From Niastella caeni (GTDB taxonomy: Bacteria > Bacteroidota > Bacteroidia > Chitinophagales > Chitinophagaceae), in the NCBI RefSeq assembly GCF_004834005.1, contig NZ_STFF01000003.1, forward strand, positions 496,001 to 560,000: a stretch of DNA of 64,000 nt, written 5' to 3'. The notes beneath the pieces were generated by a model. The model ran no database searches. It was not told the DNA's origin and saw only the letters and a program-made list of their open reading frames with translations. A program made the translations under genes and the position numbers. This document shows, piece by piece, positions 1 to 64,000 of the stretch (positions are counted from its first letter, which is position 1; each line of letters opens with the position of its first letter).

Positions 1-342
1 GGTACTCTCCGTGGCATAGCCTTTCCCCCAATATTCTTTCAATAAAGCATACCCTAACTGAATTTCGGCATGCCGGCTGTGATCAGTGGTTTCAACGGGA
101 ATTATGGCAAAGGAACCAACAAACGTGTCGGCCGATTTTTCTATCATGGCCCAGCGGCCCAGCAACGGAAATTGCTCGTAAAAGGCCAGGTTCCGTTTTA
201 AGAAGAGGGCGCATTCCTGGCGGTCCTTGGGCGCCCGGATATACCGCATCACTTCCTCATCACCGTTCAGGCGAAAGAAGTTCTCTTCATCTTCTAATGT
301 ATAGCGACGGATGACTAAACGATCGGTTTCGAAAACTACCAT
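1..342 (-). CDS. GNAT-family N-acetyltransferase (3' end outside window)
   Basis: Only the first 114 codons lie in the window; the gene runs off the left edge. It starts at the ATG whose complement is at 340-342 and reads MVVFETDRLVIRRYTLEDEE, the usual opening of RimJ/RimL-type GNAT proteins (beta 1, then helix 1). The segment IQLGYALLKEYWGKGYATES near the cut is the start of the acetyl-CoA binding motif A of this superfamily. Such enzymes transfer acetyl groups from acetyl-CoA to protein N-termini or small amines; the substrate cannot be told from sequence. It is the only gene left of prfC, reads in the same direction and is separated from it by a repeat array. Confidence 0.85.
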   Translation of the reverse strand, partial: MVVFETDRLVIRRYTLEDEENFFRLNGDEEVMRYIRAPKDRQECALFLKRNLAFYEQFPLLGRWAMIEKSADTFVGSFAIIPVETTDHSRHAEIQLGYALLKEYWGKGYATEST

Positions 343-500
343 AGTTTATGGTTTTTGGTTTATCGTTTATGGTTCTTCATATTCCGTAACTCGATCAGTT
401 GCCAACCTCGCGTCACTGCGGCATTGCAATAACAATAAACCATAAACAATAAACTATAAACTGACTCTTACAAATTACAAACCACAAACAACAAACCCTA
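341..500. repeat. Inverted short-word repeat array (TTTATGG/CCATAAA type)
   Basis: The left arm (341-378) repeats the word GTTTATGG and variants. The right arm (425-500) repeats its complement (AATAAACCATAAAC, then CACAAACAACAAACC). About 45 bp of unrelated sequence separate the arms, so transcripts could fold into a long imperfect hairpin. It sits directly 3' of prfC, touching its stop codon. The words match those in the element copies at 5514, 6767 and 9753, but the GCGGCAGCAAC core is not clearly present. Confidence 0.6.
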
Positions 501-2093
501 AACTGCTTCTTTATGTATCTCACTCGTAAAGTGAAACTCAATATCCGGATTATTGCTACGCTCGGTATTCAGGAACCATTCACTTTGGGCCAGGTATACC
601 AGGTGGCCGTCTTTATCGGTAGCTATGTTATTCGATTTAAAGCGGGTGAAATCATCCAGCTTTTTAGGATCGGCACTGGTGATCCAGCAGGCTTTGTAAT
701 AAGGCATTGCCCTGAACTCGCACGACGCGCCATACTCCTGTAACAGGCGGTATTGAATTACTTCAAACTGCAGGTCACCTACGCAACCAATGATCTTTTT
801 ATTTCCCCCGAACTGGGTAAATAACTGTGCCACGCCTTCGTCGGTAAGCTGCAACAGACCCTTTTCCAATTGCTTGGTTTTCATTGGATCTTTATTGATC
901 ACCTCTTTAAATATTTCAGGCGAAAAGGAAGGAATGCCGGTAAAGAAGAAATTGTCTCCTTCGGTGAGCGTATCGCCGATCTTGAAGTTACCGGTATCGA
1001 ACAAACCCACCACGTCGCCGGCGAAGGCTTCTTCTATCACATCCTTATCGCGGGCCATGAAGGTATAGGGGTTGCTGAACCGTACATCTTTGTCGAGCCG
1101 TACGTGATGAAAGTATTTATTACGCTCGAACCGGCCGCTGCACACGCGCAAAAAGGCGATGCGGTCGCGGTGCTTGGGATCGAGGTTGGCGTGAATTTTA
1201 AAGATGAAGCCGGAGAACTTGTCTTCCGTTGGCGCAATATCGCGCGCCGAAGTAGGACGCGGACGAGGAATAGGCGCAATGCGAATAAACGTATCCAGCA
1301 TTTCCTTTACCCCGAAGTTGTTGATGGCGCTGCCAAAGAACACGGGCGCTACTTTGCCGCTGAGGTAATTGTTCACGGGCAGTTCGCCATACACCCCTTC
1401 TATCAGTTCGGCATCTTCGCGTAATATGGAGGCATCTTTCTCACCAACCTTTTCATCGAGCAGGGGAAGGCTCAGGTCCGAGATCTGCACAACATCATCA
1501 TCTGCAGCCTTGGTATTGGCGGTGAAGAGCAGCAGGTTTTTATCGTGCAGGTTGTACACTCCTTTAAAATCTTTACCGCTGTTAATAGGCCAGGTCATGG
1601 GGTGCAGGGAAATCTTCAGTTCATTTTCTATTTCTTCCAGCAGGTCGAACCGGTTCTTGCCGTCGCGGTCCATTTTATTGATGAACACGATCACCGGGGT
1701 ATCGCGCATGCGGCATACTTCCATCAGGCGGCGGGTCTGGTCCTCTACCCCGTTCACGCTGTCTACAACCAGGATAACACTGTCAACGGCCGTAAGGGTG
1801 CGGTACGTATCTTCTGCAAAGTCCTTGTGACCAGGCGTATCCAGCAGGTTGATGAGGATATTTTTGTATTCAAAACTCATTACCGACGTAGCTACCGAGA
1901 TACCACGCTGACGCTCAATTTCCATAAAGTCGCTGGTAGCGTGCTTTTTGATCTTGTTGCTTTTTACCGCGCCTGCCGTTTGAATGGCGCCACCGAACAG
2001 CAAAAACTTTTCGGTAAGGGTGGTTTTACCGGCGTCAGGGTGCGAAATAATGGCAAAAGTGCGTCGTTTATGAATTTCGTTGTTGTATTTCAT
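498..2093 (-). CDS. prfC: Peptide chain release factor 3 (RF3)
   Basis: A translational GTPase of 531 aa, the normal length for RF3. It recycles RF1/RF2 from the ribosome after termination. The G1 loop SHPDAGKT is at residues 17-24, the G3 motif DTPGH at 85-89 and the G4 motif NKMD at 139-142. The stretch [16 protein letters not shown] after G3 is characteristic of RF3 rather than EF-G. The C-terminal half holds the EF-Tu-like domain II and the RF3 C-terminal domain ([20 protein letters not shown], about residues 430-450). The ATG start gives the expected [20 protein letters not shown]. The protein is cytoplasmic. It stands alone, flanked on both sides by word-repeat arrays, and nothing about it looks unusual. 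Confidence 0.97.
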
Positions 2094-2162
2094 TGTTTTA
2101 TATCGAGTTGTGCCTTCCTACTCATGGCCTTTTAGGACCGCAAAGGTAACACAAATGGAGTG

Positions 2163-2334
2163 AATCGGCAATCGGCAAACGGCAAACGTGAAAGGGTTTC
2201 CTACATTCGGGATGGCGCTCAGGCACCCGGCAATTAGCTTACGCCAAGGCTTCAGCGGGCAAGCATTCACCATTGACCATTCACCCCCTCAAAACACGCG
2301 AGCCTTTCACGTTTGCCGTCTCCCGTTTCACGCC
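2163..2334. repeat. Inverted word repeat, GGCAAACGTGAAAGG arms
   Basis: The left arm around 2166-2195 carries CGGCAAACGGCAAACGTGAAAG. The right arm around 2302-2332 carries its complement, CCTTTCACGTTTGCCGTCTC. The loop holds words seen elsewhere in the window (ATTCACCATTGACCATTCACC at 2266-2286, also near 52.73 kb). It lies immediately 3' of the MgtC-like gene. A further one-armed copy of the word is at 19452-19487. Confidence 0.6.
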
Positions 2335-2967
2335 TCAAAACTCAAACTTCTGCACCCCAACATCCGCCAGCATCAGGTGTATAAATGCATCATGCGATTT
2401 CTTTGAACCTTCCGCTTCCCAGGTGCCCGAAACCGTTTGATTGTCGCGGCATTGCGGCCCTCTTATAAACTTTAACCGGTGCTGCTTCATCAGTGCCTCG
2501 TAATGTTCAAATACCTTTTCGCGGTAGGCACAGGTAATTTTGTAGGTGTGTGAACGGTTAATGCGATCTATCCAGGTTTCAATAACAGTAAACGCATACA
2601 GAATGCCCACCAGGATAATACAGCCCATCAGGGCAGCGTACTGGTGCCCGGCCCCCACGCCCATGCCCAGTGCGGCCGTTACCCAAATGGTGGCGGCGGT
2701 GGTAACGCCGTTGATGCCGGCGCCGCCCCTGAAGATGACGCCCGCGCCTACAAAACCAATGCCGGCCACTATGCCACCGGCAATACGGTCGGGAGATGCC
2801 TCCTTGCCAATTTCCATGGAGAACATGGTGAACAGGGTTGAACCCAAACAGATCAGCATCAGCGTGCGCAACCCCGCCGATTTATTATGGTATTCCCGTT
2901 CAGCGCCAATAATGCCGCCTATCAATACCGCGATCAAAAGTTTTACAATTACCTCAAGGTTTTCCAT
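2335..2967 (-). CDS. MgtC/SapB-family inner-membrane protein
   Basis: A 210-aa protein with five N-terminal membrane segments (about residues 5-130) and a soluble C-terminal domain. The family signature is clear: LIGGIIGAEREYHNKSAGLR at about residues 15-34, then GIVAGIGFVGAGVIFR and GVTTAATIWVTAALGMGVGA. MgtC proteins are linked to growth at low magnesium and, in pathogens, to survival in macrophages through effects on the F-type ATPase. Many environmental relatives have unknown roles, so only the family is assigned. The C-terminal ~70 aa (from HTYKITCAYREK) resembles the small ACT-like tail found in longer MgtC homologues. The gene diverges from the epimerase gene at 3051 with 83 bp between starts. 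Confidence 0.9.
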   Translation of the reverse strand: MENLEVIVKLLIAVLIGGIIGAEREYHNKSAGLRTLMLICLGSTLFTMFSMEIGKEASPDRIAGGIVAGIGFVGAGVIFRGGAGINGVTTAATIWVTAALGMGVGAGHQYAALMGCIILVGILYAFTVIETWIDRINRSHTYKITCAYREKVFEHYEALMKQHRLKFIRGPQCRDNQTVSGTWEAEGSKKSHDAFIHLMLADVGVQKFEF

Positions 2968-3050
2968 TTGACTGATAAGTTATAAGTGTTTGCAGTAAGT
3001 TGAAGAACACCACCTGGTTGCTTGTTGCCTTTCTTCAGTATCTTTCCGCC

Positions 3051-3920
3051 ATGTTTACCATAGAAAACGCACAGATCAAAGCAGTTATCAATGCCAAAGG
3101 CGCCGAATTGACCAGCCTGGTGCATAAAGAACATCAGCTCGATTATATGTGGCAGGGCGATCCCGCAGTATGGGGCAAACATTCGCCGGTATTGTTCCCT
3201 ATTGTAGGAACATTAAAAAATAATACCTACTATCATAACTTACAATCATACCAGCTTCCGCGGCATGGTTTCGCCCGCGACAAACAGTTTGCAGTGGAAG
3301 ACCATACCGGTGACACCATTACATTTTTGCTGCGCAACGATGCTGAAACCCTCACCATCTTTCCCTTTGCCTTTGAGTTCCGCATCAGGTACACCCTGTT
3401 CCAAAACTCCCTGGCCGTTACCTACGAAGTTGTGAACTGCGGCAAGGAAACCATGTATTTTTCGGTAGGCGCTCACCCGGCGTTCAAAATTCCGCTGGTG
3501 CCGGGCACCACGTATACCGATTATTATTTGCAGTTCAATCAATCGGAGACCGCGCCCCGCTGGCCTATTTCTCCCGATGGTTTAATAGAACAATCACCCA
3601 TCCCCTTATTGCAGGCTACCAACCGGTTGAACCTGTCGAAAGACCTGTTTCAGAAAGATGCGCTGGTGCTGAAAGGCATGAGCTCAACCATTGTTACGCT
3701 GGCTTCTGATAAAACCGGGCATGGTTTCCGGTTCGATTACCCCGGATTTCCCTTCCTCGGCATCTGGGCCGCCAAAAACGCCGATTTTGTTTGTATAGAA
3801 CCCTGGTGCGGCATAGCCGATAGCGTTGCTACCAATCAGCAATTGCCCGGGAAAGAAGGCATAAATAAGCTGGAACCAGGCGGGTCGTTTACGCGCACAT
3901 GGACAATCACTCTCTTTTAG
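3051..3920 (+). CDS. Aldose 1-epimerase family protein (LacX-like)
   Basis: A predicted 289-aa mutarotase-fold protein. Diagnostic features are ELTSLVHKEHQLDYMWQGDP, WGKHSPVLFPIVGTLKNN, LPRHGFARDKQF with the conserved HGFAR, and VGAHPAFKIPL with the catalytic-type His. Members interconvert alpha and beta anomers of hexoses; the LacX branch is poorly characterised. The open frame extends 51 bp upstream to a TTG, but the ATG at 3051 (MFTIENAQIKAVI) matches the usual start and length of LacX proteins. It is cytoplasmic, with no signal peptide. It is divergent from the MgtC-like gene and followed by a 55-bp tandem repeat. Confidence 0.92.
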   Translation: MFTIENAQIKAVINAKGAELTSLVHKEHQLDYMWQGDPAVWGKHSPVLFPIVGTLKNNTYYHNLQSYQLPRHGFARDKQFAVEDHTGDTITFLLRNDAETLTIFPFAFEFRIRYTLFQNSLAVTYEVVNCGKETMYFSVGAHPAFKIPLVPGTTYTDYYLQFNQSETAPRWPISPDGLIEQSPIPLLQATNRLNLSKDLFQKDALVLKGMSSTIVTLASDKTGHGFRFDYPGFPFLGIWAAKNADFVCIEPWCGIADSVATNQQLPGKEGINKLEPGGSFTRTWTITLF

Positions 3921-4020
3921 GGGAAATGAGGAATTAAAAATTAGAAATAAGGAATGAGAAAGGGAAGACAGTAATGTCGAATATCAAATGTCCAATGTCC
4001 AACGCCGAAGTGCGATTGCC

Positions 4021-4185
4021 GCCTTTACCTGTCTTTCCATTTGCCCATTTTCCCATTTGCTAATTTGCTAATTCCGCCTTTTCCTGCCTTTCCATTTGCA
4101 CATTTTCCCATTTGCTAATTTGCTAATTTTGCCTTTTCCTGCCTTTCCATTTGCCCATTTTCCCATTTGCTGATTTGCTAATTAA
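4021..4185. repeat. Three tandem 55-bp repeats (CATTTTCCCATTTGC)
   Basis: Units start at 4021, 4076 and 4131 and are each 55 bp with only a few differences. Each contains CTTTCCATTTGC, CATTTTCCCATTTGC and TAATTTGCTAATT. The preceding 3921-4020 holds short-word sequence (GAATATCAAATGTCCAATGTCC) similar in style to 52.6 kb. The whole 342-bp gap between the epimerase and permease genes has no plausible gene. Confidence 0.85.
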
Positions 4186-4262
4186 CTTCCATCCTTCACC
4201 CAAAGCAACCATTTAACACACAGATGGTTCAACAATCAGGTGATTCATATTATTTTTAGGTT

Positions 4263-5513
4263 ATGCGCCGTGTTCTGGAAATACTGGGCAGTAGCCTCAA
4301 TTTAACCTGGCAGGAATTTAAATCGCACAAAATTCGCACCTTGCTGTCGCTGACCGGGGTGGCCTTCGGCATTTTTTGCATCATCAGCGTACTCGCAACG
4401 GTCGACAGCCTCGAATACCAGGTGCAGAAAGACATCAAAGCCCTTGGCACCAACACCGTTTACATCGATAAATGGGTGTACACCGGTGGTCCTGACTATC
4501 CCTGGTGGCGCTATGTGAAACGTCCTTCGCCTACCTACGAAGAGATGCAACTGGTAAAACAAAAAGTGCCGGCCGCTGCCAATGTTGCTTTCAATATCAG
4601 CAATAACAGTTATGTAGGGTACGAAAATGATGTGATCAACAGCATCAACTATTACGGCATTTCCGACGAATTCATCCATATACAACCGGTAGATATTGAA
4701 CTCGGCCGTTACCTGCAACCCGCCGATTACGACTTTGCCGCCAACGTGGTGGTAATGGGTTACACCATTGCCGAAACCCTGTTTGGCAAAGCCGAAAAAG
4801 CGGTTGGCAAGAACGTCGTTCTGAAATCGGGCAAACGCGCCCTTGTGGTAGGCCTCATCAAAAAACAGGGCAAAAGCTTTGTAGGGGGTTGGGAATACGA
4901 TAACAGCATTCTGATGCCTGTGGGTTTTATGAAAGAATTTATGCGCGAGAAGAACTGCAACCCCATTATCATGGTGCAGGGTAAAGATGCGGTGCCCATG
5001 GAGCAACTGCGCGATGAGCTCACCGGCGCCATGCGTTCCATCCGCAAATTAAAACCTACGCAGGAAGATGATTTTGCCCTCAACGATATCGATGCCTTCA
5101 GCAGTTTCGCCAGCGAGATCTTTGGCGGCATCAATATGGGCGGTTGGTTTATTGCCATCCTGAGCCTGGTAGTAGGTATGTTCGGTGTGGCCAATATCAT
5201 GTTCGTGACCGTGCGCGAACGGACCTCACAAATAGGTTTGAAGAAAGCCATCGGCGCCAAACGCTCTGTCATCCTTACTGAATTTTTGCTCGAAAGCGCC
5301 TTCCTCTGTATCATGGGCGGCCTGCTTGGGCTCTCCCTTGTTTTCATCTTAACACTGGCTTCCAATGCCATCTTTGGCTTCGCGGTATTTATTGCCCCAA
5401 GAATTTTGATCCTGGCAATCACCATCTGTATCATTGTGGGCGTAATGGCGGGCATTATTCCGGCGTCAATAGCTGCTAAAATGGACCCGGTAGTTGCTAT
5501 TAGAAGCAAATAG
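4263..5513 (+). CDS. MacB-like ABC transporter permease (FtsX domain)
   Basis: A 416-aa membrane protein with the MacB architecture. One transmembrane helix (about residues 24-48, TLLSLTGVAFGIFCIISVLA) is followed by a periplasmic MacB_PCD domain of ~230 aa and three C-terminal helices of the FtsX domain (GWFIAILSLVVGMFGVANIM, then two more up to residue ~405). The segment VRERTSQIGLKKAIGAKRS is the conserved cytoplasmic coupling loop of type VII ABC transporters. These permeases work with a separate ATPase in mechanotransmission or lipoprotein/peptide export. No ATPase is encoded next to it, so the partner must be elsewhere. The C-terminus KMDPVVAIRSK is typical of the family. It stands alone between two repeat regions. 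Confidence 0.92.
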   Translation: MRRVLEILGSSLNLTWQEFKSHKIRTLLSLTGVAFGIFCIISVLATVDSLEYQVQKDIKALGTNTVYIDKWVYTGGPDYPWWRYVKRPSPTYEEMQLVKQKVPAAANVAFNISNNSYVGYENDVINSINYYGISDEFIHIQPVDIELGRYLQPADYDFAANVVVMGYTIAETLFGKAEKAVGKNVVLKSGKRALVVGLIKKQGKSFVGGWEYDNSILMPVGFMKEFMREKNCNPIIMVQGKDAVPMEQLRDELTGAMRSIRKLKPTQEDDFALNDIDAFSSFASEIFGGINMGGWFIAILSLVVGMFGVANIMFVTVRERTSQIGLKKAIGAKRSVILTEFLLESAFLCIMGGLLGLSLVFILTLASNAIFGFAVFIAPRILILAITICIIVGVMAGIIPASIAAKMDPVVAIRSK

Positions 5514-5660
5514 CAGTTTATGGTTTATGGTTCTTTAATTCGTGCAGTCATTATTGTGCGGGAACCTCTGCCATTCCAGAAGTTTTTTAATCTAAAAATA
5601 TATATTCACTTCTTAAAGCGCGGCAGCAACCTCAAACTACAAACCTCAAACTACAAACTG
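5514..5660. repeat. Palindromic intergenic element, copy 1 (minus orientation)
   Basis: It begins at the permease stop codon. The left arm CAGTTTATGGTTTATGG and right arm CTCAAACTACAAACC, CTACAAACTG surround a core. Read on the minus strand, the core starts GTTGCTGCCGCGCTTT (complement at 5615-5630) and ends with ACTGCACGAATTAA. The same two core blocks occur in the copies at 6767-6924 (plus) and 9753-9947 (minus). Confidence 0.75.
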
Positions 5661-5713
5661 TTTTATAAGAAACCACGGTACCAATAATTCACTACAGTAA
5701 CTATCTTTGCTGC

Positions 5714-6763
5714 GTGAGTATTACCATCCTAGCAATCGAATCTTCCTGCGATGAAACAGCGGCCGCAATCTGCCGCGATGGCGTCATCCTTTCCAATTTT
5801 ATCGCCAATCAATCCATTCATGAATCATACGGCGGCGTAGTGCCCGAACTGGCCTCACGCGCCCATATGCAAAATATAGTGCCCGTAGTGCATGCCGCGT
5901 TACAAAAAGCGGCGTCTCCTTCGACTATCGCTCAGGGTGCAGACGAAGCCTCCATTCACAGCCTGTTGCAAACCGTAAATGCCATCGCCTTTACCCAGGC
6001 GCCCGGACTGATCGGTTCGTTACTGGTGGGCGCCCAATTCGCCAAATCCCTGGCGCTGGCCCTGAACGTGCCGCTCATTGCCGTTCACCATATGCAGGCG
6101 CATGTGCTCGCCAACCTCATTGAAGACCCGAAACCCGATTTCCCCTTCCTCTGCTTAACTGTAAGCGGTGGCCATACCCAGATCGTGCTCTGCGAATCGC
6201 CGCTCTCGCTCAAAGTGATCGGGGAAACCATGGACGATGCGGCCGGTGAAGCCTTCGATAAATCAGCCAAACTTTTAGGCCTGCCCTACCCGGGCGGACC
6301 GCTGATAGATAAATACGCCCAACAGGGCAACCCCAACCGGTTTAAATTTCCTGAGCCGCAAATACCCGGACTGAACTTCAGCTTCAGCGGACTTAAAACC
6401 GCCATCCTGTATTTTTTGCAGGAAAACACGGCCGCCAACAACCGCTTCATAGAGGAGAACCTGGCCGACATCTGCGCGTCCATTCAGCACCGCATCGTGA
6501 GTATTTTGCTGAACAAGGTAAAAGCCGCCGCCCGTACCACGGGCATCAAACACCTCTGCATCGCCGGCGGCGTATCTGCCAACAGCGGCTTGCGCAAAGC
6601 GTTTACGGAATTAGGCCAGAAGAACAACTGGCAGACCTTCATTCCCGCCTTTCAATACTGTACCGACAATGCCGCCATGATCGCTATGACAGGGTATTAT
6701 AAGTATCTCAATGGTGATTTTAGTGAACTTTCGGTGAGCCCTACGGCGAGAGCGGAATTTTAA
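5714..6763 (+). CDS. tsaD: tRNA N6-adenosine threonylcarbamoyltransferase
   Basis: A 349-aa Kae1/TsaD protein that transfers the threonylcarbamoyl group to A37 of ANN-decoding tRNAs. The start is a GTG giving MSITILAIESSCDETAAAI, the invariant N-terminus; no ATG fits. Metal-binding His126 and His130 lie in HHMQAH, with the ASKZ motif GGHTQIVL, the block MDDAAGEAFDKSAKLLGLPYPGG and C-terminal DNAAMIAMTGYY also present. Residues about 67-82 are an insertion relative to the usual ALQKAG-to-NAIAFTQAPG spacing. It is encoded by CCTTCGACTATCGCTCAGG-like sequence that resembles an intergenic word. Repeat element copies flank the gene on both sides. Confidence 0.97.
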   Translation: MSITILAIESSCDETAAAICRDGVILSNFIANQSIHESYGGVVPELASRAHMQNIVPVVHAALQKAASPSTIAQGADEASIHSLLQTVNAIAFTQAPGLIGSLLVGAQFAKSLALALNVPLIAVHHMQAHVLANLIEDPKPDFPFLCLTVSGGHTQIVLCESPLSLKVIGETMDDAAGEAFDKSAKLLGLPYPGGPLIDKYAQQGNPNRFKFPEPQIPGLNFSFSGLKTAILYFLQENTAANNRFIEENLADICASIQHRIVSILLNKVKAAARTTGIKHLCIAGGVSANSGLRKAFTELGQKNNWQTFIPAFQYCTDNAAMIAMTGYYKYLNGDFSELSVSPTARAEF

Positions 6764-6766
6764 AAA

Positions 6767-6924
6767 GTTTGTAGTTTGAGGTTTGTGGTTGCTGCCGCGC
6801 TTTGAAAAGCTTTATTATTTTTTTTGGTCCCCGGATTTGCCAGCATGCGGCAGGTCGCCGACAAAAATGACCGCCCGAATGAAAAACCACAAACCATAAA
6901 CAACAAACCACAAACCACAAACAG
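6767..6924. repeat. Palindromic intergenic element, copy 2 (plus orientation)
   Basis: It starts 4 bp after the tsaD stop. The left arm is GTTTGTAGTTTGAGGTTTGT. The core 6788-6820 runs from GTTGCTGCCGCGCTTT to AAAAGCTTTATTATTT, then CAGCATGCGGCAGG, GCCGACAAAAA and CCGCCCGAAT. The right arm repeats ACCACAAACC. It matches the copy at 9753-9947 in reverse orientation over most of its length. It covers the leader of trmN6, ending 5 bp before the chosen ATG. Confidence 0.8.
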
Positions 6925-6928
6925 ATTC

Positions 6929-7642
6929 ATGGCTAACTCCTATTTCCAATTCAAACAATTCACCATCCACCAGGACCAGTGCGCGATGAAGGTTTGTACC
7001 GATGCCTGTACCCTTGGCGCCTGGTTCGCGGCCAAGATCCCGCAGTATTCCACGGTACTTGATATTGGCAGCGGCACCGGCCTGCTTATGATGATGCTCG
7101 CTCAACGCGCTGAGGCCGAAATACACGGAATTGAAATTGACCTAGGGGCATTCAAGCAACTAAAGGAGAACATCGGCCAGAACGGCTGGAAAGAGCGCCT
7201 GAAGGCATTCCCCGGCGACGCCCGCAGCTTCCGGTTCCCCCTGAAATACGATTTCATCATCAGCAACCCGCCGTTCTTTGAAGACGACCTGCAATCGGCC
7301 AGCGAGGGAGAACAAATAGCCAAACACAGCAAGCTGCTCACGCTCGATGAACTGCTGCCCGTGATCAGTAATAACCTGCAACCCCACGGGTCTTTCGGCA
7401 TCCTGCTCCCCTACCATCGCTGGGAGTATTTCAATAACCTGGCCGCTTACCATAACTTTTCGCTCATCGAAAAGCTGTTCATCAAACAAAGCCCGCGGCA
7501 TTCCTTTTTCAGGGCCATATTGCATTATTGCAGAACGCCCGATCATTTTGCACCCACGTTCGAACTCACCATTCAGCAGGAAGATGGCTCCTATACGCCG
7601 GAGTTTGTGGAATTATTGAAAGATTACTATTTATATCTGTGA
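6929..7642 (+). CDS. trmN6: tRNA1(Val) (adenine(37)-N6)-methyltransferase (TrmN6/YfiC)
   Basis: A predicted 237-aa Rossmann-fold methyltransferase, close to the ~245 aa of the E. coli enzyme. Evidence is the substrate-side opening YFQFKQFTIHQDQCAMKV, the SAM loop VLDIGSGTG (residues 43-51), HGIEID for the ribose-binding acidic residue and the catalytic NPPF at 113-116, the signature of N6-adenine and related methyltransferases. The open frame extends upstream into the repeat element; the ATG at 6929 (MANSYFQFKQF) matches homologues, so the extra 35 codons were left out. It is cytoplasmic. Its neighbour tsaD also modifies A37 of tRNAs, though a repeat element separates them. Confidence 0.93.
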   Translation: MANSYFQFKQFTIHQDQCAMKVCTDACTLGAWFAAKIPQYSTVLDIGSGTGLLMMMLAQRAEAEIHGIEIDLGAFKQLKENIGQNGWKERLKAFPGDARSFRFPLKYDFIISNPPFFEDDLQSASEGEQIAKHSKLLTLDELLPVISNNLQPHGSFGILLPYHRWEYFNNLAAYHNFSLIEKLFIKQSPRHSFFRAILHYCRTPDHFAPTFELTIQQEDGSYTPEFVELLKDYYLYL

Positions 7643-7649
7643 GAAAAAA

Positions 7650-7692
7650 ATGAAGGTTGAAGGATGAAAGAGAAGATCAACCTTCATTTTTC
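7650..7692. terminator. Bidirectional hairpin terminator
   Basis: ATGAAGGTTGA (7650-7660) pairs perfectly with TCAACCTTCAT (7677-7687), followed by TTTTCT on the plus strand and preceded by an A-run (7644-7650) that gives Ts on the minus strand. It lies between convergent trmN6 and the 7704 gene, so it can serve both. Confidence 0.85.
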
Positions 7693-7703
7693 TGCTTTCA
7701 ATT

Positions 7704-8162
7704 TTAAGCTACTTTCTTTCGCTTTTCTTCTATGTAGCGTATAGCCTCAAGCCTTACATACATAGGGACTGTCATAACATTCTCCCCCGCCCTAAGCGGC
7801 AGTCGAAGGGTAGACATTGTCTCGTGGGTAGTAAAGGAGTTTACGCCCACATACACATCAAATATCCCTGAATTCCCTTGGTTGTCAGATATCTCGACAT
7901 AGTCCTGATACAGCCCGGGCTGATACCAATGGATCGTAACATACAAAGGGCCTGCAGCCGGATCTGTGTTTTGCGCCACGATAGTGCCTGAATATACATG
8001 CCAGCTATACGTAGCGCCCGCTGCAACCGGCGTGGCATAAAAGGTCCAGTCGGTTTCGCCAGTCACGATCTGTTCACCGGTAATGGGAATGTTGGCTGAA
8101 AATGCGGTACTACTGAGCGCAAAAAAGAGGGACGCAAAAAGCGAACATGCTTTTAATTTCAT
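7704..8162 (-). CDS. Secreted protein with PKD/Ig-like fold, function unknown
   Basis: A 152-aa protein starting at MKLKACSLFASLFFALSSTA, a classical Sec signal peptide that probably ends at FSA. The open frame reaches 73 codons further upstream, but those codons look non-coding. The mature part has the rhythm of a single PKD or Ig-like beta-sandwich: GATYSWHVYSGTIV, IHWYQPGLYQDYVEISDNQG. The tail LEAIRYIEEKRKKVA is basic and probably helical. No catalytic motif is visible. It is convergent with trmN6 and divergent from the membrane protein at 8295. A short secreted adhesin-like or structural protein is possible, but no function is assigned. Confidence 0.6.
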   Translation of the reverse strand: MKLKACSLFASLFFALSSTAFSANIPITGEQIVTGETDWTFYATPVAAGATYSWHVYSGTIVAQNTDPAAGPLYVTIHWYQPGLYQDYVEISDNQGNSGIFDVYVGVNSFTTHETMSTLRLPLRAGENVMTVPMYVRLEAIRYIEEKRKKVA

Positions 8163-8294
8163 AAAAAAAGATTTTTGGTTAATGAACGCTGAAGATAATA
8201 CAAAAAGGAAAAACCTGTAGGCGGCGTTAGTCACCTGTACTATTTGCATTTCTACCACATCCATAGTATTTTGCCCCATTAATCCTCTTCTTCT

Positions 8295-9749
8295 ATGAAT
8301 GATATCCGTAGCTCCTATATAAAAGTGTTGCCACTGATCTTTTTGGCCGGTGTTGTTACCGCAGCCCTGCAGTTGTACCACGATTACAGGCTCTTTAGCT
8401 TCTATCCCAACGATTACAATAAAGCATTTATAATGGAGATGCCGGCTTTCATTGTAAGAAACGGGTTGTTATGGGCAGGCATCGGCTGGGTATTCAAAAA
8501 ATGGAAACAGGCCGCCATCGCTTTTAGTATCGTACTGCTCACCATTGTTGTTGTTTATTTCCTGAACAAAGCGGCGTTCATGAGGGAATATCTGTTCCTG
8601 CGCGTGCTGAAGTCGGCATTGCTCAATCCTACTTTTTTGCCTTCCCTGGTATTTGGCTTTCTGTGTTTCGGCAAACGTGGACTGCTGTATTTCTTACCTC
8701 TGGCCCTGTTTACGTTTGCCCTTCCCCTTTTGTTCCAGGGCAGCGCCTTTCATAATTATTCACCCTACAATACCTGGTACCGCTCGCTGAAGCTCGACGA
8801 CCTTTTTAGCATACAGATCTCAGGTGACCGCCCCGGCAGCCTCACCATCCTCACCTACCTGTACCTGATTGCCTCGGTGTGCATGGTATTTATCATTGCG
8901 GGTGAATGTTTTTACGCCGCCGCTCAAAATAAAAGTTTCAAAAAAATATTCCGCATTGATTTTGCACACAACTATACCGGGCCGGGAGCCATTTGCCTGT
9001 TTTACGTCTTACGATTGAGCATCAATTTGCTGGTAATAGCGTTATACGTTTATCCGCTCACTTACTTTCATACCGCCATACCTTTAATTTACTCCGACCA
9101 ATCGGTATTTATGCTTATCATTACCATAGCCTCCGGCCTCCTGTGCCTGATAGCCGTGGTATTGTACTACCGAAAATTCCTGGTAGAATACTTCATCAGC
9201 GTACGGCAAAAAACTTCCTGGCTGTACTGGATCGTCAATATACCCCTGGTAGGGCTGCTGATATTTCCGGTAATAGTATTAATTAGCAGTTCAACCAATT
9301 CGGAAGAAGACAGAGGCCGCTTTTATTTCAATGATAATCTGTATTATCAGAAACCATATCAGATCCTGGCGGTAATGATAGTGCTGCACCTGGTTGGCTT
9401 ATTGTTCAGTCCGGCCCAAAACGGCTCCTCCCTATACTGGGTGTTCTGGTCGTTGGAATTGTGTTTGCTGATCTGGTATGCCACTGCCGTAACAGGTTAT
9501 TATTTGATCCTGGCCATTGGCGCCGCAGGTTTTATCGTATTCCTGGTATTGGCTTATATCGCCATGCATGCATATACCAGGGAGCAACCCTGGTCCAGGT
9601 CCCCTCTCAATGAATTCAACATTTCCCTTTGGCTGGTTGGCGCTTTCAACCTGGTCAATTATACCGTGCTGTTGCCGGCATTTCATTTGTATAAGATGAA
9701 GACCATACAAAAACAGGATGCAATTCCGGTTATTGAAACAGAGCAATAA
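8295..9749 (+). CDS. Polytopic membrane protein, function unknown
   Basis: A 484-aa hydrophobic protein with about ten to twelve predicted transmembrane helices, starting MNDIRSSYIKVLPLIFLAGV. No motif of a known transporter or enzyme family was recognised. Loops contain YNDYNKAF-type aromatic-rich segments and a central hydrophilic stretch SSSTNSEEDRGRFYFNDN. The first helices (about residues 12-95) and the last (about 400-470) are the most hydrophobic. The start is an ATG 132 bp from the divergent secreted-protein gene. The stop at 9747-9749 abuts repeat element copy 3. It may be a lineage-specific inner-membrane protein. Confidence 0.7.
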   Translation: MNDIRSSYIKVLPLIFLAGVVTAALQLYHDYRLFSFYPNDYNKAFIMEMPAFIVRNGLLWAGIGWVFKKWKQAAIAFSIVLLTIVVVYFLNKAAFMREYLFLRVLKSALLNPTFLPSLVFGFLCFGKRGLLYFLPLALFTFALPLLFQGSAFHNYSPYNTWYRSLKLDDLFSIQISGDRPGSLTILTYLYLIASVCMVFIIAGECFYAAAQNKSFKKIFRIDFAHNYTGPGAICLFYVLRLSINLLVIALYVYPLTYFHTAIPLIYSDQSVFMLIITIASGLLCLIAVVLYYRKFLVEYFISVRQKTSWLYWIVNIPLVGLLIFPVIVLISSSTNSEEDRGRFYFNDNLYYQKPYQILAVMIVLHLVGLLFSPAQNGSSLYWVFWSLELCLLIWYATAVTGYYLILAIGAAGFIVFLVLAYIAMHAYTREQPWSRSPLNEFNISLWLVGAFNLVNYTVLLPAFHLYKMKTIQKQDAIPVIETEQ

Positions 9750-9752
9750 TGT

Positions 9753-9947
9753 TGCAGTTTGTTGTTTGTTGTTTGTTGTTTGTTGTTTGTTGTTTGTGGT
9801 TTGTGGTTTGTGGTTTATTTATTCGGGCAGTTATTTTTTGTCGGCGGAAACTCGCTGCGTGCTGGCATAACTGGGTTTTAGAAATAATAAAGCTTTTCAA
9901 AGCGCGGCAGCAACTACAAACAATAAACCATAAACTACAAACCATAA
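9753..9947. repeat. Palindromic intergenic element, copy 3 (minus orientation)
   Basis: The left arm (9753-9815) is a run of GTTTGTT and GTTTGTGG words. The right arm (9914-9947) is AACAATAAACCATAAACTAC and similar. The core AAGCGCGGCAGCAAC (9899-9913), preceded by AATAATAAAGCTTTTC, is the reverse complement of the core in copy 2 (6788-6820). The matching second block is TTCGGGCAG at 9821-9829. It directly follows the stop of the membrane protein gene. The rest of the gap to 10168 shows no other feature. Confidence 0.8.
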
Positions 9948-10168
9948 GTTGTCATTCCTTCCGTTCCTCAATTAAACTAATGAAAATCACTAACTTGTAA
10001 GTTTCTGAAAACCAGTATCGTAAATAGCAGCATTATATATATTCGTGTATTATAACCCAAAAATCGAATATTTGTTATCTCATATCCGTTCAAATACGGT
10101 GAAAACACGCTGGTACATGACCTAACCTTTCCTGAAATTGAGATCCCCCGTTAAAAACCGAAACTTAG

Positions 10169-11068
10169 ATGAAAAGCAAACAGTGTATTTGTCTTTTGCT
10201 GCCATTCGTATTACTATTGGTGTTTGTTGCCTGCAACAAAGCAGATAATGCCAAAGCTGAGCCAGAAAATACGTCTGAGAATGCAAACACCTTCACAACA
10301 AGTAGTACAGGCCAATGCCCTAACGCCCCCAATTACGGGGACAGTATCATTTACCTGCAAACGCAAAGTAATGGCGCCGATCACAAGGTTCAACCCTTGA
10401 ATAATACCGGCATCCAGGGTACTTATTTGTCCTGGCCCGAAGGGCTCGATATCAACAAAAACAATGGTACTATCAACCTCGCCAAAAGCGAGACCGGCGT
10501 ACGCTATAAGATTGGCTTTGTTAAGAAAGGCACCCAGGATACCTGCATAAGCCAATTGATCCTTGCCGGTATGACGTACATGGACAGCATCTATGTACTT
10601 TCTCAGCATGATACCCTCGCCATGCCCATTTTCAATGCCGACCCCAATGCACCATCCATCTGCGATGTGAGCGACGATACCGACTACCCCGACAGCCTCA
10701 ACAACGGCGGTAACAACAAATGCGCGTTCGATGATGACCCGTCGGAAAGCGCCAATGGCAAGAAACTGCGTGTGCGCAGTAAAAGCGGCGTTATTAACCT
10801 GAAAAAATCACTGCGCGACGGCCTCTTTGGCCCCAATGTCAAAAACGGCGACAGTAAAAGAATAAAGTTCTCTTACCGGCTGAACGACGGCAGCAAAAAA
10901 GCAAAGCAACAGATCACGGTAGAGATGATCTATTACGACAAGGTATCGAGCATCCCTGCTTCCTTACAACAGGAAGTACGTACCAAACGGCAGAACATGT
11001 TCGAGTACAGGCTCGTGGCTGAAAAACCGCGGCCGCCGTTCCTGGTCATTGCAGGCTTGTCTTACTAA
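10169..11068 (+). CDS. Lipoprotein of unknown function
   Basis: A 299-aa protein with a type II signal peptide: MKSKQCICLLLPFVLLLVF followed by VAC (Cys about 22) and NKAD, a typical Bacteroidota lipobox. The mature part begins with a low-complexity, Asn/Thr/Glu-rich linker (residues 27-50). It then has a predicted beta-rich region with several cysteines (GQCPNAP, TQDTCISQ, PSICDVSD, NNKCAFDDDP). A basic C-terminal domain follows (GKKLRVRSKSGVINLKKSLR and the strand KQQITVEMIYYDKV). No family was recognised. It lies 78 bp upstream of the CHAT gene on the same strand, so the two may be co-transcribed. A role as an outer-membrane partner of the CHAT protein is inference only. Confidence 0.65.
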   Translation: MKSKQCICLLLPFVLLLVFVACNKADNAKAEPENTSENANTFTTSSTGQCPNAPNYGDSIIYLQTQSNGADHKVQPLNNTGIQGTYLSWPEGLDINKNNGTINLAKSETGVRYKIGFVKKGTQDTCISQLILAGMTYMDSIYVLSQHDTLAMPIFNADPNAPSICDVSDDTDYPDSLNNGGNNKCAFDDDPSESANGKKLRVRSKSGVINLKKSLRDGLFGPNVKNGDSKRIKFSYRLNDGSKKAKQQITVEMIYYDKVSSIPASLQQEVRTKRQNMFEYRLVAEKPRPPFLVIAGLSY

Positions 11069-11146
11069 AACTTACAGCGGTCACTTGCTTCCGGCAATTG
11101 ACCGCCATTCATCTCATATACCCAATCACCTTATCTTCGCCAACCC

Positions 11147-13999
11147 ATGGGAAAAATGGTGAGGACCACATTACGGTGTATTGCATGGAAAGGCTGGCTG
11201 CTGCTGGCCTGCTGGCTGATGTGTTCCTATAACGTCGGCAACCCGGTGAACCCCACTACCATCCAGGCCCTTTACAAAAAGGCCAGCCACCTTTTTAAGC
11301 TCGACAATCCCACCGATGCTACCGATAGCCTGGCGCTGGCCACCTTTCAACAGGTGATCGATCTGGCAGTACAACAAGGCACGGCCCCCGATTCCCTCCT
11401 GTTCTTTGCCCATTTGCGCAAAGGCATTTTGCTCGATAACCGCGCCAACTTCGCGCAGGCTCTCGAAGCTTACCGGCACGCGCAACACATTAAAAAACGC
11501 AATTCCCAATGGAGCGATTCGTTGTCGTATGAAGTAGCAGAGTTGACCGGATCGGTATATTATCACCTCAACAATTTTGACTCGGCCAGCTATTATTTAC
11601 TGCAGGCAGAAGCCCTGGCCCAACGCTTTCCCGGCATCCCCGTAATAGAACGGCTGTACAACGACCTCGGCGTGTTGTATTACGAGAACGGCAACTATTT
11701 ACAAAGCCGCAATTATTTCACCCATGCGTTGGAGATCATTAATAAGAACCCAACCAAAGACGCGGCTTCCATTGTGTACGTGGAGATCAACATTGCGGCC
11801 GCCTGCAATAAACTGGGATTGTACCAACAGGCCATTGCCATATATAAAACCATCTGTAACCAAAAAGTATATAATAACCACATCTTTCTGAATATGGGCG
11901 TGGCCTATAAGGCCATGGGCAATTACCCAAAAGCATTGGAATGGTTACATAAGGTGAATGCCGTTGCAATGCCACGCGTTTACAACGAGCTGGCGCATAC
12001 GCACCTGCAGTTAAACCAACCCGATTCGGCCAACTATTACCTGAACCGCTATCAACACCAACTGGCCGCGCATAAAGCAAAGCACAACACCACTTACACC
12101 GGAATGAACTTCCTGTACCGCGGTGATCTGCTGGTACAGCAACAACAATACGAAGCAGCTTTACAGGCTTACCAGCAAGCCATCGTTGTATTCAGCGGGC
12201 ATTTCCGCGATACCGATCCCAACGCCAACCCTGCCAGCTTTACCGGCACCTTTACCTCGTACCGGTTGTTCGACGCCCTGCTTAAAAAAGGAAGTACGTT
12301 CGAAGCGCTGTACAAGGCCAACCACAACGAAGCCCATGCAACAGCGGCACTGGCCACGTATACCAGCGCTATTGCTTTATTACGCTACATTGAAAAAAGC
12401 TGCGACACCGATGACGCCAAATTGTTTTTGAAGAACAACAACCAGCAGGTGTACCAATATGCGGTTGGCATGTGTTTGCAATTACAACAATTGCATCCCG
12501 GGGCAGGCTACCAGCAACAGGCCTTTGTGATCGCCGAACGAAACAAGGCATCGGTCATGTACAGCGGGCTTACAGAAAAAGGCTTTCGCAAATTGCCCGG
12601 CATTGATCCCTCGCTGATACAGCAGGAACGGAATATCAAATACAACCTCGCGCGGTTAAGTATTAAAAGCGATCAAACGACCGACAGCACCGCCCTCGCT
12701 TCGCTCACCAGCCAAAAAGCAGCCTTTGAAATACAACTGGCGCAGGTGCAACACGCCATTGAGCAGAACAGCGTTTACTATAAACTCAAATACAGCGAAT
12801 CGTATCCCCACCCCGACACCATTCAGCAATACATAACCTCGCAACAAGCCGTCATCAGTTTTTATGCAACGGGCAACACGCTGAATGTATTTGTGATCAC
12901 AAAGTGGGGCTTTAAACAGATCGCCATCGATCCCTTTGCTGCCATTCAACAAAACATCAGGCAATGGCTCGCCGCTTTGCAAAGCGAAGAAAATGGCCGG
13001 CGGTTCAAAGGCGCTCACTGGGGCGCCCTGCTGTATAAACAACTGGTACAACCACTGCAATCCATTGCCGGCGACAAAACCGAGTGGATCATCATTCCCG
13101 ACAACTTATTGTATTACCTGCCTTTTGAATCGTTGCCCGCTTCGGCAGGCAATGATGCAAAGCCATTACTCGAAACCAACGAGATCAGTTATCAATTCTC
13201 TTCGCAGTTTATTGTAACGAATGCAGCCAAAGCATCGCCCGCTGCTTCTTTGCAAACCCTGGCCTTTGCACCGTTTGCCAAAAACGGCATCACCTTCCCG
13301 CATCACGAATACAATTACCTGCAACAACTGCCCGCATCAGCGCAGGAAATTGCGCAATTACCCGGACGGTCTTTTACCGACCAGCAGGCCACCAAACACC
13401 AGTTCGTAACTAACCTGAACCAATACCCCATTGTGCATTTGGCCACACATGCCATTGCCGATACCGGCAATCCCGCCGCATCGTTCATTGCCTTCTACCC
13501 CACTACCCAACAACCCAACAACGATGCCCTGTACCTGGAAGAATTGTATGGCCTTAATATGGATGCAACCCGACTGCTCATCATCAGCGCCTGCGAAACG
13601 GGGCACGGACAATTAGTGAACAGCGAAGGCGTGCTGAGCCTTACGCGCGGTTTTGCCTACGCCGGTTGCGCCAGCATCGTAAACAGTTTGTGGAAAGCCG
13701 ATGACGAGGCTACCGCCGCTATCCTGCGTCAATTTCATATTTATCTGCAAAAGGGATATACCAAATCAAAAGCATTGCGACAGGCCAAACTCGATTACCT
13801 GCACAGCAATGCCTTGCACAAAACACCCAACTACTGGGCGCATTTAATTATTACCGGCGATACGCAGCCATTGGTAAAAGCAGGTATAGGTAACTGGTGG
13901 TTGCTTGTATTGAGCGGAATGGCCGCAGTGGTGTTGGTGGGAATAATACTGCTTAAAGGAAAAAAAAGTCGACGTGGTTTACATAGAAATACGGATTAA
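11147..13999 (+). CDS. TPR-CHAT protein with C-terminal membrane anchor
   Basis: A 950-aa protein. An N-terminal signal or anchor (WKGWLLLACWLMCSYNVG, residues ~14-31) is followed by tetratricopeptide repeats from about 35 to 430 (for example ALEAYRHAQHIKKRN, NYLQSRNYFTHALEIINK, NYPKALEWLHKV, YEAALQAYQQAIVVF). The CHAT caspase-like domain spans about 620-910. The predicted dyad is His768 in VHLATHA and Cys816 in ISACETG, with SEGVLSLTRGFAYAGCASIV and NSLWKADDEAT as further conserved blocks. A helix at about 915-936 is followed by KGKKSRRG, so the C-terminus is probably cytoplasmic. CHAT domains include proteases such as separase-like and Csx29-type enzymes. It is paired with a lipoprotein and convergent with a sigma/anti-sigma pair. 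Confidence 0.9.
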   Translation: MGKMVRTTLRCIAWKGWLLLACWLMCSYNVGNPVNPTTIQALYKKASHLFKLDNPTDATDSLALATFQQVIDLAVQQGTAPDSLLFFAHLRKGILLDNRANFAQALEAYRHAQHIKKRNSQWSDSLSYEVAELTGSVYYHLNNFDSASYYLLQAEALAQRFPGIPVIERLYNDLGVLYYENGNYLQSRNYFTHALEIINKNPTKDAASIVYVEINIAAACNKLGLYQQAIAIYKTICNQKVYNNHIFLNMGVAYKAMGNYPKALEWLHKVNAVAMPRVYNELAHTHLQLNQPDSANYYLNRYQHQLAAHKAKHNTTYTGMNFLYRGDLLVQQQQYEAALQAYQQAIVVFSGHFRDTDPNANPASFTGTFTSYRLFDALLKKGSTFEALYKANHNEAHATAALATYTSAIALLRYIEKSCDTDDAKLFLKNNNQQVYQYAVGMCLQLQQLHPGAGYQQQAFVIAERNKASVMYSGLTEKGFRKLPGIDPSLIQQERNIKYNLARLSIKSDQTTDSTALASLTSQKAAFEIQLAQVQHAIEQNSVYYKLKYSESYPHPDTIQQYITSQQAVISFYATGNTLNVFVITKWGFKQIAIDPFAAIQQNIRQWLAALQSEENGRRFKGAHWGALLYKQLVQPLQSIAGDKTEWIIIPDNLLYYLPFESLPASAGNDAKPLLETNEISYQFSSQFIVTNAAKASPAASLQTLAFAPFAKNGITFPHHEYNYLQQLPASAQEIAQLPGRSFTDQQATKHQFVTNLNQYPIVHLATHAIADTGNPAASFIAFYPTTQQPNNDALYLEELYGLNMDATRLLIISACETGHGQLVNSEGVLSLTRGFAYAGCASIVNSLWKADDEATAAILRQFHIYLQKGYTKSKALRQAKLDYLHSNALHKTPNYWAHLIITGDTQPLVKAGIGNWWLLVLSGMAAVVLVGIILLKGKKSRRGLHRNTD

Positions 14000-14488
14000 A
14001 AAATTGCTCTGATGTGTGTACTCCGGACTACAGCATGTGCTGCGTTATCCTTTGAGGTCAATAACGTCGACTTTTTATTAGTTCCATCCGTGGTCACGAA
14101 TGAATAATGTATGATAATGCTGAAGGCTCAAGGCTACTACCTAAAGCCTGAGATCATTTACAAAGAGCATGCTACGTTCAGCGTTCAGCGTTCTGCATTT
14201 AGCATAAAAGAAGGTAACCGGGCTCCATTGCTGGGCCGCCCGATTACCGACTGAAAACAAAATCATTAAATCAGGTCGTAACATTGTTTTTCAAGGGGTG
14301 CTATCAACATTAGGGTTTAGGAATGCAAAAAGCTTAACGCCGAAAGCTAAACGCCCAAAGCCTGAGATCTCTTTAAGGACGTTCCGCATTATGCGTTACG
14401 CGTTTTGCGTTCAGCGTAAAAATAAATGTATGTGACTGAATCTGCCAGCTGGCGGATATAGATCCGCCCAAACGAACCAAAAAAATAT
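14000..14488. other. Gene-free stretch with GCGTT/AACGC words
   Basis: No gene is supported here. It contains short-word runs such as GTTCAGCGTTCAGCGTTCTGC (14174-14194), GCTTAACGCCGAAAGCTAAACGCC (about 14331-14354) and GCGTTACGCGTTTTGCGTTC (14393-14412). AAGTCGACG near the CHAT stop (13966-13974) recurs inverted as CGTCGACTT at 14067-14075. Confidence 0.5.
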
Positions 14489-14885
14489 TCGTGAAGAGGA
14501 GACCATCCAGGTTTCTCTGTCTCACCGGCAGGCCGGGATCAGGTTTCCGATATCATGATCTGGTCTTCACGAATTTGAAGCTAATATCCGTGAAGAAGGA
14601 ACCATCCAGGTTTCTCTGTCTCACCGGCAAGCCGGGATCAGGTTTCCGATATTATGATTCAGATCCTCACGAATGCGAAGCTAATATCCGTGAAGATGGA
14701 ACCATACAGGTTTCTCTGTCTCACCGGCAGGCCGGGATCAGGTTTCCGATATTATGATTCAAATCCTCACGAATGTGTAGGGATATTCGTGAAGAAGGAA
14801 CCATCCAGGTTTCTCTGTCTCACCGGCAAGCCGGGATCAGGTTTCCGATATTATGATTCAAATCCTCACGAACGTGCAAGGGAAA
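14489..14885. repeat. Four tandem ~99-bp repeats with hairpin potential
   Basis: The marker CCATCCAG (CCATACAG in unit 3) occurs at 14503, 14602, 14702 and 14801, so the period is 99, 100 and 99 bp. Units are nearly identical: TTCGTGAAGA or TCCGTGAAGA, CCAGGTTTCTCTGTCTCACC, GGCAAGCCGGGATCAGG, TTTCCGATATTATGATTC, then CCTCACGAA. Each unit is bounded by an inverted pair, clearest in unit 1 (ATTCGTGAAGA at 14488-14498 and TCTTCACGAAT near 14566-14576), and has an inner CCGGC/GCCGG pair. It lies between the 3' ends of two convergent genes. Confidence 0.9.
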
Positions 14886-14974
14886 TATTTAAAGAGCTGG
14901 TTCTATTAATTAGTAAAAGCTGGCAAAGAGAACGTAACCGCGAAATCAATCTTTTTTATAAAAATTATTTCTAA

Positions 14975-15748
14975 TTACTTGCCGGCCTTGAGTGTCAATA
15001 TCTTAAGATCGATATTTCCAATCTGCGACGCCTGTTTGTTGTAAAGGTGGTCTTTATCTGCCTTTATCTTCTTTAAGAGGCGAATGGCCTCCCGGGTTTT
15101 ATGCCCGGCCAGGTTGCTCATTGCCGCATAAAACTCGGCTTCGTCCTGGAAATAATCATCCCCTGTTTGGGCATTGTTGGCCAGCACCTGTTCAAACAAC
15201 ATGTTGGATTCTGCATACTGTTGTAATTGCAGATGGGCCATACCGGCCAGGAATAAGGCTTTATTATCTGTTAAGGAAGAACGGTTAAGCGCGGCAATGA
15301 CAGTGTTCCAGTTCTTATTTCGAAACGCCTGCTCTAACTCATTGACAGTTGCGCCGCTTCTGGTAGTTGATAGTGTATATTGTACAAACGCTTTTTCATA
15401 AACTTGTGTTGCGCTGACCGTAAAATATTTATATGCACCTAATCCAATCACGCACAACAATAAACCCGCGGCCACACTAAACGCGCGGCGCATACGAATT
15501 CTTACTGCCTGTTTTTGTGGCGCTTGCAATACTTCTGCCGGCTGAATGGTTTTATATTGCTCTTTTACCGCCGCCACCTGATCGTACAATGCTGCATATT
15601 CAACCGCTTCCACTGCCAGTTGCAGGTATTGCCATTGTTTGCGCGTTTCCAGATCGTTGTTGATCAACGCTTCCATTTCCCGCATTTCCTTTTCCTCCAG
15701 GGTCCTGTCGAGATAATTGATCAGTAAATGTTCATTACGGCCTTCCAT
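14975..15748 (-). CDS. Probable transmembrane anti-sigma factor with TPR-like C-terminal domain
   Basis: A 257-aa protein. The cytoplasmic N-terminal ~85 aa (HLLINYLDRTLEEKEMREME, then a helix-rich segment) has the look of the anti-sigma domain of membrane anti-sigma factors. One transmembrane helix follows at about residues 88-108 (AFSVAAGLLLCVIGLGAYKY), then an extracytoplasmic helical region with TPR-like pairs (ALFLAGMAHLQLQQYAESNM, AEFYAAMSNLAGHKTREAIR). The start codon lies 4 bp after the stop of the upstream ECF sigma gene, a strong sign of co-expression and of a sigma/anti-sigma pair. It lacks the FecR signature, so it is not the iron-transport type. Its outer TPR domain could sense a protein ligand; this is inference. 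Confidence 0.75.
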   Translation of the reverse strand: MEGRNEHLLINYLDRTLEEKEMREMEALINNDLETRKQWQYLQLAVEAVEYAALYDQVAAVKEQYKTIQPAEVLQAPQKQAVRIRMRRAFSVAAGLLLCVIGLGAYKYFTVSATQVYEKAFVQYTLSTTRSGATVNELEQAFRNKNWNTVIAALNRSSLTDNKALFLAGMAHLQLQQYAESNMLFEQVLANNAQTGDDYFQDEAEFYAAMSNLAGHKTREAIRLLKKIKADKDHLYNKQASQIGNIDLKILTLKAGK

Positions 15749-15752
15749 AAAA

Positions 15753-16355
15753 TTATTTTACCTGTTGGTTTACCAGCCCGGCAATGACGGGGTTTTGTTT
15801 CACCAGTTCCGTCAGCGACTGCAGGCATTTATATTTTTTATTACGGACCACCTGTTCATTTTCGTATGGCAGGTGATGCAAAATATCTTTCATTGATAGA
15901 TTCTCGTAATAGAACAGGGTGAGTAATTTTTTACAGGACTCCCCCAGTTGATTCAACACGCTCAAAAACTGTTGCTTCACTTCGCGGTCGGCCATATGCT
16001 GGCTTACATCCAACTCGCTTGATTCGCGGCTGTGCTCAAACGCTTTCTCCCGTACATCGCTCCGCGCTCTTTTCTTCAACTCATTCAACCACAGGTTGCG
16101 GGCAATGGCGGTAAGAAAAGTTTTTACACTGGCTTCTCCCCTGAATTTGTCTTTTTTTACCAGGTCAATGAAGGTGACCACCGTTTCCTGGAAAATATCT
16201 TCCGCATCGGGTGGAGTTCCGTTGTTGGCTAAAATAAAAGACTGAATTGTAGTGGAATACTGCTGATAAATAAAAAATATGGCGCTATTCAGTTCATCTC
16301 CTCGTCCGATCGCAGCAATTAGTTCCGTATCAGAAAACAAGTTGCCTTTTATCAT
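15753..16355 (-). CDS. ECF RNA polymerase sigma factor (sigma-70 family)
   Basis: A 200-aa sigma factor. Region 2 runs from about residues 25 to 95, with DAEDIFQETVVTFIDLV and FLTAIARNLWLNELKKRAR covering the -10 recognition helix and the conserved WLNELKK. Region 4 runs from about 130 to 185 (LSVLNQLGESCKKLLTLFYY, LSMKDILHHLPYENEQVVRN, KYKCLQSL). There is no region 1.1 or 3, as expected for ECF factors. The ATG start gives MIKGNLFSDTELIAAIGRGD, the usual opening. Its partner anti-sigma gene follows 4 bp downstream. It converges on the CHAT gene across the 99-bp repeat array, so a regulatory link with CHAT is possible but unproven. Confidence 0.93.
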   Translation of the reverse strand: MIKGNLFSDTELIAAIGRGDELNSAIFFIYQQYSTTIQSFILANNGTPPDAEDIFQETVVTFIDLVKKDKFRGEASVKTFLTAIARNLWLNELKKRARSDVREKAFEHSRESSELDVSQHMADREVKQQFLSVLNQLGESCKKLLTLFYYENLSMKDILHHLPYENEQVVRNKKYKCLQSLTELVKQNPVIAGLVNQQVK

Positions 16356-17058
16356 GCTCCGATATTAATAGTAAACGCCGGACCTGGTTTTGTAACCGGC
16401 CTGATCACTTTTTTATGAAAAATATGCTTCTCTGGATGTTGGGCGTAAAAATAACACACGATAAATAATAATCGGATTAGAATTTGAGCAATAGCCCATC
16501 AAATTGACATAAATCAATAGAAACTCTTATCCTAATGAGGGCCGCACGCTGCACGTTGCCCGCTTCCTGCTGAATACAAAGCTATTAGCTGCAAGCCACA
16601 AGCAAATACAGCTTAAAAGCTGAAAATCAAAAGCTAAATGCTTAAAGCACGCTGAATACAAAGCTGTAAGCTGTAAGCTGCAAGCTGAAAGCCGTAAGCG
16701 GTAAGCTGTAAGCCGTAAGCTGTAAGCTGTAAGCTGTAAGCCGTAAGCTGTAAGCCGTAAGCGGTAAGCTGTAAGCCGTAAGCCGTAAGCTGTAAGCAAA
16801 TACAGCATAAAGCTGATTTGGCTCCTGGTTACCTGCTTACTGAGATATGTTTTTCGGCTCAGGGTTTAAAAAACACAGCCTCCCATATTTCAGAGAAGCT
16901 GCATTTTCTTTAAACATCTGATGTATGAACTAGCAATTCAAAGGATTACGGATTATTACGGGTTTGTGGATTATAATGCAGTTGCAGGTTACCAGTTACC
17001 GGTTACCAGTTGCCGGTTGCCGATTCACGATTCACGGCTCCCGATTACCCATTAACCA
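16356..17058. repeat. Gene-free stretch with GTAAGCTGTAAGCCGTAAGC array
   Basis: The dense array at about 16658-16800 consists of GTAAGCTGTAAGCC, GTAAGCGGTAAGCTG and close variants in direct repeat; scattered words GCTGCAAGC and AAATACAGC extend it from about 16570 to 16810. A second style begins near 16980: GTTACCAGTTACCGGTTACC, then GATTCACGATTCACGG and ACCCATTAACCATTACTC up to about 17066. No gene is supported. 16356-16550 is AT-rich and holds the upstream region of the sigma gene. Confidence 0.8.
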
Positions 17059-17577
17059 TTACTCATGCAGCGTGTTGCCTTTATGCCTCGTTGCCTTTAT
17101 GCTTCGTTGCCTTGTTGTCTTGTTGCCTCGTTGCCTTTCCCCGTTTTCTCCAGCATACTCAACACGGCGGAGATATTCGCAAACCGCGTAATAGCCGGGC
17201 TGTTGCGTTTCTTTAGTTGCCGGCGGCGTTGGTTTATTAAAATAGAAGAACCACCAGCCGGCCGTGAGCAGTAACAGGATGGCCGCAGCAACAACAAGGC
17301 GTTTCAATATAAACACGCGCCGGGCCGGGCGGTATGGCATTGCGGCTGCTGCATCGGTGGCCCGGTCAGCGGCCAGGATAGCGTTAAACACCGCATCGGT
17401 TTTAGCCGCAGGCAAATGGTATTCTATGGCAAGGTTGTTCCAGGCGCTGTCGAGCAGCGCTTTGATCCCGGAATAATGGGTGGATTGTTGCAACAGTTCC
17501 ATCAGCTCCCGGAGTTCGTCGCCGGATGCCGCTTTGTTGAGATACCGTTGAAACAAATATTCCAGTCGGGTTGTAAT
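17059..17577 (-). pseudogene. Truncated FecR-type anti-sigma factor remnant
   Basis: The open reading part (about 165 aa) has the N-terminal anti-sigma region LFQRYLNKAASGDELRELME and a transmembrane helix LKRLVVAAAILLLLTAGWWF. It lacks the FecR domain and the C-terminal DUF4974 domain that make intact proteins ~330-400 aa. After about residue 118 the frame runs into GTTGCC word repeats (17073-17140) that translate to low-complexity RQRGNKTTRQRS. Upstream, codons ITTRLEYLF in the same frame show that the original start was near 17577, where an ATG has become ATT or was lost in a deletion. It is read as a decayed gene next to a decayed sigma factor. Confidence 0.7.
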
Positions 17578-17973
17578 AGCGCTACGGCCTGATGCAGGAG
17601 GCGATCGTAATCAAGTTGTAAAATAATGGCCTCAGCCGATACGCCCGCTATATCGGGTTGTTCGGAGGAAGCGTTGACCAGCTTCTTTTCCCGGGCCAGC
17701 CGGCGCAGGGCATTAAAAGTATGGTTCCGGGCTATGATGTACAGGAAATCGGCAAAGCTGCGAACAACAGATAAGCCCGAGCGGTTGATCCAGATCGTTC
17801 AGGAACACATCCTGTACGATCTCTTCGGCGATGGTATCGTGGTGGAGTACTTTGAGCGCAAAAGCATAGATCGCATCGCGATAATGATCGAAAACGATGC
17901 GAAATGCACTTTCATCCCCATGCGCAACCTGCTCCAGGAGCGCTTTTTCGTTATGTAGACGTTCTGTGGGCAC
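17578..17973 (-). pseudogene. Frameshifted, truncated ECF sigma factor remnant
   Basis: The first ~58 codons from a GTG at 17973 encode region 2 (LLEQVAHGDESAFRIVFDHY, DTIAEEIVQDVFLN). The frame then shifts near 17805: IWINR, SFADFLYIIARNHTFNALRR and LAREKKLVN continue in another frame. Region 4 is missing; only YDRLLHQAVALL remains before the sequence joins the FecR remnant. One frameshift plus a deletion explain this. Intact relatives are ~190 aa with region 4. The sigma-then-FecR order is the usual one for Bacteroidota outer-membrane uptake loci. Confidence 0.75.
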
Positions 17974-18458
17974 CTAATTTCACAAATATATAATTGAAGC
18001 CGCCCAATAAAAAAATATTTTACTTTTCGATAAAGGTGAACGAAACCAATGTATCAGCATATATAAAACGTTTTTTTTCAATTGCCACAGAAATATTAGT
18101 CTGGTAATTTGGTAGGAAATATAATAAATGCCTTACTCAGAATTTTGCCAAAACGGTGAAAGTACAACCGAAGTGGGCAAAACATGAACTGATAGATAAT
18201 TGAAAATAAAAACACTCTCAGTAACTTGCATACAAAAGAGAACAACACCGGGTCCAGGTGACCGGCCTGATCCTGTAGCGACTTTCGCACGCTCATGTGA
18301 TTGTATTGTTGAAACGCAGCGTATTTACCTGCAGTTTTTATTAATACAATTACTATTGTAGTTGGCTGTTAGAAACTAATTGGCAACACAATGCTGAATG
18401 AATGTGGCCCAGGACGCGCTTTTTATTCATTTACCACTATTCATTTAAACAGGCGTGT
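17974..18458. other. Gene-free AT-rich gap
   Basis: 485 bp with no open frame that looks coding and no clear repeat. It contains the presumed upstream region of the decayed sigma gene (left) and of the AraC gene at 18459 (right), including TACTATTGTAGTTGGC around 18352-18367, which could hold a weak -7 box. Confidence 0.4.
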
Positions 18459-18824
18459 ATGCCAAAAAGGAATTATAAGCGGGGGATTGTTGCAGTGGTG
18501 GCACAGATAAAAAAGATTATCGATGCGAACCCCGCTAATGGCAAGAGCACGGCCACCCTGGCCACGGAGCATGGCATTAGCAGAAACGCGCTGCAGGAAG
18601 TGTTTAAAGAAAAGTACCACCAACCGATTGGGCAATACAAGTTACAACTACGCATGGAAGAAGCCCGGCAACTATTAAAAGCCGGTAAGTCGATCAAGGA
18701 AGTAGCCTTTATTCTAAATTACGCCTCGCCCAGTTCGTTCAGTAATGCCTTCAGTAACTTTTACAACATCAGCGCTTCGGAATGGTTGCAGGATGGCGGG
18801 TATAACGCTAACAAACAGGGCTAA
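18459..18824 (+). CDS. Minimal AraC-family DNA-binding protein (HTH only), copy 1
   Basis: A predicted 121-aa protein starting MPKRNYKRGIVAVVAQIKK; the open frame extends 19 codons upstream without support. It is essentially one AraC-type double helix-turn-helix: STATLATEHGISRNALQEVF is the first HTH and IKEVAFILNYASPSSFSNAF the second, with FYNISASEWL matching the family end. There is no effector-binding domain, so activity may depend on expression level or a partner. It is a paralogue of the protein at 20015. The two bracket two paralogous small proteins. Site D of the shared promoter motif begins at the base after its stop codon. Confidence 0.88.
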   Translation: MPKRNYKRGIVAVVAQIKKIIDANPANGKSTATLATEHGISRNALQEVFKEKYHQPIGQYKLQLRMEEARQLLKAGKSIKEVAFILNYASPSSFSNAFSNFYNISASEWLQDGGYNANKQG

Positions 18825-18892
18825 ATGTGAGCAAAAAGGGCAAATCATAATATAAAAGTCAATTATAGTACCCCGGTATCGTTGTAAATTGG
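18825..18892 (+). promoter_or_regulatory. Direct-repeat operator and -7 box, site D (degenerate)
   Basis: The half-sites ATGTGAGCA (18825-18833) and TCATAATAT (18845-18853) are separated by an 11-bp spacer ending GCAAA. TAAATTGG lies exactly 32 bp after the second half-site (18885). The half-sites match the consensus TTATGAYYA only partly (6/9 and 5/9), but the spacer end and the 32-bp offset agree with the three better copies (20396, 37022, 45216). It would drive the gene at 18990. Confidence 0.45.
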
Positions 18893-18989
18893 GTTGTAAA
18901 ATAAAAGCTTGGTTCCGGCTATTGGGCCGGCAGATTTGTAGCTCATGATGCAACAACCGGTAATACTTACCACTATTAAACTATTGCAC

Positions 18990-19448
18990 ATGAGGCCAAC
19001 CAGAAACGCCATCGCACAATACCTACGGGCCAATATGGGTCATTATATCAATCCATTTTTGGTGGAGACTACCCTCGATGAATTCGGGATGTTTGATATA
19101 GCCGCCAAATGGCCCGATCTTCCCAAGAAACCGGAATATACGCTGGAGATCGTTTTAGAAGACGTTACGGTAGAACAATTCAGCAAATTATCGGGGATCA
19201 AGACGGTAGAGCAGTTACATTTTGTTAGTCCGCACCGGCTGATAGAGCTTTTTCACGAAGGCGTTGCCACGGTTTTTTGTATGGCGGATAAGCCCGAATT
19301 TTATTGCGAGCTGAGTTTCAGGAAGAGCAACGGGGAGGTTTGTGTGTATAATGAAGAAGAGGATAAACGGGTGGTGATAACAGGGAATAATTTTGACGAG
19401 CCGGCGGATTTTTTTGATTATATGAGAACGTATATAAGTAATATGTAG
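18990..19448 (+). CDS. Conserved 152-aa protein of unknown function, paralogue 1
   Basis: The open frame begins at 18945, but the ATG at 18990 (MRPTRNAIAQYLRANMGHYI) aligns with the start of the paralogue at 19515 and gives both proteins the same length, 152 aa. Shared features are an N-terminal helix ending in (L/M)GxYxNP, a central helix SPHRLIELFHEG followed by C (paralogue TPAHLWTMYHEG), a beta-rich block, and a closing helix PADFFDYMRTYI. There is no signal peptide or membrane segment, so it is probably cytoplasmic. No catalytic motif or known family was recognised. It sits between two AraC-type regulators, so a regulatory or sensory partner role is plausible but unproven. Confidence 0.7.
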   Translation: MRPTRNAIAQYLRANMGHYINPFLVETTLDEFGMFDIAAKWPDLPKKPEYTLEIVLEDVTVEQFSKLSGIKTVEQLHFVSPHRLIELFHEGVATVFCMADKPEFYCELSFRKSNGEVCVYNEEEDKRVVITGNNFDEPADFFDYMRTYISNM

Positions 19449-19451
19449 CTT

Positions 19452-19487
19452 GAATCGGCAAACGGCAATCGGCAAACGTGAAACCAG
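19452..19487. repeat. CGGCAAACGGCAATCGGC word repeat
   Basis: Direct words GAATCGGCAAACGG, CAATCGGCAAACGTGAAACC, matching the arms of the inverted repeat at 2163-2334. It lies immediately 3' of the 18990 gene and has one arm only. Confidence 0.55.
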
Positions 19488-19514
19488 TTCCCGGTAATCT
19501 GTAATATCATCATT

Positions 19515-19973
19515 ATGACCAGGGCGGGCAAACACATATATGCCTTTCTAGACAATCACCTGGGTTTGTACGACAACCCCCAGGGACTGGAATTTTGTAT
19601 GAACCTGGATGATTCGGTCTTTGTGATCCATCCCCTGAACCCACCCCCTGAACCATATGTAGATTTTGGTTTGATTTATCCCAGCAATCCGTTCGACACC
19701 TTTGTGCACGACTTTCAATTTGCCGGCCCCCGGGAACTAAAAGCGTTAACACCGGCCCACCTATGGACGATGTACCATGAAGGCAAGGCCGAGATCTACT
19801 GTACTATTGTTGTGAAGATCATCTTCTATGCGCTGTATTTCCGCCTGACGAAAAACAATACCATGATCGTACGCGATGATTACGACCGGGAGCATGAGCT
19901 GGGCGTGGTATTTAAAACGCCACAGCAGTTTTTGGAATATACACAAGGCCAGTTCCTGCTCAAGGAAGGATGA
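19515..19973 (+). CDS. Conserved 152-aa protein of unknown function, paralogue 2
   Basis: MTRAGKHIYAFLDNHLGLYD aligns with the start of the 18990 protein. The second shared stretch is ELKALTPAHLWTMYHEGKAE followed by a cysteine, then FYALYFRL and the final helix TPQQFLEYTQGQFL. The sequences are diverged (about a quarter identical by eye), so the duplication is old. A Pro-rich segment (HPLNPPPEPYVDFG) is specific to this copy. It appears cytoplasmic and soluble. The stop lies 41 bp before the AraC gene at 20015, which suggests co-transcription. Function is not known. Confidence 0.7.
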   Translation: MTRAGKHIYAFLDNHLGLYDNPQGLEFCMNLDDSVFVIHPLNPPPEPYVDFGLIYPSNPFDTFVHDFQFAGPRELKALTPAHLWTMYHEGKAEIYCTIVVKIIFYALYFRLTKNNTMIVRDDYDREHELGVVFKTPQQFLEYTQGQFLLKEG

Positions 19974-20014
19974 ACCCCGTAAGCCCTTACCATTTACCAT
20001 TAAACCGACCTGCC

Positions 20015-20371
20015 ATGAAGCAAGGAAAAATAAAGAGATTCAAGAAGCATGTAATACATGCCATCTACTCCTTCAAACAGGAGCTTGACAACCACTGCGC
20101 CAATGGCGACACCGCCCAACATCTCTCCGCCCAGTTCGGCATTAGCAGAAACGTATTACAACAAGGCTTTAAACACATTTACGGCATCGGCATCCGCGAC
20201 TACAAGCTGAAACAACGCATGGAGCGCGCCCGTTTCTTATTAGAGGCTGGTAAAGATGTAAAAGAAGTAGCACTGACCTTACACTACACCAAGGCCCGAG
20301 CATTCAGCACGGCGTTCAAGAACTATTATGGCGTTACGCCTACGGAGTTTGCTAATTCGTTGAATGCGTAG
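20015..20371 (+). CDS. Minimal AraC-family DNA-binding protein (HTH only), copy 2
   Basis: A predicted 118-aa protein from the ATG at 20015 (MKQGKIKRFKKHVIHAIYSF); the frame is open 15 codons further upstream, overlapping the previous stop. The first HTH is TAQHLSAQFGISRNVLQQGF and the second VKEVALTLHYTKARAFSTAF, ending in YYGVTPTEFA. It is paralogous to the 18459 protein over its whole length and also lacks a sensor domain. Operator site A, with the best half-sites, begins 25 bp after its stop codon. The protein is a reasonable candidate to bind that motif, but the cupin-AraC at 22719 is an alternative. Confidence 0.88.
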   Translation: MKQGKIKRFKKHVIHAIYSFKQELDNHCANGDTAQHLSAQFGISRNVLQQGFKHIYGIGIRDYKLKQRMERARFLLEAGKDVKEVALTLHYTKARAFSTAFKNYYGVTPTEFANSLNA

Positions 20372-20395
20372 TATAACGGTAATAAACACGTCATT

Positions 20396-20463
20396 TTATG
20401 ACTATGTATTGCCAATTATGACCAGAAACTGTTAGGAATCGCTTCATCCACATTGTATCTTCG
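20396..20463 (+). promoter_or_regulatory. Direct-repeat operator and -7 box, site A
   Basis: TTATGACTA (20396-20404) and TTATGACCA (20416-20424) are direct half-sites 20 bp apart with the spacer TGTATTGCCAA. TATCTTCG, resembling the Bacteroidota -7 box TAnnTTTG, begins at 20456, 32 bp after the second half-site. The layout is the same as sites B (37022) and C (45216). The next gene downstream is the glycosyltransferase at 20561, first of a same-strand run of seven. Confidence 0.7.
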
Positions 20464-20469
20464 AGGAAC

Positions 20470-20558
20470 AGCCGAAAGCAGAAAGCCAGCTTCACGCTGC
20501 AAGCTACAGGCTGCACGCAAAACACAACTTAGAACTAAGAACTAAAAACTTAGAACTA
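20470..20558. repeat. AGAACTTAGAAC / GCTGCAAGC word repeats
   Basis: GCAGAAAGCCAGCTTC and GCTGCAAGCTACAGGCTGC are followed by ACTTAGAACTAAGAACTAAA and CTTAGAAC, all direct short words in the leader of the glycosyltransferase gene. Confidence 0.5.
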
Positions 20559-20560
20559 TT

Positions 20561-21409
20561 ATGGAAACCTTATTCAGGCCTGCGGTCAATGACCCGGCTA
20601 ACAGCCAGCTCATTACCGAAACCGACACCAGCGTAGCATCTCCTATCAAGAAATTATCTATCATCATTCCTGCTTACAACGAAGAAAAGTACATCACTTT
20701 GATATTGGATCGTATCAATGCGGTAAAGCTGATACGCAATATTGAGAAGGAAGTGATCATTGTAAATGATTGCAGTACCGACAATACGGAGGCCGTTATC
20801 CAGAACTATATAGGCAGCAATGCCAACCTGACCATCAACTACTTCAAATATATAAAGCATGATATAAACCAGGGAAAGGGTGCGGCTATCCATACGGGTA
20901 TTGCCCAGGCAACCGGCGAATACTTATTGGTACAGGATGCTGACCTGGAATACGATCCGGGCGAATACAATACGTTGCTGAAACCCATTGTACTCGGCTC
21001 GGCAGATGTGGTATACGGCTCCCGATTTATGGGCGGCAATCCACACCGCATCCTGTTCTTCTGGCATTCGATCGGCAACAAATTTCTTACATTCCTAAGT
21101 AACCTGTTTGGCAACCTGAACCTCACTGATATGGAAACAGGTTACAAACTCTTCCGCACCGACATCATCCAACGCATTTACTTACACGAAAAGCGATTCG
21201 GATTTGAACCGGAAGTGACCGCTAAAATTTCTATGGTACCAGGAATACGTATTTATGAGGTTGGGATAAGTTATTACGGAAGAACATTTTCCGAAGGCAA
21301 GAAGATTGGCTGGAAGGATGGGTTCAGGGCGATTTATTGTATAATGAAATATTCTTTGTTTAATAATAAGGTGTTTGTGGGGAAGGGGGAGAAAGTACTG
21401 AGTACTTAG
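20561..21409 (+). CDS. Family 2 glycosyltransferase (DPM1-like)
   Basis: A 282-aa GT-A fold enzyme. The nucleotide-binding strand KLSIIIPAYNEEKYITLILD begins near residue 31. It is followed by VNDCSTDNT, then DINQGKGAAIHTGIAQATGE, and the metal-binding LVQDADLEYDPGEY with DAD. The motif VVYGSRFMGGN is typical of polyprenyl-phosphate mannosyl/glucosyl transferases of the DPM1 type. There is no C-terminal GtrA-like membrane domain. Such enzymes load a sugar onto a lipid carrier, which GT-C membrane enzymes then use; two GT-C-like proteins follow at 23594 and 25662. The first ~30 residues are a variable extension. It is the first gene of the run behind operator site A. Confidence 0.92.
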   Translation: METLFRPAVNDPANSQLITETDTSVASPIKKLSIIIPAYNEEKYITLILDRINAVKLIRNIEKEVIIVNDCSTDNTEAVIQNYIGSNANLTINYFKYIKHDINQGKGAAIHTGIAQATGEYLLVQDADLEYDPGEYNTLLKPIVLGSADVVYGSRFMGGNPHRILFFWHSIGNKFLTFLSNLFGNLNLTDMETGYKLFRTDIIQRIYLHEKRFGFEPEVTAKISMVPGIRIYEVGISYYGRTFSEGKKIGWKDGFRAIYCIMKYSLFNNKVFVGKGEKVLST

Positions 21410-21533
21410 CACTAAAGATGCAACTTGTTACTAATCATACTCGTTTGCATATTACAACTTGAAGCTTGTAACTTAATTTACCACTTGTCCGCCGAAACTA
21501 TAGAAAAGGCGGATTAACGCTTCAACATTCACA

Positions 21534-22712
21534 ATGAAACTCAACTCCATACAATTTTTGCGAGCTGTGGCTGCTTTGCTGGTAGTATATGAGCACTCAA
21601 TGGATATGCAAATGAAGTACAACACATCCTGGCAACAAAACTTCTATCATCTAAATAATTTTGGTTGTATTGGAGTAGATCTATTCTTTGTTATCTCCGG
21701 ATTTATCATAATGTATATAGCTAATAATTTAAGAGGCCCCGATAAAGGTTGGCCTTTTTTAGAAAAACGCTTTTACCGCATTAACCCTGTATACTATATT
21801 GCCTCATTGTTCTATTTCGCAATTTTATTAATACAATCCTGGGTCTTTAAAGGTGATACGTATTCATCATTAATCAAAATGATAGGTTCTTTCTTTAATA
21901 CATTATTGATCGTTCCAGTTTCCGGGGATATTCAAGTTTTTAAACCCTTATTATCTGTAGGTTGGACCCTATGCTTTGAATGGCTGTTTTATATATTATT
22001 TTTCTCCTTGATCATTTGTAATGCAAAGAACAAAATAATACTCCTACCAGTCTTTATTTTATTATTAGTTATAATAGGAATGTTACTAAACACTGATGAT
22101 CTTAGACTACAATTTATTACCAATCCTATTATACTGGAATTTGTACTAGGTATTATAGTATGCCAATTATATATATGTAGCCAAAAAATACCGGTGATTA
22201 TTGGAATTATCTGTTTAATAATCGGCCTTACATCTTACGGATTGCTAATAAGATTTGGGTTTGGCGGTGTCTGGTATTATCTGAATACCATAAATGGCAC
22301 CCAAAGCTTAGACCGCTTTCTATTATGGGGCATCCCCAGTAGTAGTTTAGTGGCGGGTTGTGTTATCCTGGAAAAAAATGCCTACCTGACTCGATTATTT
22401 AATAATAAATGGATTATGCTATTGGGCGATGCTTCCTATTCCATATATCTGGTACACCTGATTGTACTAACACTGTTTACAATCTTGTATAAACAAGTAG
22501 GTGTTTTCCTTCCTGCCGATGCCATGATTTGGCTACAAGTAATTATTGCGGTTGCCATCGCTCTAGTCTTTTACAAATTAGTTGAAAAACCAATAATGAA
22601 ACGCCTATATCAAAAAACAAATAATATAACCGCTAAAGAAAAATCGATTATAGTTATACCCGAACCTCCGTTAGCATCTATTACGAATAGAGAATCAATG
22701 AATATTAAATAG
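21534..22712 (+). CDS. Acyltransferase family 3 membrane protein (OatA/NodX-like)
   Basis: A 392-aa integral membrane protein with about ten helices. The opening MKLNSIQFLRAVAALLVVYE includes the conserved H shortly after (VYEHSMDMQM). GCIGVDLFFVISGFIIMYI and LEKRFYRINPVYYIA are the signature blocks of the acyltransferase-3 family. The C-terminal helix has LGDASYSIYLVHLIVLTLF with the second conserved H. Members O-acetylate or O-acylate extracellular polysaccharides, lipids or peptidoglycan. Only 6 bp separate its stop from the AraC gene at 22719, so the two are probably co-transcribed. Base composition becomes clearly AT-richer from here on. Confidence 0.92.
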   Translation: MKLNSIQFLRAVAALLVVYEHSMDMQMKYNTSWQQNFYHLNNFGCIGVDLFFVISGFIIMYIANNLRGPDKGWPFLEKRFYRINPVYYIASLFYFAILLIQSWVFKGDTYSSLIKMIGSFFNTLLIVPVSGDIQVFKPLLSVGWTLCFEWLFYILFFSLIICNAKNKIILLPVFILLLVIIGMLLNTDDLRLQFITNPIILEFVLGIIVCQLYICSQKIPVIIGIICLIIGLTSYGLLIRFGFGGVWYYLNTINGTQSLDRFLLWGIPSSSLVAGCVILEKNAYLTRLFNNKWIMLLGDASYSIYLVHLIVLTLFTILYKQVGVFLPADAMIWLQVIIAVAIALVFYKLVEKPIMKRLYQKTNNITAKEKSIIVIPEPPLASITNRESMNIK

Positions 22713-22718
22713 AGCAAG

Positions 22719-23570
22719 ATGAAACCCATTGTTCAAAAATTACCGTTAAAATCAAATAAATCATTTGTTGCCGCTACTTTCCGTAGCCCAAATTTTGAAA
22801 CGGGTTGGCACCAACATATGGCCCATGAACTGATACTTTTCACCGAAGGTCAAGGCCATGTTCGAATAGGAAAGCATGTAGGAAATTTTAAAACCGGTGA
22901 TATATATTTCCTAGGTAGCAATCTCCCACACCAATTCCAGCAAAAAGACAAATCCCAAATCAGCGCTATAATTATTCATTTTGAAGACGATTGTTGGGGA
23001 AAGGATTTTTTAAATTTACCGGAATGTCACCTTATAAAACAACTGCTTGACATTTCGACTCATGGCTTACAAATAACCGACACCACCACACACCAGCTAC
23101 ACCTATTGATCAAATCTCTGGAAACAGCTATTGATGGCAACCGTATAATTTTATTGTTACAATGTCTGCAATTAATGGCTTCGGCAAAGCCCTTTGCCAT
23201 ACTCTCGTCAAAGGAGATACATAACGTTAATCATTCAGATAAGGATTGTATTGATCGGATATATAAATACACGTCTAACACTTTTCATGAACCGGTTTCT
23301 TTATCAGATGTGGCGGCCATCGCTTGTAAAAGTGTACCTTCTTTTTGTCATTACTTTAAACGCCGCACCCAAAAAACTTATATCACCTACTTAAACGAAG
23401 TCCGCATAGGTTATGCCTGCCACCAGTTATTACAAACCGACAAACCAGTCACAGACATCGGCTATGAGAGTGGTTATAATACCGTCGCTTATTTTCACCG
23501 GCAATTTTTACGACTTAAAAAAATAACGCCATTACAATACAGGAAATTGAAAGCAGTAATGAACATGTAA
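22719..23570 (+). CDS. AraC-family regulator with N-terminal cupin domain
   Basis: A 283-aa transcription factor. The N-terminal cupin (about residues 15-100) shows GWHQHMAHELILFTEGQGHV and GDIYFLGSNLPHQF, the usual carbohydrate-sensing style. The C-terminal double HTH (about 185-280) has VSLSDVAAIACKSVPSFCHY and VTDIGYESGYNTVAYFHRQF with the KITPLQYRKLK end. AraC proteins with this architecture normally bind direct repeats and activate nearby operons. It sits in the middle of the run 20561-27773, following the acyltransferase by 6 bp, and is one of three AraC candidates for the direct-repeat operators. Its ligand is unknown. Confidence 0.92.
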   Translation: MKPIVQKLPLKSNKSFVAATFRSPNFETGWHQHMAHELILFTEGQGHVRIGKHVGNFKTGDIYFLGSNLPHQFQQKDKSQISAIIIHFEDDCWGKDFLNLPECHLIKQLLDISTHGLQITDTTTHQLHLLIKSLETAIDGNRIILLLQCLQLMASAKPFAILSSKEIHNVNHSDKDCIDRIYKYTSNTFHEPVSLSDVAAIACKSVPSFCHYFKRRTQKTYITYLNEVRIGYACHQLLQTDKPVTDIGYESGYNTVAYFHRQFLRLKKITPLQYRKLKAVMNM

Positions 23571-23593
23571 AGCATGAAGTTAAATATGAATAT

Positions 23594-25153
23594 ATGAATA
23601 CTACACAAAACACACCGGCTTGTCACCTCTCCTTTAAGGATTTCCTGTTCAATAATCGTCGTAACAGGATTGTCTTTTGCGTGGCCGCGGCAGCCATTGT
23701 CATCCAGTTTGCCATTTTCAAATACCTATATCCCTTTGCCAGTTATATCCATGGGGATTCTTTTTCGTATCTCAATGCCGCTGATAAAAACCTAACCATA
23801 AATACATATCTCGTTGGATATTCAAAATTCCTCCGGCTATTTAGCATTATTGCTAAACCAGATTATATACTGGTGGCCTTTCAATACTTATTCATTCAGT
23901 GTAGTGTACTCTACTTATTGTTTACCATTTTCTACTTTTATAAACCAGGCAGAGTTATACAAACAATTCTCTTGATCTTCATTGTGTTCAACCCGCTATT
24001 TCTGCACCTATCCAATATGATTAGCAGTGATGGCTTTTTCCTGAGTCTTAGTTGCATCTGGTTTGCTTTGTTGTTATGGATTATACACCAACCCAGCAAA
24101 AAGATCATTATCTATCATGCTATCGTATTATTTATAGCATTTACCGTGAGATATAATGCATTGATATATCCCCTTATTGCTGGACTAGCATTCTGCCTCT
24201 CCAACCTATCTGTAAGAAATAAAATTGCAGGATTGGGACTCGGCTTAGTATTGTGCGGATTATTTGCAGGCTTTACCATGTGGAGGTACAAAAAACTTAC
24301 AGACTACTGGCAGTATTCTCCCTTTAGTGGCTGGCAATTTGCCAACAACGCCATGTATGCATATCGCTACGTAGATAGTGCCGAATGGAAGCCAGTGCCT
24401 CAGAAGTACCAGGCATTGGACAATATGATACGGGATTTTAACGCCAGAACCCGCCATTTGCTAATGGATCCAAAAGAAAAAGAACAAACAAGCACCTTCT
24501 ATATGTGGAGCCGAGGCATGCCGCTGATGGACTATCGGGACAGCCTGTTTAAAAATACAAAATATGCAAGCTCAGATTTTGAATTTAAAAAATGGGCTAG
24601 TATGGGACCATTATATAAAGATTATGGAATATACATCATACGTCAATATCCATTTCACTTTTTACGTCATTTTGTATGGCCCAACAGTCATAAATATTAT
24701 GCGCCCCCAGTAGAATTTTTGGATGAATATAATTCAGGAAAAAAACATGTAAATGATCAGGCAAAAACATGGTTTGGTTATAAAAGTACCAAAATAAAGA
24801 CCAGAATGCTAGATAATAATGTATGGATATTGGACTTTTATCCCATCTTATCAGGCATCATAAACGGTGTAATGCTGTTCGGATTATTATACTATTTGCT
24901 ACTCAAAGGATGGCAACACAATACCACTTTTAACAAGACACTTATTTTAGCTGGCGCTGTATGGTTGATCAATGCGGGGTTCACAATATTCGCATCTTCT
25001 GCAGCTTTACGATTTCAATCATTCCCGATCATACTAACGACCACATTTGCACTACTGCTTGTTGACTGGATGGCACAATTGATGAGAACCATGAAGCAGG
25101 AACAGAACAAGCAGGAGGCGATAAATGAACAACTCCCTCAAGCAATTGCCTGA
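23594..25153 (+). CDS. GT-C-like polytopic membrane protein, paralogue 1
   Basis: A 519-aa protein with about nine to eleven helices and a hydrophilic middle-to-late segment. After the first helix comes IHGDSFSYLNAADKN, an acidic first loop of the kind that carries the catalytic Asp in GT-C glycosyltransferases; then VGYSKFLRLFS, NMISSDGFFLSL, FTVRYNALIYPL and the soluble stretch FSGWQFANNAMYAYRYVD. FLRHFVWPNSHKYYAPPVEF precedes the last helices. The paralogue at 25662 has the same blocks. No database family name is certain; GT-C is inferred from topology and motif position. Its neighbours (a DPM1-like enzyme that could make the lipid-linked donor) fit this. Confidence 0.7.
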   Translation: MNTTQNTPACHLSFKDFLFNNRRNRIVFCVAAAAIVIQFAIFKYLYPFASYIHGDSFSYLNAADKNLTINTYLVGYSKFLRLFSIIAKPDYILVAFQYLFIQCSVLYLLFTIFYFYKPGRVIQTILLIFIVFNPLFLHLSNMISSDGFFLSLSCIWFALLLWIIHQPSKKIIIYHAIVLFIAFTVRYNALIYPLIAGLAFCLSNLSVRNKIAGLGLGLVLCGLFAGFTMWRYKKLTDYWQYSPFSGWQFANNAMYAYRYVDSAEWKPVPQKYQALDNMIRDFNARTRHLLMDPKEKEQTSTFYMWSRGMPLMDYRDSLFKNTKYASSDFEFKKWASMGPLYKDYGIYIIRQYPFHFLRHFVWPNSHKYYAPPVEFLDEYNSGKKHVNDQAKTWFGYKSTKIKTRMLDNNVWILDFYPILSGIINGVMLFGLLYYLLLKGWQHNTTFNKTLILAGAVWLINAGFTIFASSAALRFQSFPIILTTTFALLLVDWMAQLMRTMKQEQNKQEAINEQLPQAIA

Positions 25154-25194
25154 GCGCGGTATACTATATAGAATTTCGATTTAATCATAAACAT

Positions 25195-25659
25195 ATGAAA
25201 CGAACCACTATCATAGAAAGCATTATTTTTTTATACGCCATCCTTTTATTATATACCGGCATAAGTAAGCTTATTGATTATACTGTATTTAAAGAAAGCA
25301 TTGCCCACTCCCCAATACTAGCCCCTGTTGCAACGCCGATTGCATGGGGACTGCCTTGGGTGGAATTTTTGGTTACTCTAATGCTTATCATTCCAAGATG
25401 GCGATTGAAAGGACTTTATGCGTCCTTGATACTAATGATTGTATTCACTGGATATGTGACTGGCATTTTGCTTTTTGACAAAAACTTACCCTGTAGCTGT
25501 GGAGGAGTATTGCAACAACTTACCTGGCCACAACACATTGCTTTTAACACCGCATATATATTATTATCTGTGTGGGCCATACTATTGCAAAGACGAGAAA
25601 ATAAAGTACAAAAACTAAACTGGACAAACCAATACTCAATCACCAATCCCCAATTCTAA
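25195..25659 (+). CDS. MauE/DoxX-family redox-associated membrane protein
   Basis: A 154-aa protein with four transmembrane helices (about residues 8-26, 45-66, 75-95, 113-131). The motif NLPCSCGGVLQQLTWPQHIA (residues 98-117) with CSCGG is a hallmark of the MauE/DoxX-like redox group. LYTGISKLIDYTVFKESIAH in the first loop is also typical. Relatives help form disulfides or pass electrons to periplasmic thioredoxin-like proteins. Here it is sandwiched between two paralogous membrane proteins, starts 41 bp after the first and ends 2 bp before the second. A thioredoxin-like lipoprotein follows at 27282, a plausible redox partner. Confidence 0.85.
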   Translation: MKRTTIIESIIFLYAILLLYTGISKLIDYTVFKESIAHSPILAPVATPIAWGLPWVEFLVTLMLIIPRWRLKGLYASLILMIVFTGYVTGILLFDKNLPCSCGGVLQQLTWPQHIAFNTAYILLSVWAILLQRRENKVQKLNWTNQYSITNPQF

Positions 25660-25661
25660 GT

Positions 25662-27197
25662 ATGTTATTCCATAACATCATATCAAATATGCCATTTAAA
25701 CAATGGATTTGGCAAGACAAAGAAAACAAACAATTACTTTGGTTTTCTATAATTATAATGATAATATCCTTTGCTTGGCTAAAGTACGTTTATCCATTCC
25801 CTAACTTTATTCCTCCTGATTCCAATAATTACCTGGAAGCGGCAAACAATAATGACTTCATTAGCATTTGGCCAATTGGATACTCAAAATTTTTACGGTT
25901 AATAAGCATTTTTTCGCGTTCTCATTTCGTATTGGTGATACTTCAATATCTCCTATTAATGGGCAGTGTATTGTACTTTTTATTTTCCATCCGATACCTA
26001 TTATCACCGGGAAAGTGGCTTTTCAGGGCGTTGTTGACAATAAGTATTATCAACCCTTTACTACCACACATCGCCAATTTTGTTTCAAGTGATTGTTTGT
26101 TTGTAGCATTGAGCCTTACGTGGTTTACACAATTACTATGGATCATTTATCAACCAAAACAAAAACTATTATTGCTTCATGCAATCGTTCTATTACTAGC
26201 ATTTATGGTTCGTTTTACAGCCGTCTGGTATCCTTTTTTTAGTATTGTACTTATTGCTTTAACAAACATTCCTCGAAGAATAAAATGGGTGGGTATTGGT
26301 GCCATTGCATTACTGTTATTTCTTTTTATTGGTCGCACACAATATGAATATAAAGTAAAAACTGGCACAGTACAGTATGCTGCGTTTGGAGGTTGGCAAT
26401 TGGCTGCTAATGCGCTCTACGGGTATGCCCACTCACAACAGGATGATCCTACATCGATAACCTGGAAATACAAAGAATTACACATCCTTGTTAATCATCA
26501 CATGGATTCATTGGATCACCTGGTTATCCGACCAGACCAGAAAATCGGCGTCTATTACTTATGGAATTTCAAATCTCCATTACGAGTGTATCCAGTTAAG
26601 AGCTGGAAAATAACCACAGCTCCACCGTCTTTTTTTGAGCAGTGGGCTACTATGGCGCCTTACTATGCATCATATGGCCGCTGGCTAATAGCGAAACATC
26701 CATGGTCATTTATTAAACATTTTATATGGCCTAACCTTGTAAGGTATTATGCGCCACCAGCCTTTTTTATGGAAAAGTATAACCTGGGAAATAAACAAGT
26801 TGATCCTATCGTAGTTACGTGGTTTGACTGGACAAATAATCAATTACCAACCCGTGCAAAGAACAGAGATATCCGTATTGCGAATATATTCCCAAACCTG
26901 TTAGCAATCCTTAATCCACTCTTTCTTATTAGTACAATCGCATTTGTAGGTTCCAAAAGTTTTAGAAGATGTAACAAAATTAGTAAAAGGATAGTTTCCT
27001 GTATGGGACTGGTTTGGTTTAGCAACGCTTTTTTTAGTGTACTATCTGCCCCTATTGAATTACGCTACCAATTATTTCCATTTGTTATTACTCTGTCATT
27101 TAGCACGTTGTTCATTTCATCACTAATAATGTCACTAAGTCAAGAATCAGAGACCAACAAAAAACAAGTAGCACTAATTTCAGAAACAGCTATGTAA
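25662..27197 (+). CDS. GT-C-like polytopic membrane protein, paralogue 2
   Basis: A 511-aa protein collinear with the one at 23594. Shared blocks are YVYPFPNFIPPDSNNYLEAA (first loop, where the GDS of paralogue 1 is PDS), PIGYSKFLRLISIFSRSHFV, ANFVSSDCLFVALSLTWF, MVRFTAVWYPFFS, FGGWQLAANALYGYAHSQ and FIKHFIWPNLVRYYAPPAFF. By eye about a third of residues agree. It begins 2 bp after the MauE-like gene, which indicates tight co-transcription. A glycosyltransferase role with a lipid-linked sugar is inference. The aspartate in the first loop is kept in both copies, consistent with both being active. Confidence 0.7.
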   Translation: MLFHNIISNMPFKQWIWQDKENKQLLWFSIIIMIISFAWLKYVYPFPNFIPPDSNNYLEAANNNDFISIWPIGYSKFLRLISIFSRSHFVLVILQYLLLMGSVLYFLFSIRYLLSPGKWLFRALLTISIINPLLPHIANFVSSDCLFVALSLTWFTQLLWIIYQPKQKLLLLHAIVLLLAFMVRFTAVWYPFFSIVLIALTNIPRRIKWVGIGAIALLLFLFIGRTQYEYKVKTGTVQYAAFGGWQLAANALYGYAHSQQDDPTSITWKYKELHILVNHHMDSLDHLVIRPDQKIGVYYLWNFKSPLRVYPVKSWKITTAPPSFFEQWATMAPYYASYGRWLIAKHPWSFIKHFIWPNLVRYYAPPAFFMEKYNLGNKQVDPIVVTWFDWTNNQLPTRAKNRDIRIANIFPNLLAILNPLFLISTIAFVGSKSFRRCNKISKRIVSCMGLVWFSNAFFSVLSAPIELRYQLFPFVITLSFSTLFISSLIMSLSQESETNKKQVALISETAM

Positions 27198-27281
27198 AAC
27201 AAAGTATCACATGAACCAATCTTCAATCAATAAGGAAATGAATATCTATCATTGAAAAATATATTTCAAAACTCTCAAGAT

Positions 27282-27773
27282 ATGAAAAAAATCAGTGCAT
27301 TTTTTATACTTGCCTGCCTAGCCGGTTGTTTTGGGAAAGAGCCTCAAAAAACAGGTAAAGAAGGCACCCCATTGCCTGAATTTAAACTTTTATTAATGGA
27401 TAGTGTTACGTGGGTGAATACTCGCGATATTCCAACAGGCAACCCTATTGCGTTATTCTTTTTTAGTCCGTATTGCCCTTATTGCAGAGACCAGACACTG
27501 GAGATTATTGAGGAAATAGACGAATTAAAAAATATACAATTTTATTTTGTTACCAGCTTTCCTCCATCAACGCTTAAAGATTTTAAAAAAGCGTACCAAT
27601 TGGCCAAATATTCTAATATCACTATAGCCATTGATCCACAACAGGCTTTAGGAAATTATTTTGAAATTACGGGCATACCTTATATAGCTATTTATAGTAA
27701 AGACAAAAAGTTAAACCACGCTTTTAAAGGGAAGATCACTTTTGGTCAGCTAAAAAAAGTAGCTGAAGAATAA
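27282..27773 (+). CDS. Redoxin/TlpA-like lipoprotein
   Basis: A predicted 163-aa protein from the ATG at 27282; the frame is open 10 codons upstream without support. A type II signal peptide MKKISAFFILACLAGC puts the lipid Cys at 16. A linker and a thioredoxin fold follow: GNPIALFFFSPYCPYCRDQT has the redox pair Cys65 and Cys68 (CPYC), and FEITGIPYIAIYSKDKK carries the cis-Pro loop (GIPY). CPYC is more oxidising-type (DsbA/glutaredoxin-like) than the CGPC of thioredoxin. It is anchored in the periplasm or on the membrane surface. It is last in the run begun at 20561 and just upstream of the first six-cysteine protein gene. Confidence 0.88.
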   Translation: MKKISAFFILACLAGCFGKEPQKTGKEGTPLPEFKLLLMDSVTWVNTRDIPTGNPIALFFFSPYCPYCRDQTLEIIEEIDELKNIQFYFVTSFPPSTLKDFKKAYQLAKYSNITIAIDPQQALGNYFEITGIPYIAIYSKDKKLNHAFKGKITFGQLKKVAEE

Positions 27774-27894
27774 TTTATTTCGCAATAACTGATTGCCCTG
27801 ATCAAGCATTCGGTTTGTCTTGATATATCCGGCCTTTGAAATATGTTAGCTTAACCCTGCAGGGACAATAGCGAACAAAGTTCATTTTAGCTTT

Positions 27895-28041
27895 TCCAGC
27901 TGATGCATGCGAAGGCTGTATAGATTTAATGAACAGTTACTCACCTATTTGCCGAGTTAACCGCTACCGGCAGATACACATCTCAATTAGCGGAATTCAA
28001 AAACCAAAGTTTAGCTTTTTGATAAAAAAAGCGCTCTAATT
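27895..28041 (+). promoter_or_regulatory. Conserved leader of six-Cys gene, copy 1
   Basis: The proximal 50 bp (ACCAAAGTTTAGCTTTTTG, then ATAAAAAAAGC and TAATT before ATG) are shared by all four six-Cys genes. TAGCTTTTTG resembles a -7 box. GCTTTTT and AAAAAGC form an inverted repeat just before the start. The distal part, including GATGCATGCGAAG, TAATGAACAG and GCCGAGTTAAC, is shared with copy 4 (45308-45463). Confidence 0.65.
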
Positions 28042-28341
28042 ATGAAAAAAATAAAAATCATGCTGTTTTCTCTTGCGCTTATAGCTGTTGTAGGTGGCGC
28101 ACTGGCTTTTAAAGCCAAATTTGTTGAAGAGTATTGCACTACAACTACACTGAATGGAACTTGTTCCTATAATGGACCTACTGGTGCACCACGTCCATTA
28201 ACCTGCACGGATGTAATAATAGAAAACTCTACAACTACAGATGATGTCAGTAAGCCGTTTTATTGCTATACAACTTCAAACGGTTCAGCCTGCCAAAATA
28301 GAACATGTACGTTCTCATCATATTTCAAGGCAGACAATTAA
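28042..28341 (+). CDS. Secreted six-cysteine small protein, copy 1
   Basis: A 99-aa precursor. The Sec signal MKKIKIMLFSLALIAVVGGA probably ends near ALA (residue 22). The mature ~75 aa have six cysteines (32, 41, 55, 75, 84, 89) that are invariant in the copies at 37240, 45464 and, after frame repair, 37740. The spacing suggests three disulfides. The chain is Thr/Ser/Asn-rich: YCTTTTLNGTCSYNGPTGAP, ENSTTT, FYCYTTSNG, QNRTCTFSSYF. No maturation enzyme of known RiPP classes is nearby, and no family was recognised with certainty (a relation to the small DUF6520/NVEALA-type secreted peptides is possible). The gene is followed by a strong terminator. Confidence 0.8.
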   Translation: MKKIKIMLFSLALIAVVGGALAFKAKFVEEYCTTTTLNGTCSYNGPTGAPRPLTCTDVIIENSTTTDDVSKPFYCYTTSNGSACQNRTCTFSSYFKADN

Positions 28342-28365
28342 ACCATAAAATGGTTTAATATTTTT

Positions 28366-28405
28366 AAAAGGCTAGGCAGTGATTGTATCGCTACCTAGCC
28401 TTTTT
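28366..28405 (+). terminator. Rho-independent terminator after six-Cys copy 1
   Basis: AAAAGGCTAGG (28366-28376) pairs with CCTAGCCTTTTT (28394-28405), a stem with a T-tail. A smaller inverted repeat, TAAACCAT / ATGGTTTA, lies over the stop codon region (28339-28358). With the SusD gene convergent, it may act for both strands. Confidence 0.85.
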
Positions 28406-28581
28406 ACTCATTATATGTGACTGTTATTATTTAATATTTTGCATTATTCAATCGAGACGTGTAACTGACTTAGTGTTGTTATAGTGTCGAGAATTGGCGT
28501 ATCTGCTATTACCAACCGTGTTCCAGCCGAAAACTCCCTTGGCTTAGGCTCTCATCTAATAATGGCGCATTACTATTTACA

Positions 28582-30126
28582 TTAGTTGTATCCCTCGTTC
28601 TGCCATATATTGGGAGCTTTCTGTAATTCTATCATTGGCAAAGGATACAACTGTTTATAGCTTTGCCAGGCACCCCCATTAGCTTTTAAAGGCGTTACTA
28701 TCTTCATTATTTCATCAATTTTCTCAGTACGTATCAGATCAAACCAACGATGCCCCCATTCAGAAAATAATTCTACCTGTCTTTCATGAAGAATTGCTGA
28801 AAGCAATGTAGATTTATCATTAGCAGCAGTATTGGGTAGTCCAGCTCTCGCTCTAATGGCATTTAGATCAACTTGAGCCCCTCCAATTTTCCCTTGATGC
28901 GCTCTTGCCTCGGCCCTAATCAAATACTGTTCCCCAATTCTTAATACCATAAAATACTCCTTCATATTCAAAGTATTTGTAGTTGCGGTTATTGTTGGAT
29001 TAGGAAGATTGATCTTGTACTTATTAGGATATGATACCGTATCATTCTTTGTGGCAGTGAGTTTATAAATCGTTGTATCTACCCAATTACCATATTCAGC
29101 CCGTTTATCGCCAGCTTCAAAACTTTGAAGCAACTGTTTACTCAAATAAATGGGATTGGCACCAGAATTTCCGGTAGAAGGCCCTGCTGGTGGAATTATT
29201 AACAATTGTGCGTCAATAGTATTGAATGCTAAGGAAGTAGGCTGCAGTTGCCATATAGCTTCACGGCTGTTTTTTATGTAAACATCATTTAAATTTGGTA
29301 ATAGATCAAACAAGGTTGTATTACTAATAACAGCAGAAGCCTGTTCTTCTGCCTTGGCATAATCGTTGGAATACAAATAAACTCTTGACAGCAAGGCTAT
29401 GGCGGCCCATTTATTGGGACGCGTTCTTTCTACAGTTGAACTTAATAAAGTTACATCTACATAAGTTTCACTTAACAGACTAATGGCATCTTGTAGATCA
29501 AGAATAATCTGTTTGTAAACCTCTTCTCTGGGTGACCGGGAAAGAAACGTATTGACTATTGGATCAGCAGTTAAAGCTAAGGGGACATCACCAAATTCAT
29601 TTACAAGATAAAAATAAAAAAAAGCTCGCAAGAACTTTGATTCTCCCAATAATTGTGCTTTGACTATTGGTGTTAGGCCAGATGAAGCATTTAAACCCTC
29701 TATAGCGGCATTACATTTAAATACAAAGTTATAAAGCGGAGACCAGTGCTCAGCTCCTGTGGCCTTTGTTGGGTCTATTTGAGATAATGCATTCTTATAA
29801 TAACTTAAATAGCTAGCTATAGTAATTCCTCCATTCAACGTATATTCATCTGCACTAAGACCAGCAAAGAAAGAAATGCTCCCTCCGCCTTGAATGAGAC
29901 TACTATTCATTGCCCCATATAACGCAGTCAATACAGAAGTAGCCGTTGCATTTGTAGTATAAACCGAATTTTCAGTTATGATGCCGGCAGGCGGCGGTAC
30001 CTCAACAAATTTTTTGCAAGCGCTTTGAAGTATAAATAGAGGAAATATAAGAATAAACATAATCCAAGTTATATCCTTAGGCATACTTGCTTTTATTTTT
30101 ATAAATCTTAAAATCATGGCAATCAT
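28582..30126 (-). CDS. SusD/RagB-family outer-membrane lipoprotein
   Basis: A 514-aa protein with a type II signal (WIMFILIFPLFILQSAC, Cys37 in this frame; an internal start at MPKDITWIM would give a more typical 23-residue signal). Features are VYTTNATATSVLTALYGAMN near the N-terminus, the SusD TPR-like helices (KFLRAFFYFYLVNEFGDVPL, RPNKWAAIALLSRVYLY) and the C-terminal block EYFMVLRIGEQYLIRAEARA plus LNAIRARAGLPN and FSEWGHRWFDLIR. SusD proteins lid the SusC channel and bind glycan or peptide ligands at the cell surface. It follows SusC by 48 bp on the same strand. The ligand is unknown; the neighbouring S9 peptidases hint at peptides rather than glycans. Confidence 0.95.
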   Translation of the reverse strand: MIAMILRFIKIKASMPKDITWIMFILIFPLFILQSACKKFVEVPPPAGIITENSVYTTNATATSVLTALYGAMNSSLIQGGGSISFFAGLSADEYTLNGGITIASYLSYYKNALSQIDPTKATGAEHWSPLYNFVFKCNAAIEGLNASSGLTPIVKAQLLGESKFLRAFFYFYLVNEFGDVPLALTADPIVNTFLSRSPREEVYKQIILDLQDAISLLSETYVDVTLLSSTVERTRPNKWAAIALLSRVYLYSNDYAKAEEQASAVISNTTLFDLLPNLNDVYIKNSREAIWQLQPTSLAFNTIDAQLLIIPPAGPSTGNSGANPIYLSKQLLQSFEAGDKRAEYGNWVDTTIYKLTATKNDTVSYPNKYKINLPNPTITATTNTLNMKEYFMVLRIGEQYLIRAEARAHQGKIGGAQVDLNAIRARAGLPNTAANDKSTLLSAILHERQVELFSEWGHRWFDLIRTEKIDEIMKIVTPLKANGGAWQSYKQLYPLPMIELQKAPNIWQNEGYN

Positions 30127-30174
30127 TTTAAATAGTTACAGTCATAATCCAAATAAAAATGACAATAAGTATTT

Positions 30175-33100
30175 TTATAAGTCAAGTTTTATTCCCACTG
30201 TCCACATCTGCAAGGGAGGCATTGTTGTACTACTCTGCGTCTCAGGATCCATTCCTGAATAATTTGTAATAGTTACGAGATTTTCTCCGCGAAAATACAA
30301 AAGGCAACCCTGCAATTTTGCTTTTTGCAGCCATTGTGGCGGTAATTGCCAGCTAAGAGATAAATTCTTCAGTCTTATATATGAAGCATCAGACATATAA
30401 TAAACATCACTTTCCACCGGCCACATTGGAAGGTTACCTATATTATTTGTAAACCGTCCAATTGGTTTATTATCCTGCTGCTTCTGCCATCGATTCAGCA
30501 CTGATATCGGCTGGTTACTAATTCCACTTGAAAACCGACCCGGCACAGTACTACCATTCCAATAGAAAAAGTCTCGTATCCCATTTTGATTTACAAATTG
30601 AAAAAGAAAATCAAGTTGAAATCTCTTAAAACTGATACTATTTAAAAATCCTCCATAGAATTTAGAAACATTAGAAACAAGGGCAGTTCTGTCTGCCTCA
30701 TAGTCCGGATCAAAAGTTGGATTACCAGATTTATCAAATACCATATATTTACCAGAAGCTGGATCAACACTAGCATATCGATATAATTTAAGTACATCAA
30801 CCGGATGACCAATAATAACTCCATAATCACCAGAAACAAAAGCTGTCTTTTCTATACCAGGAAATTTAACAACTCTATTCTGAGGTATAGTCAAATTTAT
30901 GTTACTAGTCCATGTAAAATTTCTTCCCTTGATGTTCACTGTGTTTAATGTAAACTCCCAACTTAAATTACGTATTGTGGCTTCAATATTTTGAGTAACG
31001 CCTGAAAAACCAGTTATAGAAGGTAAAACATTTAATATAATTTGATTTGAAGATCTGTTTTGCGCATAAACAACACCTAAAATAATGCGATCCTTTATAA
31101 AACCAAGATCAATCCCCCCTTGCCATTTAAGTGTTTCTTCCCATTGCAGTTGCGGGTTTGGTAAACTTAAAACCTGTAGGCCAGTTCCATTTTGATATGG
31201 AATAGGGAGGTTACTAATGGAATACGTACTTATATATGCATAATCACCAATTTGGTCATTACCGGTTGTTCCTAAACTACCGCGCAATTTCCCAAAACTA
31301 AGAAAAGGCATTCTTTGTTTAATAAAACGCTCTTCACTAAATATCCAACCTAATCCGATACTTCCAAAATTATGAAATTTGTTTTTGTCGCCGAAGCGGC
31401 TACTACCATCCCGCCTTAAAGTAAGATTCATTAAATACCTATCACTCCAGTTACCATTGAGCCGACCAAAAACAGCATTATACTTGTACTGAGCTGATCC
31501 GGCTGCAGATATAGTTTTAGTAGTTGCTGCCAACGGGGATTTCATTAATTGATCATTCGAGTATCCGAAACCTGTTACTTGTAAGAATTCATTGTTACTC
31601 TTTTGCCAGGAGGCACCGAATAGCCCTTCCATTTTTATATTACCTATATTTCGTTTATAGGTTAGCTGGGGCTCAATTACCCAACTGCTCATATTTCTTT
31701 TCCCAAATTGTGAAATCCTGTTACTTGTTGCTCTATCTTCTGGCGGAGTACGTTCCACTCGTGAAGGCATATACAGATCATTTTGTAAATTCGTATATCC
31801 CAAGCTGCTACCTATATCCAAACCAGGAAAAATGCTATAAGAAAGGTTAACATTAGTAACAAGGTTCTTAGTGTCATTTGTAAAATCTCGACTATAAGTG
31901 GTTGCCAATGGGTTGATCCAAGTACTCCTGCCTGCTGCATTAGGGGCCCAGTTTAGTGTACCGTTTTCATTATATAATGGTGGTGCATTCGGTTCTAACA
32001 ACACGGCGCTTTGTGTAAGATCAACACCAGGCAAATGATTTTGGTTATACATGTAATTACCAGACAATTGGACCCGGAATTTTGAATTAACAGAAGAACT
32101 GTTTAAAGTAAAATGAAGCCCTGACTTTTTATCATCAAAATCACCCGGAAACACCGTTGTTTGTCGGTTATAGGTAGCTCCAATCAAATATTGTACGGCA
32201 GAGGTTCCTCCAGAAATACTTGTGTTAATGTTAGTATATTTAGCTGTTTCGCCAATTAATTCCTTTTGCCAATCTGTATATCTTGTAGTATCCCATATAG
32301 TGAGATCAGGCGCATACAAATTAGGAGCGGTTGCATTTGGAACAGATGATGGTTTCAAACCATCATTTTTTAATGCCTCATTACGCATATCCAGATATTG
32401 CTTAGTATTCATCATATCTGCTCGCCGGATAATTTTTCCCCAGCCTTGCTGAACATTAATACTCATCTTGGTCTTGCCCGCTTTCCCTTTTTTGGTAGTA
32501 ATTAAAATCGCACCATTACCAGCTCTACTTCCATAAATTGCCGTTGCATCAGCATCCTTGAGAATTTCTATTGACTCAATATCGGCTGGATTAATGTAAT
32601 TTAATGGACTGCCCCCTTGCACTATTGTTTCCATTGGAGATGGCGAAGGTGTAGTGAACTGTTGGTATGGATAGGGCACTCCATCTATTACGATGAATGG
32701 TTCGAGACCGTTAAACCTAAAACTGTTGCGCCCCTGTATTCGCACTGTAACTCCTCCACCATTCATACCTGATAGTTGCCTGATTTCAATACCTGGGACC
32801 CTGCCTTGTAAAGACAACAAAGGGTTCTGCACAGGTTGCTTTTCAATATCCGCCGCCTTCACCGTTGCTATATTACCGGTTGTGACACGCCGTGAACTAG
32901 TACCATATGCAATCACTACCGTTTCATCCAATATCGACTGCTTTTGGTTTAACGAAATAGTTAAAAAAGGTTTGCCCTTAATTTGAAATGTTTGAGGATC
33001 ATGACCAACAAACGAAATTTCCAAAATCGCATTTTCATCAAGATTATCCAGGGTGAACCGGCCCTGATTATCAGTAGTTGTACCAATGTTGGTTCCTTTC

Positions 33101-33597
33101 ACTTTCACATTGGCGCCGACTAATGGATTACCTTGTGGATCTGTAACTTTACCACTTATGGTAACTGGGTCGCTCGAAGCAGGTGGCAATTGCATGGCTG
33201 ATTCTATAGCCAGCTCTTTCTTTTTAACAGATATTGCGTTATTTACTATTTTATAGGTAAATGGCTGGTTGGCAAAACATATATCCAGCACTTGAACTAT
33301 ACTGGCTTTTACAACTGTTATGTCGACCGGCTTGGCATTCTTTAACAAGCCGTCTTCGTAAAAGAAGGAATAACCAGTTTGTTTTTGAATTTCGCTGAAG
33401 ACTTTCTCGAGCGGAGCATTTTTAAGCGTAATTGTGAGCATCTGTGATAACCCACGGGCGCTTACATGTAAAAAGGCGGCTAATAGAATGATGGCAGTCA
33501 GTTTCATAACCATCAGCATTTTTTTGGTTAGCACCCGTTGACTTTGTTTCATTGCTGCGAAAACGGCCAACCGGTGACAATAAGCAGTTATTTCCAT
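30175..33597 (-). CDS. SusC/RagA TonB-dependent outer-membrane transporter with STN domain
   Basis: A predicted 1140-aa protein; the ATG at 33597 (MEITAYCHRLAVFAAM) fits the usual Chitinophagaceae start better than the upstream TTG. After the signal come an STN domain (LTITLKNAPLEKVFSEIQKQ, then YSFFYEDGLL), a carboxypeptidase-like domain (ISGKVTDPQGNPLVGANVKV), the plug with ATVKAADIEKQPVQNPLLSL and SIEILKDADATAIYGSRAGN, and a long beta-barrel ending AGVKLDL-like (MWTVGIKLDL). The STN domain indicates signalling to a FecR anti-sigma factor, which lies directly upstream (33976). Transport is energised by TonB. With SusD it forms a surface uptake complex. Confidence 0.96.
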   Translation of the reverse strand: MEITAYCHRLAVFAAMKQSQRVLTKKMLMVMKLTAIILLAAFLHVSARGLSQMLTITLKNAPLEKVFSEIQKQTGYSFFYEDGLLKNAKPVDITVVKASIVQVLDICFANQPFTYKIVNNAISVKKKELAIESAMQLPPASSDPVTISGKVTDPQGNPLVGANVKVKGTNIGTTTDNQGRFTLDNLDENAILEISFVGHDPQTFQIKGKPFLTISLNQKQSILDETVVIAYGTSSRRVTTGNIATVKAADIEKQPVQNPLLSLQGRVPGIEIRQLSGMNGGGVTVRIQGRNSFRFNGLEPFIVIDGVPYPYQQFTTPSPSPMETIVQGGSPLNYINPADIESIEILKDADATAIYGSRAGNGAILITTKKGKAGKTKMSINVQQGWGKIIRRADMMNTKQYLDMRNEALKNDGLKPSSVPNATAPNLYAPDLTIWDTTRYTDWQKELIGETAKYTNINTSISGGTSAVQYLIGATYNRQTTVFPGDFDDKKSGLHFTLNSSSVNSKFRVQLSGNYMYNQNHLPGVDLTQSAVLLEPNAPPLYNENGTLNWAPNAAGRSTWINPLATTYSRDFTNDTKNLVTNVNLSYSIFPGLDIGSSLGYTNLQNDLYMPSRVERTPPEDRATSNRISQFGKRNMSSWVIEPQLTYKRNIGNIKMEGLFGASWQKSNNEFLQVTGFGYSNDQLMKSPLAATTKTISAAGSAQYKYNAVFGRLNGNWSDRYLMNLTLRRDGSSRFGDKNKFHNFGSIGLGWIFSEERFIKQRMPFLSFGKLRGSLGTTGNDQIGDYAYISTYSISNLPIPYQNGTGLQVLSLPNPQLQWEETLKWQGGIDLGFIKDRIILGVVYAQNRSSNQIILNVLPSITGFSGVTQNIEATIRNLSWEFTLNTVNIKGRNFTWTSNINLTIPQNRVVKFPGIEKTAFVSGDYGVIIGHPVDVLKLYRYASVDPASGKYMVFDKSGNPTFDPDYEADRTALVSNVSKFYGGFLNSISFKRFQLDFLFQFVNQNGIRDFFYWNGSTVPGRFSSGISNQPISVLNRWQKQQDNKPIGRFTNNIGNLPMWPVESDVYYMSDASYIRLKNLSLSWQLPPQWLQKAKLQGCLLYFRGENLVTITNYSGMDPETQSSTTMPPLQMWTVGIKLDL

Positions 33598-33655
33598 AAC
33601 TTTGGAATAGTTTGGGTTTAACAATAAAGCAGTTTCTAGCAGAGAAATTTGTTCA

Positions 33656-33701
33656 TTGGGTTAACCCAAATATTAGCCGTTCCGTCTGATTCACGGAACG
33701 G
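33656..33701. promoter_or_regulatory. Palindrome and strong hairpin upstream of SusC
   Basis: TTGGGTTAACCCAA (33656-33669) is a perfect 14-bp palindrome. 7 bp on, CCGTTCCGT (33677-33685) pairs with ACGGAACGG (33693-33701), which is followed by TTTTTATTTT on the plus strand. Both lie within the 104 bp upstream of the SusC start. They could be an operator plus a terminator that blocks antisense reads. Confidence 0.5.
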
Positions 33702-33838
33702 TTTTTATTTTGTTAACCGCTCACGGTTTAATGGTTGATCGGATAAGTAGATGTAGCAGATTGAAAATATGCGCGTTGGTTGTCTTAGGGATTGGCTTAG
33801 CCTAAAGGCCAAACTTTTTGTGGAGTATCTTTGGCAAA

Positions 33839-33877
33839 ATGAAAAGCCCTCTTTGCTCTTCACCAAGGGCTTTTCAT
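33839..33877 (-). terminator. Hairpin terminator after FecR gene
   Basis: ATGAAAAGCCCT (33839-33850) and AGGGCTTTTCAT (33866-33877) form a perfect 12-bp stem. On the minus strand it continues into TTTTG. It lies 99 bp after the FecR stop and before SusC, so it may end or attenuate the FecR transcript. The rest of the 378-bp gap has no gene. Confidence 0.75.
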
Positions 33878-33975
33878 AGCTAACCGCATTGTGAAGTAAA
33901 TGCATTGGTTAAGGGATATAGATAAGTGCAACCTCTAACCTCCCACCCAACATGGGGAGTATAAATAGGGTACTA

Positions 33976-35199
33976 CTATGGTATCACAATTATTTTTTTT
34001 CCTTCAATACGGCAGTGAACGCCTGCAAACTCTATTACACTTAACACTTCCGAGGCATTCAACCGGCGGGGGATTTCACCGGTAAAAAATTTCTCCGGCA
34101 GGTTTTTATCATATTCTACCTGTACATCGTACCATCGCGCCAATTGCCGCATCACTGTTTTCAGATCGGTACGTACGAATTTAAATTTGCCATTTTTCCA
34201 GGCCACTGCCTCTTCTACATTAGCGTCTTTATCTACCCGTACTTTTTCATTGGCCTTTGTTAACAAAGCTTGTTGTCCGGGTTTCAGAAGAACCGAAGCC
34301 GGTGTTTTCACTATTACTTTCACCTTACCTTGCAATAGGGTGGTCTTTGATTCTTTTTCATCTTCATAAGCCATGACATTAAAATGCGTACCCAGTACCT
34401 CTACCTTCATCCCATTATTCACCTCCACTTCAAAAGGCATTCTTTCTGCACTTCCCGGCATCGTTACATGGGCTACTTCAAAATAGGCCTCACCGGTCAA
34501 CTGTACCACGCGCTCTTTCCCTGAAAAACTCACGGGAAATTTCAATGAACTGGCGGCATTCAACCATACTTTGCTTCCATCGGGCAAAGTGAGCTGGTAT
34601 TGTCCGCCTCGTGGGGTAGTCACGGTATTATAGCTAGTAGCTAGTGGCGAGTGGCTACTAGGGGATGTAGATTGAGACGTATTATATGCCAATTCTCCAT
34701 CTGCCTGCTTTACCACGTTAGTGCTCCCCTGCTTGCTGATTGTCCCGTTCGCAATATTGTCTAAAACAATATTGGAACCATCGGCCAGAGTCAGCACCGC
34801 TTTATTACCCCCCGGTGCAATATCCTGGTTTGTTTTTTTTGTTGCTGTCTCGGTAACAGCCGGTCGTTTATCCCTCCGATTATTAATAACTAATAACCAT
34901 ACCATGCATACCACTGCTATTGCACTTGCGACAACAGCTATATATTTTAACCACTTAGTTTTGGCATGGTACAGATCAACAACAGATGCGGGTTGATTTA
35001 TATTATGCGTTTGTTGAAACTGATACAGATCCTGCAAAGCACGTTGCAATCCCTCTTCATTGGTAAGTTCATTAAAAACCTTCCTGTTTTCATCCGATTC
35101 ACTGATCCAACTGTTCATTATACTTCTTTCTTCCCCGGTCAATTCGCCCAGTAAATGCTTCCGAATCAACATAGATATGTCACCTGCCTTATCAGTCAT
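33976..35199 (-). CDS. FecR-family anti-sigma factor
   Basis: A 407-aa protein. The N-terminal anti-sigma helix bundle (LIRKHLLGELTGEERSIMNS) is cytoplasmic. One transmembrane helix lies at about 84-107 (YIAVVASAIAVVCMVWLLVI). The periplasmic FecR domain (about 175-290) has TVTTPRGGQYQLTLPDGSKV, WLNAASSLKFPVSF and TGEAYFEVAH. A C-terminal DUF4974-like region (FTGEIPRRLNASEVLSVIEF) ends GKKIIVIP. It receives the STN signal from SusC and releases an ECF sigma factor. The expected sigma gene is not adjacent; the nearest is at 46764-47366, 11.6 kb upstream on the same strand. GC content is higher than in the six-Cys/S9 genes around it. Confidence 0.95.
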   Translation of the reverse strand: MTDKAGDISMLIRKHLLGELTGEERSIMNSWISESDENRKVFNELTNEEGLQRALQDLYQFQQTHNINQPASVVDLYHAKTKWLKYIAVVASAIAVVCMVWLLVINNRRDKRPAVTETATKKTNQDIAPGGNKAVLTLADGSNIVLDNIANGTISKQGSTNVVKQADGELAYNTSQSTSPSSHSPLATSYNTVTTPRGGQYQLTLPDGSKVWLNAASSLKFPVSFSGKERVVQLTGEAYFEVAHVTMPGSAERMPFEVEVNNGMKVEVLGTHFNVMAYEDEKESKTTLLQGKVKVIVKTPASVLLKPGQQALLTKANEKVRVDKDANVEEAVAWKNGKFKFVRTDLKTVMRQLARWYDVQVEYDKNLPEKFFTGEIPRRLNASEVLSVIEFAGVHCRIEGKKIIVIP

Positions 35200-35304
35200 G
35201 AGTTACTATTTTTGGTATTGTCTGTTTAAGTAAAACCTTAAGTAGCAGGAAATCTAACCGCAAAAAAGAAAAAACTTTAACAGCCCTACGGCAACAAAAA
35301 ATTC

Positions 35305-36768
35305 TCAATTACTTGTCCAGATGGCGCCTTCTTTCACATAAGTAGGTTCACCGCGCATCATCTGTTCTATTATGGATGCAAATTTCTTTCCTTGTGTTAG
35401 CTCTGATGCTCTTTTCTCCCAAAAAATGGCTTCTTCTTTTCTTCCACATTTATACAATAAATTTGCGTAAGTATCAATCCACCCATAATAAGGGTCTGGA
35501 TATTTTTTAACATATTTCTCCATCCATTTACTATATTTCTCTAGTAATCTTTTCTCTGTTGAAGCCAAGAAAGCGATCCAACAATAATGATTAACCATAA
35601 ATCCGTCTTCACGACTCTTTATATCAGGTGGATATTTATTCAATTTAAGTATCCCATACTTTACGTATTGCTTTAAATTGTTATGACGGGCATACCATTC
35701 CAATTTTGCTGTCAATACATTTCTTTTTGCAAAAGAAGCACCATATTTTTTCAGAATCAGACGCTCCAATTTATTCCAGTCAGCCTCACTATAGTCGATG
35801 GGTTGCGGCGAACCGCCTCCCATATACATTCCTGACAAAACAATTTTGGGGTTCTTGTTTTGCTCGACATAAAAAGACATTACCATTTCTGCCTGTATAG
35901 TCTTATCAACCACCTTTTCAGAATAACCTTTTTCGTTCATCACTTTATCAATCATATCCCCATCCTCATAAAAAAAACTAAAAATTCGGGTTGTACTTGC
36001 AGGAATTAAATCCTTCCATACCTCAATTCTATCCTTTGTATATCTATCTTCACGTTTTAGAGTTGCCATGTATTTGCTTAGCTCCTTCATAAGTTCATTA
36101 TAAACAGTATCTCCTAATTTAAAAGCCGTATTTATCATTAAAGGATATTTATCATAATTCCTTTCGCCTTTCTTATGTGTAGCCATTAACTGCTCATACT
36201 CCTTATAAGGATTCATGTATACTCTTCCAGGTTTTACAGCCTGCTCTGCAATAGAAATAAATTCCTTTACTGTTTTAAACCCCATTTGTTGATCTAAAAC
36301 AGTGCCGTTTGGTGAAAGGAAAACAAAAGTTGGATATGCCTCTATATGATATTGTATACTAATAGATTTTGCGGCATCATACCAGCGCCGAACTTGTTCA
36401 TCATCATTTTTTGTTCTATCCATTTGAACTTTAACTGATATAAAGTTTTGATTAAAGTAATTGCCTACAGTTTCATTCGAGTACACTTGTGCATCCATCA
36501 TCTTACATGGACCACACCATGTAGTAAAACAATCCAGAAAAATATACTTATTATCCTTTAGCGCTTTAGTTTTAATTTCTTCCCAACTTGAGTTTTCCTC
36601 CCATTGAATACCTTGCCTGGTTATATTTTTCGAAGTAGTTTGGTCAATTATATTAACTATATTAACAACTTGCCGATCAAGTGCCGAGGCTGTGGTAGAA
36701 GATTCAGATTGTGCAAATAAATTCTCCAACCAAAATATAGACATTATTAAAAACAATATTATTTTCAT
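35305..36768 (-). CDS. Secreted thioredoxin-family protein with helical C-terminal region
   Basis: A predicted 487-aa protein from MKIILFLIMSIFWLENLFAQ, a Sec signal peptide (an ATG 9 bp upstream is an alternative). The thioredoxin domain is at about 57-175: KYIFLDCFTTWCGPCKMMDA with the CGPC pair Cys85/Cys88, and a cis-Pro loop in YHIEAYPTFVFLSPNG. The remaining ~300 aa are helical and end with TPR-like YGWIDTYANLLYKCGRKEEA. Such proteins (thioredoxin fused to a TPR-like tail) are common in Bacteroidota SusC/D loci. It probably acts in the periplasm on disulfides of exported proteins. It is immediately upstream of FecR on the same strand. Confidence 0.9.
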   Translation of the reverse strand: MKIILFLIMSIFWLENLFAQSESSTTASALDRQVVNIVNIIDQTTSKNITRQGIQWEENSSWEEIKTKALKDNKYIFLDCFTTWCGPCKMMDAQVYSNETVGNYFNQNFISVKVQMDRTKNDDEQVRRWYDAAKSISIQYHIEAYPTFVFLSPNGTVLDQQMGFKTVKEFISIAEQAVKPGRVYMNPYKEYEQLMATHKKGERNYDKYPLMINTAFKLGDTVYNELMKELSKYMATLKREDRYTKDRIEVWKDLIPASTTRIFSFFYEDGDMIDKVMNEKGYSEKVVDKTIQAEMVMSFYVEQNKNPKIVLSGMYMGGGSPQPIDYSEADWNKLERLILKKYGASFAKRNVLTAKLEWYARHNNLKQYVKYGILKLNKYPPDIKSREDGFMVNHYCWIAFLASTEKRLLEKYSKWMEKYVKKYPDPYYGWIDTYANLLYKCGRKEEAIFWEKRASELTQGKKFASIIEQMMRGEPTYVKEGAIWTSN

Positions 36769-37021
36769 ATAAAGCATAGTTATTATAGGCTGATCCTTTA
36801 GAATTCTTTAAATCTTAATGCAAACCATTCTCATCATTAATTATGAAAGCGTTCTTTTAGTAAAATCTCACTGATATAAACCCTGAATTTTTAGAAAACT
36901 AACCGCTAAAAAATAATAAATCTTATTTCAAATAAATATTAATGGGATTAAGAATAGAAAATGCCAGAATAACAATCCATAGTTTTACAACTCTACCATG
37001 TATGATAGCAACAAGATCAAC
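36769..37021. other. Gene-free AT-rich gap upstream of operator B
   Basis: No gene. This is the divergent region between the thioredoxin gene (minus) and six-Cys copy 2 (plus). The complement of the minus promoter of the thioredoxin gene should lie in 36780-36860, but no clear -7 box was picked out. Confidence 0.4.
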
Positions 37022-37089
37022 TTATGACCATATATTGCAAATTATGATCAAAAAGGACTTTTTATTAGGATATACTAATTGTAGATTGC
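37022..37089 (+). promoter_or_regulatory. Direct-repeat operator and -7 box, site B
   Basis: TTATGACCA (37022-37030) and TTATGATCA (37042-37050) are separated by TATATTGCAAA. TAGATTGC begins at 37082, 32 bp after the second half-site. Layout and spacing equal sites A and C. The downstream gene is six-Cys copy 2 (ATG at 37240). Confidence 0.75.
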
Positions 37090-37189
37090 ATATGACTACT
37101 TAAATCATTGAAAACCTATAAAGAAGATTTTACAAAAAGTATGAAATGATGAGACTAGGCCAATCGAGAAAATACATATCCCGCTTAAG

Positions 37190-37239
37190 CGGAATTCCAA
37201 AACCAAAATTTAGCTTTTTGATAAAAAAGCACTTAAATT
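37190..37239 (+). promoter_or_regulatory. Conserved leader of six-Cys gene, copy 2
   Basis: GCGGAATTCCAAAACCAAAA, TTTAGCTTTTTG, ATAAAAAAGCACTTAAATT and ATG. The GCTTTTT/AAAAAGC inverted repeat is intact (37214-37230). Confidence 0.65.
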
Positions 37240-37539
37240 ATGAAAAAAATAAAATCCATGCTGTTTTCCCTCACTCTTATTGGTATTATAAGTGGTTCAC
37301 TGGCTTCTAAAGCTAAATTCAGGGAAGAATATTGTACTACAACTACATTAAATGGAACATGTTCGTATAATGGCCCTACTGGTGCGCCACGACCAATTAC
37401 TTGTACAGATGTAATGCTGGAAAACTCTACAACTACAGACAATCCGGATAAACCCTTTTATTGTTATACTACTGCAAACGGCAGTCCATGTCAAAACAGG
37501 ACTTGTACTTTTTCATCGTACTTCGTAGAAAATTTTTAA
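37240..37539 (+). CDS. Secreted six-cysteine small protein, copy 2
   Basis: A 99-aa precursor. The signal MKKIKSMLFSLTLIGIISGS ends near LAS; the mature part has Cys at 32, 41, 55, 75, 84 and 89, exactly as in copies 1 and 4. Differences from copy 1 cluster in the signal peptide and at ENSTTTDNPD and the tail FVENF. ATG spacing to the conserved leader is the same as in the other copies. It lies 200 bp upstream of frameshifted copy 3. Exported, presumably disulfide-bonded; function unknown. Confidence 0.8.
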   Translation: MKKIKSMLFSLTLIGIISGSLASKAKFREEYCTTTTLNGTCSYNGPTGAPRPITCTDVMLENSTTTDNPDKPFYCYTTANGSPCQNRTCTFSSYFVENF

Positions 37540-37687
37540 AGAAAACATTATTAATTCCTTATAACGAATAAATGCTACCAGAAGTAGATGTTTACAATAA
37601 TTTAAATTCTGTTGCTATCAAATTAAAATCGGCCATAAGCTTTACAACTCTACTTCAGGATAATCCGCTGCATCAGACGCATATTCC

Positions 37688-37739
37688 AATTAAGGAATTC
37701 AAAACCAAATTTAGCTTTTTGATTAAAAATCACTTAATT
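37688..37739 (+). promoter_or_regulatory. Conserved leader of six-Cys gene, copy 3
   Basis: GGAATTCAAAACCAAATTTA, GCTTTTTGATTAAAAATCAC, TTAATT and ATG. The stem is altered (AAAAATC instead of AAAAAGC), so this leader is less perfect, in line with the broken gene behind it. Confidence 0.6.
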
Positions 37740-38047
37740 ATGAAAAAAATAAAATTCATGCTCTTTCCCTTACCCTTATTGCTATTATTGGTGGCGCACT
37801 GGCTTTTAAAACAAAATTTGTCGAAAGGTATTGTACAACAACCCCGAATACTTTCTTGTTCGTTCTATCCTGTTCGTATGGCCCTCTATGGAATCCAAAG
37901 GCAATAACTTGTACAAACATAGTATTAGAAAACCATACTACTACAGAGGCTAACCCAAATCCATTTTATTGTTACACAACTTATAACGGTATCCCCTGCG
38001 AAAATAGAACTTGTACTTTTTCATCGTACTTCAAGGCAAATCAATAA
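37740..38047 (+). pseudogene. Six-cysteine protein gene, copy 3, frameshifted in signal peptide
   Basis: The start MKKIKFMLFP is in frame with a normal start, but one base is missing near 37764 (CTCTTTCCC here, CTGTTTTCCC in copy 2). Read one frame over, the rest continues uninterrupted as SLTLIAIIGGALAFKTKFVE, RYCTTTPNTF, then SCSYGPLWNPKAITCTNIVL, FYCYTTYNGIPCENRTCTFS, to TAA at 38047, with all six cysteines. The intact remainder suggests a recent frameshift, a phase-variable tract or an assembly error. The mature region is the most diverged of the four. Confidence 0.8.
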
Positions 38048-38087
38048 CCAATACAAATATGTTTAAAAAGAGTAATTATTAATCAAA

Positions 38088-38122
38088 GCAGCCAGCTTAA
38101 AAATACAATATTAGTTGGCTGC
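38088..38122. terminator. Shared hairpin between six-Cys copy 3 and S9 peptidase
   Basis: GCAGCCA (38088-38094) pairs with TGGCTGC (38116-38122), extended by AGCTTA/TTAGT pairing. The same hairpin type occurs at 41801-41833 and 45811-45843, each followed by AAAGCATTATTCAAAGT. It lies between convergent genes and so may be a bidirectional terminator. Confidence 0.65.
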
Positions 38123-38226
38123 CTTAATCTCAGAGTAAGGCTATTCAAAAAGCATTATTCAAAGTTAGTTTATTCACATTGCAAATTTCTAAAACCTCAA
38201 TAAGAATGATTAGAAGGACAATATTT

Positions 38227-41193
38227 TTACTCCATGTTATTTTTTTTGCAAACTGAGCATTTTTTCCTACAATAACTTTTTGAATCCAGTTCAAAACGGC
38301 TCTCAATCCCTTTTAGTTTGTAAGGTATACCTTCAGTCATCCAACGCGGTGCAGGTGCATTCTTCAGGTAATGATCAAAAAACTGAGTGTATCTAATTGT
38401 AAAATCCCGTAAATCTTTTACCTTACCTATGGTATGGCCTTCTTCATCATACTGCAACCACCAAACTGGCTTTTCAAGACGGCGCAACGCAATATACATT
38501 TGAACTGCCTGTTCCACTGGTGCTCCATCCTTCTTACTGTGAAATTGAAGCAATGGTGATACTACCTTATCTGCAGATAAAACTGATGTATGATCCATCC
38601 AGGAAATTTTATTCAACCAAAGATTACCTAGCCCAGTCCCATAAGAATCAAGCTCTCCCCATTCTAACCTGCTACCTAAGTTATCACGCGCAAGGGACAA
38701 CGAAAGATTTATAATATTAGTAGTACCTGCTCCGATAGACATAGCAGCAAAAGAATTAGAATGCGTAAACAAATAGTACCCAAATCTTCCTGAATTGCTA
38801 TGCCCTGCCGCGCCCATATGCTCCCCATCAACATAGGAAAGGGTTTTAAGATAACGGGCTGCCCCCTCAATACTGTTCATGGTGCTAAGCCCCCAGTTCC
38901 CCGGGATGAAACGTATATCTGGTACAAATACTAAGTATCCATGACTCACCATCCAAGCGGGCTTTGCAAATATAACTGGTGAGCTTATATAATTCGGGGG
39001 AAGAAATTGATAAAGCTGATCAGATAAAGATGCGTAAAATGTTATAATCACCGGGTATTTTTTTGTGGAATCAAAATTTTCCGGCTTGTATAATACCCCC
39101 TGCCCCATTATACCATCTAAATGTTTATAAGAATGCAATTCTGTTGTAAACCAGTTATAGTTTTTTTGCGGTTGCAAGTGAGTTAATGGATGATAATTTT
39201 TAAAATCCTTAGTCACATAATAATTAGGTGCTTCAGTAGCTGTTTGCCGTTGTACGATCCAGATATTTGCATCGGCTGCTTTCACGGGATACATTCCACT
39301 CCCTGACCCACCGATACCATTCAGATTTTCCATAAAGCATGGCCCCATGTATAACTTTTCTGGCTTACCTGGCACTCCCAAGACCATGCGATAATAGCCA
39401 TTGAACTTGCTTTGCCGGTTAAATGCTTTTAGTAACAGGGTGTCTTTACTCTTGTAAATCCCCATCTTTCCTTCACCACTTACCCGTATTATGATATTAT
39501 GTTGCCGGCCATAGCCATTGGTGCAATTTACCGGTGGCTTATTCCCATAAAGATCAAGTTGCCAGATATCATAATTATCAGCTACTAACACACATCCTTC
39601 ATCTTCCAGCCAACCTATCATTCGATCTACCGTATTATATGTCCGATTTGTATCTTCACTTCGTACTCCGAATTGAACAGAGGGAACTCTTCCTGATATA
39701 TTAACCAGCTTCCCACTACGCAGATTGTAACTAAAATAATTACCGATCTTATCCCCATTAAAGAAAACCAGATATTCACCGTTGGGCGAAAATTGTACGC
39801 TGGGAGCTCCAACTTTCTCAGTTAATGACTTGCGGCTACCATCTTTAAGCGATACCACAAATGTTTTATTATTACCGCTCTCCCTTTCCCAAAAACGGTC
39901 ATTATTGGATATGGTTTGCACAACGGCAACATCACCTGATATACCTCGGGTTATTATCTTTTCGTTCTCGCTTTCCAATTGAATAACCTTCATGTTCTCT
40001 GGATTTAGCACGGCAGTAAACTTTACAGCCTTATCGAGCAGGTAAGGTTGGGTCGATTGAAGAATGGTATCCATGTAGCTCCACACATCAACCTGAACAG
40101 CATCAGGATCTGTTACTTTCTTTTCTTTTGTGAGTGGTGCTAACGAAAACTGGATATATTGGTTATTATCTGTAAAAGAAGCCATTCCTTGTATCAATAA
40201 CCCATCCTCGATTCCGATTGAATTGTCCTTTAACAACATTTCCGCTTTTTCCAAACCTACCCGCCAGTACCATATTGAGTTTTTCTTTGAACTGTCTTGC
40301 ACCACAAAAACCAACTGTTTACCACTGTCGTCCAATTGCAAATCACTTATCGTACTATTATTACTACTCGCTTGCCATATTGGAATGGCCTTTCCATCAG
40401 ACAAATCCACATACAGTAAACCACTTTGATTAGTTGATGAGTTTGAGATTATAAGTGATAATGCACTCCCGCTAACACTAAATCTATAACCAATTACAAA
40501 TGAAAACCGATAAGCGATTCCTGTGCTTAAACAATAAACTACCAACTCTTTATCATTACTTAACTGATAAGCCAGACATTTGCCGGTTCTATCAAAACCA
40601 TAATCGACAACTCCCGAAAAACGCTTTTCAATGCCGGTTAGCAGGTTTTGCAAAACCACGTCCTTATTTTTTAATTGGTATGCTATCCACTCATTTTTAC
40701 CAGACAAGTTACCATTCAGCGGAACATGGTAACTTAAAACATCCTTCACCTTGCGGGGCCTGTCGTTGCCCAAGGCCATAAAACAAAGCTCTTCTTTATC
40801 CTGACAGAAGTACAGCTTGCTATCTGCAGAAAAAAAACCATTAACTGATCCACCTAATGATTGCCGCCATCCACTTATGGTTGATTGCAGCACAATACTG
40901 TCAACCTCACCTAATCTGTTAGTCGAAACACCGTATGCAATATATTGTCCATCCGGACTAATAGTTACGTTTTTACCAACCGGAAAACTCACCCAATTAT
41001 CAATAGCATTAAAATCAAGTATCGGTTTCCCAAGCTGGGAGGATAATTGATGTGTATGACTCCAAACAAATCTACCCAGGTTCCAGCGCTCGTCGGCCTT
41101 CCCTTGAACATTCTTGTTTACCAAAATAGCATTATTCTGCGCCAATACATTTGAATTAATACCTAACAAAAAAAATAAAATCAATCGATTCAT
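38227..41193 (-). CDS. Large S9-type peptidase with Cys-rich tail, paralogue A
   Basis: A predicted 988-aa exported alpha/beta-hydrolase of the prolyl oligopeptidase family, longer than the usual ~700 aa. Signal MNRLILFFLLGINSNVLAQ (start chosen by analogy with paralogue B; the frame opens 18 codons earlier). The N-terminal ~650 aa are beta-propeller-like with WD-style repeats (ISPDGQYIAYG, FSPNGEYLVFF). The catalytic domain has Ser799 in GHSNSGRFG, Asp889 in HSKKDGAPVEQ and His920 in DEEGHTIG. The elbow GHSNS differs from the normal GxSxG by Ser for the last Gly. The C-terminus YCRKKCSVCKKNNME has a C-x3-C-x2-C motif (975, 979, 982). Convergent with six-Cys copy 3. Confidence 0.88.
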   Translation of the reverse strand: MNRLILFFLLGINSNVLAQNNAILVNKNVQGKADERWNLGRFVWSHTHQLSSQLGKPILDFNAIDNWVSFPVGKNVTISPDGQYIAYGVSTNRLGEVDSIVLQSTISGWRQSLGGSVNGFFSADSKLYFCQDKEELCFMALGNDRPRKVKDVLSYHVPLNGNLSGKNEWIAYQLKNKDVVLQNLLTGIEKRFSGVVDYGFDRTGKCLAYQLSNDKELVVYCLSTGIAYRFSFVIGYRFSVSGSALSLIISNSSTNQSGLLYVDLSDGKAIPIWQASSNNSTISDLQLDDSGKQLVFVVQDSSKKNSIWYWRVGLEKAEMLLKDNSIGIEDGLLIQGMASFTDNNQYIQFSLAPLTKEKKVTDPDAVQVDVWSYMDTILQSTQPYLLDKAVKFTAVLNPENMKVIQLESENEKIITRGISGDVAVVQTISNNDRFWERESGNNKTFVVSLKDGSRKSLTEKVGAPSVQFSPNGEYLVFFNGDKIGNYFSYNLRSGKLVNISGRVPSVQFGVRSEDTNRTYNTVDRMIGWLEDEGCVLVADNYDIWQLDLYGNKPPVNCTNGYGRQHNIIIRVSGEGKMGIYKSKDTLLLKAFNRQSKFNGYYRMVLGVPGKPEKLYMGPCFMENLNGIGGSGSGMYPVKAADANIWIVQRQTATEAPNYYVTKDFKNYHPLTHLQPQKNYNWFTTELHSYKHLDGIMGQGVLYKPENFDSTKKYPVIITFYASLSDQLYQFLPPNYISSPVIFAKPAWMVSHGYLVFVPDIRFIPGNWGLSTMNSIEGAARYLKTLSYVDGEHMGAAGHSNSGRFGYYLFTHSNSFAAMSIGAGTTNIINLSLSLARDNLGSRLEWGELDSYGTGLGNLWLNKISWMDHTSVLSADKVVSPLLQFHSKKDGAPVEQAVQMYIALRRLEKPVWWLQYDEEGHTIGKVKDLRDFTIRYTQFFDHYLKNAPAPRWMTEGIPYKLKGIESRFELDSKSYCRKKCSVCKKNNME

Positions 41194-41228
41194 ACTATTT
41201 TTTTTCAACCAATAATAATAAATCTTTC

Positions 41229-41236
41229 CAAATATA
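41229..41236 (-). promoter_or_regulatory. -7 box of the S9 paralogue A gene
   Basis: On the minus strand TATATTTG at this place matches the Bacteroidota -7 consensus TAnnTTTG exactly, about 36 bp upstream of the ATG. Paralogue B has TATGTTTTTG in the equivalent place (about 44955-44964). Confidence 0.55.
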
Positions 41237-41537
41237 TAGTTGACCATATGATCATTTAACTATACTATTTTGAAAAGAATAGAAATTACTCAAGTTACCT
41301 TTTAAAAAAACGTAAATATTTCACAAAATGGGATTACCGTGAGGCTTGATTGAATCTTAACAATTTACTCCCTGTTGCACTCTTGTTTTCTTTAATTCAA
41401 TTATACAAACAGTTTCAATATATCTTTCCAAATAAAAAACCCTGATTGGCAAAAAAACTAACCGTAAATAGTAAAAAATAATACAAGAAAAACTTTATCT
41501 ACCGAAATCCGGTACAAATCATAATGCATTGCAAGTC

Positions 41538-41738
41538 AAATTTGTTGGACATTATTATACAACAGAGACGTTGAATTGAAGTTGTTCGTATGATGGACCT
41601 TCTGGACCACGACCGTAAAATTAGAAAACAATACAACTACAAACGACAGATCAAAGCCTTTTTATTGCTATACAACCTTCAATGGAAATCTTTGCCAAGT
41701 TAGCCTTGTACATTCCCATCTCTCTTCGTGAAAAATAA
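41538..41738 (+). pseudogene. Relic of a six-cysteine protein gene (fifth copy)
   Basis: The sequence AAATTTGTTGGACATTATTA, TTGAATTGAAGTTGTTCGTA, TGATGGACCTTCTGGACCAC, then AAAACAATACAACTACAAAC, TTTTATTGCTATACAACC and AGCCTTGTACATTCCCATC lines up with the mature part of the intact genes. It has lost the start and signal region, has stops in every frame and has small deletions. It stands in the same relation to S9 paralogue B as copy 3 does to paralogue A. Confidence 0.7.
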
Positions 41739-41800
41739 TTAACCAGTATACATATGGTAGTTAAACATAGTAATAAAATTATACTATTCATCAATCAAGA

Positions 41801-41833
41801 CGGCCAGCTAAAAAATAAAATATTAGTTGGCCG
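41801..41833. terminator. Shared hairpin between relic and S9 paralogue B
   Basis: CGGCCAGCTA (41801-41810) pairs with TTAGTTGGCCG (41823-41833). It is followed by AAAGCATTATTCAAAGTAAG as at the other two sites. The surrounding 41237-41535 has no gene. Confidence 0.7.
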
Positions 41834-41935
41834 CTTTGTACAAGAGGTAAGCTATCCACAAAGCATTATTCAAAGTAAGTTTATTGTATATTAACCTTCT
41901 TAAAAGCAATACAATTGATTATCAGCACAAAATTA

Positions 41936-44914
41936 TTACTGTTTGAACTCCCTACTACTTTTTTTGCATACCATACATTTTTTTCCACAAGAACCTTCCC
42001 AATCTAGCTCATAACGACTCTCAATACCTTTAAGCCTATAAGGAATACCTTCAGTCATCCAACGCGGCGCTGGTGCACTCTTCAAGAAATGATCAAAAAA
42101 TTGAGTATATCTAATAGTAAAATCCCTTAAATCCTTAACCTTACTTATGGTATGGCCTTCATCATCATACTGTAACCACCACGCCGGTTTTGCAAGACGG
42201 CGCAAGGCTATGTACATTTGAACTGAACTTAATAAAGCATTGTCTTTTTTATTTTGAAAAATCAATAAAGGACTAATCGCCTTATCGATATGCAAAACAG
42301 CTGTATGATCCATCCACAAATCCTTGTTTTGCCAAAGATTGCCAAGCCCTCCCGATCCATAGGCGCTACATTCATGCCATTCTAAATTACTCTCTTCTTT
42401 GCCTCTTGATTGAAGTAATAAAGCAGAACTCAATAGATTCGGAGCTCCTCCCCCCATCGACATGGCCGCAAAAGATTTCGAATGCGTAAACAAATAGTAG
42501 CCAAATCTTCCGGAATTACTATGACCTGCCGCCCCCATACGCTCACCATCAACATAGGAAAGAGTTTTGAGATACCTTGCAGCCCCCTCAATGCTGTTCA
42601 TAGTGCTGAGGCCCCAGTTGCCCGGGATGAAACGTATATCTGGTACGAATACCAGGTATCCATGGCTCACCATCCAGGCGGGTCTTGCAAATATAACCGG
42701 AGAGCTTATATAATTGGGGGGAAGAAATTGATACAACTGGTCGGATAAAGCTGCATAAAAAGAAATAACCACCGGATACTTTTTTGTGGGATCAAAATTT
42801 TCCGGCCTGTACAAGACACCTTTGCCCAAAGTACCATCTAAATGTCTATAAGAATGCAACTCCGTTGTAAGCCAGTTGTAGTTTTTTTGCGGTTGTAGAT
42901 GAGTTAGAGGTTTATAATCTTTAAAATCCCTTGTCACAAAATAATTAGGCGCTTCAGTAGCTGTTTGCCGCTGCACGATCCATATACTTGCATCGGCTGC
43001 TTTCATGGGAAACATTCCACTACCCGATCCACTGATACCATTCAGGTTTTCCATAAAACATGGTCCCATGTATAACTTCTCAGGATTCCCTGGCACGCCC
43101 AAGACCATGCGATAATAACCATTGAACTTGGTTCGCTGGTTAAATGCTTTTAGTAGCAGTGTGTCTTTATTGCTGTAAACGCCCATCCCTGCTTCGCCAC
43201 TTATCCGAAATATGGTTTTATGTTGCCTGCCATAGCCTTTGGTAAAATTTACCGGCGGCTTTTTCCCATCAAGATCTAGCTGCCAGATATCATAATTATC
43301 AGCCACCAGCAATCCCTTTTCTCCCAGCCAACCGATCATTTGATCCACTGTAATATACGTCAGTGAGGGATCTTCACTTCGTATACCGAATTGACCTGAG
43401 GGAACTCTGGCGGATATATTGACCAGTTTACCATTGCGCAGGTTATAACTAAAATAGTTACCGATCTTATCGCCATTAAAAAAAATAAAATAATTACCAT
43501 CGGGCGAAAATCGTACACTGGGAACTCCAACTTTCTCAGTTAATGGCTTACGGCTACCATCATTAAAAAACACCACAAATGTTCTATTATTGCCATTCTC
43601 CTTTTCCCAAAAACGGTCATTATCGGATTTTGTTTGCACAATTGCGACATCACCCGATATACCCCTGATTATTAGCTTCTCGTTCTCTTTTTCCAGTTGG
43701 ATAACCATCCCATTAGCAAGATCCAACACAGCAGTAAACTTTGCCTGCTCCTTGAGCAGGTAGGGCTGGGTTGACTGAAGAATAGTGTCCTTGTAGTTCC
43801 ACACATCAACCTGAACTGCATCAGTATCTATTCCTTTCTCCTCTTTTATTTGAGGTGCTAAATAAAATTGGATATAGTGGTTATTATCTGTAAAAGAGGC
43901 TTTTCCTTGTATTAATAACCCAACTGCTATCCCGACTGAATTGTCTTTTAGCTTCATCACCGCTTTTTCCATCCCTTCCCGCCAATACCATATTGAATTT
44001 TTCCTTGAACTATCTTGAACTACAAAAACAACCTGTTTACCAGCACCGTCCAGTTGCAAATCGCTAATTGTATTATCATTATCACTCGTCTCCCAGATCG
44101 AAATTGCTTTTCCATCAGATAAATCTACATATTGCAATCCACTTCGATTAACCGATGAGCTTGAGGTTTTAAGCAATAAAACACTGCCATTACCATCAAA
44201 ACTATATCCATTTACAGACGAAAACGTGAATTCAGATCCAAAACTTAAATTATAAACTACCAACTCTTTATCATTGCCTAACTGATAGGTCAGCCATTTA
44301 CCAGTTCTATCAAAACCATAATTAATGACTCCCTCAAAACGCTTTTCCTTGCCGGTAAGCAGGTTTTGCAAAACCACGTCCTTATTTTTTAATTGATATG
44401 CTATCCACTCATTCTTACCAGACAAATTACCATTCAATGGAACATTAAAACTTAAAACGTCTTTCACCTTTCGGTTCTGGTCGCTGCCCAAAGTCATAAA
44501 ACAAAGTTCTTCCTTATCCTGAAAAAAATACAGTTTGCTATCTGCAGAAAAAAAACCTGCATTTGATCCAACAATTGCTTGCCGCCATTCACTTACAGTT
44601 GATTGCAGCACAACACTATCGACCTCACCTAATCTGTTAGTCGAGATGCCATAAATGATATATTGCCCATTACGGCTGATAGTTACATTTTTGCCAACAG
44701 GGAAACTCATCCAATTATCAATGGCATTAAAATCAAGTATCGGTTTGCCAGGCTTGGATGATAACTGATGCGTATGGCTCCAAACAAATTTATCCAGGTT
44801 CCAGCGTTCATCTCCCTTTACTTGTATACTTTTATTAATCAGCATATCATTATGCTGTGCCCACAAAACATCTAAATTAATACCTAACAAAAAAAATAAT
44901 ATTAATCGCTTCAT
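41936..44914 (-). CDS. Large S9-type peptidase with Cys-rich tail, paralogue B
   Basis: A predicted 992-aa protein from MKRLILFFLLGINLDVLWAQ, most residues identical to paralogue A by eye, so the two are a tandem duplication. Catalytic Ser799 is in the same GHSNSGRFGYYLF elbow, Asp891 in NKKDNALLSS and His921 in DDEGHTISK. The PVEQ segment after the Asp in paralogue A has changed to ALLSS. The tail SCGKKCMVCKKSSREFKQ keeps the C-x3-C-x2-C motif (976, 980, 983). It is exported and probably faces the periplasm or surface. The sequence between the two genes holds the relic of a six-Cys gene, so the duplicated unit was [six-Cys gene + peptidase]. Confidence 0.88.
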   Translation of the reverse strand: MKRLILFFLLGINLDVLWAQHNDMLINKSIQVKGDERWNLDKFVWSHTHQLSSKPGKPILDFNAIDNWMSFPVGKNVTISRNGQYIIYGISTNRLGEVDSVVLQSTVSEWRQAIVGSNAGFFSADSKLYFFQDKEELCFMTLGSDQNRKVKDVLSFNVPLNGNLSGKNEWIAYQLKNKDVVLQNLLTGKEKRFEGVINYGFDRTGKWLTYQLGNDKELVVYNLSFGSEFTFSSVNGYSFDGNGSVLLLKTSSSSVNRSGLQYVDLSDGKAISIWETSDNDNTISDLQLDGAGKQVVFVVQDSSRKNSIWYWREGMEKAVMKLKDNSVGIAVGLLIQGKASFTDNNHYIQFYLAPQIKEEKGIDTDAVQVDVWNYKDTILQSTQPYLLKEQAKFTAVLDLANGMVIQLEKENEKLIIRGISGDVAIVQTKSDNDRFWEKENGNNRTFVVFFNDGSRKPLTEKVGVPSVRFSPDGNYFIFFNGDKIGNYFSYNLRNGKLVNISARVPSGQFGIRSEDPSLTYITVDQMIGWLGEKGLLVADNYDIWQLDLDGKKPPVNFTKGYGRQHKTIFRISGEAGMGVYSNKDTLLLKAFNQRTKFNGYYRMVLGVPGNPEKLYMGPCFMENLNGISGSGSGMFPMKAADASIWIVQRQTATEAPNYFVTRDFKDYKPLTHLQPQKNYNWLTTELHSYRHLDGTLGKGVLYRPENFDPTKKYPVVISFYAALSDQLYQFLPPNYISSPVIFARPAWMVSHGYLVFVPDIRFIPGNWGLSTMNSIEGAARYLKTLSYVDGERMGAAGHSNSGRFGYYLFTHSKSFAAMSMGGGAPNLLSSALLLQSRGKEESNLEWHECSAYGSGGLGNLWQNKDLWMDHTAVLHIDKAISPLLIFQNKKDNALLSSVQMYIALRRLAKPAWWLQYDDEGHTISKVKDLRDFTIRYTQFFDHFLKSAPAPRWMTEGIPYRLKGIESRYELDWEGSCGKKCMVCKKSSREFKQ

Positions 44915-45215
44915 ATTTATTTTCATTCAATCAATGGTAATAAATCTTTTCAAAAACATAGATTATTATATTATCGATTAACTATACAATATTAAAATGG
45001 AAATCTTTTTTAGATTCCCACCAATTTAAAACCCTGATTGACAAAAAACCTAACCGCAAAAAGTAACAAATTTTAAAACAAGAAAGGCATAAGCTATCGA
45101 AGAAAGGAAATAAGACCGACATCCGGTTACAAAGACATATTGCATGCAACTGATATCTCTCATGCTTCACTTAGTTTTTACAACTCTGCGTGTAATAAGT
45201 AATTAGCAAATCAAT
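44915..45215. other. Gene-free AT-rich gap upstream of operator C
   Basis: No gene. It contains the minus-strand promoter region of S9 paralogue B (a TATGTTTTTG box near 44955-44964) and the left border of operator C. It is similar in sequence to the region upstream of paralogue A (41194-41290). Confidence 0.4.
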
Positions 45216-45283
45216 TTATGATCAGATATTGCAAACTATGATTAAAAAACACTTTTTATTAAAATTCACATAAAGTAGATTGC
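45216..45283 (+). promoter_or_regulatory. Direct-repeat operator and -7 box, site C
   Basis: TTATGATCA (45216-45224) and CTATGATTA (45236-45244) with the spacer GATATTGCAAA; TAGATTGC begins at 45276, again 32 bp after the second half-site. The spacing matches sites A and B. It lies upstream of six-Cys copy 4 (ATG at 45464). Confidence 0.75.
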
Positions 45284-45307
45284 ATTTAAATATTGAGTAA
45301 ATATTTT

Positions 45308-45463
45308 TGCTTTTGCTACAGTCGATGCATGCGAAGACGGTAGAGATTTAATGAACAGCTTCAACATTATTTTGCCGAGTTAACCCGCTGCCGGCAGATA
45401 AATCTCACTTAGGCGGAAAATTAAAACCAAAGTTTAGCTTTTTGATAAAAAAGCACTTAAATT
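45308..45463 (+). promoter_or_regulatory. Conserved leader of six-Cys gene, copy 4
   Basis: The distal part GATGCATGCGAAGACGG, TTTAATGAACAGC, TTTTGCCGAGTTAAC and GCCGGCAGATAAATC matches copy 1 (27895-28000). The proximal part ACCAAAGTTTAGCTTTTTG and ATAAAAAAGCACTTAAATT is shared with all copies, with the GCTTTTT/AAAAAGC stem intact. Confidence 0.65.
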
Positions 45464-45766
45464 ATGAAAAAAATAAAAATCATGCTGTTTTCTCTTGCGC
45501 TTATAGCTGTTGTAGGTGGCGCACTAGCTTTTAAAGCCAAATTTGTTGAAGAGTATTGTACTACAACTACATTGAACGGAACTTGTTCATATAATGGACC
45601 TACTGGAGCACCACGTCCATTAACCTGCACGGATGTAGTTATGGAAAACTCTACAAATACAGACGATTTCAATAAGCCCTTTTATTGTTATACGACTTCA
45701 AACGGAAGTCCCTGCCAAAATAGAACTTGTACTAATTCATCGTACTTCAAGGCAAATGATGAGTAA
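45464..45766 (+). CDS. Secreted six-cysteine small protein, copy 4
   Basis: A 100-aa precursor, nearly identical to copy 1: the same 30 residues at the start, six Cys at 32, 41, 55, 75, 84 and 89, and differences mainly at DVVMENSTNTDDFN, GSPCQ and TNSSYFKANDE. The signal peptide MKKIKIMLFSLALIAVVGGA is identical to copy 1, so these two are the youngest pair although they lie 17 kb apart. It is followed by the shared hairpin at 45811. No S9 gene follows it. Function unknown. Confidence 0.8.
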   Translation: MKKIKIMLFSLALIAVVGGALAFKAKFVEEYCTTTTLNGTCSYNGPTGAPRPLTCTDVVMENSTNTDDFNKPFYCYTTSNGSPCQNRTCTNSSYFKANDE

Positions 45767-45810
45767 ATCACCATACGTCATGTAGTTATAAATAGTATTA
45801 CTAATCAAGC

Positions 45811-45843
45811 CGGCCAGCTAAAGAATAAAATATTGGTTGGCCG
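45811..45843. terminator. Shared hairpin after six-Cys copy 4
   Basis: CGGCCAGCTA (45811-45820) pairs with TTGGTTGGCCG (45833-45843), followed by AAAGCATTATTCAAAGTAAG. There is no convergent peptidase gene here, so the hairpin is a leftover of the duplicated unit or serves the six-Cys gene alone. 45844-46189 holds no gene. Confidence 0.65.
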
Positions 45844-46189
45844 CCTTGCACAAAAAGCAGGCTACATATAAAGCATTATTCAAAGTAAGTTTATTGTCCT
45901 ATTAAACCTCTTAAAATTAAACGAATGATTATCAGCACAACCTTTACTAGTTGAACCATATTGATACATGATAAAATATTTTCAAATCCTATAATAGTAT
46001 CAATCTTTGAGACAACCATAAGTAAGTCCTGAATTAACAAAAAAAACAGCTAAATTAAAGATATCCCTAAGGCTTAATTCCCCCCCTTGACCTCCATCAA
46101 CTTCTTCCCCCCAAACCAAATAAAAAAAACATGCACAACCGAAGTTCTTCCTAAATTAACGCTTCGGATAACCATTAAACCAATAAACC

Positions 46190-46612
46190 ATGATGGAAGT
46201 CATTCTTCGGGCGGCAGAGTTCTCGGAGATCTGGGAGCCGGAAGGTACCTTGCTGAGAGAGAGCAATGAAGTGCTTTTTTGTATGCAGGTATATAGCTCA
46301 GCTAAGGGCAACCCGGTACTCCTGGTGCATGTGGCCTTCGTTTTCAACCTGTTCATGTGCAAACACCCCTTTGAAGTAGCTACTGCTCACTGCTATTTTG
46401 AAATTAGTAAAGACCGCGACATCCTCCTTATGGAACTATACCGCATAGCGTTAAAAGCGGCCGATACGCTAAACAAACATATCCGCGCAAAAAACACTCC
46501 GTACTTAGAAGGTGAAGTATTTCCGGTAGCACCGCCTGATTATGTACGACATCAATTAATGCATACCCTGAGCTGGTTGAATCAACCTTCCCCTATTTAC
46601 TATTACTATTGA
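46190..46612 (+). CDS. Protein of unknown function
   Basis: A 140-aa protein without a signal peptide or membrane segment, starting MMEVILRAAEFSEIWEPEGT. It has a hydrophobic middle (PVLLVHVAFVFNLFMC) and a helical C-terminal half (LLMELYRIALKAADTLNKHI), ending in PIYYYY. Codon use and GC are back to the level of the flanking genome, so it marks the right edge of the AT-rich zone. It is convergent with the ECF sigma gene at 46764. No family was recognised, and real expression is uncertain. Confidence 0.55.
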   Translation: MMEVILRAAEFSEIWEPEGTLLRESNEVLFCMQVYSSAKGNPVLLVHVAFVFNLFMCKHPFEVATAHCYFEISKDRDILLMELYRIALKAADTLNKHIRAKNTPYLEGEVFPVAPPDYVRHQLMHTLSWLNQPSPIYYYY

Positions 46613-46763
46613 AAAAATCAGGGATATGTACAGCACACATCTTTCTTTGATCTGGCCTTCTTTCCTTCTGGTTTTACACGCAACATCTCCGTAGTGACCG
46701 TAGTGACCGACCAACAGCACAATGAAAAAGGCAACAAGGCATAAAGGCAATTTTGAAGCAGGG

Positions 46764-47366
46764 TTAATCGGTGAATAATTTTCTTATGCAGAACAGTCCC
46801 GCTATAAACGGCAGCAGCTTTTTATCTATCAACACATTCCGTAACTGCTTCAACGCTTTGAGCTTGTTATTGTACACCGCAGCAGGGGTCATCTTTAATT
46901 TGCGGGCAATGGCCTGGCTATCCAGCCCGTCTATATAAAACAGTTTGAACACATTCTTTCGCACCGGCGGTAAACATTCTATCTCCCGGTACACTTCCAT
47001 CAAAAATTCACTGCGCACCATCTGCGCCAGCACATAATCATCTTTCTCGTCACTTAACGTACTGAGCTCCTGCTCCGATTGCCGGTGCCGCTTCACAGCA
47101 TCCAGGTACTTCAAACACTTGTTTCTAACGGTAATAAACAGAAAGGCCTTGATGTTATTCATGGTCACAAAATCGGTATTGCGCCGCAACAAGATCTCTA
47201 ACGTTACCACCGCTATATCTTCCGCCTCCGCCGCATGCTGCGTAATGCGGTAAGCAAAATAATACAGATGGGTAAAGTACATGTCGTAGATCTTCTTGAG
47301 CGCCGTGGTGTCCCCCTCATTGAATCGCCTTACCAACAACTCATCAGAATTTTGCCCTGCTTTCAA
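46764..47366 (-). CDS. ECF RNA polymerase sigma factor
   Basis: A 200-aa sigma factor of the Bacteroidota ECF group. Region 2 covers about 20-95 (ALKKIYDMYFTHLYYFAYRI, EAEDIAVVTLEILLRR, AFLFITVRNKCLKYLDAVKR). Region 4 covers about 130-185 (IECLPPVRKNVFKLFYIDGL, SQAIARKLKMTPAAVYNNKL). The start is a TTG (MKAGQNSDELLVRRFNEGD); no in-frame ATG lies before the upstream stop. It has no adjacent anti-sigma gene. On the minus strand the next FecR is at 33976-35199, with the two S9 genes and the thioredoxin gene between. It is the best candidate partner for that FecR. Confidence 0.9.
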   Translation of the reverse strand: MKAGQNSDELLVRRFNEGDTTALKKIYDMYFTHLYYFAYRITQHAAEAEDIAVVTLEILLRRNTDFVTMNNIKAFLFITVRNKCLKYLDAVKRHRQSEQELSTLSDEKDDYVLAQMVRSEFLMEVYREIECLPPVRKNVFKLFYIDGLDSQAIARKLKMTPAAVYNNKLKALKQLRNVLIDKKLLPFIAGLFCIRKLFTD

Positions 47367-47689
47367 TATATCAATGATTTATTTAAACAAAATGTTGGTT
47401 TTGTTCAAACACATGCTACTAACCAATTGCGTCCAGGTATACACATGGGCTGCAATTATTTTACTTTCAGTTTGTTAAAAACAGATTACACCTGATTCAC
47501 GAAGCATAGTTTAAAAGGAAAAACGGTTTGGCAGGATAGGTAATAGCAAGTTGAGAAAATTACCTTTGATTACAATGGGCTTTCCCAAAAGATTGATGTT
47601 GGTCAAGAACGGTATGAGCACTTATTGAAGATCGTTTATTGCAAATTGCATATGCCCTTCTTCGAGACTGAGCAAAGACAGCCCTTACC

Positions 47690-47780
47690 CTTCTTCGCAA
47701 ATCCTTCGCAAGTTCTTCGCAAATTTGCGAAGAAGCCTAAGAGGATCCTAAAAGAAGTCTAAAAGAACTTGCGAAGAAAT
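47690..47780. repeat. TTCTTCGCAA word cluster with perfect 22-bp palindrome
   Basis: Words CTTCTTCGCAAATCC, TTCGCAAGTTC and TTCTTCGCAAA precede the palindrome centred at 47723/47724, whose half is TTCTTCGCAAA (47713-47734 in full). AACTTGCGAAGAAA at 47764-47777 gives a further inverted partner. 47367-47689 has no gene. Confidence 0.7.
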
Positions 47781-48034
47781 CCACCACTATTCATTGGATC
47801 CCGGACAAATGCTTCAACTGGTAATCTTATAGCCTGCGTACTGCCTGGCCATGGCCTGGGGAAGGCCTACGCATTGCCTTGGCGCACCAGGGTTCCTGTA
47901 GGGTCTGTAGGCAATACCGGTACAATGCCCAGGCCATATCCTTACCACCAGGCTACCAGTTTGGCACAATGACAGTACCCCAATTGCAGGCCTCACGTTC
48001 GGGTCGCGGCCGGGTTGGCTCCCGTTTTTCCTTT

Positions 48035-48165
48035 GACTTTCTTCGGAGATTGTTCGGAACGCTATAGGGAACTCCCGAACACACCCCAAGGAAAACCCGA
48101 AGAATTCCCGAACAAAACCCGGCCCCATACAGGGCAGATACCGGTAAATTCCCGAAGAAAAATCT
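48035..48165. repeat. CCCGAA/TTCGGGA word cluster
   Basis: GGAACTCCCGAACACACC, AACCCGAAGAATTCCCGAAC and AAATTCCCGAAGAAAA form a direct and partly inverted word array. It lies just 3' of the ORF at 48233-48628. 47781-48034 also has no supported gene. Confidence 0.55.
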
Positions 48166-48232
48166 GGCTGATAATGGTACGCATAAGCAGTAGCCCAATA
48201 TATCAACTGAGCTATAGCGTTAGAGAAAATAT

Positions 48233-48628
48233 TTAGCATGGCTGGATGAGGAAAATAGCAGAATGATAGATTTCGGATAAGGATAAGGTTTCTATATCGT
48301 TATAGAAAACGCAGCAGAAAGCCCAAGTCAAAAAGCCGAAAGCAAAACCCATAAAAATCCAAAAAGACAAATGTTGAAATTGGGACTCCACCGGAATTTC
48401 GACCGGCCGGGCATGTTCCTGGTGTTCAACCCCATAATTACCGCTGTAGTATGCATAGCCCGTACTCACCTTAAAGCGGGCCGGCGCGTAACATAACCCA
48501 AACGTAATTGCACAGACACTAAACTTCACTTCGCCTGAAAGCATGCGTATCCCAAACACGATCGTTACCTGGGTTTTTATGCAGCAATCGCCTGCACGAA
48601 TAATGTGTTCGTATTCGGCAAGCGGCAT
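48233..48628 (-). CDS. Possible small membrane protein
   Basis: A 131-aa frame with ATG start MPLAEYEHIIRAGDCCIKTQ. It has a plausible soluble beta-rich part (TQVTIVFGIRMLSGEVKFSV), a hydrophilic middle (YSGNYGVEHQEHARPVEIPV) and a strong membrane helix at about 88-108 (WIFMGFAFGFLTWAFCCVFY). No homologue was recognised. In its favour are a smooth amino-acid composition, the membrane segment and the word array immediately after its stop, as seen after real genes here. Against it are four isolated cysteines and no clear ribosome site. Confidence 0.4.
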   Translation of the reverse strand: MPLAEYEHIIRAGDCCIKTQVTIVFGIRMLSGEVKFSVCAITFGLCYAPARFKVSTGYAYYSGNYGVEHQEHARPVEIPVESQFQHLSFWIFMGFAFGFLTWAFCCVFYNDIETLSLSEIYHSAIFLIQPC

Positions 48629-49129
48629 TAATAAAATGGCAATAAATAATTTTAAACAGGCGGGTTAGAAATAGAAAAAAGGCGGGTTATCATTTTTAAA
48701 TAAATGTGCGTTCGATAAATCTTATTATCGAGTTGACGAAGATTAAGTTTTTTCTTCTGACCACATTATGGTATCAAAAAATATTTTACGGAAATGTAAT
48801 TTCGCTGCAGAAACTTGTTGAACCGATAATGTGTAACGAATTACAACAACGTTGATAATTATTTCCCAATAATTCTCCCCTACTGAAAGGTCCTTGGTTA
48901 AATGGTTACAGAATCTCCGATTAACTAGTTCATAGTTCAGGTTCGTAGAAGTCTCTTCTCTCTGATTAGTATGCAACGGCCGAAGACAGCGGTCCAAAAA
49001 ATTTTATGGCGCAGTACAAATGTCAATAGTTGACCCATGCCATGGGTATGCTATATACTATCCGCAAGTTCTTTAACATATTGAACGAGCCACCAGGGGC
49101 CTCCGAAATTAAAACCGGAGTTACTGATC
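48629..49129. other. Gene-free gap
   Basis: 501 bp of AT-rich sequence. A minus-strand frame of 84 codons (48743-48997) shows no convincing protein features. No repeat or hairpin stands out. Confidence 0.4.
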
Positions 49130-49369
49130 ATGTTACACTTTTCTGCTCTCGTCATTCCATTTAAGAAAATTCTCTCCAAAATGAGACAAAAGCGAAACAA
49201 ATCAAAAATGCCCCGGGAGAACAGGCCTAAAAAAAGGAGAAACATCCCCTGTAAGGTTCTGCCTCTCCTTATCAGCCCTATGGCCATCAAGATGTCCATA
49301 GATTCGTGGTGGGTATTTGCCATTTATGTGTTAATTCTTGTGTTGATTTACCGTCTAATCAAGGACTAA
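49130..49369 (+). CDS. Possible small basic membrane protein
   Basis: A 79-aa frame: a very basic segment MRQKRNKSKMPRENRPKKRR (from about residue 18) and a C-terminal helix SWWVFAIYVLILVLIYRLIK. An overlapping minus-strand frame (49051-49323, 90 codons) also contains hydrophobic runs, so the coding strand is unsure. It is listed because the helix is flanked by positive charges in the way of small single-pass proteins and a second such frame follows at 49623. Confidence 0.3.
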   Translation: MLHFSALVIPFKKILSKMRQKRNKSKMPRENRPKKRRNIPCKVLPLLISPMAIKMSIDSWWVFAIYVLILVLIYRLIKD

Positions 49370-49435
49370 CATCGGGCAATCCCCCACTACTACCCGGGTT
49401 TTTAAACCAGGGTAATTATTTAAGGTGTAGGTTAA

Positions 49436-49460
49436 GGTAGCCGGGTTCCCCCCGGTTACC
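49436..49460. repeat. GC-rich hairpin
   Basis: GGTAGCCGGG (49436-49445) and CCCGGTTACC (49451-49460) can pair with one G-U, with a 5-nt loop. No strong T-run follows (GCCTCACTTT). It may still end transcripts from the 49130 frame. Confidence 0.45.
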
Positions 49461-49622
49461 GCCTCACTTTAATTAATTGCTTACCATACCGTACTTCATA
49501 CATCATCTCCGTCATAACTTCACCGGTAGAAAATAATTGGATCAACAGTTTATATAAAAGTTTAAAAAGCTGAGCAGCTTACTCTTTTCACAAAACGACT
49601 TTGAATTAAGGTTTACGTTTGA

Positions 49623-49760
49623 ATGCAAAATTTGAACCAGCTTACATTTTCATCCGCGCAGAATCTGCTATTTCTGGTTTCGCTCTTTTCCGGGCTGGTA
49701 ATTTTAGGGATATTCAGAAGGATCATTCAGGGTAAAGATTTGTCATTAAAACTTGTTTAA
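49623..49760 (+). CDS. Possible 45-aa single-pass membrane peptide
   Basis: The frame MQNLNQLTFSSAQNLLFLVS, LFSGLVILGIFRRIIQGKDL, SLKLV ends at TAA 49758-49760. A 20-residue hydrophobic segment (about 14-33) is followed by RRIIQGK, a positive-inside arrangement. There are no named relatives. The stretch after it (49761-50126) has no gene. Confidence 0.35.
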   Translation: MQNLNQLTFSSAQNLLFLVSLFSGLVILGIFRRIIQGKDLSLKLV

Positions 49761-50126
49761 ATTAATAGATTAGGTATAACTGTTAGAAAGCCGGACCATT
49801 ACTAAATTAAAGCAATCTGTTCCCTCTGCAAAAACTTATTCCGGGTAACTGCCAGCCTGATTTACTAAGTCCTTGAACCTGTGTCGCTTTCAATGAAAAT
49901 AAATTTCAATAAAGATGTAATTATGGTTGATAATAAAAAACGGGAAAAACACCCTATTTTATTTACTAAATTTTTTACCTGAATATTGTACGCCTGGCGC
50001 GCCCGCTTACAGGTAAAAAAGCGCCAATTCCGTCAATAGGCACGATACGTCCTTCTCCCCCACTTTACGGCTTTACCGGGTGCACACGCAGGATGGTAAT
50101 CTCCGCCGCCTCCCCATCCGCCTGCA

Positions 50127-50222
50127 GAATTTGAAGATTTGAGAATTTGAAAATGATTATGAACAATTATAAGTTACTCGATGTCACGGGTTCCATTTTC
50201 AAATTTTCAAATTAGCTCATTA
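50127..50222. repeat. Inverted word repeat, AATTTGAAAATG arms
   Basis: Left arm AATTTGAAGATTTGAGAATT, TGAAAATG (50128-50154). Right arm CCATTTTCAAATTTTCAAAT (50193-50212). It sits 3' of the GH127 gene, 7 bp from its stop. Confidence 0.65.
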
Positions 50223-50228
50223 TCAAAT

Positions 50229-52604
50229 TCACTCAACTATCCATTCATGTATTCCCGTAGCATAATCAACTTGCAATTGTACTTCCAACTTCAACCCGGT
50301 TGTAGCCACCGGTTCAAAGGTTACAGAGTTGTATTTGTCTTTGGCTATTTCATAGTCGGTCGTGTTCTTCACCGGTACCCATTGTCCGTCCTTTCTGTAA
50401 TAGATGGTCCATTTGGCCGGGATGCGGCAACCGCCCCAGGGACCATCATCGAACCAATAGACCTTGCACGAAGAAACGGTACGCTCGCTGTTAAGATCAT
50501 ACTGCACCCATTCGGTGGTATTCTTTTTGGGCCACCAATGAAAATACGGCACCGAGTTGTCTTTTGAATCGGCCGGTTCAAACTGGTCGTTCACCGCCAT
50601 GATGCTTCTCGACCTGATGCTGGCCGTTACCTTGCTGGTATAGGCAACAGTAGGCGCTGGTTGCGGCCGTGATGCGGCCTGGGTATACGGGATCCACACT
50701 TCCATTTCGCCCGCACCGCGATTGTCCCAGGCATAATAGGGTATGGCAGTAACCTGCTGTTTGCTGGTAATTAATTCGGCGGTATTGAGCTGGCGTTTAG
50801 CGCTGCTGCCCGCCATGGTAATGGTGTTGATGCCATTGAGGAGATCGCCTTTATAGCTCACCTGCATTGGCGCGTTCCTATCTACCACAATATTCTGTAC
50901 GATGCTGTCTTTATTGTCCCACCCTTCCAGGCAATATACTACCGGTCCGTATTGAATGGCGAAGCGCCCTTCATTTGCCTTTACCTGCTGGTTCGCGTAT
51001 ACGTGTTGCGGTTGCATGGGCAGCTCAACGGTTATCCTGTCGCCTTTTTGCCAGGTGCGTTGCAGCACGGCGTATCCTTTAACTGTTTTTATTGAGAAAG
51101 GTTTGCCGTTCACAGTAATGGCAATGGCTTTCGGTTCTTCCGCAATGGAATACAATTCACCGGTTACCGGCTTTCCTTCCGCCCAGCCCGGGATGCGAAT
51201 ATGCAGGGCAAAGGCAGTGGGTTTGGTTACATCTACTTTCATTTCTACACGGCCATTCCACGGATAGTTGGTGTTCTGCGTGAGCTGTACTTTCCCTGCC
51301 GGTAATTTAATTTCGCTGCTGTTGCTCATGAACAGGTTCACATAGAGATTGTTCCTGTTCTGTGCATACACATACCCAGGCACGGAGGGCAGGAAGCGTG
51401 TCATATTGGAAATACAGCAGGCGCAGGAGAACCAGCCGCTGCGGTCATGCTGCCCCACCGACGCGAGCGGATTGGGATAAAAGAACCGCGTGCCGTTTAA
51501 CGACATTCCCGACAAAAGCCCATTGTACAGCGTGCGTTCCAACACATCGATATATTTGGCATCACCATGCAACAGGAACATGCGGCTGTTCCAGTATACG
51601 TTCGCTATGGCGGCACAGGTTTCGGCATAGGCGCTCATATTGGGCAGGTAAAAAGCATCGCCAAACGCCTCGCCGTTGTTGGTGGCGCCAATTCCGCCAG
51701 TTATGTACAGTTTCTTTGTTACCACATCATTCCAGATGGCATCGATGGCTTTCAGATAGGCGGTGTCGCCGGTGAGCGCGGCTATATCGGCCATGCCGCT
51801 GTACATATAGGCTGCCCGTACAGCGTGGCCCACCGCTTCGGTTTGATCAACCACCCGTTTATTGGCCTGGTTGTATGCATCCCCATGCGGACCGCGCACA
51901 TCGAGAAAGAATTTGGCGAGGTCCAGGTATTTTTTGTTGCCGGTGATGCGATAGAGTTTCGCCAGTCCGATCTCCACGATCTGGTGACCGGGATAGATCT
52001 CCAGCTTACCCCAGCCAAAATCCTTGCACAGCAGGTCGGCATTCTTCAACGCGATGTTCAGCAGGTTCTTTTTACCGGTGGCATTGTGATGTGCATAAGC
52101 AGCTTCGTATAAATGACCTGAATTATATAGTTCATGGCTTAAGATGGAATCCTTTACCCAGCGTTTGTCGCCGACCCAATCGTGCGGTTTCGCAGGTTTA
52201 ATGGTGCGAAAGGTGAACAGGTAGCCATCGGGCTCCTGCGCCAGGCCGATGATGTCGATCAAAGAATCGAGGTATTTAGATAATGTGGCATTGGGCGCTA
52301 CCTGCAAGGCATAGGAAGCGCCTTCGATCCATTTGTAAACGTCGGTATCATCAAAGGTAAATTCGGAGCAGACCTTGTTCTCGCGTTTTCCCGCCGCCGC
52401 CAGGAAATTGTCGATGCGTCCATGCTCTTTACACATTTTGAGAATGTAAGGAATGGTGACAGTGGCGTTGATATTCATTTTAGGCTGCCAGAAATGATCG
52501 TTTACTTTTACCTGGGTAAATGATACGGGTTGGATGGGATAGTCTTTGGACTGTGCAAAGGTGGCGAGGGGGAAAAGTAGTATAAATAGGTTTCTTAAGG
52601 TCAT
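50229..52604 (-). CDS. GH127 family glycoside hydrolase (beta-L-arabinofuranosidase-like)
   Basis: A predicted 791-aa secreted enzyme. The start MTLRNLFILLFPLATFAQ gives a Sec signal; the 18 codons before it lie in word repeats. The N-terminal block PVSFTQVKVNDHFWQPKMNI and the (alpha/alpha)6 barrel with DTDVYKWIEGASYALQV, LYNSGHLYEAAYAHHNATGK and GHAVRAAYMYSGMADIAALT are typical. The residues proposed as the zinc/nucleophile set in HypBA1-type enzymes are present: Glu312 (GEAFG), Cys330 (ETCAA), Cys396/Cys397 (SCACCIS). A C-terminal ~110-aa domain (WVQYDLNSERTVSSCKVYWF) looks like a galactose-binding beta-sandwich. The substrate is probably plant arabinose-containing glycans or glycoproteins. 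Confidence 0.93.
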   Translation of the reverse strand: MTLRNLFILLFPLATFAQSKDYPIQPVSFTQVKVNDHFWQPKMNINATVTIPYILKMCKEHGRIDNFLAAAGKRENKVCSEFTFDDTDVYKWIEGASYALQVAPNATLSKYLDSLIDIIGLAQEPDGYLFTFRTIKPAKPHDWVGDKRWVKDSILSHELYNSGHLYEAAYAHHNATGKKNLLNIALKNADLLCKDFGWGKLEIYPGHQIVEIGLAKLYRITGNKKYLDLAKFFLDVRGPHGDAYNQANKRVVDQTEAVGHAVRAAYMYSGMADIAALTGDTAYLKAIDAIWNDVVTKKLYITGGIGATNNGEAFGDAFYLPNMSAYAETCAAIANVYWNSRMFLLHGDAKYIDVLERTLYNGLLSGMSLNGTRFFYPNPLASVGQHDRSGWFSCACCISNMTRFLPSVPGYVYAQNRNNLYVNLFMSNSSEIKLPAGKVQLTQNTNYPWNGRVEMKVDVTKPTAFALHIRIPGWAEGKPVTGELYSIAEEPKAIAITVNGKPFSIKTVKGYAVLQRTWQKGDRITVELPMQPQHVYANQQVKANEGRFAIQYGPVVYCLEGWDNKDSIVQNIVVDRNAPMQVSYKGDLLNGINTITMAGSSAKRQLNTAELITSKQQVTAIPYYAWDNRGAGEMEVWIPYTQAASRPQPAPTVAYTSKVTASIRSRSIMAVNDQFEPADSKDNSVPYFHWWPKKNTTEWVQYDLNSERTVSSCKVYWFDDGPWGGCRIPAKWTIYYRKDGQWVPVKNTTDYEIAKDKYNSVTFEPVATTGLKLEVQLQVDYATGIHEWIVE

Positions 52605-52605
52605 T

Positions 52606-52749
52606 GTTAAAATATTGAATATCGAATATGGAATGCCGAATATCGAAGTGAAAGGCAAAGAAATTAAGAATGAAAAATGTTAAATGAAAAATGAGAAAGT
52701 GAAAGCCAGGAATACGTGAGATCATTCACCATTGACCATTGACCATTCA
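52606..52749. repeat. TCGAATATGG and CATTGACCATTC word arrays
   Basis: AATATTGAATATCGAATATG and ATGCCGAATATCGAAGTG (52611-52650), then ATTAAGAATGAAAAATG, then ATTCACCATTGACCATTGAC and CATTCATCATTGACCATTC (52725-52764). The last words match 2266-2286. It lies between the GH127 start and the DPP-IV-like gene stop. Confidence 0.65.
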
Positions 52750-54882
52750 TCATTGACCATTCACCATCTTGTTCCGATCGGGTGGATCAACACCTAGTAA
52801 ATGTTTAACAAAAAAGTCTCTTTTCTTAATCCTCCCATAGGGTCCGCCGTCGCTGTGGCCCATGCCGGGGATCACCAGCAGGTCGAACACTTTGCCAGCC
52901 TTGATCAACGCACTGGCAAACCGCAAGGTACTTTCCGGCGGCACATTGGTATCGGCCTCGCCTACGATGAGCAGCAACGCACCCTGCAATTTACCGGCAT
53001 TGGTGATATTGCTTTGCGCGGCATAATGCGGTCCCACCGGGTATCCCATCCACTGCTCATTCCACCATTGTTTATCAATGCGGTTATCGTGACAACCGCA
53101 GGCCGACACGGCCGCTTTGTAAAATTCAGGATGGAATAACAGGGCGCCGGCTGCATTTTGTCCACCGGCCGAAGTACCATACAGTCCCACGCGCGACGTA
53201 TCCACATAGGGATACTTTTTAGCCAGCGCTTTGATCCATACGATCCTGTCGGGCAAACCTGCATCGGCGAGGTTCTTCCAGCACACATCATGAAATGCTT
53301 TGCTCCTGTTGGCGGTGCCCATGCCATCGCATTGCACCACAATAAAACCGAGGTTCGCCATGGATTGCATTTCCCAATTGGTAAAAAAACGCTTGGGCGT
53401 AAACGCATCCTGCGGACCTGCATAGATGTTCTCGATGACCGGGTATTTTTTAGTGCTGTCGAAGTTCGGTGGGCGGCAAACAACGCCCCAGATATCGGTG
53501 AGGCCGTCGCGCCCTTTGGCCACAAATACTTCGGGTTTGGGAATACCCAGTTTTTTTTCATAAGCGGTTATATCAGCCCGTTCTATTACGGAAATCAGTT
53601 TACCATCTTTTGTGCGACGCAATTCCGTTACTGACGGCAGATCAGGCCGGGAATAATTATCGAGGTAATATTGCCGGTCGGGCGAGAACGTGCACAGGTG
53701 ACTGGCATTCGCCGGCGTAAGCGACACGAGGTTCTTTCCATCAAAACCGATGCGGTAATGATGGGCATTGTAGGGGTCTTCACCGGGGTTCATGCCGCTG
53801 GCCAGGAACCAGATCTCGCGTTTGGTTTCATCGATGCTGTCTATTTTTCGCACCACCCAGTTGCCGCTGGTAATGGCGTTTTTGACGCCGCCCTTTACGG
53901 CATCTACCAGGTACAAATGATTATAGCCATCCTTTTCGCTGCTCCAGATGATCTCGTTTGTTTTGGCCGTGTACCAGGTAAAAATGCGGCTTTCGTAAAT
54001 AAAAGTATTTGTTTTTTCCTCGATGAGGTTGCGGGTAGCGCCGGTGTTGGCATTCACTTCAATGATGCGGAAACGCTGGTGACCGCGGTCGGCCTTTTCG
54101 AAAGTAAAAAAGTTATTGTCGTTCTGGCGCCAGTTGATCCAGGGGAAATCGAGAAAATCGTACAGTTCGGTATCCACCTTCACCAGCTTTTTATCGGCCA
54201 CATTAATGGTGAAGATCTCGTAGGCCGTAAATGGATCGCCGGGTTGTGCATACTCATGCGACCTCAATATACCACGGGTGGAAGTATCTACCGACGACAA
54301 CACATAATACACCGGTTTCTCAGCAACGGGAAAGATATGGTACACGACGAAGTGTTTGCTGTCGGGCGACCATTGGACTTGTCCGTACGGGTTAGTAGTA
54401 TCGCCATTACTGGTGCATTGCACCGCTTCCCCACCCTGTGCCGGGCGCAGGAACACATTACCGGCTTTAATGGTGGCGATCCATTGTTTATCGGGCGAGC
54501 AGCTATCGGAAGGACGTTGGCGTTCCCAGCGGCTTCTGATGCCGCCGGAGATAAAGCCATTGTCTTTCGTAGAAACCAATTTAGAGGTATCGGTGATCCT
54601 GGTTTTAACACCGGTGCGGGCATCTACATAGAAATATTCCAGGGCGCTATCTGCAAGGATGTTCTTGTACCAGAAACCTTTGTTATCGGGTTGCCAGTGT
54701 GCTCTGACGTTATTCTTTAAGACGGAATTCTTTACCAGGGAATCGAGCCGGGCAGCGTTCTTGTAGGCGGTCAGCACTTCCTGCCGCGAGGGTTGATAAA
54801 ATGGCAGCGATTGCGCCCCGGCAGTGTGAAAGCCCACTATTAACAATAGAAAAATTAGCCTGGTTGCCCGGTAAAGCAGCAT
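52750..54882 (-). CDS. S9 family peptidase, DPP-IV-like
   Basis: A 710-aa exported dipeptidyl-peptidase-type enzyme. Signal MLLYRATRLIFLLLIVGFHT, ending at AGA. An eight-blade-type propeller covers about 50-470 (IRSRWERQRPSDSCSPDKQW, QVQWSPDSKHFVVYHIFPVA, WINWRQNDNNFFTFEKA). The hydrolase domain has Ser571 in GTSAGG, then GEADTNVPPESTLRFA with Asp and PGMGHSDGG with His. The Glu motif of true DPP-IV is not obvious. It is the ordinary type, with GxSxG intact, unlike the large paralogues at 38227 and 41936. It is probably periplasmic or surface-exposed and feeds peptide uptake; it sits upstream of GH127 on the same strand. Confidence 0.93.
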   Translation of the reverse strand: MLLYRATRLIFLLLIVGFHTAGAQSLPFYQPSRQEVLTAYKNAARLDSLVKNSVLKNNVRAHWQPDNKGFWYKNILADSALEYFYVDARTGVKTRITDTSKLVSTKDNGFISGGIRSRWERQRPSDSCSPDKQWIATIKAGNVFLRPAQGGEAVQCTSNGDTTNPYGQVQWSPDSKHFVVYHIFPVAEKPVYYVLSSVDTSTRGILRSHEYAQPGDPFTAYEIFTINVADKKLVKVDTELYDFLDFPWINWRQNDNNFFTFEKADRGHQRFRIIEVNANTGATRNLIEEKTNTFIYESRIFTWYTAKTNEIIWSSEKDGYNHLYLVDAVKGGVKNAITSGNWVVRKIDSIDETKREIWFLASGMNPGEDPYNAHHYRIGFDGKNLVSLTPANASHLCTFSPDRQYYLDNYSRPDLPSVTELRRTKDGKLISVIERADITAYEKKLGIPKPEVFVAKGRDGLTDIWGVVCRPPNFDSTKKYPVIENIYAGPQDAFTPKRFFTNWEMQSMANLGFIVVQCDGMGTANRSKAFHDVCWKNLADAGLPDRIVWIKALAKKYPYVDTSRVGLYGTSAGGQNAAGALLFHPEFYKAAVSACGCHDNRIDKQWWNEQWMGYPVGPHYAAQSNITNAGKLQGALLLIVGEADTNVPPESTLRFASALIKAGKVFDLLVIPGMGHSDGGPYGRIKKRDFFVKHLLGVDPPDRNKMVNGQ

Positions 54883-55021
54883 TGCGTTAATTTTAAGTTA
54901 GTAAAAGTTAAAATTAACGCAATGCCAGTGGGTTATGATTAAGCGGGCTAACAGGTTGTTTACCGATATTGACCGGTTTGGGGAAGAAGTCGTTTAATGC
55001 GCTAATGCTGATAAACTACCA

Positions 55022-56494
55022 TTACTTTTTTATTTGCCGGATGGCAGCTTTCACCTCTTCCATTTCCTTTTTCAGCACTTCCAACTCCTTATTTTCTTCT
55101 GTGAGTTTTTTTATTTGCTTATTCTGCTCAATCACATACAACGTCAATTCCTCGATCTTCTTCAGAAGCGTAGCCTGGTTATCACCCACATCCAGTCCAT
55201 TCTTTGCCACTTCTTCGGCTGTTGGCACTTCGGGCAGGTGATTGTATTGTTTGATGTATTGTTCCACTTCGCTGAGCGGGCGTAAGCGGTAGTTGGTTTG
55301 GAAAACATAATCGGGCCAGCCAGTTTGGGTAACTTTTACTTTTTTGGAAAATATATCGCCATTTACAGCCAGTTTTGCCTGAGGGTTCGATGTACCAATA
55401 CCAACATTGCCAGATCCATCAATCTTAAATTGTTCTGTACCGGCAATTTTAAATGAGTAGTATGGGCTGTTATTAGAATTAAACGTAAGACCATAGTAAG
55501 AGGAAATGGAAGAGTATGCACTTCCATCTGCTGCTAACGAAAGCAAAGGCGTGCCATCCTGGTTTCTAAGCGCCATATCCACTGCATTACCCGTAATAGC
55601 CTGAATGGATAACTTTTGAGTGGGATTGGATGTTCCAATACCCACATTGCCATCTGAACTAATTCTCATTCTTTCAACGCCATCAACCCCGGAAATATCT
55701 GGTCCGGAAATGGTGTGAAATACCATGCCGGCCCCTGATGAAAATACCGGTTTATCATACACGCCGGCAATAAAACTACTGTTACCTCCATAAGATGCCC
55801 CATGTGCAAATACCAGTTTACCCATCAGGCTGTTATTTGCCGCAGACCCTGAAGCTCTAATAGCTACCGCATCTTTGGCCGTGGTGTTCCATAAAACACC
55901 ACTTGTTAATCCAATGCCTACAGGCCCGCCTTTGGGATTGAGCACTAATGGATTGTTTTCACTTCCTCCCCAATATACAGAACTGATATAACCGTATCCG
56001 TTATTATTTCCACCAATACCTACATTACTTACCCCCAATTGAAGCAACTGCGAATTACTAGTAGTTGATGTATGGCGCAGCCGAAGACAATTCGCTTCGT
56101 TTGTTGTGCCATCACCTACGCCAGTCACAATATCGAGCATTGATGCAGGCGTAGTGGTACCAATTCCTAAAAAGCCCTGGTCGCTTATTCTCATTTTTTC
56201 AGACCAACCAGCAGCTCCTAACGTTGTAGCTGAACCAAATCGTAACCCGCTTGTATTGCCGGCTTTAAAAATAATAGCATTATCACCCCATAATTGTGTA
56301 AATCCGCTTAAACCTCCATAGGTAGCCGCCAAATGTCCGGCAACATGCAGATTGGTTTCGGGTGTGGAGGTACCAATGCCTACATTCCCGCCGGTAAAAT
56401 AAATATTCGGATTGCTAGGCGTCCATGACTGCGCATGAATAAACAATACAATAAAAGAAAAAAGAGAGGTCAGAAGAATTTTAGGAATTCTCAT
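55022..56494 (-). CDS. VGIGTSTP-repeat surface protein with C-terminal coiled coil
   Basis: A 490-aa exported protein. Signal [20 protein letters not shown]. The body carries at least four copies of the repeat (V/L)GIGT(S/T)(T/N)P ([29 protein letters not shown] twice), the style of tail-fibre/adhesin-like proteins common in Bacteroidota. The C-terminus has [20 protein letters not shown], resembling the S74 intramolecular chaperone remnant, and a coiled coil with heptads ([36 protein letters not shown]). It probably trimerises on the cell surface. No enzymatic motif. A 61-codon frame overlaps its start by 4 bp but is not considered real. Confidence 0.8.
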
Positions 56495-56898
56495 AAATAA
56501 ATAGAATTGGTTGGTGTTATATTTAGTTGTTCTGATAAATGAACTGGGTAACCGCCGGCAGAGGAAGGTAAATCAATGAGATTATCAATTGCAGATTTTG
56601 AATCCTGGGCAACGGTTACCTGATAGCATAGCATGCGCATACAAATAACCAGTCGGGATAACTGATGTTTTCTCACTCGCAGGTCTCTGATTGTTTGGTT
56701 TACGTGGCACGAAGATAGATAGCATCATGCATGCAAAAATCAATTATTTGTCTTTTTTGATAAGTGTGCAGTTTTGCCAATATTCGTGCAGATTTGGGCG
56801 ATAATCGTGCAGATTGGGATGATAAAGCGTAAAAAAGCCTGCTAATTTTTTTTCAGCAAGGGTAGCTCATACCCGGAAATGAAGTGCCCCTTATTAAT
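56495..56898. promoter_or_regulatory. Gap with three GTGCAG direct repeats
   Basis: GTGCAG occurs at 56766, 56786 and 56807, spaced 20 and 21 bp (about two helical turns), two of them as TCGTGCAGATT. They lie about 270-320 bp upstream of the VGIGT gene start (minus) and 3' of the 56899 gene. They may be binding sites of one regulator. No gene lies in this 404-bp gap. Confidence 0.4.
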
Positions 56899-57408
56899 TC
56901 ACATTCGAAAATGCCTGGAGCAATAAAAATAAGTATATGCTGAATTCACCTCTTTACGAACGTTGTTAATGGTGTATGCACAAATAACCCGCATCCTGTA
57001 CTTTCCTTTCCAGATATGATATCCGAATAGATGATTCTGGATGACTTTTTGTTGGAAACCAGGCAATGCCTCTGGCTTTTCCTCCCAATAAGGTACTGTA
57101 ACATGGCAACCCCTGTAAGGAGCTACGTCTTCATATTCTCTCCCATTTTTTCGCTGCAAATGATAAAAAACATACCTCACCGTATCCATAATCGCTCCAT
57201 AGCACAGAGAAGGGATCATCACTTCGCGGGAATAATTTGACTGAATTGTAACTGTAAGAAAGACATCTTTATAATCGCGGATCGTATCATTGCCCATTTG
57301 CATGGTAACCTGCAATGAGTCCTGGCCATAGGCATAACCACCTTGAAGCAATAAGAATAATAAAATGGATCTAATGATATTCTTCACCCCTGTAATTGTT
57401 TTCGCCAA
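56899..57408 (-). CDS. Exported protein of unknown function
   Basis: A 169-aa protein with a signal peptide (NIIRSILLFLLLQGGYAYGQ, residues ~10-29). The mature part is beta-rich (SLQVTMQMGNDTIRDYKDVF, LTVTIQSNYSREVMIPSLC) and ends GKYRMRVICAYTINNVRKEV, the pattern of a single Ig-like sandwich. Four cysteines occur (SLCYG, RGCHV, VICAY, FYCSR). No family was recognised. It lies 53 bp upstream of the divergent-looking end of the LuxR-type regulator gene on the same strand (regulator stop at 57462), so it may follow it in one transcript. Confidence 0.6.
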   Translation of the reverse strand: MAKTITGVKNIIRSILLFLLLQGGYAYGQDSLQVTMQMGNDTIRDYKDVFLTVTIQSNYSREVMIPSLCYGAIMDTVRYVFYHLQRKNGREYEDVAPYRGCHVTVPYWEEKPEALPGFQQKVIQNHLFGYHIWKGKYRMRVICAYTINNVRKEVNSAYTYFYCSRHFRM

Positions 57409-57461
57409 TAAATATCAGCTTTTTGCCTGGCACTTGCAAGCCGGGCAATAGTCGTACAGGC

Positions 57462-58118
57462 TCACAACAACCCGTTCTCCATAGCCACTTTAACGGCAGC
57501 CGTCATGCTTTTAACATTGAACTTTTGCATCAGGTTGCGGCGGTGGGTCTCTACGGTGAGTGGACTTACATGCAGTTGTGCAGCAATAGCGGCACTGGTT
57601 TTTCCATCGGCAACGTGCTTCAGGATCTCCTTTTCCCGTTTGGTGAGCGCCGGCAGTTCCTGCCAATCCCGGGCTGAGGGTTTCGCCATTATTTCTTTGG
57701 CTTCCCGGCTCAACGCGATCTGCCCGTCCAGGGCTTCGTTTATACAGGCTACCACTTCATCGGCCGATGAATTTTTGAGCAGGTAGCCACTGGCGCCATT
57801 TTGTAACATCTTCATAATGGTACTGCGTTCATTGTGATTGCTGAACGCCAGCACGCAAGTGCCGGGCGACAAGGTTTTCACCTGCCGGCACAACTCAATG
57901 CCATTGATATCTGGCAGGTTAATATCTATTAAAACAATACCGGTACCGGTACCGGATTGCTTTATGAAATTCAGGAATTCTCCGCCCGTATTAAAACAGA
58001 TCGTGCTCACATAATCATACGCCTGCATCAACACCTTCTGCAATCCTTCAAGCACAATCGGATGATCGTCTACTATAGCTATCGTTATTTTTTTCTTATC
58101 AGCTAACATGGAATTCAA
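57462..58118 (-). CDS. NarL/FixJ-type response regulator
   Basis: A 218-aa regulator. The receiver domain spans about 10-125 (KITIAIVDDHPIVLEGLQKV with the acidic pair, IVLIDINLPDINGIELC with the phospho-Asp, LAFSNHNERSTIMKML, LLKNSS with the conserved Lys). The C-terminal LuxR-type HTH is at about 150-215 (LTKREKEILKHVADGKTSAA, LHVSPLTVETHRRNL). Its start overlaps the stop of the histidine kinase gene by 20 bp, so the two are translationally coupled and form one two-component system. Target genes are unknown; the exported protein gene at 56899 is next downstream. Confidence 0.95.
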   Translation of the reverse strand: MNSMLADKKKITIAIVDDHPIVLEGLQKVLMQAYDYVSTICFNTGGEFLNFIKQSGTGTGIVLIDINLPDINGIELCRQVKTLSPGTCVLAFSNHNERSTIMKMLQNGASGYLLKNSSADEVVACINEALDGQIALSREAKEIMAKPSARDWQELPALTKREKEILKHVADGKTSAAIAAQLHVSPLTVETHRRNLMQKFNVKSMTAAVKVAMENGLL

Positions 58119-60111
58119 TATTTATGGTAGTGCCTGCACCGGGCGCCGATTCAATTTCCAGCGTGCCTTTCAGGTAATCAACACGGTTCTTTACATTCGT
58201 TAGTCCGATCCCTTTGCCTCCATTGATCTGTTCTGCAGAAAAGCCCCTGCCATTGTCTTCTACGGTAATATAAAATGTATTTTCATTCTGACTGCATTGC
58301 ACCAGCACAGCCGTTGCCGCAGCATGGCGCACCGCATTGGCAAGCAGTTCCTGCACTATGCGATATATGGTCACCTGCATTTCCTGCGCAATGTCTTTTT
58401 CAATATTGTACGCCTGAAAATCCACTTTCAATGCATCAGTAGTAAATGACTCGCATATCTCCTTTAAGGCTATTTCCAATCCTGAATTCAACAACGACTC
58501 CGGCATCATGTTCCGCGCAATACGGCGTAATTCATTTACCGATCTGTCGAGCTGGTTAATGATCACCGGCAATTCTTTTGTAAACGCTTCTTCTTTCGCC
58601 ACTGGCGATAACCTCGACAGATTTATTTTAACCCCGGCCAGCATACCGCCCAGCCCATCGTGCAGGTCACCTGCCAGCCGTTTGCGCTCCCGCTCCTCCC
58701 CCTGCAATAATGCCGCCGCCAGTTTCAGTTGCTGCTGCTGACTGATATCTTTTAATTGCTGCTGATAGCTCAACTCCTGCTGCTCCGATAACTTTCTGCT
58801 GTTTCTGTAATAGAGCCAACCCAGGATGGCCAACGCCAACAGAAAAATACTGAAGCCGCCCAGTAACCAGGCAAGCAGTTTATGGTTGCGGGCCACCAAT
58901 GCCGCTTTTTCGTTGGCAGCCTGCAGCAAAGAGATCTTTTTCTGGTTCTCGGCATTATTGTATTTCTTCTCAAATTCTATTATGTCGTTTTGAAATTTTG
59001 CCTGGTATAAACTATCGCTTATTACGATGTACTTATCTGCCCATTTATAAGCTTCCGCTTTATTGCCTGCTGCGGCATAGGTCTCAGCCAGGTCTTTGTA
59101 ATACATCTTTTTATCCTGCGTAAACACAAGCGGGCTTTTCAACAGGTCATGGATAACCGCCAAAGCAGCGGTATAATCTTTCTTACTGAACAGCGATTTG
59201 TATTTGACGCCTTTTAACCGGTTCACGGAGTATTGCGCCCGCGGTTCTGCTTTTCCCAGGGCAATGCCCTTATCAAAACTGGCCACCGCTTCACTGTATT
59301 GTTTATTCTTGTGGAACCAGATACCTTCGGCACAATAGTACGCCAGGTTCAGGTTCGAATTTGCTTTCGATGATAATATCCGGCTTGCCTTATCGAGGTT
59401 TGGCTTTGCCGAATCCTGCTTATGCATGTACACATAGTTCTCGGCAGCATACACGTACACTTCTACCAGGGTTTCAATGCGCACCGGGTTATCAACCGTC
59501 GATTGTTCAATATTGTTGATCGCCCTGAGCAAATAAGCCGCGGCATCGGCCCGCCGGTCGGCATTCATAAATACGGTAGCAATGGCTTTTTCCATATTCC
59601 CGATCAGGAAGGCATCGCCCGATTGCTTCGCTACCGGCAGGGCCCGGTTCACAAAAACATCCATCGCATCTTTCTCACTGCCTTTTATTTGCTGCCACGT
59701 GCCGTATGCATGCAGAATATACCCTCTTACTCTGTAAGCCTCTTTATGCGCAAAGGAACGCAACAGGGAATCGCCTTTCAGCAGGCAAGCTTCAATGGCG
59801 GGAATATTCCTGCCCGCATATAAAGTTTGCGCTTTGTAAAACCAGGAAGCCGCTTCGGTAAATGAATGAGGTTTGCTTAATGCAATGCCGCGGTTCAGGT
59901 AATCTTTGATCTTTACGGTATCGCCGATCAGCCGGCACATAGCAGATAATTTAAGATACCCATAGGCTTTTGCGCTATCGGTAACAGCGGCAGCCACTTC
60001 TTTTTCCATGCGCGCTATATACGCCGCATCATCATCCAGCGAATAAACAAGTTGCGCGGAACACAGCGACACAATAAAAAAGAAAAGAATGGTATTAAGC
60101 GCTTTTTTCAT
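58099..60111 (-). CDS. TPR-containing sensor histidine kinase (HisKA_3 type)
   Basis: A 670-aa kinase. A signal or anchor (ALNTILFFFIVSLCSAQLVY) precedes TPR repeats from about 30 to 390 (GYLKLSAMCRLIGDTVKIKD, ADAAAYLLRAINNIEQ, YAAAGNKAEAYKWADKY). A transmembrane helix is at about 413-437 (LLAWLLGGFSIFLLALAILG). The dimerisation/phosphoacceptor domain has RKRLAGDLHDGLGGMLAGVK with the His, and the ATPase domain VQELLANAVRHAAAT, DNGRGF and GGKGIGLTNVKNRV. Extracytoplasmic TPR sensor modules of this kind are frequent in Bacteroidota. It pairs with the overlapping regulator gene. Confidence 0.95.
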   Translation of the reverse strand: MKKALNTILFFFIVSLCSAQLVYSLDDDAAYIARMEKEVAAAVTDSAKAYGYLKLSAMCRLIGDTVKIKDYLNRGIALSKPHSFTEAASWFYKAQTLYAGRNIPAIEACLLKGDSLLRSFAHKEAYRVRGYILHAYGTWQQIKGSEKDAMDVFVNRALPVAKQSGDAFLIGNMEKAIATVFMNADRRADAAAYLLRAINNIEQSTVDNPVRIETLVEVYVYAAENYVYMHKQDSAKPNLDKASRILSSKANSNLNLAYYCAEGIWFHKNKQYSEAVASFDKGIALGKAEPRAQYSVNRLKGVKYKSLFSKKDYTAALAVIHDLLKSPLVFTQDKKMYYKDLAETYAAAGNKAEAYKWADKYIVISDSLYQAKFQNDIIEFEKKYNNAENQKKISLLQAANEKAALVARNHKLLAWLLGGFSIFLLALAILGWLYYRNSRKLSEQQELSYQQQLKDISQQQQLKLAAALLQGEERERKRLAGDLHDGLGGMLAGVKINLSRLSPVAKEEAFTKELPVIINQLDRSVNELRRIARNMMPESLLNSGLEIALKEICESFTTDALKVDFQAYNIEKDIAQEMQVTIYRIVQELLANAVRHAAATAVLVQCSQNENTFYITVEDNGRGFSAEQINGGKGIGLTNVKNRVDYLKGTLEIESAPGAGTTINIEFHVS

Positions 60112-60285
60112 TTACAGTACCCGTTTTGCCAATTGATTAAACTTCAAAAATAAAAGAATAAGCATGCCTTTCTTAAAAAAATGAAAAATACCGGAAAACC
60201 AGTAGCTATAATTACTCAGGGGCAGGTATATGTTGCGCTTTCATGCCTTTATAATTTTGATCAAATTTTATCAAAAACAAACGGT

Positions 60286-60690
60286 ATGAAAACACTCCCT
60301 CATTTCTTTTTGTCGGTTTTGTCGTTAGCCCTGTTCGCTATCATTTTGCCAGGCTGCAAAAAAGACAAAGACAACAACAACACCCCTTCCAACAGAAACG
60401 TGAAATATGAGTTAACGGGGAATTTTACCGGTAAATTTTCCCTTATCATCATCGACAATGAAAGCGGCAGCCAAACCCTCAACAATGTTTCGCTGCCATG
60501 GTCGAAAGAGATCACATACAGCAACAAGGTGACGGCAATTAGCATAGGCGCTGCAGCCACCACGCAGGGCGCCGCCGGGCAAACCGTTGTGATGAAGATC
60601 TATTCCAACGGCAATGTGGTTAAAACAACAAATGCCACGGCAGGCAGTAGCGGCGAGCTTACGCTGCCCGGCCTGGGCCATTCATTTTAA
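60286..60690 (+). CDS. Small lipoprotein, possible MmpS-like fold
   Basis: A predicted 134-aa protein from the ATG at 60286 (MKTLPHFFLSVLSLALFAII); 35 upstream codons in frame look non-coding. The lipobox LPGC is followed by KKDKDNNN. The mature domain alternates strands (VKYELTGNFTGKFSLIIIDN, VSLPWSKEITYSNKVTAISI, GQTVVMKIYSNGNVVKTTNA). The PWSKEI and VVMKIYSNG features resemble the small beta-sandwich of mycobacterial MmpS accessory proteins; this is a pattern resemblance only. It is divergent from the kinase gene and upstream of an outer-membrane-type protein gene. Confidence 0.65.
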   Translation: MKTLPHFFLSVLSLALFAIILPGCKKDKDNNNTPSNRNVKYELTGNFTGKFSLIIIDNESGSQTLNNVSLPWSKEITYSNKVTAISIGAAATTQGAAGQTVVMKIYSNGNVVKTTNATAGSSGELTLPGLGHSF

Positions 60691-60808
60691 TGAACGCCCC
60701 TTTACCTTCAACTTTCTACTCAAACTTTAATAATCGGATAGAATCGTCCATCCCGATTCTACCGGGATGGTAAGATCCATCTGGCGAAACGACAATTAAT
60801 ATTATCAG

Positions 60809-61375
60809 ATGAAAAAGTTAGCTCTTGTTCTTTTAGCAACCGCTCTTTATGCAACAACCACACAGGCACAATTCTTTGAAAAAGGCACCAATGTTATCAG
60901 CGCCGGCGTAGGATTAGGCGGCCATTTCGGCAGCTTTACTTATGGCTCGCAAACACCGGGCATCAGTGTACAATACGAAAAAGGGATCTGGGAAACCGGC
61001 GGCCCCGGTGTGATCAGCCTGGGCGGCTATGCCGGCGTGAAAAGCTACAAAAACTCCGGCAGCGCTGGTTCTTATCATTATACTGAAAAATGGAATTATA
61101 CCGTCATCGGGGTGCGAAGCGCCTATCATTACAATGGCATCAACAATGAAAAGTTTGATGTGTATGGTGGATTGATGTTGTCGTACAACATCCTCAGTTA
61201 TAAGTTCAGTGACAATGGAACGTCCTCCACTTACCGTGCAGGAAGCTATGGCAATGCGCTTGGCTTTTCGGCTTATGTAGGCGGCCGTTACCTGTTTACC
61301 AACAACATTGGCGCTTTTGCCGAATTAGGTTATGGCGTATCATATCTTACACTTGGTTTGGCTTTGAAGTTCTAA
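60809..61375 (+). CDS. Outer-membrane beta-barrel protein
   Basis: A 188-aa exported protein. Signal MKKLALVLLATALYATTTQA. The mature part consists of amphipathic strands with alternating aromatic and Gly residues (ISAGVGLGGHFGSFTYGS, GVISLGGYAGVKSYKN, KWNYTVIGVRSAYHYNGI, VYGGLMLSYNILSYKF) and ends in LTLGLALKF, with the terminal Phe of outer-membrane barrels. The size suggests an eight-strand barrel of the OmpW/OmpX kind. It may share a transcript with the small lipoprotein 118 bp upstream. Confidence 0.8.
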   Translation: MKKLALVLLATALYATTTQAQFFEKGTNVISAGVGLGGHFGSFTYGSQTPGISVQYEKGIWETGGPGVISLGGYAGVKSYKNSGSAGSYHYTEKWNYTVIGVRSAYHYNGINNEKFDVYGGLMLSYNILSYKFSDNGTSSTYRAGSYGNALGFSAYVGGRYLFTNNIGAFAELGYGVSYLTLGLALKF

Positions 61376-61415
61376 CACGCAGTACAAAAAAGAATGACCT
61401 TTGAGGTCGTAGCTA

Positions 61416-61477
61416 TAGGAGGTAAGAAGTAAGAGGTAAGACATTCGCGATCTTCCTACCACCTGCTTCTTACTTCT
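61416..61477. repeat. Inverted word repeat, AAGTAAGAGG arms
   Basis: GGAGGTAAGAAGTAAGAGG on the left and CTACCACCTGCTTCTTACTT on the right pair imperfectly around an 11-bp loop. It sits 40 bp 3' of the barrel gene. The following 61478-61671 has no gene. Confidence 0.6.
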
Positions 61478-61671
61478 TTTCCCTGTTGTTTCCTTAGTTT
61501 ACAATTAAATTAAGACATACTTTCGATAGCCCCTCCCCGTCCCCAACCTTCATTACCCGCATAACCTGGGTCAATTTCTCATATAAAAACAATAAATATG
61601 AGGAAACTGCATTATAATGCAGGGCCATTCACAAACCCTTTCCAGAAATGGCTTAAACCCGGGGGTCTATT

Positions 61672-63330
61672 TTGAAGCGTAGCATTGTTATACATAGAAA
61701 GATAACATGGTTATTAATTTTCTCCCTTATCACGCTCGGCGTGGCAAGCTGGTTTATCTATACCAGTAAAAAGAACATCGACAAGACCAACTTCCGCATC
61801 AATCAAACCTACGAGACCATTGAAATGGTTCAGGCAACCATTACCGCGGTTGTTGAAACCGGCACTATTCCCGCCTGGCAGTTCGATTCCATACAACAAC
61901 TTACGAAAGGAAATAACGACCTCCACGCAAACCTGGCAACTTTGCGTAATTATGTGGCAACAAAAAGGTCAGCAGCCGAAACCAGGGAACTGCTGCAACA
62001 TATGCTACAGGAAGAAAAAACATTACTGAAGAAAAGAAAGGCAGCCAATGAAGCGGCCAACACGCGTACAGCCTTTGGCTTAATAATGGGCCGGGCGGCC
62101 GCTTTTGTGTTTGTGGTCATTCTATTATTAATGCTGAACAAAGACATTACGCGACACAAAGCCACGCAGCAAAAACTGATTGTAGCCATCAGGGATGCAC
62201 AACAGGCCAAACAAATGCAGGAACAATTCCTGGCCAACATGAGCCATGAAATAAGAACCCCCATGAATGGCATCAAAGGCATGACCGACCTGTTGTTAGA
62301 AACACCGCTTACCGTAAAACAACAAGACATGGCAGGCATGATAAAACGGTCTATCAATACCCTGCTTGTGATCATCAACGATATTCTCGATTTTTCAAAG
62401 ATAAAAGCCGGCAAATTGCATATAGAAAAGATCGACCTCAGCCTGAAAGAAGTACTGAATAGTACAGTGTCGCTTTTTACGCATTCCATCAACACCAAAG
62501 GACTGCAATTGCAAGTGACCATCGACCCCGCTATTCCCGATTGCCTTATTGGCGACCCACACCGGCTGAACCAGATCCTGAACAATTTACTCAGCAATGC
62601 CGTCAAGTTCACCAACCAGGGGCAAATAAACATGCGGGTGCAGGTAAAGGAGCAAACAACCGATGGCATCGTTTTATCATTTACAATAACGGATTCCGGC
62701 GTAGGCATACCCGCTGAAAACTTACCGTATATTTTCGACAGCTTTTCGCAAGCCGGTCAGGATATTTCGCGGCGGTTTGGCGGCACCGGGCTCGGACTAA
62801 CTATTTGCAAACAATTGCTGCAATTACAGGGCGGCGATATTACGGTTAGCAGCACAGTGGGCAAAGGTTCTACCTTTCAATTTACCTTGCCGTTTGGATT
62901 AAGCAATAAAATGGCGCCGGAAGTTCCTGCCCATAAGCATACGCAGGAATACAACTGGTTACTGGCAGGCAAACAGGTACTGGTGGCGGAAGACAATGAA
63001 ATTAACCAGAAGTTGATTGAATTTGTGCTGCGCAAAGCCGGCGGAAACGTGACCATTGCGAACAATGGCGAGGAAGCCATTCAGCATTTACAACAAAACA
63101 ACAGCTACGATCTCATCATCATGGACCTGCAAATGCCGAAGATGGACGGCTATGCCACCACTTATTACATTCGACATAACCTTCGCCTTACCACCCCCAT
63201 CATTGCCATGACGGCCACTGCCATGAAAGATGAACAATGGCAATGCCTGCATGCCGGTATGAATGATTATATGACCAAGCCCTTTGAATTTTCAGAACTG
63301 TATAAACGGATCGTGACGTTGGTACACTAA
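61672..63330 (+). CDS. Hybrid sensor histidine kinase/response regulator
   Basis: A 552-aa protein from a TTG start (MKRSIVIHRKITWLLIFSLI); no ATG is closer to the expected N-terminus. Two transmembrane helices (about 11-31 and 137-157) bracket a ~105-aa helical periplasmic sensor. HisKA carries His192 in LANMSHEIRTPMNG. The ATPase domain has NQILNNLLSNAVKFTNQGQI, DSGVGIPAENLPYIFDSFSQ and FGGTGLGLTICKQLL. The receiver domain has EDNEIN, the phospho-Asp485 in LIIMDLQMPKMDG and Lys536 in MTKPF. There is no HPt or output domain, so a separate phosphotransfer partner is expected. The periplasmic sensor resembles CHASE3-like four-helix bundles. Confidence 0.95.
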   Translation: MKRSIVIHRKITWLLIFSLITLGVASWFIYTSKKNIDKTNFRINQTYETIEMVQATITAVVETGTIPAWQFDSIQQLTKGNNDLHANLATLRNYVATKRSAAETRELLQHMLQEEKTLLKKRKAANEAANTRTAFGLIMGRAAAFVFVVILLLMLNKDITRHKATQQKLIVAIRDAQQAKQMQEQFLANMSHEIRTPMNGIKGMTDLLLETPLTVKQQDMAGMIKRSINTLLVIINDILDFSKIKAGKLHIEKIDLSLKEVLNSTVSLFTHSINTKGLQLQVTIDPAIPDCLIGDPHRLNQILNNLLSNAVKFTNQGQINMRVQVKEQTTDGIVLSFTITDSGVGIPAENLPYIFDSFSQAGQDISRRFGGTGLGLTICKQLLQLQGGDITVSSTVGKGSTFQFTLPFGLSNKMAPEVPAHKHTQEYNWLLAGKQVLVAEDNEINQKLIEFVLRKAGGNVTIANNGEEAIQHLQQNNSYDLIIMDLQMPKMDGYATTYYIRHNLRLTTPIIAMTATAMKDEQWQCLHAGMNDYMTKPFEFSELYKRIVTLVH

Positions 63331-63352
63331 CTTCATTTAACAGGCACCAAAT

Positions 63353-63511
63353 ATGGCACACATGAAGACCGACCTGGTTAAATGGGGTTGGAAGCCGGGC
63401 GCCGGCAGAAGCATCCCCCCACTCTCCTATACGGAGTTCTTCAACCAGTTCAAACTATGGATCGATAAAGGCGCTGTTGCACCGCCGAAAGGAAAGAAAA
63501 CTGCTGGATAG
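63353..63511 (+). CDS. Small 52-aa protein of unknown function
   Basis: ATG at 63353 gives MAHMKTDLVKWGWKPGAGRS, IPPLSYTEFFNQFKLWIDKG, AVAPPKGKKTAG, ending TAG. It is 22 bp after the hybrid kinase stop and is closed by a terminator hairpin at 63542, which supports expression with the kinase gene. Pro/Gly/Lys-rich and soluble; no family recognised. GC matches neighbouring genes. Confidence 0.5.
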   Translation: MAHMKTDLVKWGWKPGAGRSIPPLSYTEFFNQFKLWIDKGAVAPPKGKKTAG

Positions 63512-63541
63512 GTAAGCCCAACAAAAACTACTTGTAAATAG

Positions 63542-63573
63542 AAAGCCCCGGCAGTCTGTGTCGGGGTTTATTA
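63542..63573 (+). terminator. Rho-independent terminator
   Basis: AAAGCCCCG (63542-63550) pairs with CGGGGTTT (63562-63569), followed by ATTATTATA. It closes the hybrid kinase/small-protein transcript. Confidence 0.75.
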
Positions 63574-63691
63574 TTATATGATATTTTTTAAGTATTCCTT
63601 AGATGTTAAAAAAGTAACCCACGGCCACCTTTAACGAAACGTTTTAAGCTGCCTCAGAAATCGAAAGCTATATTTGTTCGAATACCTTATT

Positions 63692-64000
63692 ATGAAAAAA
63701 CTTTACTTCATATCCTGCTTTTTACTAACCATCGGTACCACCGTACTGGCGCAGGAAACAGCCACGCCTGTATTGAATAAAAGCAATCGCATCATCCTGC
63801 ATTTTAAAGATACCACCGGCTTATTTACACAACTGGCCAGAATACTCACCGATCGCGGCCATGATATCGACATGAAAGACCGTGAACTGGGGATCTTAAG
63901 AACGAAGCCCAGCCCGGTACCCGGCGGCCATTCATTCGATGATCAAATGGAAATAAAATCAATATTCCGCGACAGCACCATTACATTTTCGGGTGTGGTT
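63692..64000 (+). CDS. Secreted protein, 5' part only (runs off window)
   Basis: 103 codons are in the window. Signal peptide MKKLYFISCFLLTIGTTVLA, probably cleaved after ALA-like VLA. The mature start QETATPVLNKSNRIILHFKD then TTGLFTQLARILTDRGHDID, ending in DSTITFSGVV at the edge, suggests a small alpha/beta fold. No family was recognised from this part. It has its own upstream region after the terminator at 63542-63573. Confidence 0.6.
   Translation, partial: MKKLYFISCFLLTIGTTVLAQETATPVLNKSNRIILHFKDTTGLFTQLARILTDRGHDIDMKDRELGILRTKPSPVPGGHSFDDQMEIKSIFRDSTITFSGVV

Follow-up and report, generated by a model that had tools for sequence, protein, structure and literature searches.

Bacteroidota possess very many SusC/SusD transporter pairs, which are mostly regarded as importers of foreign nutrients. 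RagAB is described as a SusCD system carrying peptide cargo, which it imports in the form of foreign, gingipain-cleaved peptides (PMC11817032). Lasso-isopeptidase clusters are described as combining a self-encoded peptide, an enzyme of the prolyl-oligopeptidase family, a TonB-dependent transporter and a sigma/anti-sigma pair (PMC9266682), and methanobactin as a secreted ribosomal peptide with TonB-dependent re-uptake, sigma/anti-sigma sensing and copper-binding heterocycles formed via MbnBCN (PMC9601215). The Bacteroidota MNIO (ChrH-type) RiPP clusters are reported to co-occur frequently with SusC/SusD, and one of them to encode a prolyl oligopeptidase with a secretion signal; their precursors carry a CPxCGxG-type motif that is acted on by the MNIO enzyme (PMC12636315, preprint).

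The window analyzed here is a stretch of 64,000 nt from Niastella caeni (GCF_004834005.1, NZ_STFF01000003.1, positions 496,001-560,000, forward strand), and all coordinates below are positions within it. Soil bacteria carry several copies of a conserved two-operon module built around a small cysteine-rich protein, here called PEP, and the window contains one of these paralogs. We put the following reading a little short of an even chance: one operon would make a disulfide-locked, glycosylated peptide, and the convergent operon would retrieve and digest it. By analogy, such a make-and-retrieve loop resembles the lasso-peptide/isopeptidase/TonB clusters, with unrelated enzymes. The locus differs from those clusters in its Sec-type leader, even cysteine number, MauE/redoxin genes and SusD, and the S9 peptidase of the window scored 40.6 bits against the lasso isopeptidase model NF033523, for which the cut-off is 400. 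In the complete locus L043, every open reading frame (ORF) of at least 70 aa from the first small AraC-type gene to SusC falls within a labelled family; neither a lasso cyclase nor a leader protease is among them, nor, judged by family labels, is an MNIO enzyme. Unlike the foreign cargo of RagAB, the candidate ligand here has its gene within the locus itself, and PEP differs from methanobactin in its low His and Met content; we know of no methanobactin system with S9, SusD or MauE. The original prediction knew of no described system with this make-up, a statement to be qualified: as far as these sources describe them, the lasso-isopeptidase (PMC9266682) and MNIO clusters (PMC12636315) are similar in anatomy and different in chemistry. 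If the reading is true, SusCD would have a second use, shown by a conserved gene set that codes for a candidate ligand along with the proteins for its folding, probable glycosylation, import and proteolysis.

Peptide genes

On the plus strand, PEP is encoded by three intact genes recognized from sequence and cysteine positions (copy 1, 28042..28341; copy 2, 37240..37539; copy 4, 45464..45766), a copy frameshifted inside the signal peptide with six cysteines in its open mature part (copy 3, 37740..38047), and a relic matched as two pieces, one with three stops (41523..41701). This is the inventory originally claimed, and the cysteines at 32, 41, 55, 75, 84 and 89 are indeed identical in all three intact copies. 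Signal peptides were assigned by eye, without a predictor. A tandem duplication (37924-41275 vs 41620-44997, 78.8% identity) spans an S9 gene and the end of the adjoining PEP copy. In the three pairs of intact copies, dN of the mature part was 0.07-0.13 and dS 0.50-1.64; these copies are under purifying selection and, with dN well below dS, they look functional; positive selection between window copies was not seen. The AlphaFold model of PEP was too poor to use (pLDDT 45.6), and the disulfide pattern draws no support from any fold.

In loci carrying a candidate glycosyltransferase (GTC; see below), the PEP leader is more conserved than the mature part (identity 0.58 vs 0.25; shuffled 0.22), with RDX and TRX, the two thioredoxin-fold proteins described below, showing the opposite trend and S9 no clear difference. 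The number of cysteines in the mature part is even in all 41 peptides of these loci, or 27/27 when one per locus is taken, and in 14/17 PEPs from regions without GTC; the cysteine and threonine counts do not include the frameshifted copy or L050, a short peptide. A conserved leader with a divergent core, even cysteine numbers and the many PEP paralogues per genome would also suit a bacteriocin-like weapon, with the convergent operon shielding the producer by uptake and destruction. This is improbable in our judgment, as change between the window copies is purifying rather than diversifying, L043 has no exporter among the ORFs defined above, and antimicrobial activity is described, in the part of the source drawn on here, as missing from isopeptidase-type lasso peptides of like anatomy, except astexin-1 (PMC9266682). 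PADLOC gave no match in six proteins and, being a phage-defense library, says little on bacteriocins. The lack of an exporter in L043 also means that PEP may remain periplasmic.

The plus-strand operon

In the make-and-retrieve reading, the plus-strand operon would make PEP as a small Sec-exported protein. The plus strand also has two genes for small AraC-type HTH proteins of one cluster present in 23 loci (18402..18824, profile match 126.6 bits; 19970..20371, Pfam HTH_18 E 2.9e-17) and, farther on, one for an AraC regulator with an AraC_binding/cupin domain (22719..23570, Pfam; six loci). The -33/-7 promoter motif of the Bacteroidota type was found in 0/57 PEP upstream regions where shuffles expect 0.2, and the result is thus little informative.

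Beyond what the original prediction covered, GT2 and two multi-transmembrane GTC genes lie upstream of PEP in the same direction. GT2 (20561..21409; Pfam Glycos_transf_2 1.7e-32; 20 loci) is polyprenyl-phosphate-sugar-synthase-like, its best solved relative being dolichol monophosphate mannose synthase (5mlz, E 9.9e-14), and is followed by an accessory acyltransferase 3 present in three loci only (21534..22712; Pfam 2.8e-24). GTC1 (23594..25153), with about nine hydrophobic stretches, and its paralog GTC2 (25662..27197; 35% identity by sequence comparison) are candidate GT-C glycosyltransferases; in the alignment of 39 members, G75 and Y76 are invariant and D55, S56 and Y59 nearly so. Assignment of GTC as PMT_2-like was not confirmed (hhalign probability 0.2%, against only four divergent PMT_2 rows). 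One of 39 members matches DUF2142 at 1.4e-5, and a DUF2142 search of 39 relatives gave two matches, of no help to the assignment; none of five members scanned singly matched any family at 0.01. The AlphaFold model (pLDDT 49.5) was too poor to use, and a Foldseek search with it, which returned no match at E <= 0.001, is given no weight. The 27 PEP regions with GTC comprise 21 with GT2 only, four with a PRK07208-type FAD oxidoreductase only, two with neither and none with both.

GT2 and the GTC proteins would probably glycosylate the threonine-rich mature part of PEP. Threonine makes up 18.2% of the 41 peptides of GTC loci, compared with 8.6% in 13 DUF6520 proteins elsewhere, whose mature parts were taken roughly as everything past residue 22 (17 proteins less the near-duplicate L095, L099, L103, for which no ORF was selected, and L105), and TT pairs number 157, compared with 97 +/- 8 in shuffles. 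The 17 PEPs of regions without GTC, among them L099, have 14.5% threonine, and the per-locus difference between GTC and non-GTC PEPs is not significant (p 0.27), in a test that, like all those used here, ignores the relatedness of the sequences. N-glycosylation of PEP is unsupported, sequons occurring at chance level (51 vs 49 +/- 6), and the general Bacteroidota O-glycosylation motif occurs twice among the 41 peptides.

Between the GTC genes lies MauE (25195..25659; Pfam MauE 2.6e-31), a membrane protein with a CSCGG motif that scores 109 bits where the Pfam cut-off is 27; PCSCGG is present in 38/42 MauE matches. RDX (27282..27773; Pfam AhpC-TSA 1.2e-10) is a thioredoxin-fold redoxin with CPYC and, by sight, a lipobox-like LAGC; its 28-member family has CxxC in 22 and CxxS in six. 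Both are as originally described. The suggested folding of PEP by the redox proteins fits the even cysteine counts (41/41), and from sequence we would expect MauE and the CPYC redoxin to form its disulfides.

The minus-strand operon

The minus-strand genes are likewise those originally listed, with Pfam matches, the two S9 proteins measuring 1006 and 996 aa. SusD (28582..30126; SusD_RagB 6.3e-28) and SusC (30175..33597; Plug 2.3e-16, CarbopepD_reg_2 1.2e-17, STN 1.5e-8, and placement in the tree below) give the window the plug, carboxypeptidase-like and SusD domains of a SusCD importer. At higher coordinates lie an anti-sigma factor, FecR (33976..35199; FecR 1.6e-16), and TRX (35305..36777; Thioredoxin_7 2.4e-11), a 490-aa thioredoxin-domain protein with CGPC and, judged by sight, a signal-like N-terminus; CGPC is found in 16/20 TRX. 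The S9 peptidases a (38227..41247; S9b cluster, 77% identical to S9b) and b (41936..44926; Peptidase_S9 8.4e-9) both have an intact catalytic triad, and across the family Ser and His are kept in 36/36 and Asp in 32/36. An ECF sigma factor that may partner FecR (46764..47366; Sigma70_r4_2 3e-10) scores 66.5 bits against TIGR02937 (cut-off 42.9).

In the proposed loop, this operon would be a dedicated return path, in which SusC/SusD bind PEP and carry it back through the outer membrane, a periplasmic thioredoxin reduces its disulfides, and an S9 peptidase then digests it. In this locus, uptake would be reported by the STN domain of SusC, FecR and the sigma factor; the window has the TonB-dependent transporter and sigma/anti-sigma pair of lasso clusters, but FecR occurs in only 6/37 regions, the sigma factor in 8/37, and FecR in 0/17 DUF6520 loci outside the window's genome, among which the one SusC scanned (L096) lacks STN. 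Given this rarity and the L096 SusC, a sigma-reported signal is not general. As to the purpose of the loop, the likeliest may be a recognition signal that the cell makes and retrieves itself, with every paralogous locus acting as a channel of its own. It is doubtful, in our estimate, that the module is in full an independently evolved Bacteroidota retrievable ribosomal peptide signal, glycosylated and disulfide-locked, whose re-uptake by cognate SusCD reports via SusC-STN/FecR/sigma where present, whose message thioredoxin and S9 erase, and which runs in several insulated channels per cell.

The STN-bearing SusC, FecR and sigma factor of the window would also suit a carrier such as a metallophore or cofactor shuttle that is exported, loaded, re-imported, reduced and digested with release of its cargo, in the manner of methanobactin, described as a ribosomal peptide with TonB-type uptake and sigma/anti-sigma sensing (PMC9601215). 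We consider this improbable, as metal would not bind oxidized cysteines and the mature parts of 47 peptides contain little His (0.5% vs 1.9% in background), Met (0.4% vs 2.3%) and Asp+Glu (5.7% vs 10.0%), a composition that further leaves out 13 peptides whose leader escaped the pattern.

Conservation of the neighborhood

The association was originally tied to homologs keeping S9, SusC or thioredoxin neighbors, and most do. Among 28 regions uncut by contig ends, S9 was found near PEP in 22, SusD in 23, TRX in 19, RDX in 23, GTC in 22 and MauE in 19, and the PEP and SusCD/S9 operons are convergent in 18/18 regions with RDX, S9 and SusD. At the same cut-offs, none of 20 random regions, drawn from contigs carrying PEP genes elsewhere, passed. 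The counted PEP regions themselves supplied the neighbor profiles, from which the controls and the 17 DUF6520 loci were kept out, and scores in PEP regions are inflated as a result. The counts omit L039-L041 (duplicates of L043, L048 and L052) and weak matches in eight genomes (G019, G026, G028, G033, G037, G041, G043 and G059); the contig-end-cut regions L047, L050, L053, L057, L064, L068, L070, L073 and L076 enter the count of 37 but not that of 28. PEPs in L063 and L066 have no partner.

An explanation in which common gene families hitchhike or cluster by chance could draw on the frequency of SusC genes, since with any match allowed eight of the 20 random regions contain SusC, six SusD and one S9. 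The scores there are low (SusC <= 474 bits, SusD <= 159, S9 <= 58), the 20 regions are free of matches to MauE, RDX, GTC, GT2 and TRX, and the combination recurs; together with the neighbor counts and the SusC tree, this makes chance scarcely credible. The association of PEP with its neighbors is real. Related gene sets are also present elsewhere in the phylum.

Relationship to DUF6520

DUF6520 (Pfam PF20130) comprises uncharacterized small secreted Bacteroidota proteins. By sequence comparison, which the original prediction did not include, PEPs are sub-threshold relatives of this family: the three intact copies score 18.2, 12.7 and 18.0 bits (curated cut-off 25.4), the match lying in the leader region (residues 1-42, E 0.0032) and the mature part being unmatched by the profile. 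NVEALA (PF14055) was not among the Pfam matches of these copies at E up to 1, and occurs below cut-off in 2/148 genomes. PF20130 matches beyond the window's genome number 40 as listed, and 17 of these loci were fetched, of which L094 and L095 are near-identical and L105 looks spurious.

MauE and SusCD occur in 16 of these 17 loci, a neighborhood that the window shares. In the SusC tree, 18 SusCs of PEP loci and 12 of DUF6520 loci form one clade (100/100), with seven control SusCs outside; the same-clade SusC is present in 12/17 DUF6520 loci, and PEP/DUF6520 genes of three families (f1, f24 and f25) accompany this one clade. The proposed role of PEP as ligand or substrate of SusCD and S9 fits such a dedicated clade, and the earlier interpretation as a whole is partly supported. 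A nutrient locus is the competing account: SusC/SusD, TRX and S9 would take in disulfide-rich proteins or peptides of foreign origin and break them down, with PEP as only an accessory, for example a decoy priming or gating the importer. SusCD with peptidases resembles peptide uptake as described for RagAB (PMC11817032), and thioredoxins and S9 peptidases are generic tools. We nevertheless find this account unlikely, as one SusC clade accompanies all three families, and the leader, redox pair and GTC operon that PEP has of its own seem too much for an accessory. A ligand role, if true, would give DUF6520 its first testable role. GTC, RDX and TRX are absent, at the cut-offs used, from all 17 DUF6520 loci, and MauE in 11 of the 17 differs in being a protein of 501-509 aa with an extra C-terminal part.

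Peptide copies and their neighborhood

The window carries three intact genes for the six-cysteine secreted protein of about 100 residues (PEP), with cysteine positions identical across all three, together with a relic and a further copy whose signal peptide holds a frameshift; the original prediction was borne out in these respects and in its account of the surrounding genes. The mature part of the intact copies shows dN of 0.07-0.13 against dS of 0.50-1.64, and purifying selection acts on it. A tandem duplication in the window has as its unit an S9 peptidase gene and the end of a PEP copy. Further along, minus-strand genes at 50229-54882 encode a protein of GH127 type and an S9 peptidase of DPPIV type, both apparently unrelated. 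The genome comprises 8.1 Mb in 17 contigs, and the named relatives that emerged were Longitalea arenae, Niastella soli, Niastella yeongjuensis, and Chitinophaga rupis.

Neighborhoods were compared in 37 regions (35 fetched, L042, and the window), nine of which are cut by contig ends, leaving 28 for neighbor counts. Genes of the type found on the plus strand were a thioredoxin-fold redoxin (RDX, 23), a multi-TM protein that is a candidate GT-C glycosyltransferase (GTC, 22), MauE (19), and a polyprenyl-phosphate-sugar-synthase-like protein (GT2, 16); those of the proposed return side were S9 peptidase (22), a thioredoxin-domain protein (TRX, 19), SusD (23), and SusC (19, a count affected by some SusC genes being cut at the region's end). 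RDX, S9, and SusD co-occur in 18 of the 28, and in all 18 RDX is co-directional with the peptide while S9 and SusD are opposed. Usually the genes run in the order peptide, S9, TRX, SusD, SusC; in the window they are rearranged, with SusD, SusC, FecR, and TRX between peptide copies 1 and 2. Twenty random 20-kb control regions from six genomes held no match to MauE, RDX, GTC, GT2, TRX, or PEP, and matches to SusC (8/20), SusD (6/20), and S9 (1/20) were all below cut-offs. The gene association is well established.

In nine of the 37 regions (L047, L050, L053, L057, L064, L068, L070, L073, and L076), PEP genes or matches sit on a short contig or near the end of one, as if the copies break assemblies. 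IS66-type ORFs, tested as such in L050, occur in or near peptide loci L050, L060, and L074. L045 has an rve-type transposase (11237-12208) between peptide and S9. A DUF4397 protein is encoded between TRX and S9 in L044 (5226-5897), with relatives in L046, L054, and L069. Stand-alone proteins of about 107-131 residues are encoded by 11 ORFs in nine loci; the one in the complete locus L043 (949-1344) matches the RNA polymerase alpha C-terminal domain (E 2.1e-10) and is flanked, ahead of the peptide operon, by minimal proteins of AraC-HTH type.

Leader and cysteines

The sole Pfam lead for PEP is DUF6520 (PF20130), under cut-off and in the leader only. With three duplicate loci set aside, a search of the fetched regions gave a family of 60 members, window included. 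Copy 1 as query matched in 19 of 99 genomes at E <= 0.1. These 19 include all but one of the ten genomes from the window's genus, and the exception is 61% complete. The leader is conserved (by sight, MKK..KIML...VVGGALAFKAK): across 27 loci (351 pairs) identity is 0.58 in the leader, 0.25 in the mature part, and 0.22 for shuffled sequences, the mature value being close to random. The pattern is reversed in RDX and TRX, and S9 shows no clear difference. Cysteine counts are even in all 41 mature peptides of GTC loci (none in one, two in six, four in 18, six in 16), in 14 of 17 PEPs whose region is without GTC, and in 13 of 13 DUF6520 proteins from elsewhere.

Possible oxidation and sugar addition

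MauE has been speculated (PMC7794033) to assist disulfide formation in methylamine dehydrogenase. A CSCGG motif is present in 38 of 42 MauE hits and CxxC in 22 of 28 RDX proteins.

The closest solved structure to GT2 is dolichol monophosphate mannose synthase. GTC proteins form a multi-TM family in which an acidic motif is conserved. By the patterns typical of GT-C enzymes we take them to be candidate members of that class, an assignment for which comparisons of sequence and fold gave no confirmation. Among 27 GTC loci with PEP, 21 have GT2 only, four a PRK07208-type FAD oxidoreductase only (weakly UDP-galactopyranose-mutase-like), and two neither; the two genes substitute for one another. The FAD part is fused to GTC in L048, L054, and L055; in L051, which lacks GT2, it is a separate gene. 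Threonine makes up 18.2% of mature peptides from GTC loci, clustered as TT, and 8.6% of 13 DUF6520 proteins whose loci lack GTC. This enrichment and the GT2/FAD replacement support a sugar role; counting against it, PEPs from regions without GTC average 14.5%, and the per-locus difference from GTC loci does not reach significance (p 0.27). The FAD oxidoreductase is also encoded in L057, a cut region that lacks GTC. Two GTC paralogues in the window's genome (L088 and L089) have neither PEP nor RDX nor MauE beside them, so GTC also occurs outside the module.

A proposed return path and sensing

Catalytic residues of the S9 peptidases are retained (Ser 36/36, His 36/36, Asp 32/36), and CGPC occurs in 16 of 20 TRX proteins. 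As a hypothesis for the function of the module, we infer that a disulfide-locked peptide would be imported, then reduced, then digested, which would explain the oxidizing and reducing thiol pairs in facing operons. Release of PEP from the cell is putative, because the complete locus L043 contains no exporter. In the window, SusC carries an STN domain and FecR adjoins it; FecR occurs in only six of the 37 regions and has no match at cut-off in the 17 DUF6520 loci, and a sensing arm is therefore not general.

Relation to known systems and wider distribution

In lasso-peptide isopeptidase clusters a peptide is encoded along with an enzyme of the prolyl-oligopeptidase family, a TonB transporter, and a sigma/anti-sigma pair, and the source describes their function as still unknown (PMC9266682). 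MNIO clusters of Bacteroidota are often found together with SusCD, and in one of them a secreted prolyl oligopeptidase is encoded (preprint, PMC12636315). The PEP module resembles both in outline but by the tests made is a member of neither. Among openly licensed PMC papers none was found on DUF6520, NVEALA, MauE together with SusC and cysteine-rich proteins in Bacteroidetes, MauE together with thioredoxin and small secreted proteins in Flavobacterium, or a Niastella peptidase/SusC/thioredoxin set, though such papers may exist elsewhere in print. We place the module, whose function is hypothetical, among self-encoded peptides with TonB uptake.

Of 395 genomes sampled from the phylum, 32 had PF20130 matches, and in 25 of these the match exceeded the cut-off. 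Seventeen fetched DUF6520 loci, all outside the window's genome, contain MauE (16), SusC (16), and S9 at >= 150 bits (10), and at cut-offs none contains GTC, RDX, TRX, or FecR. One SusC clade (100/100) unites 18 SusCs of PEP loci with 12 of DUF6520 loci, apart from seven control SusCs. Given these MauE and SusCD neighbors and the shared clade, the peptide-MauE-SusCD association is wider than the genus, and GTC, GT2, RDX, and TRX were either gained in the window's lineage or lost elsewhere. A second clade (100/100) holds five more SusCs associated with DUF6520, one of which comes from the window's own genome; a further such SusC of that genome places near the control SusCs. At L090, also in the window's genome, two DUF6520-like genes with odd cysteine counts have MauE and two more SusCD pairs as neighbors, and FecR and a sigma factor accompany one of these pairs.
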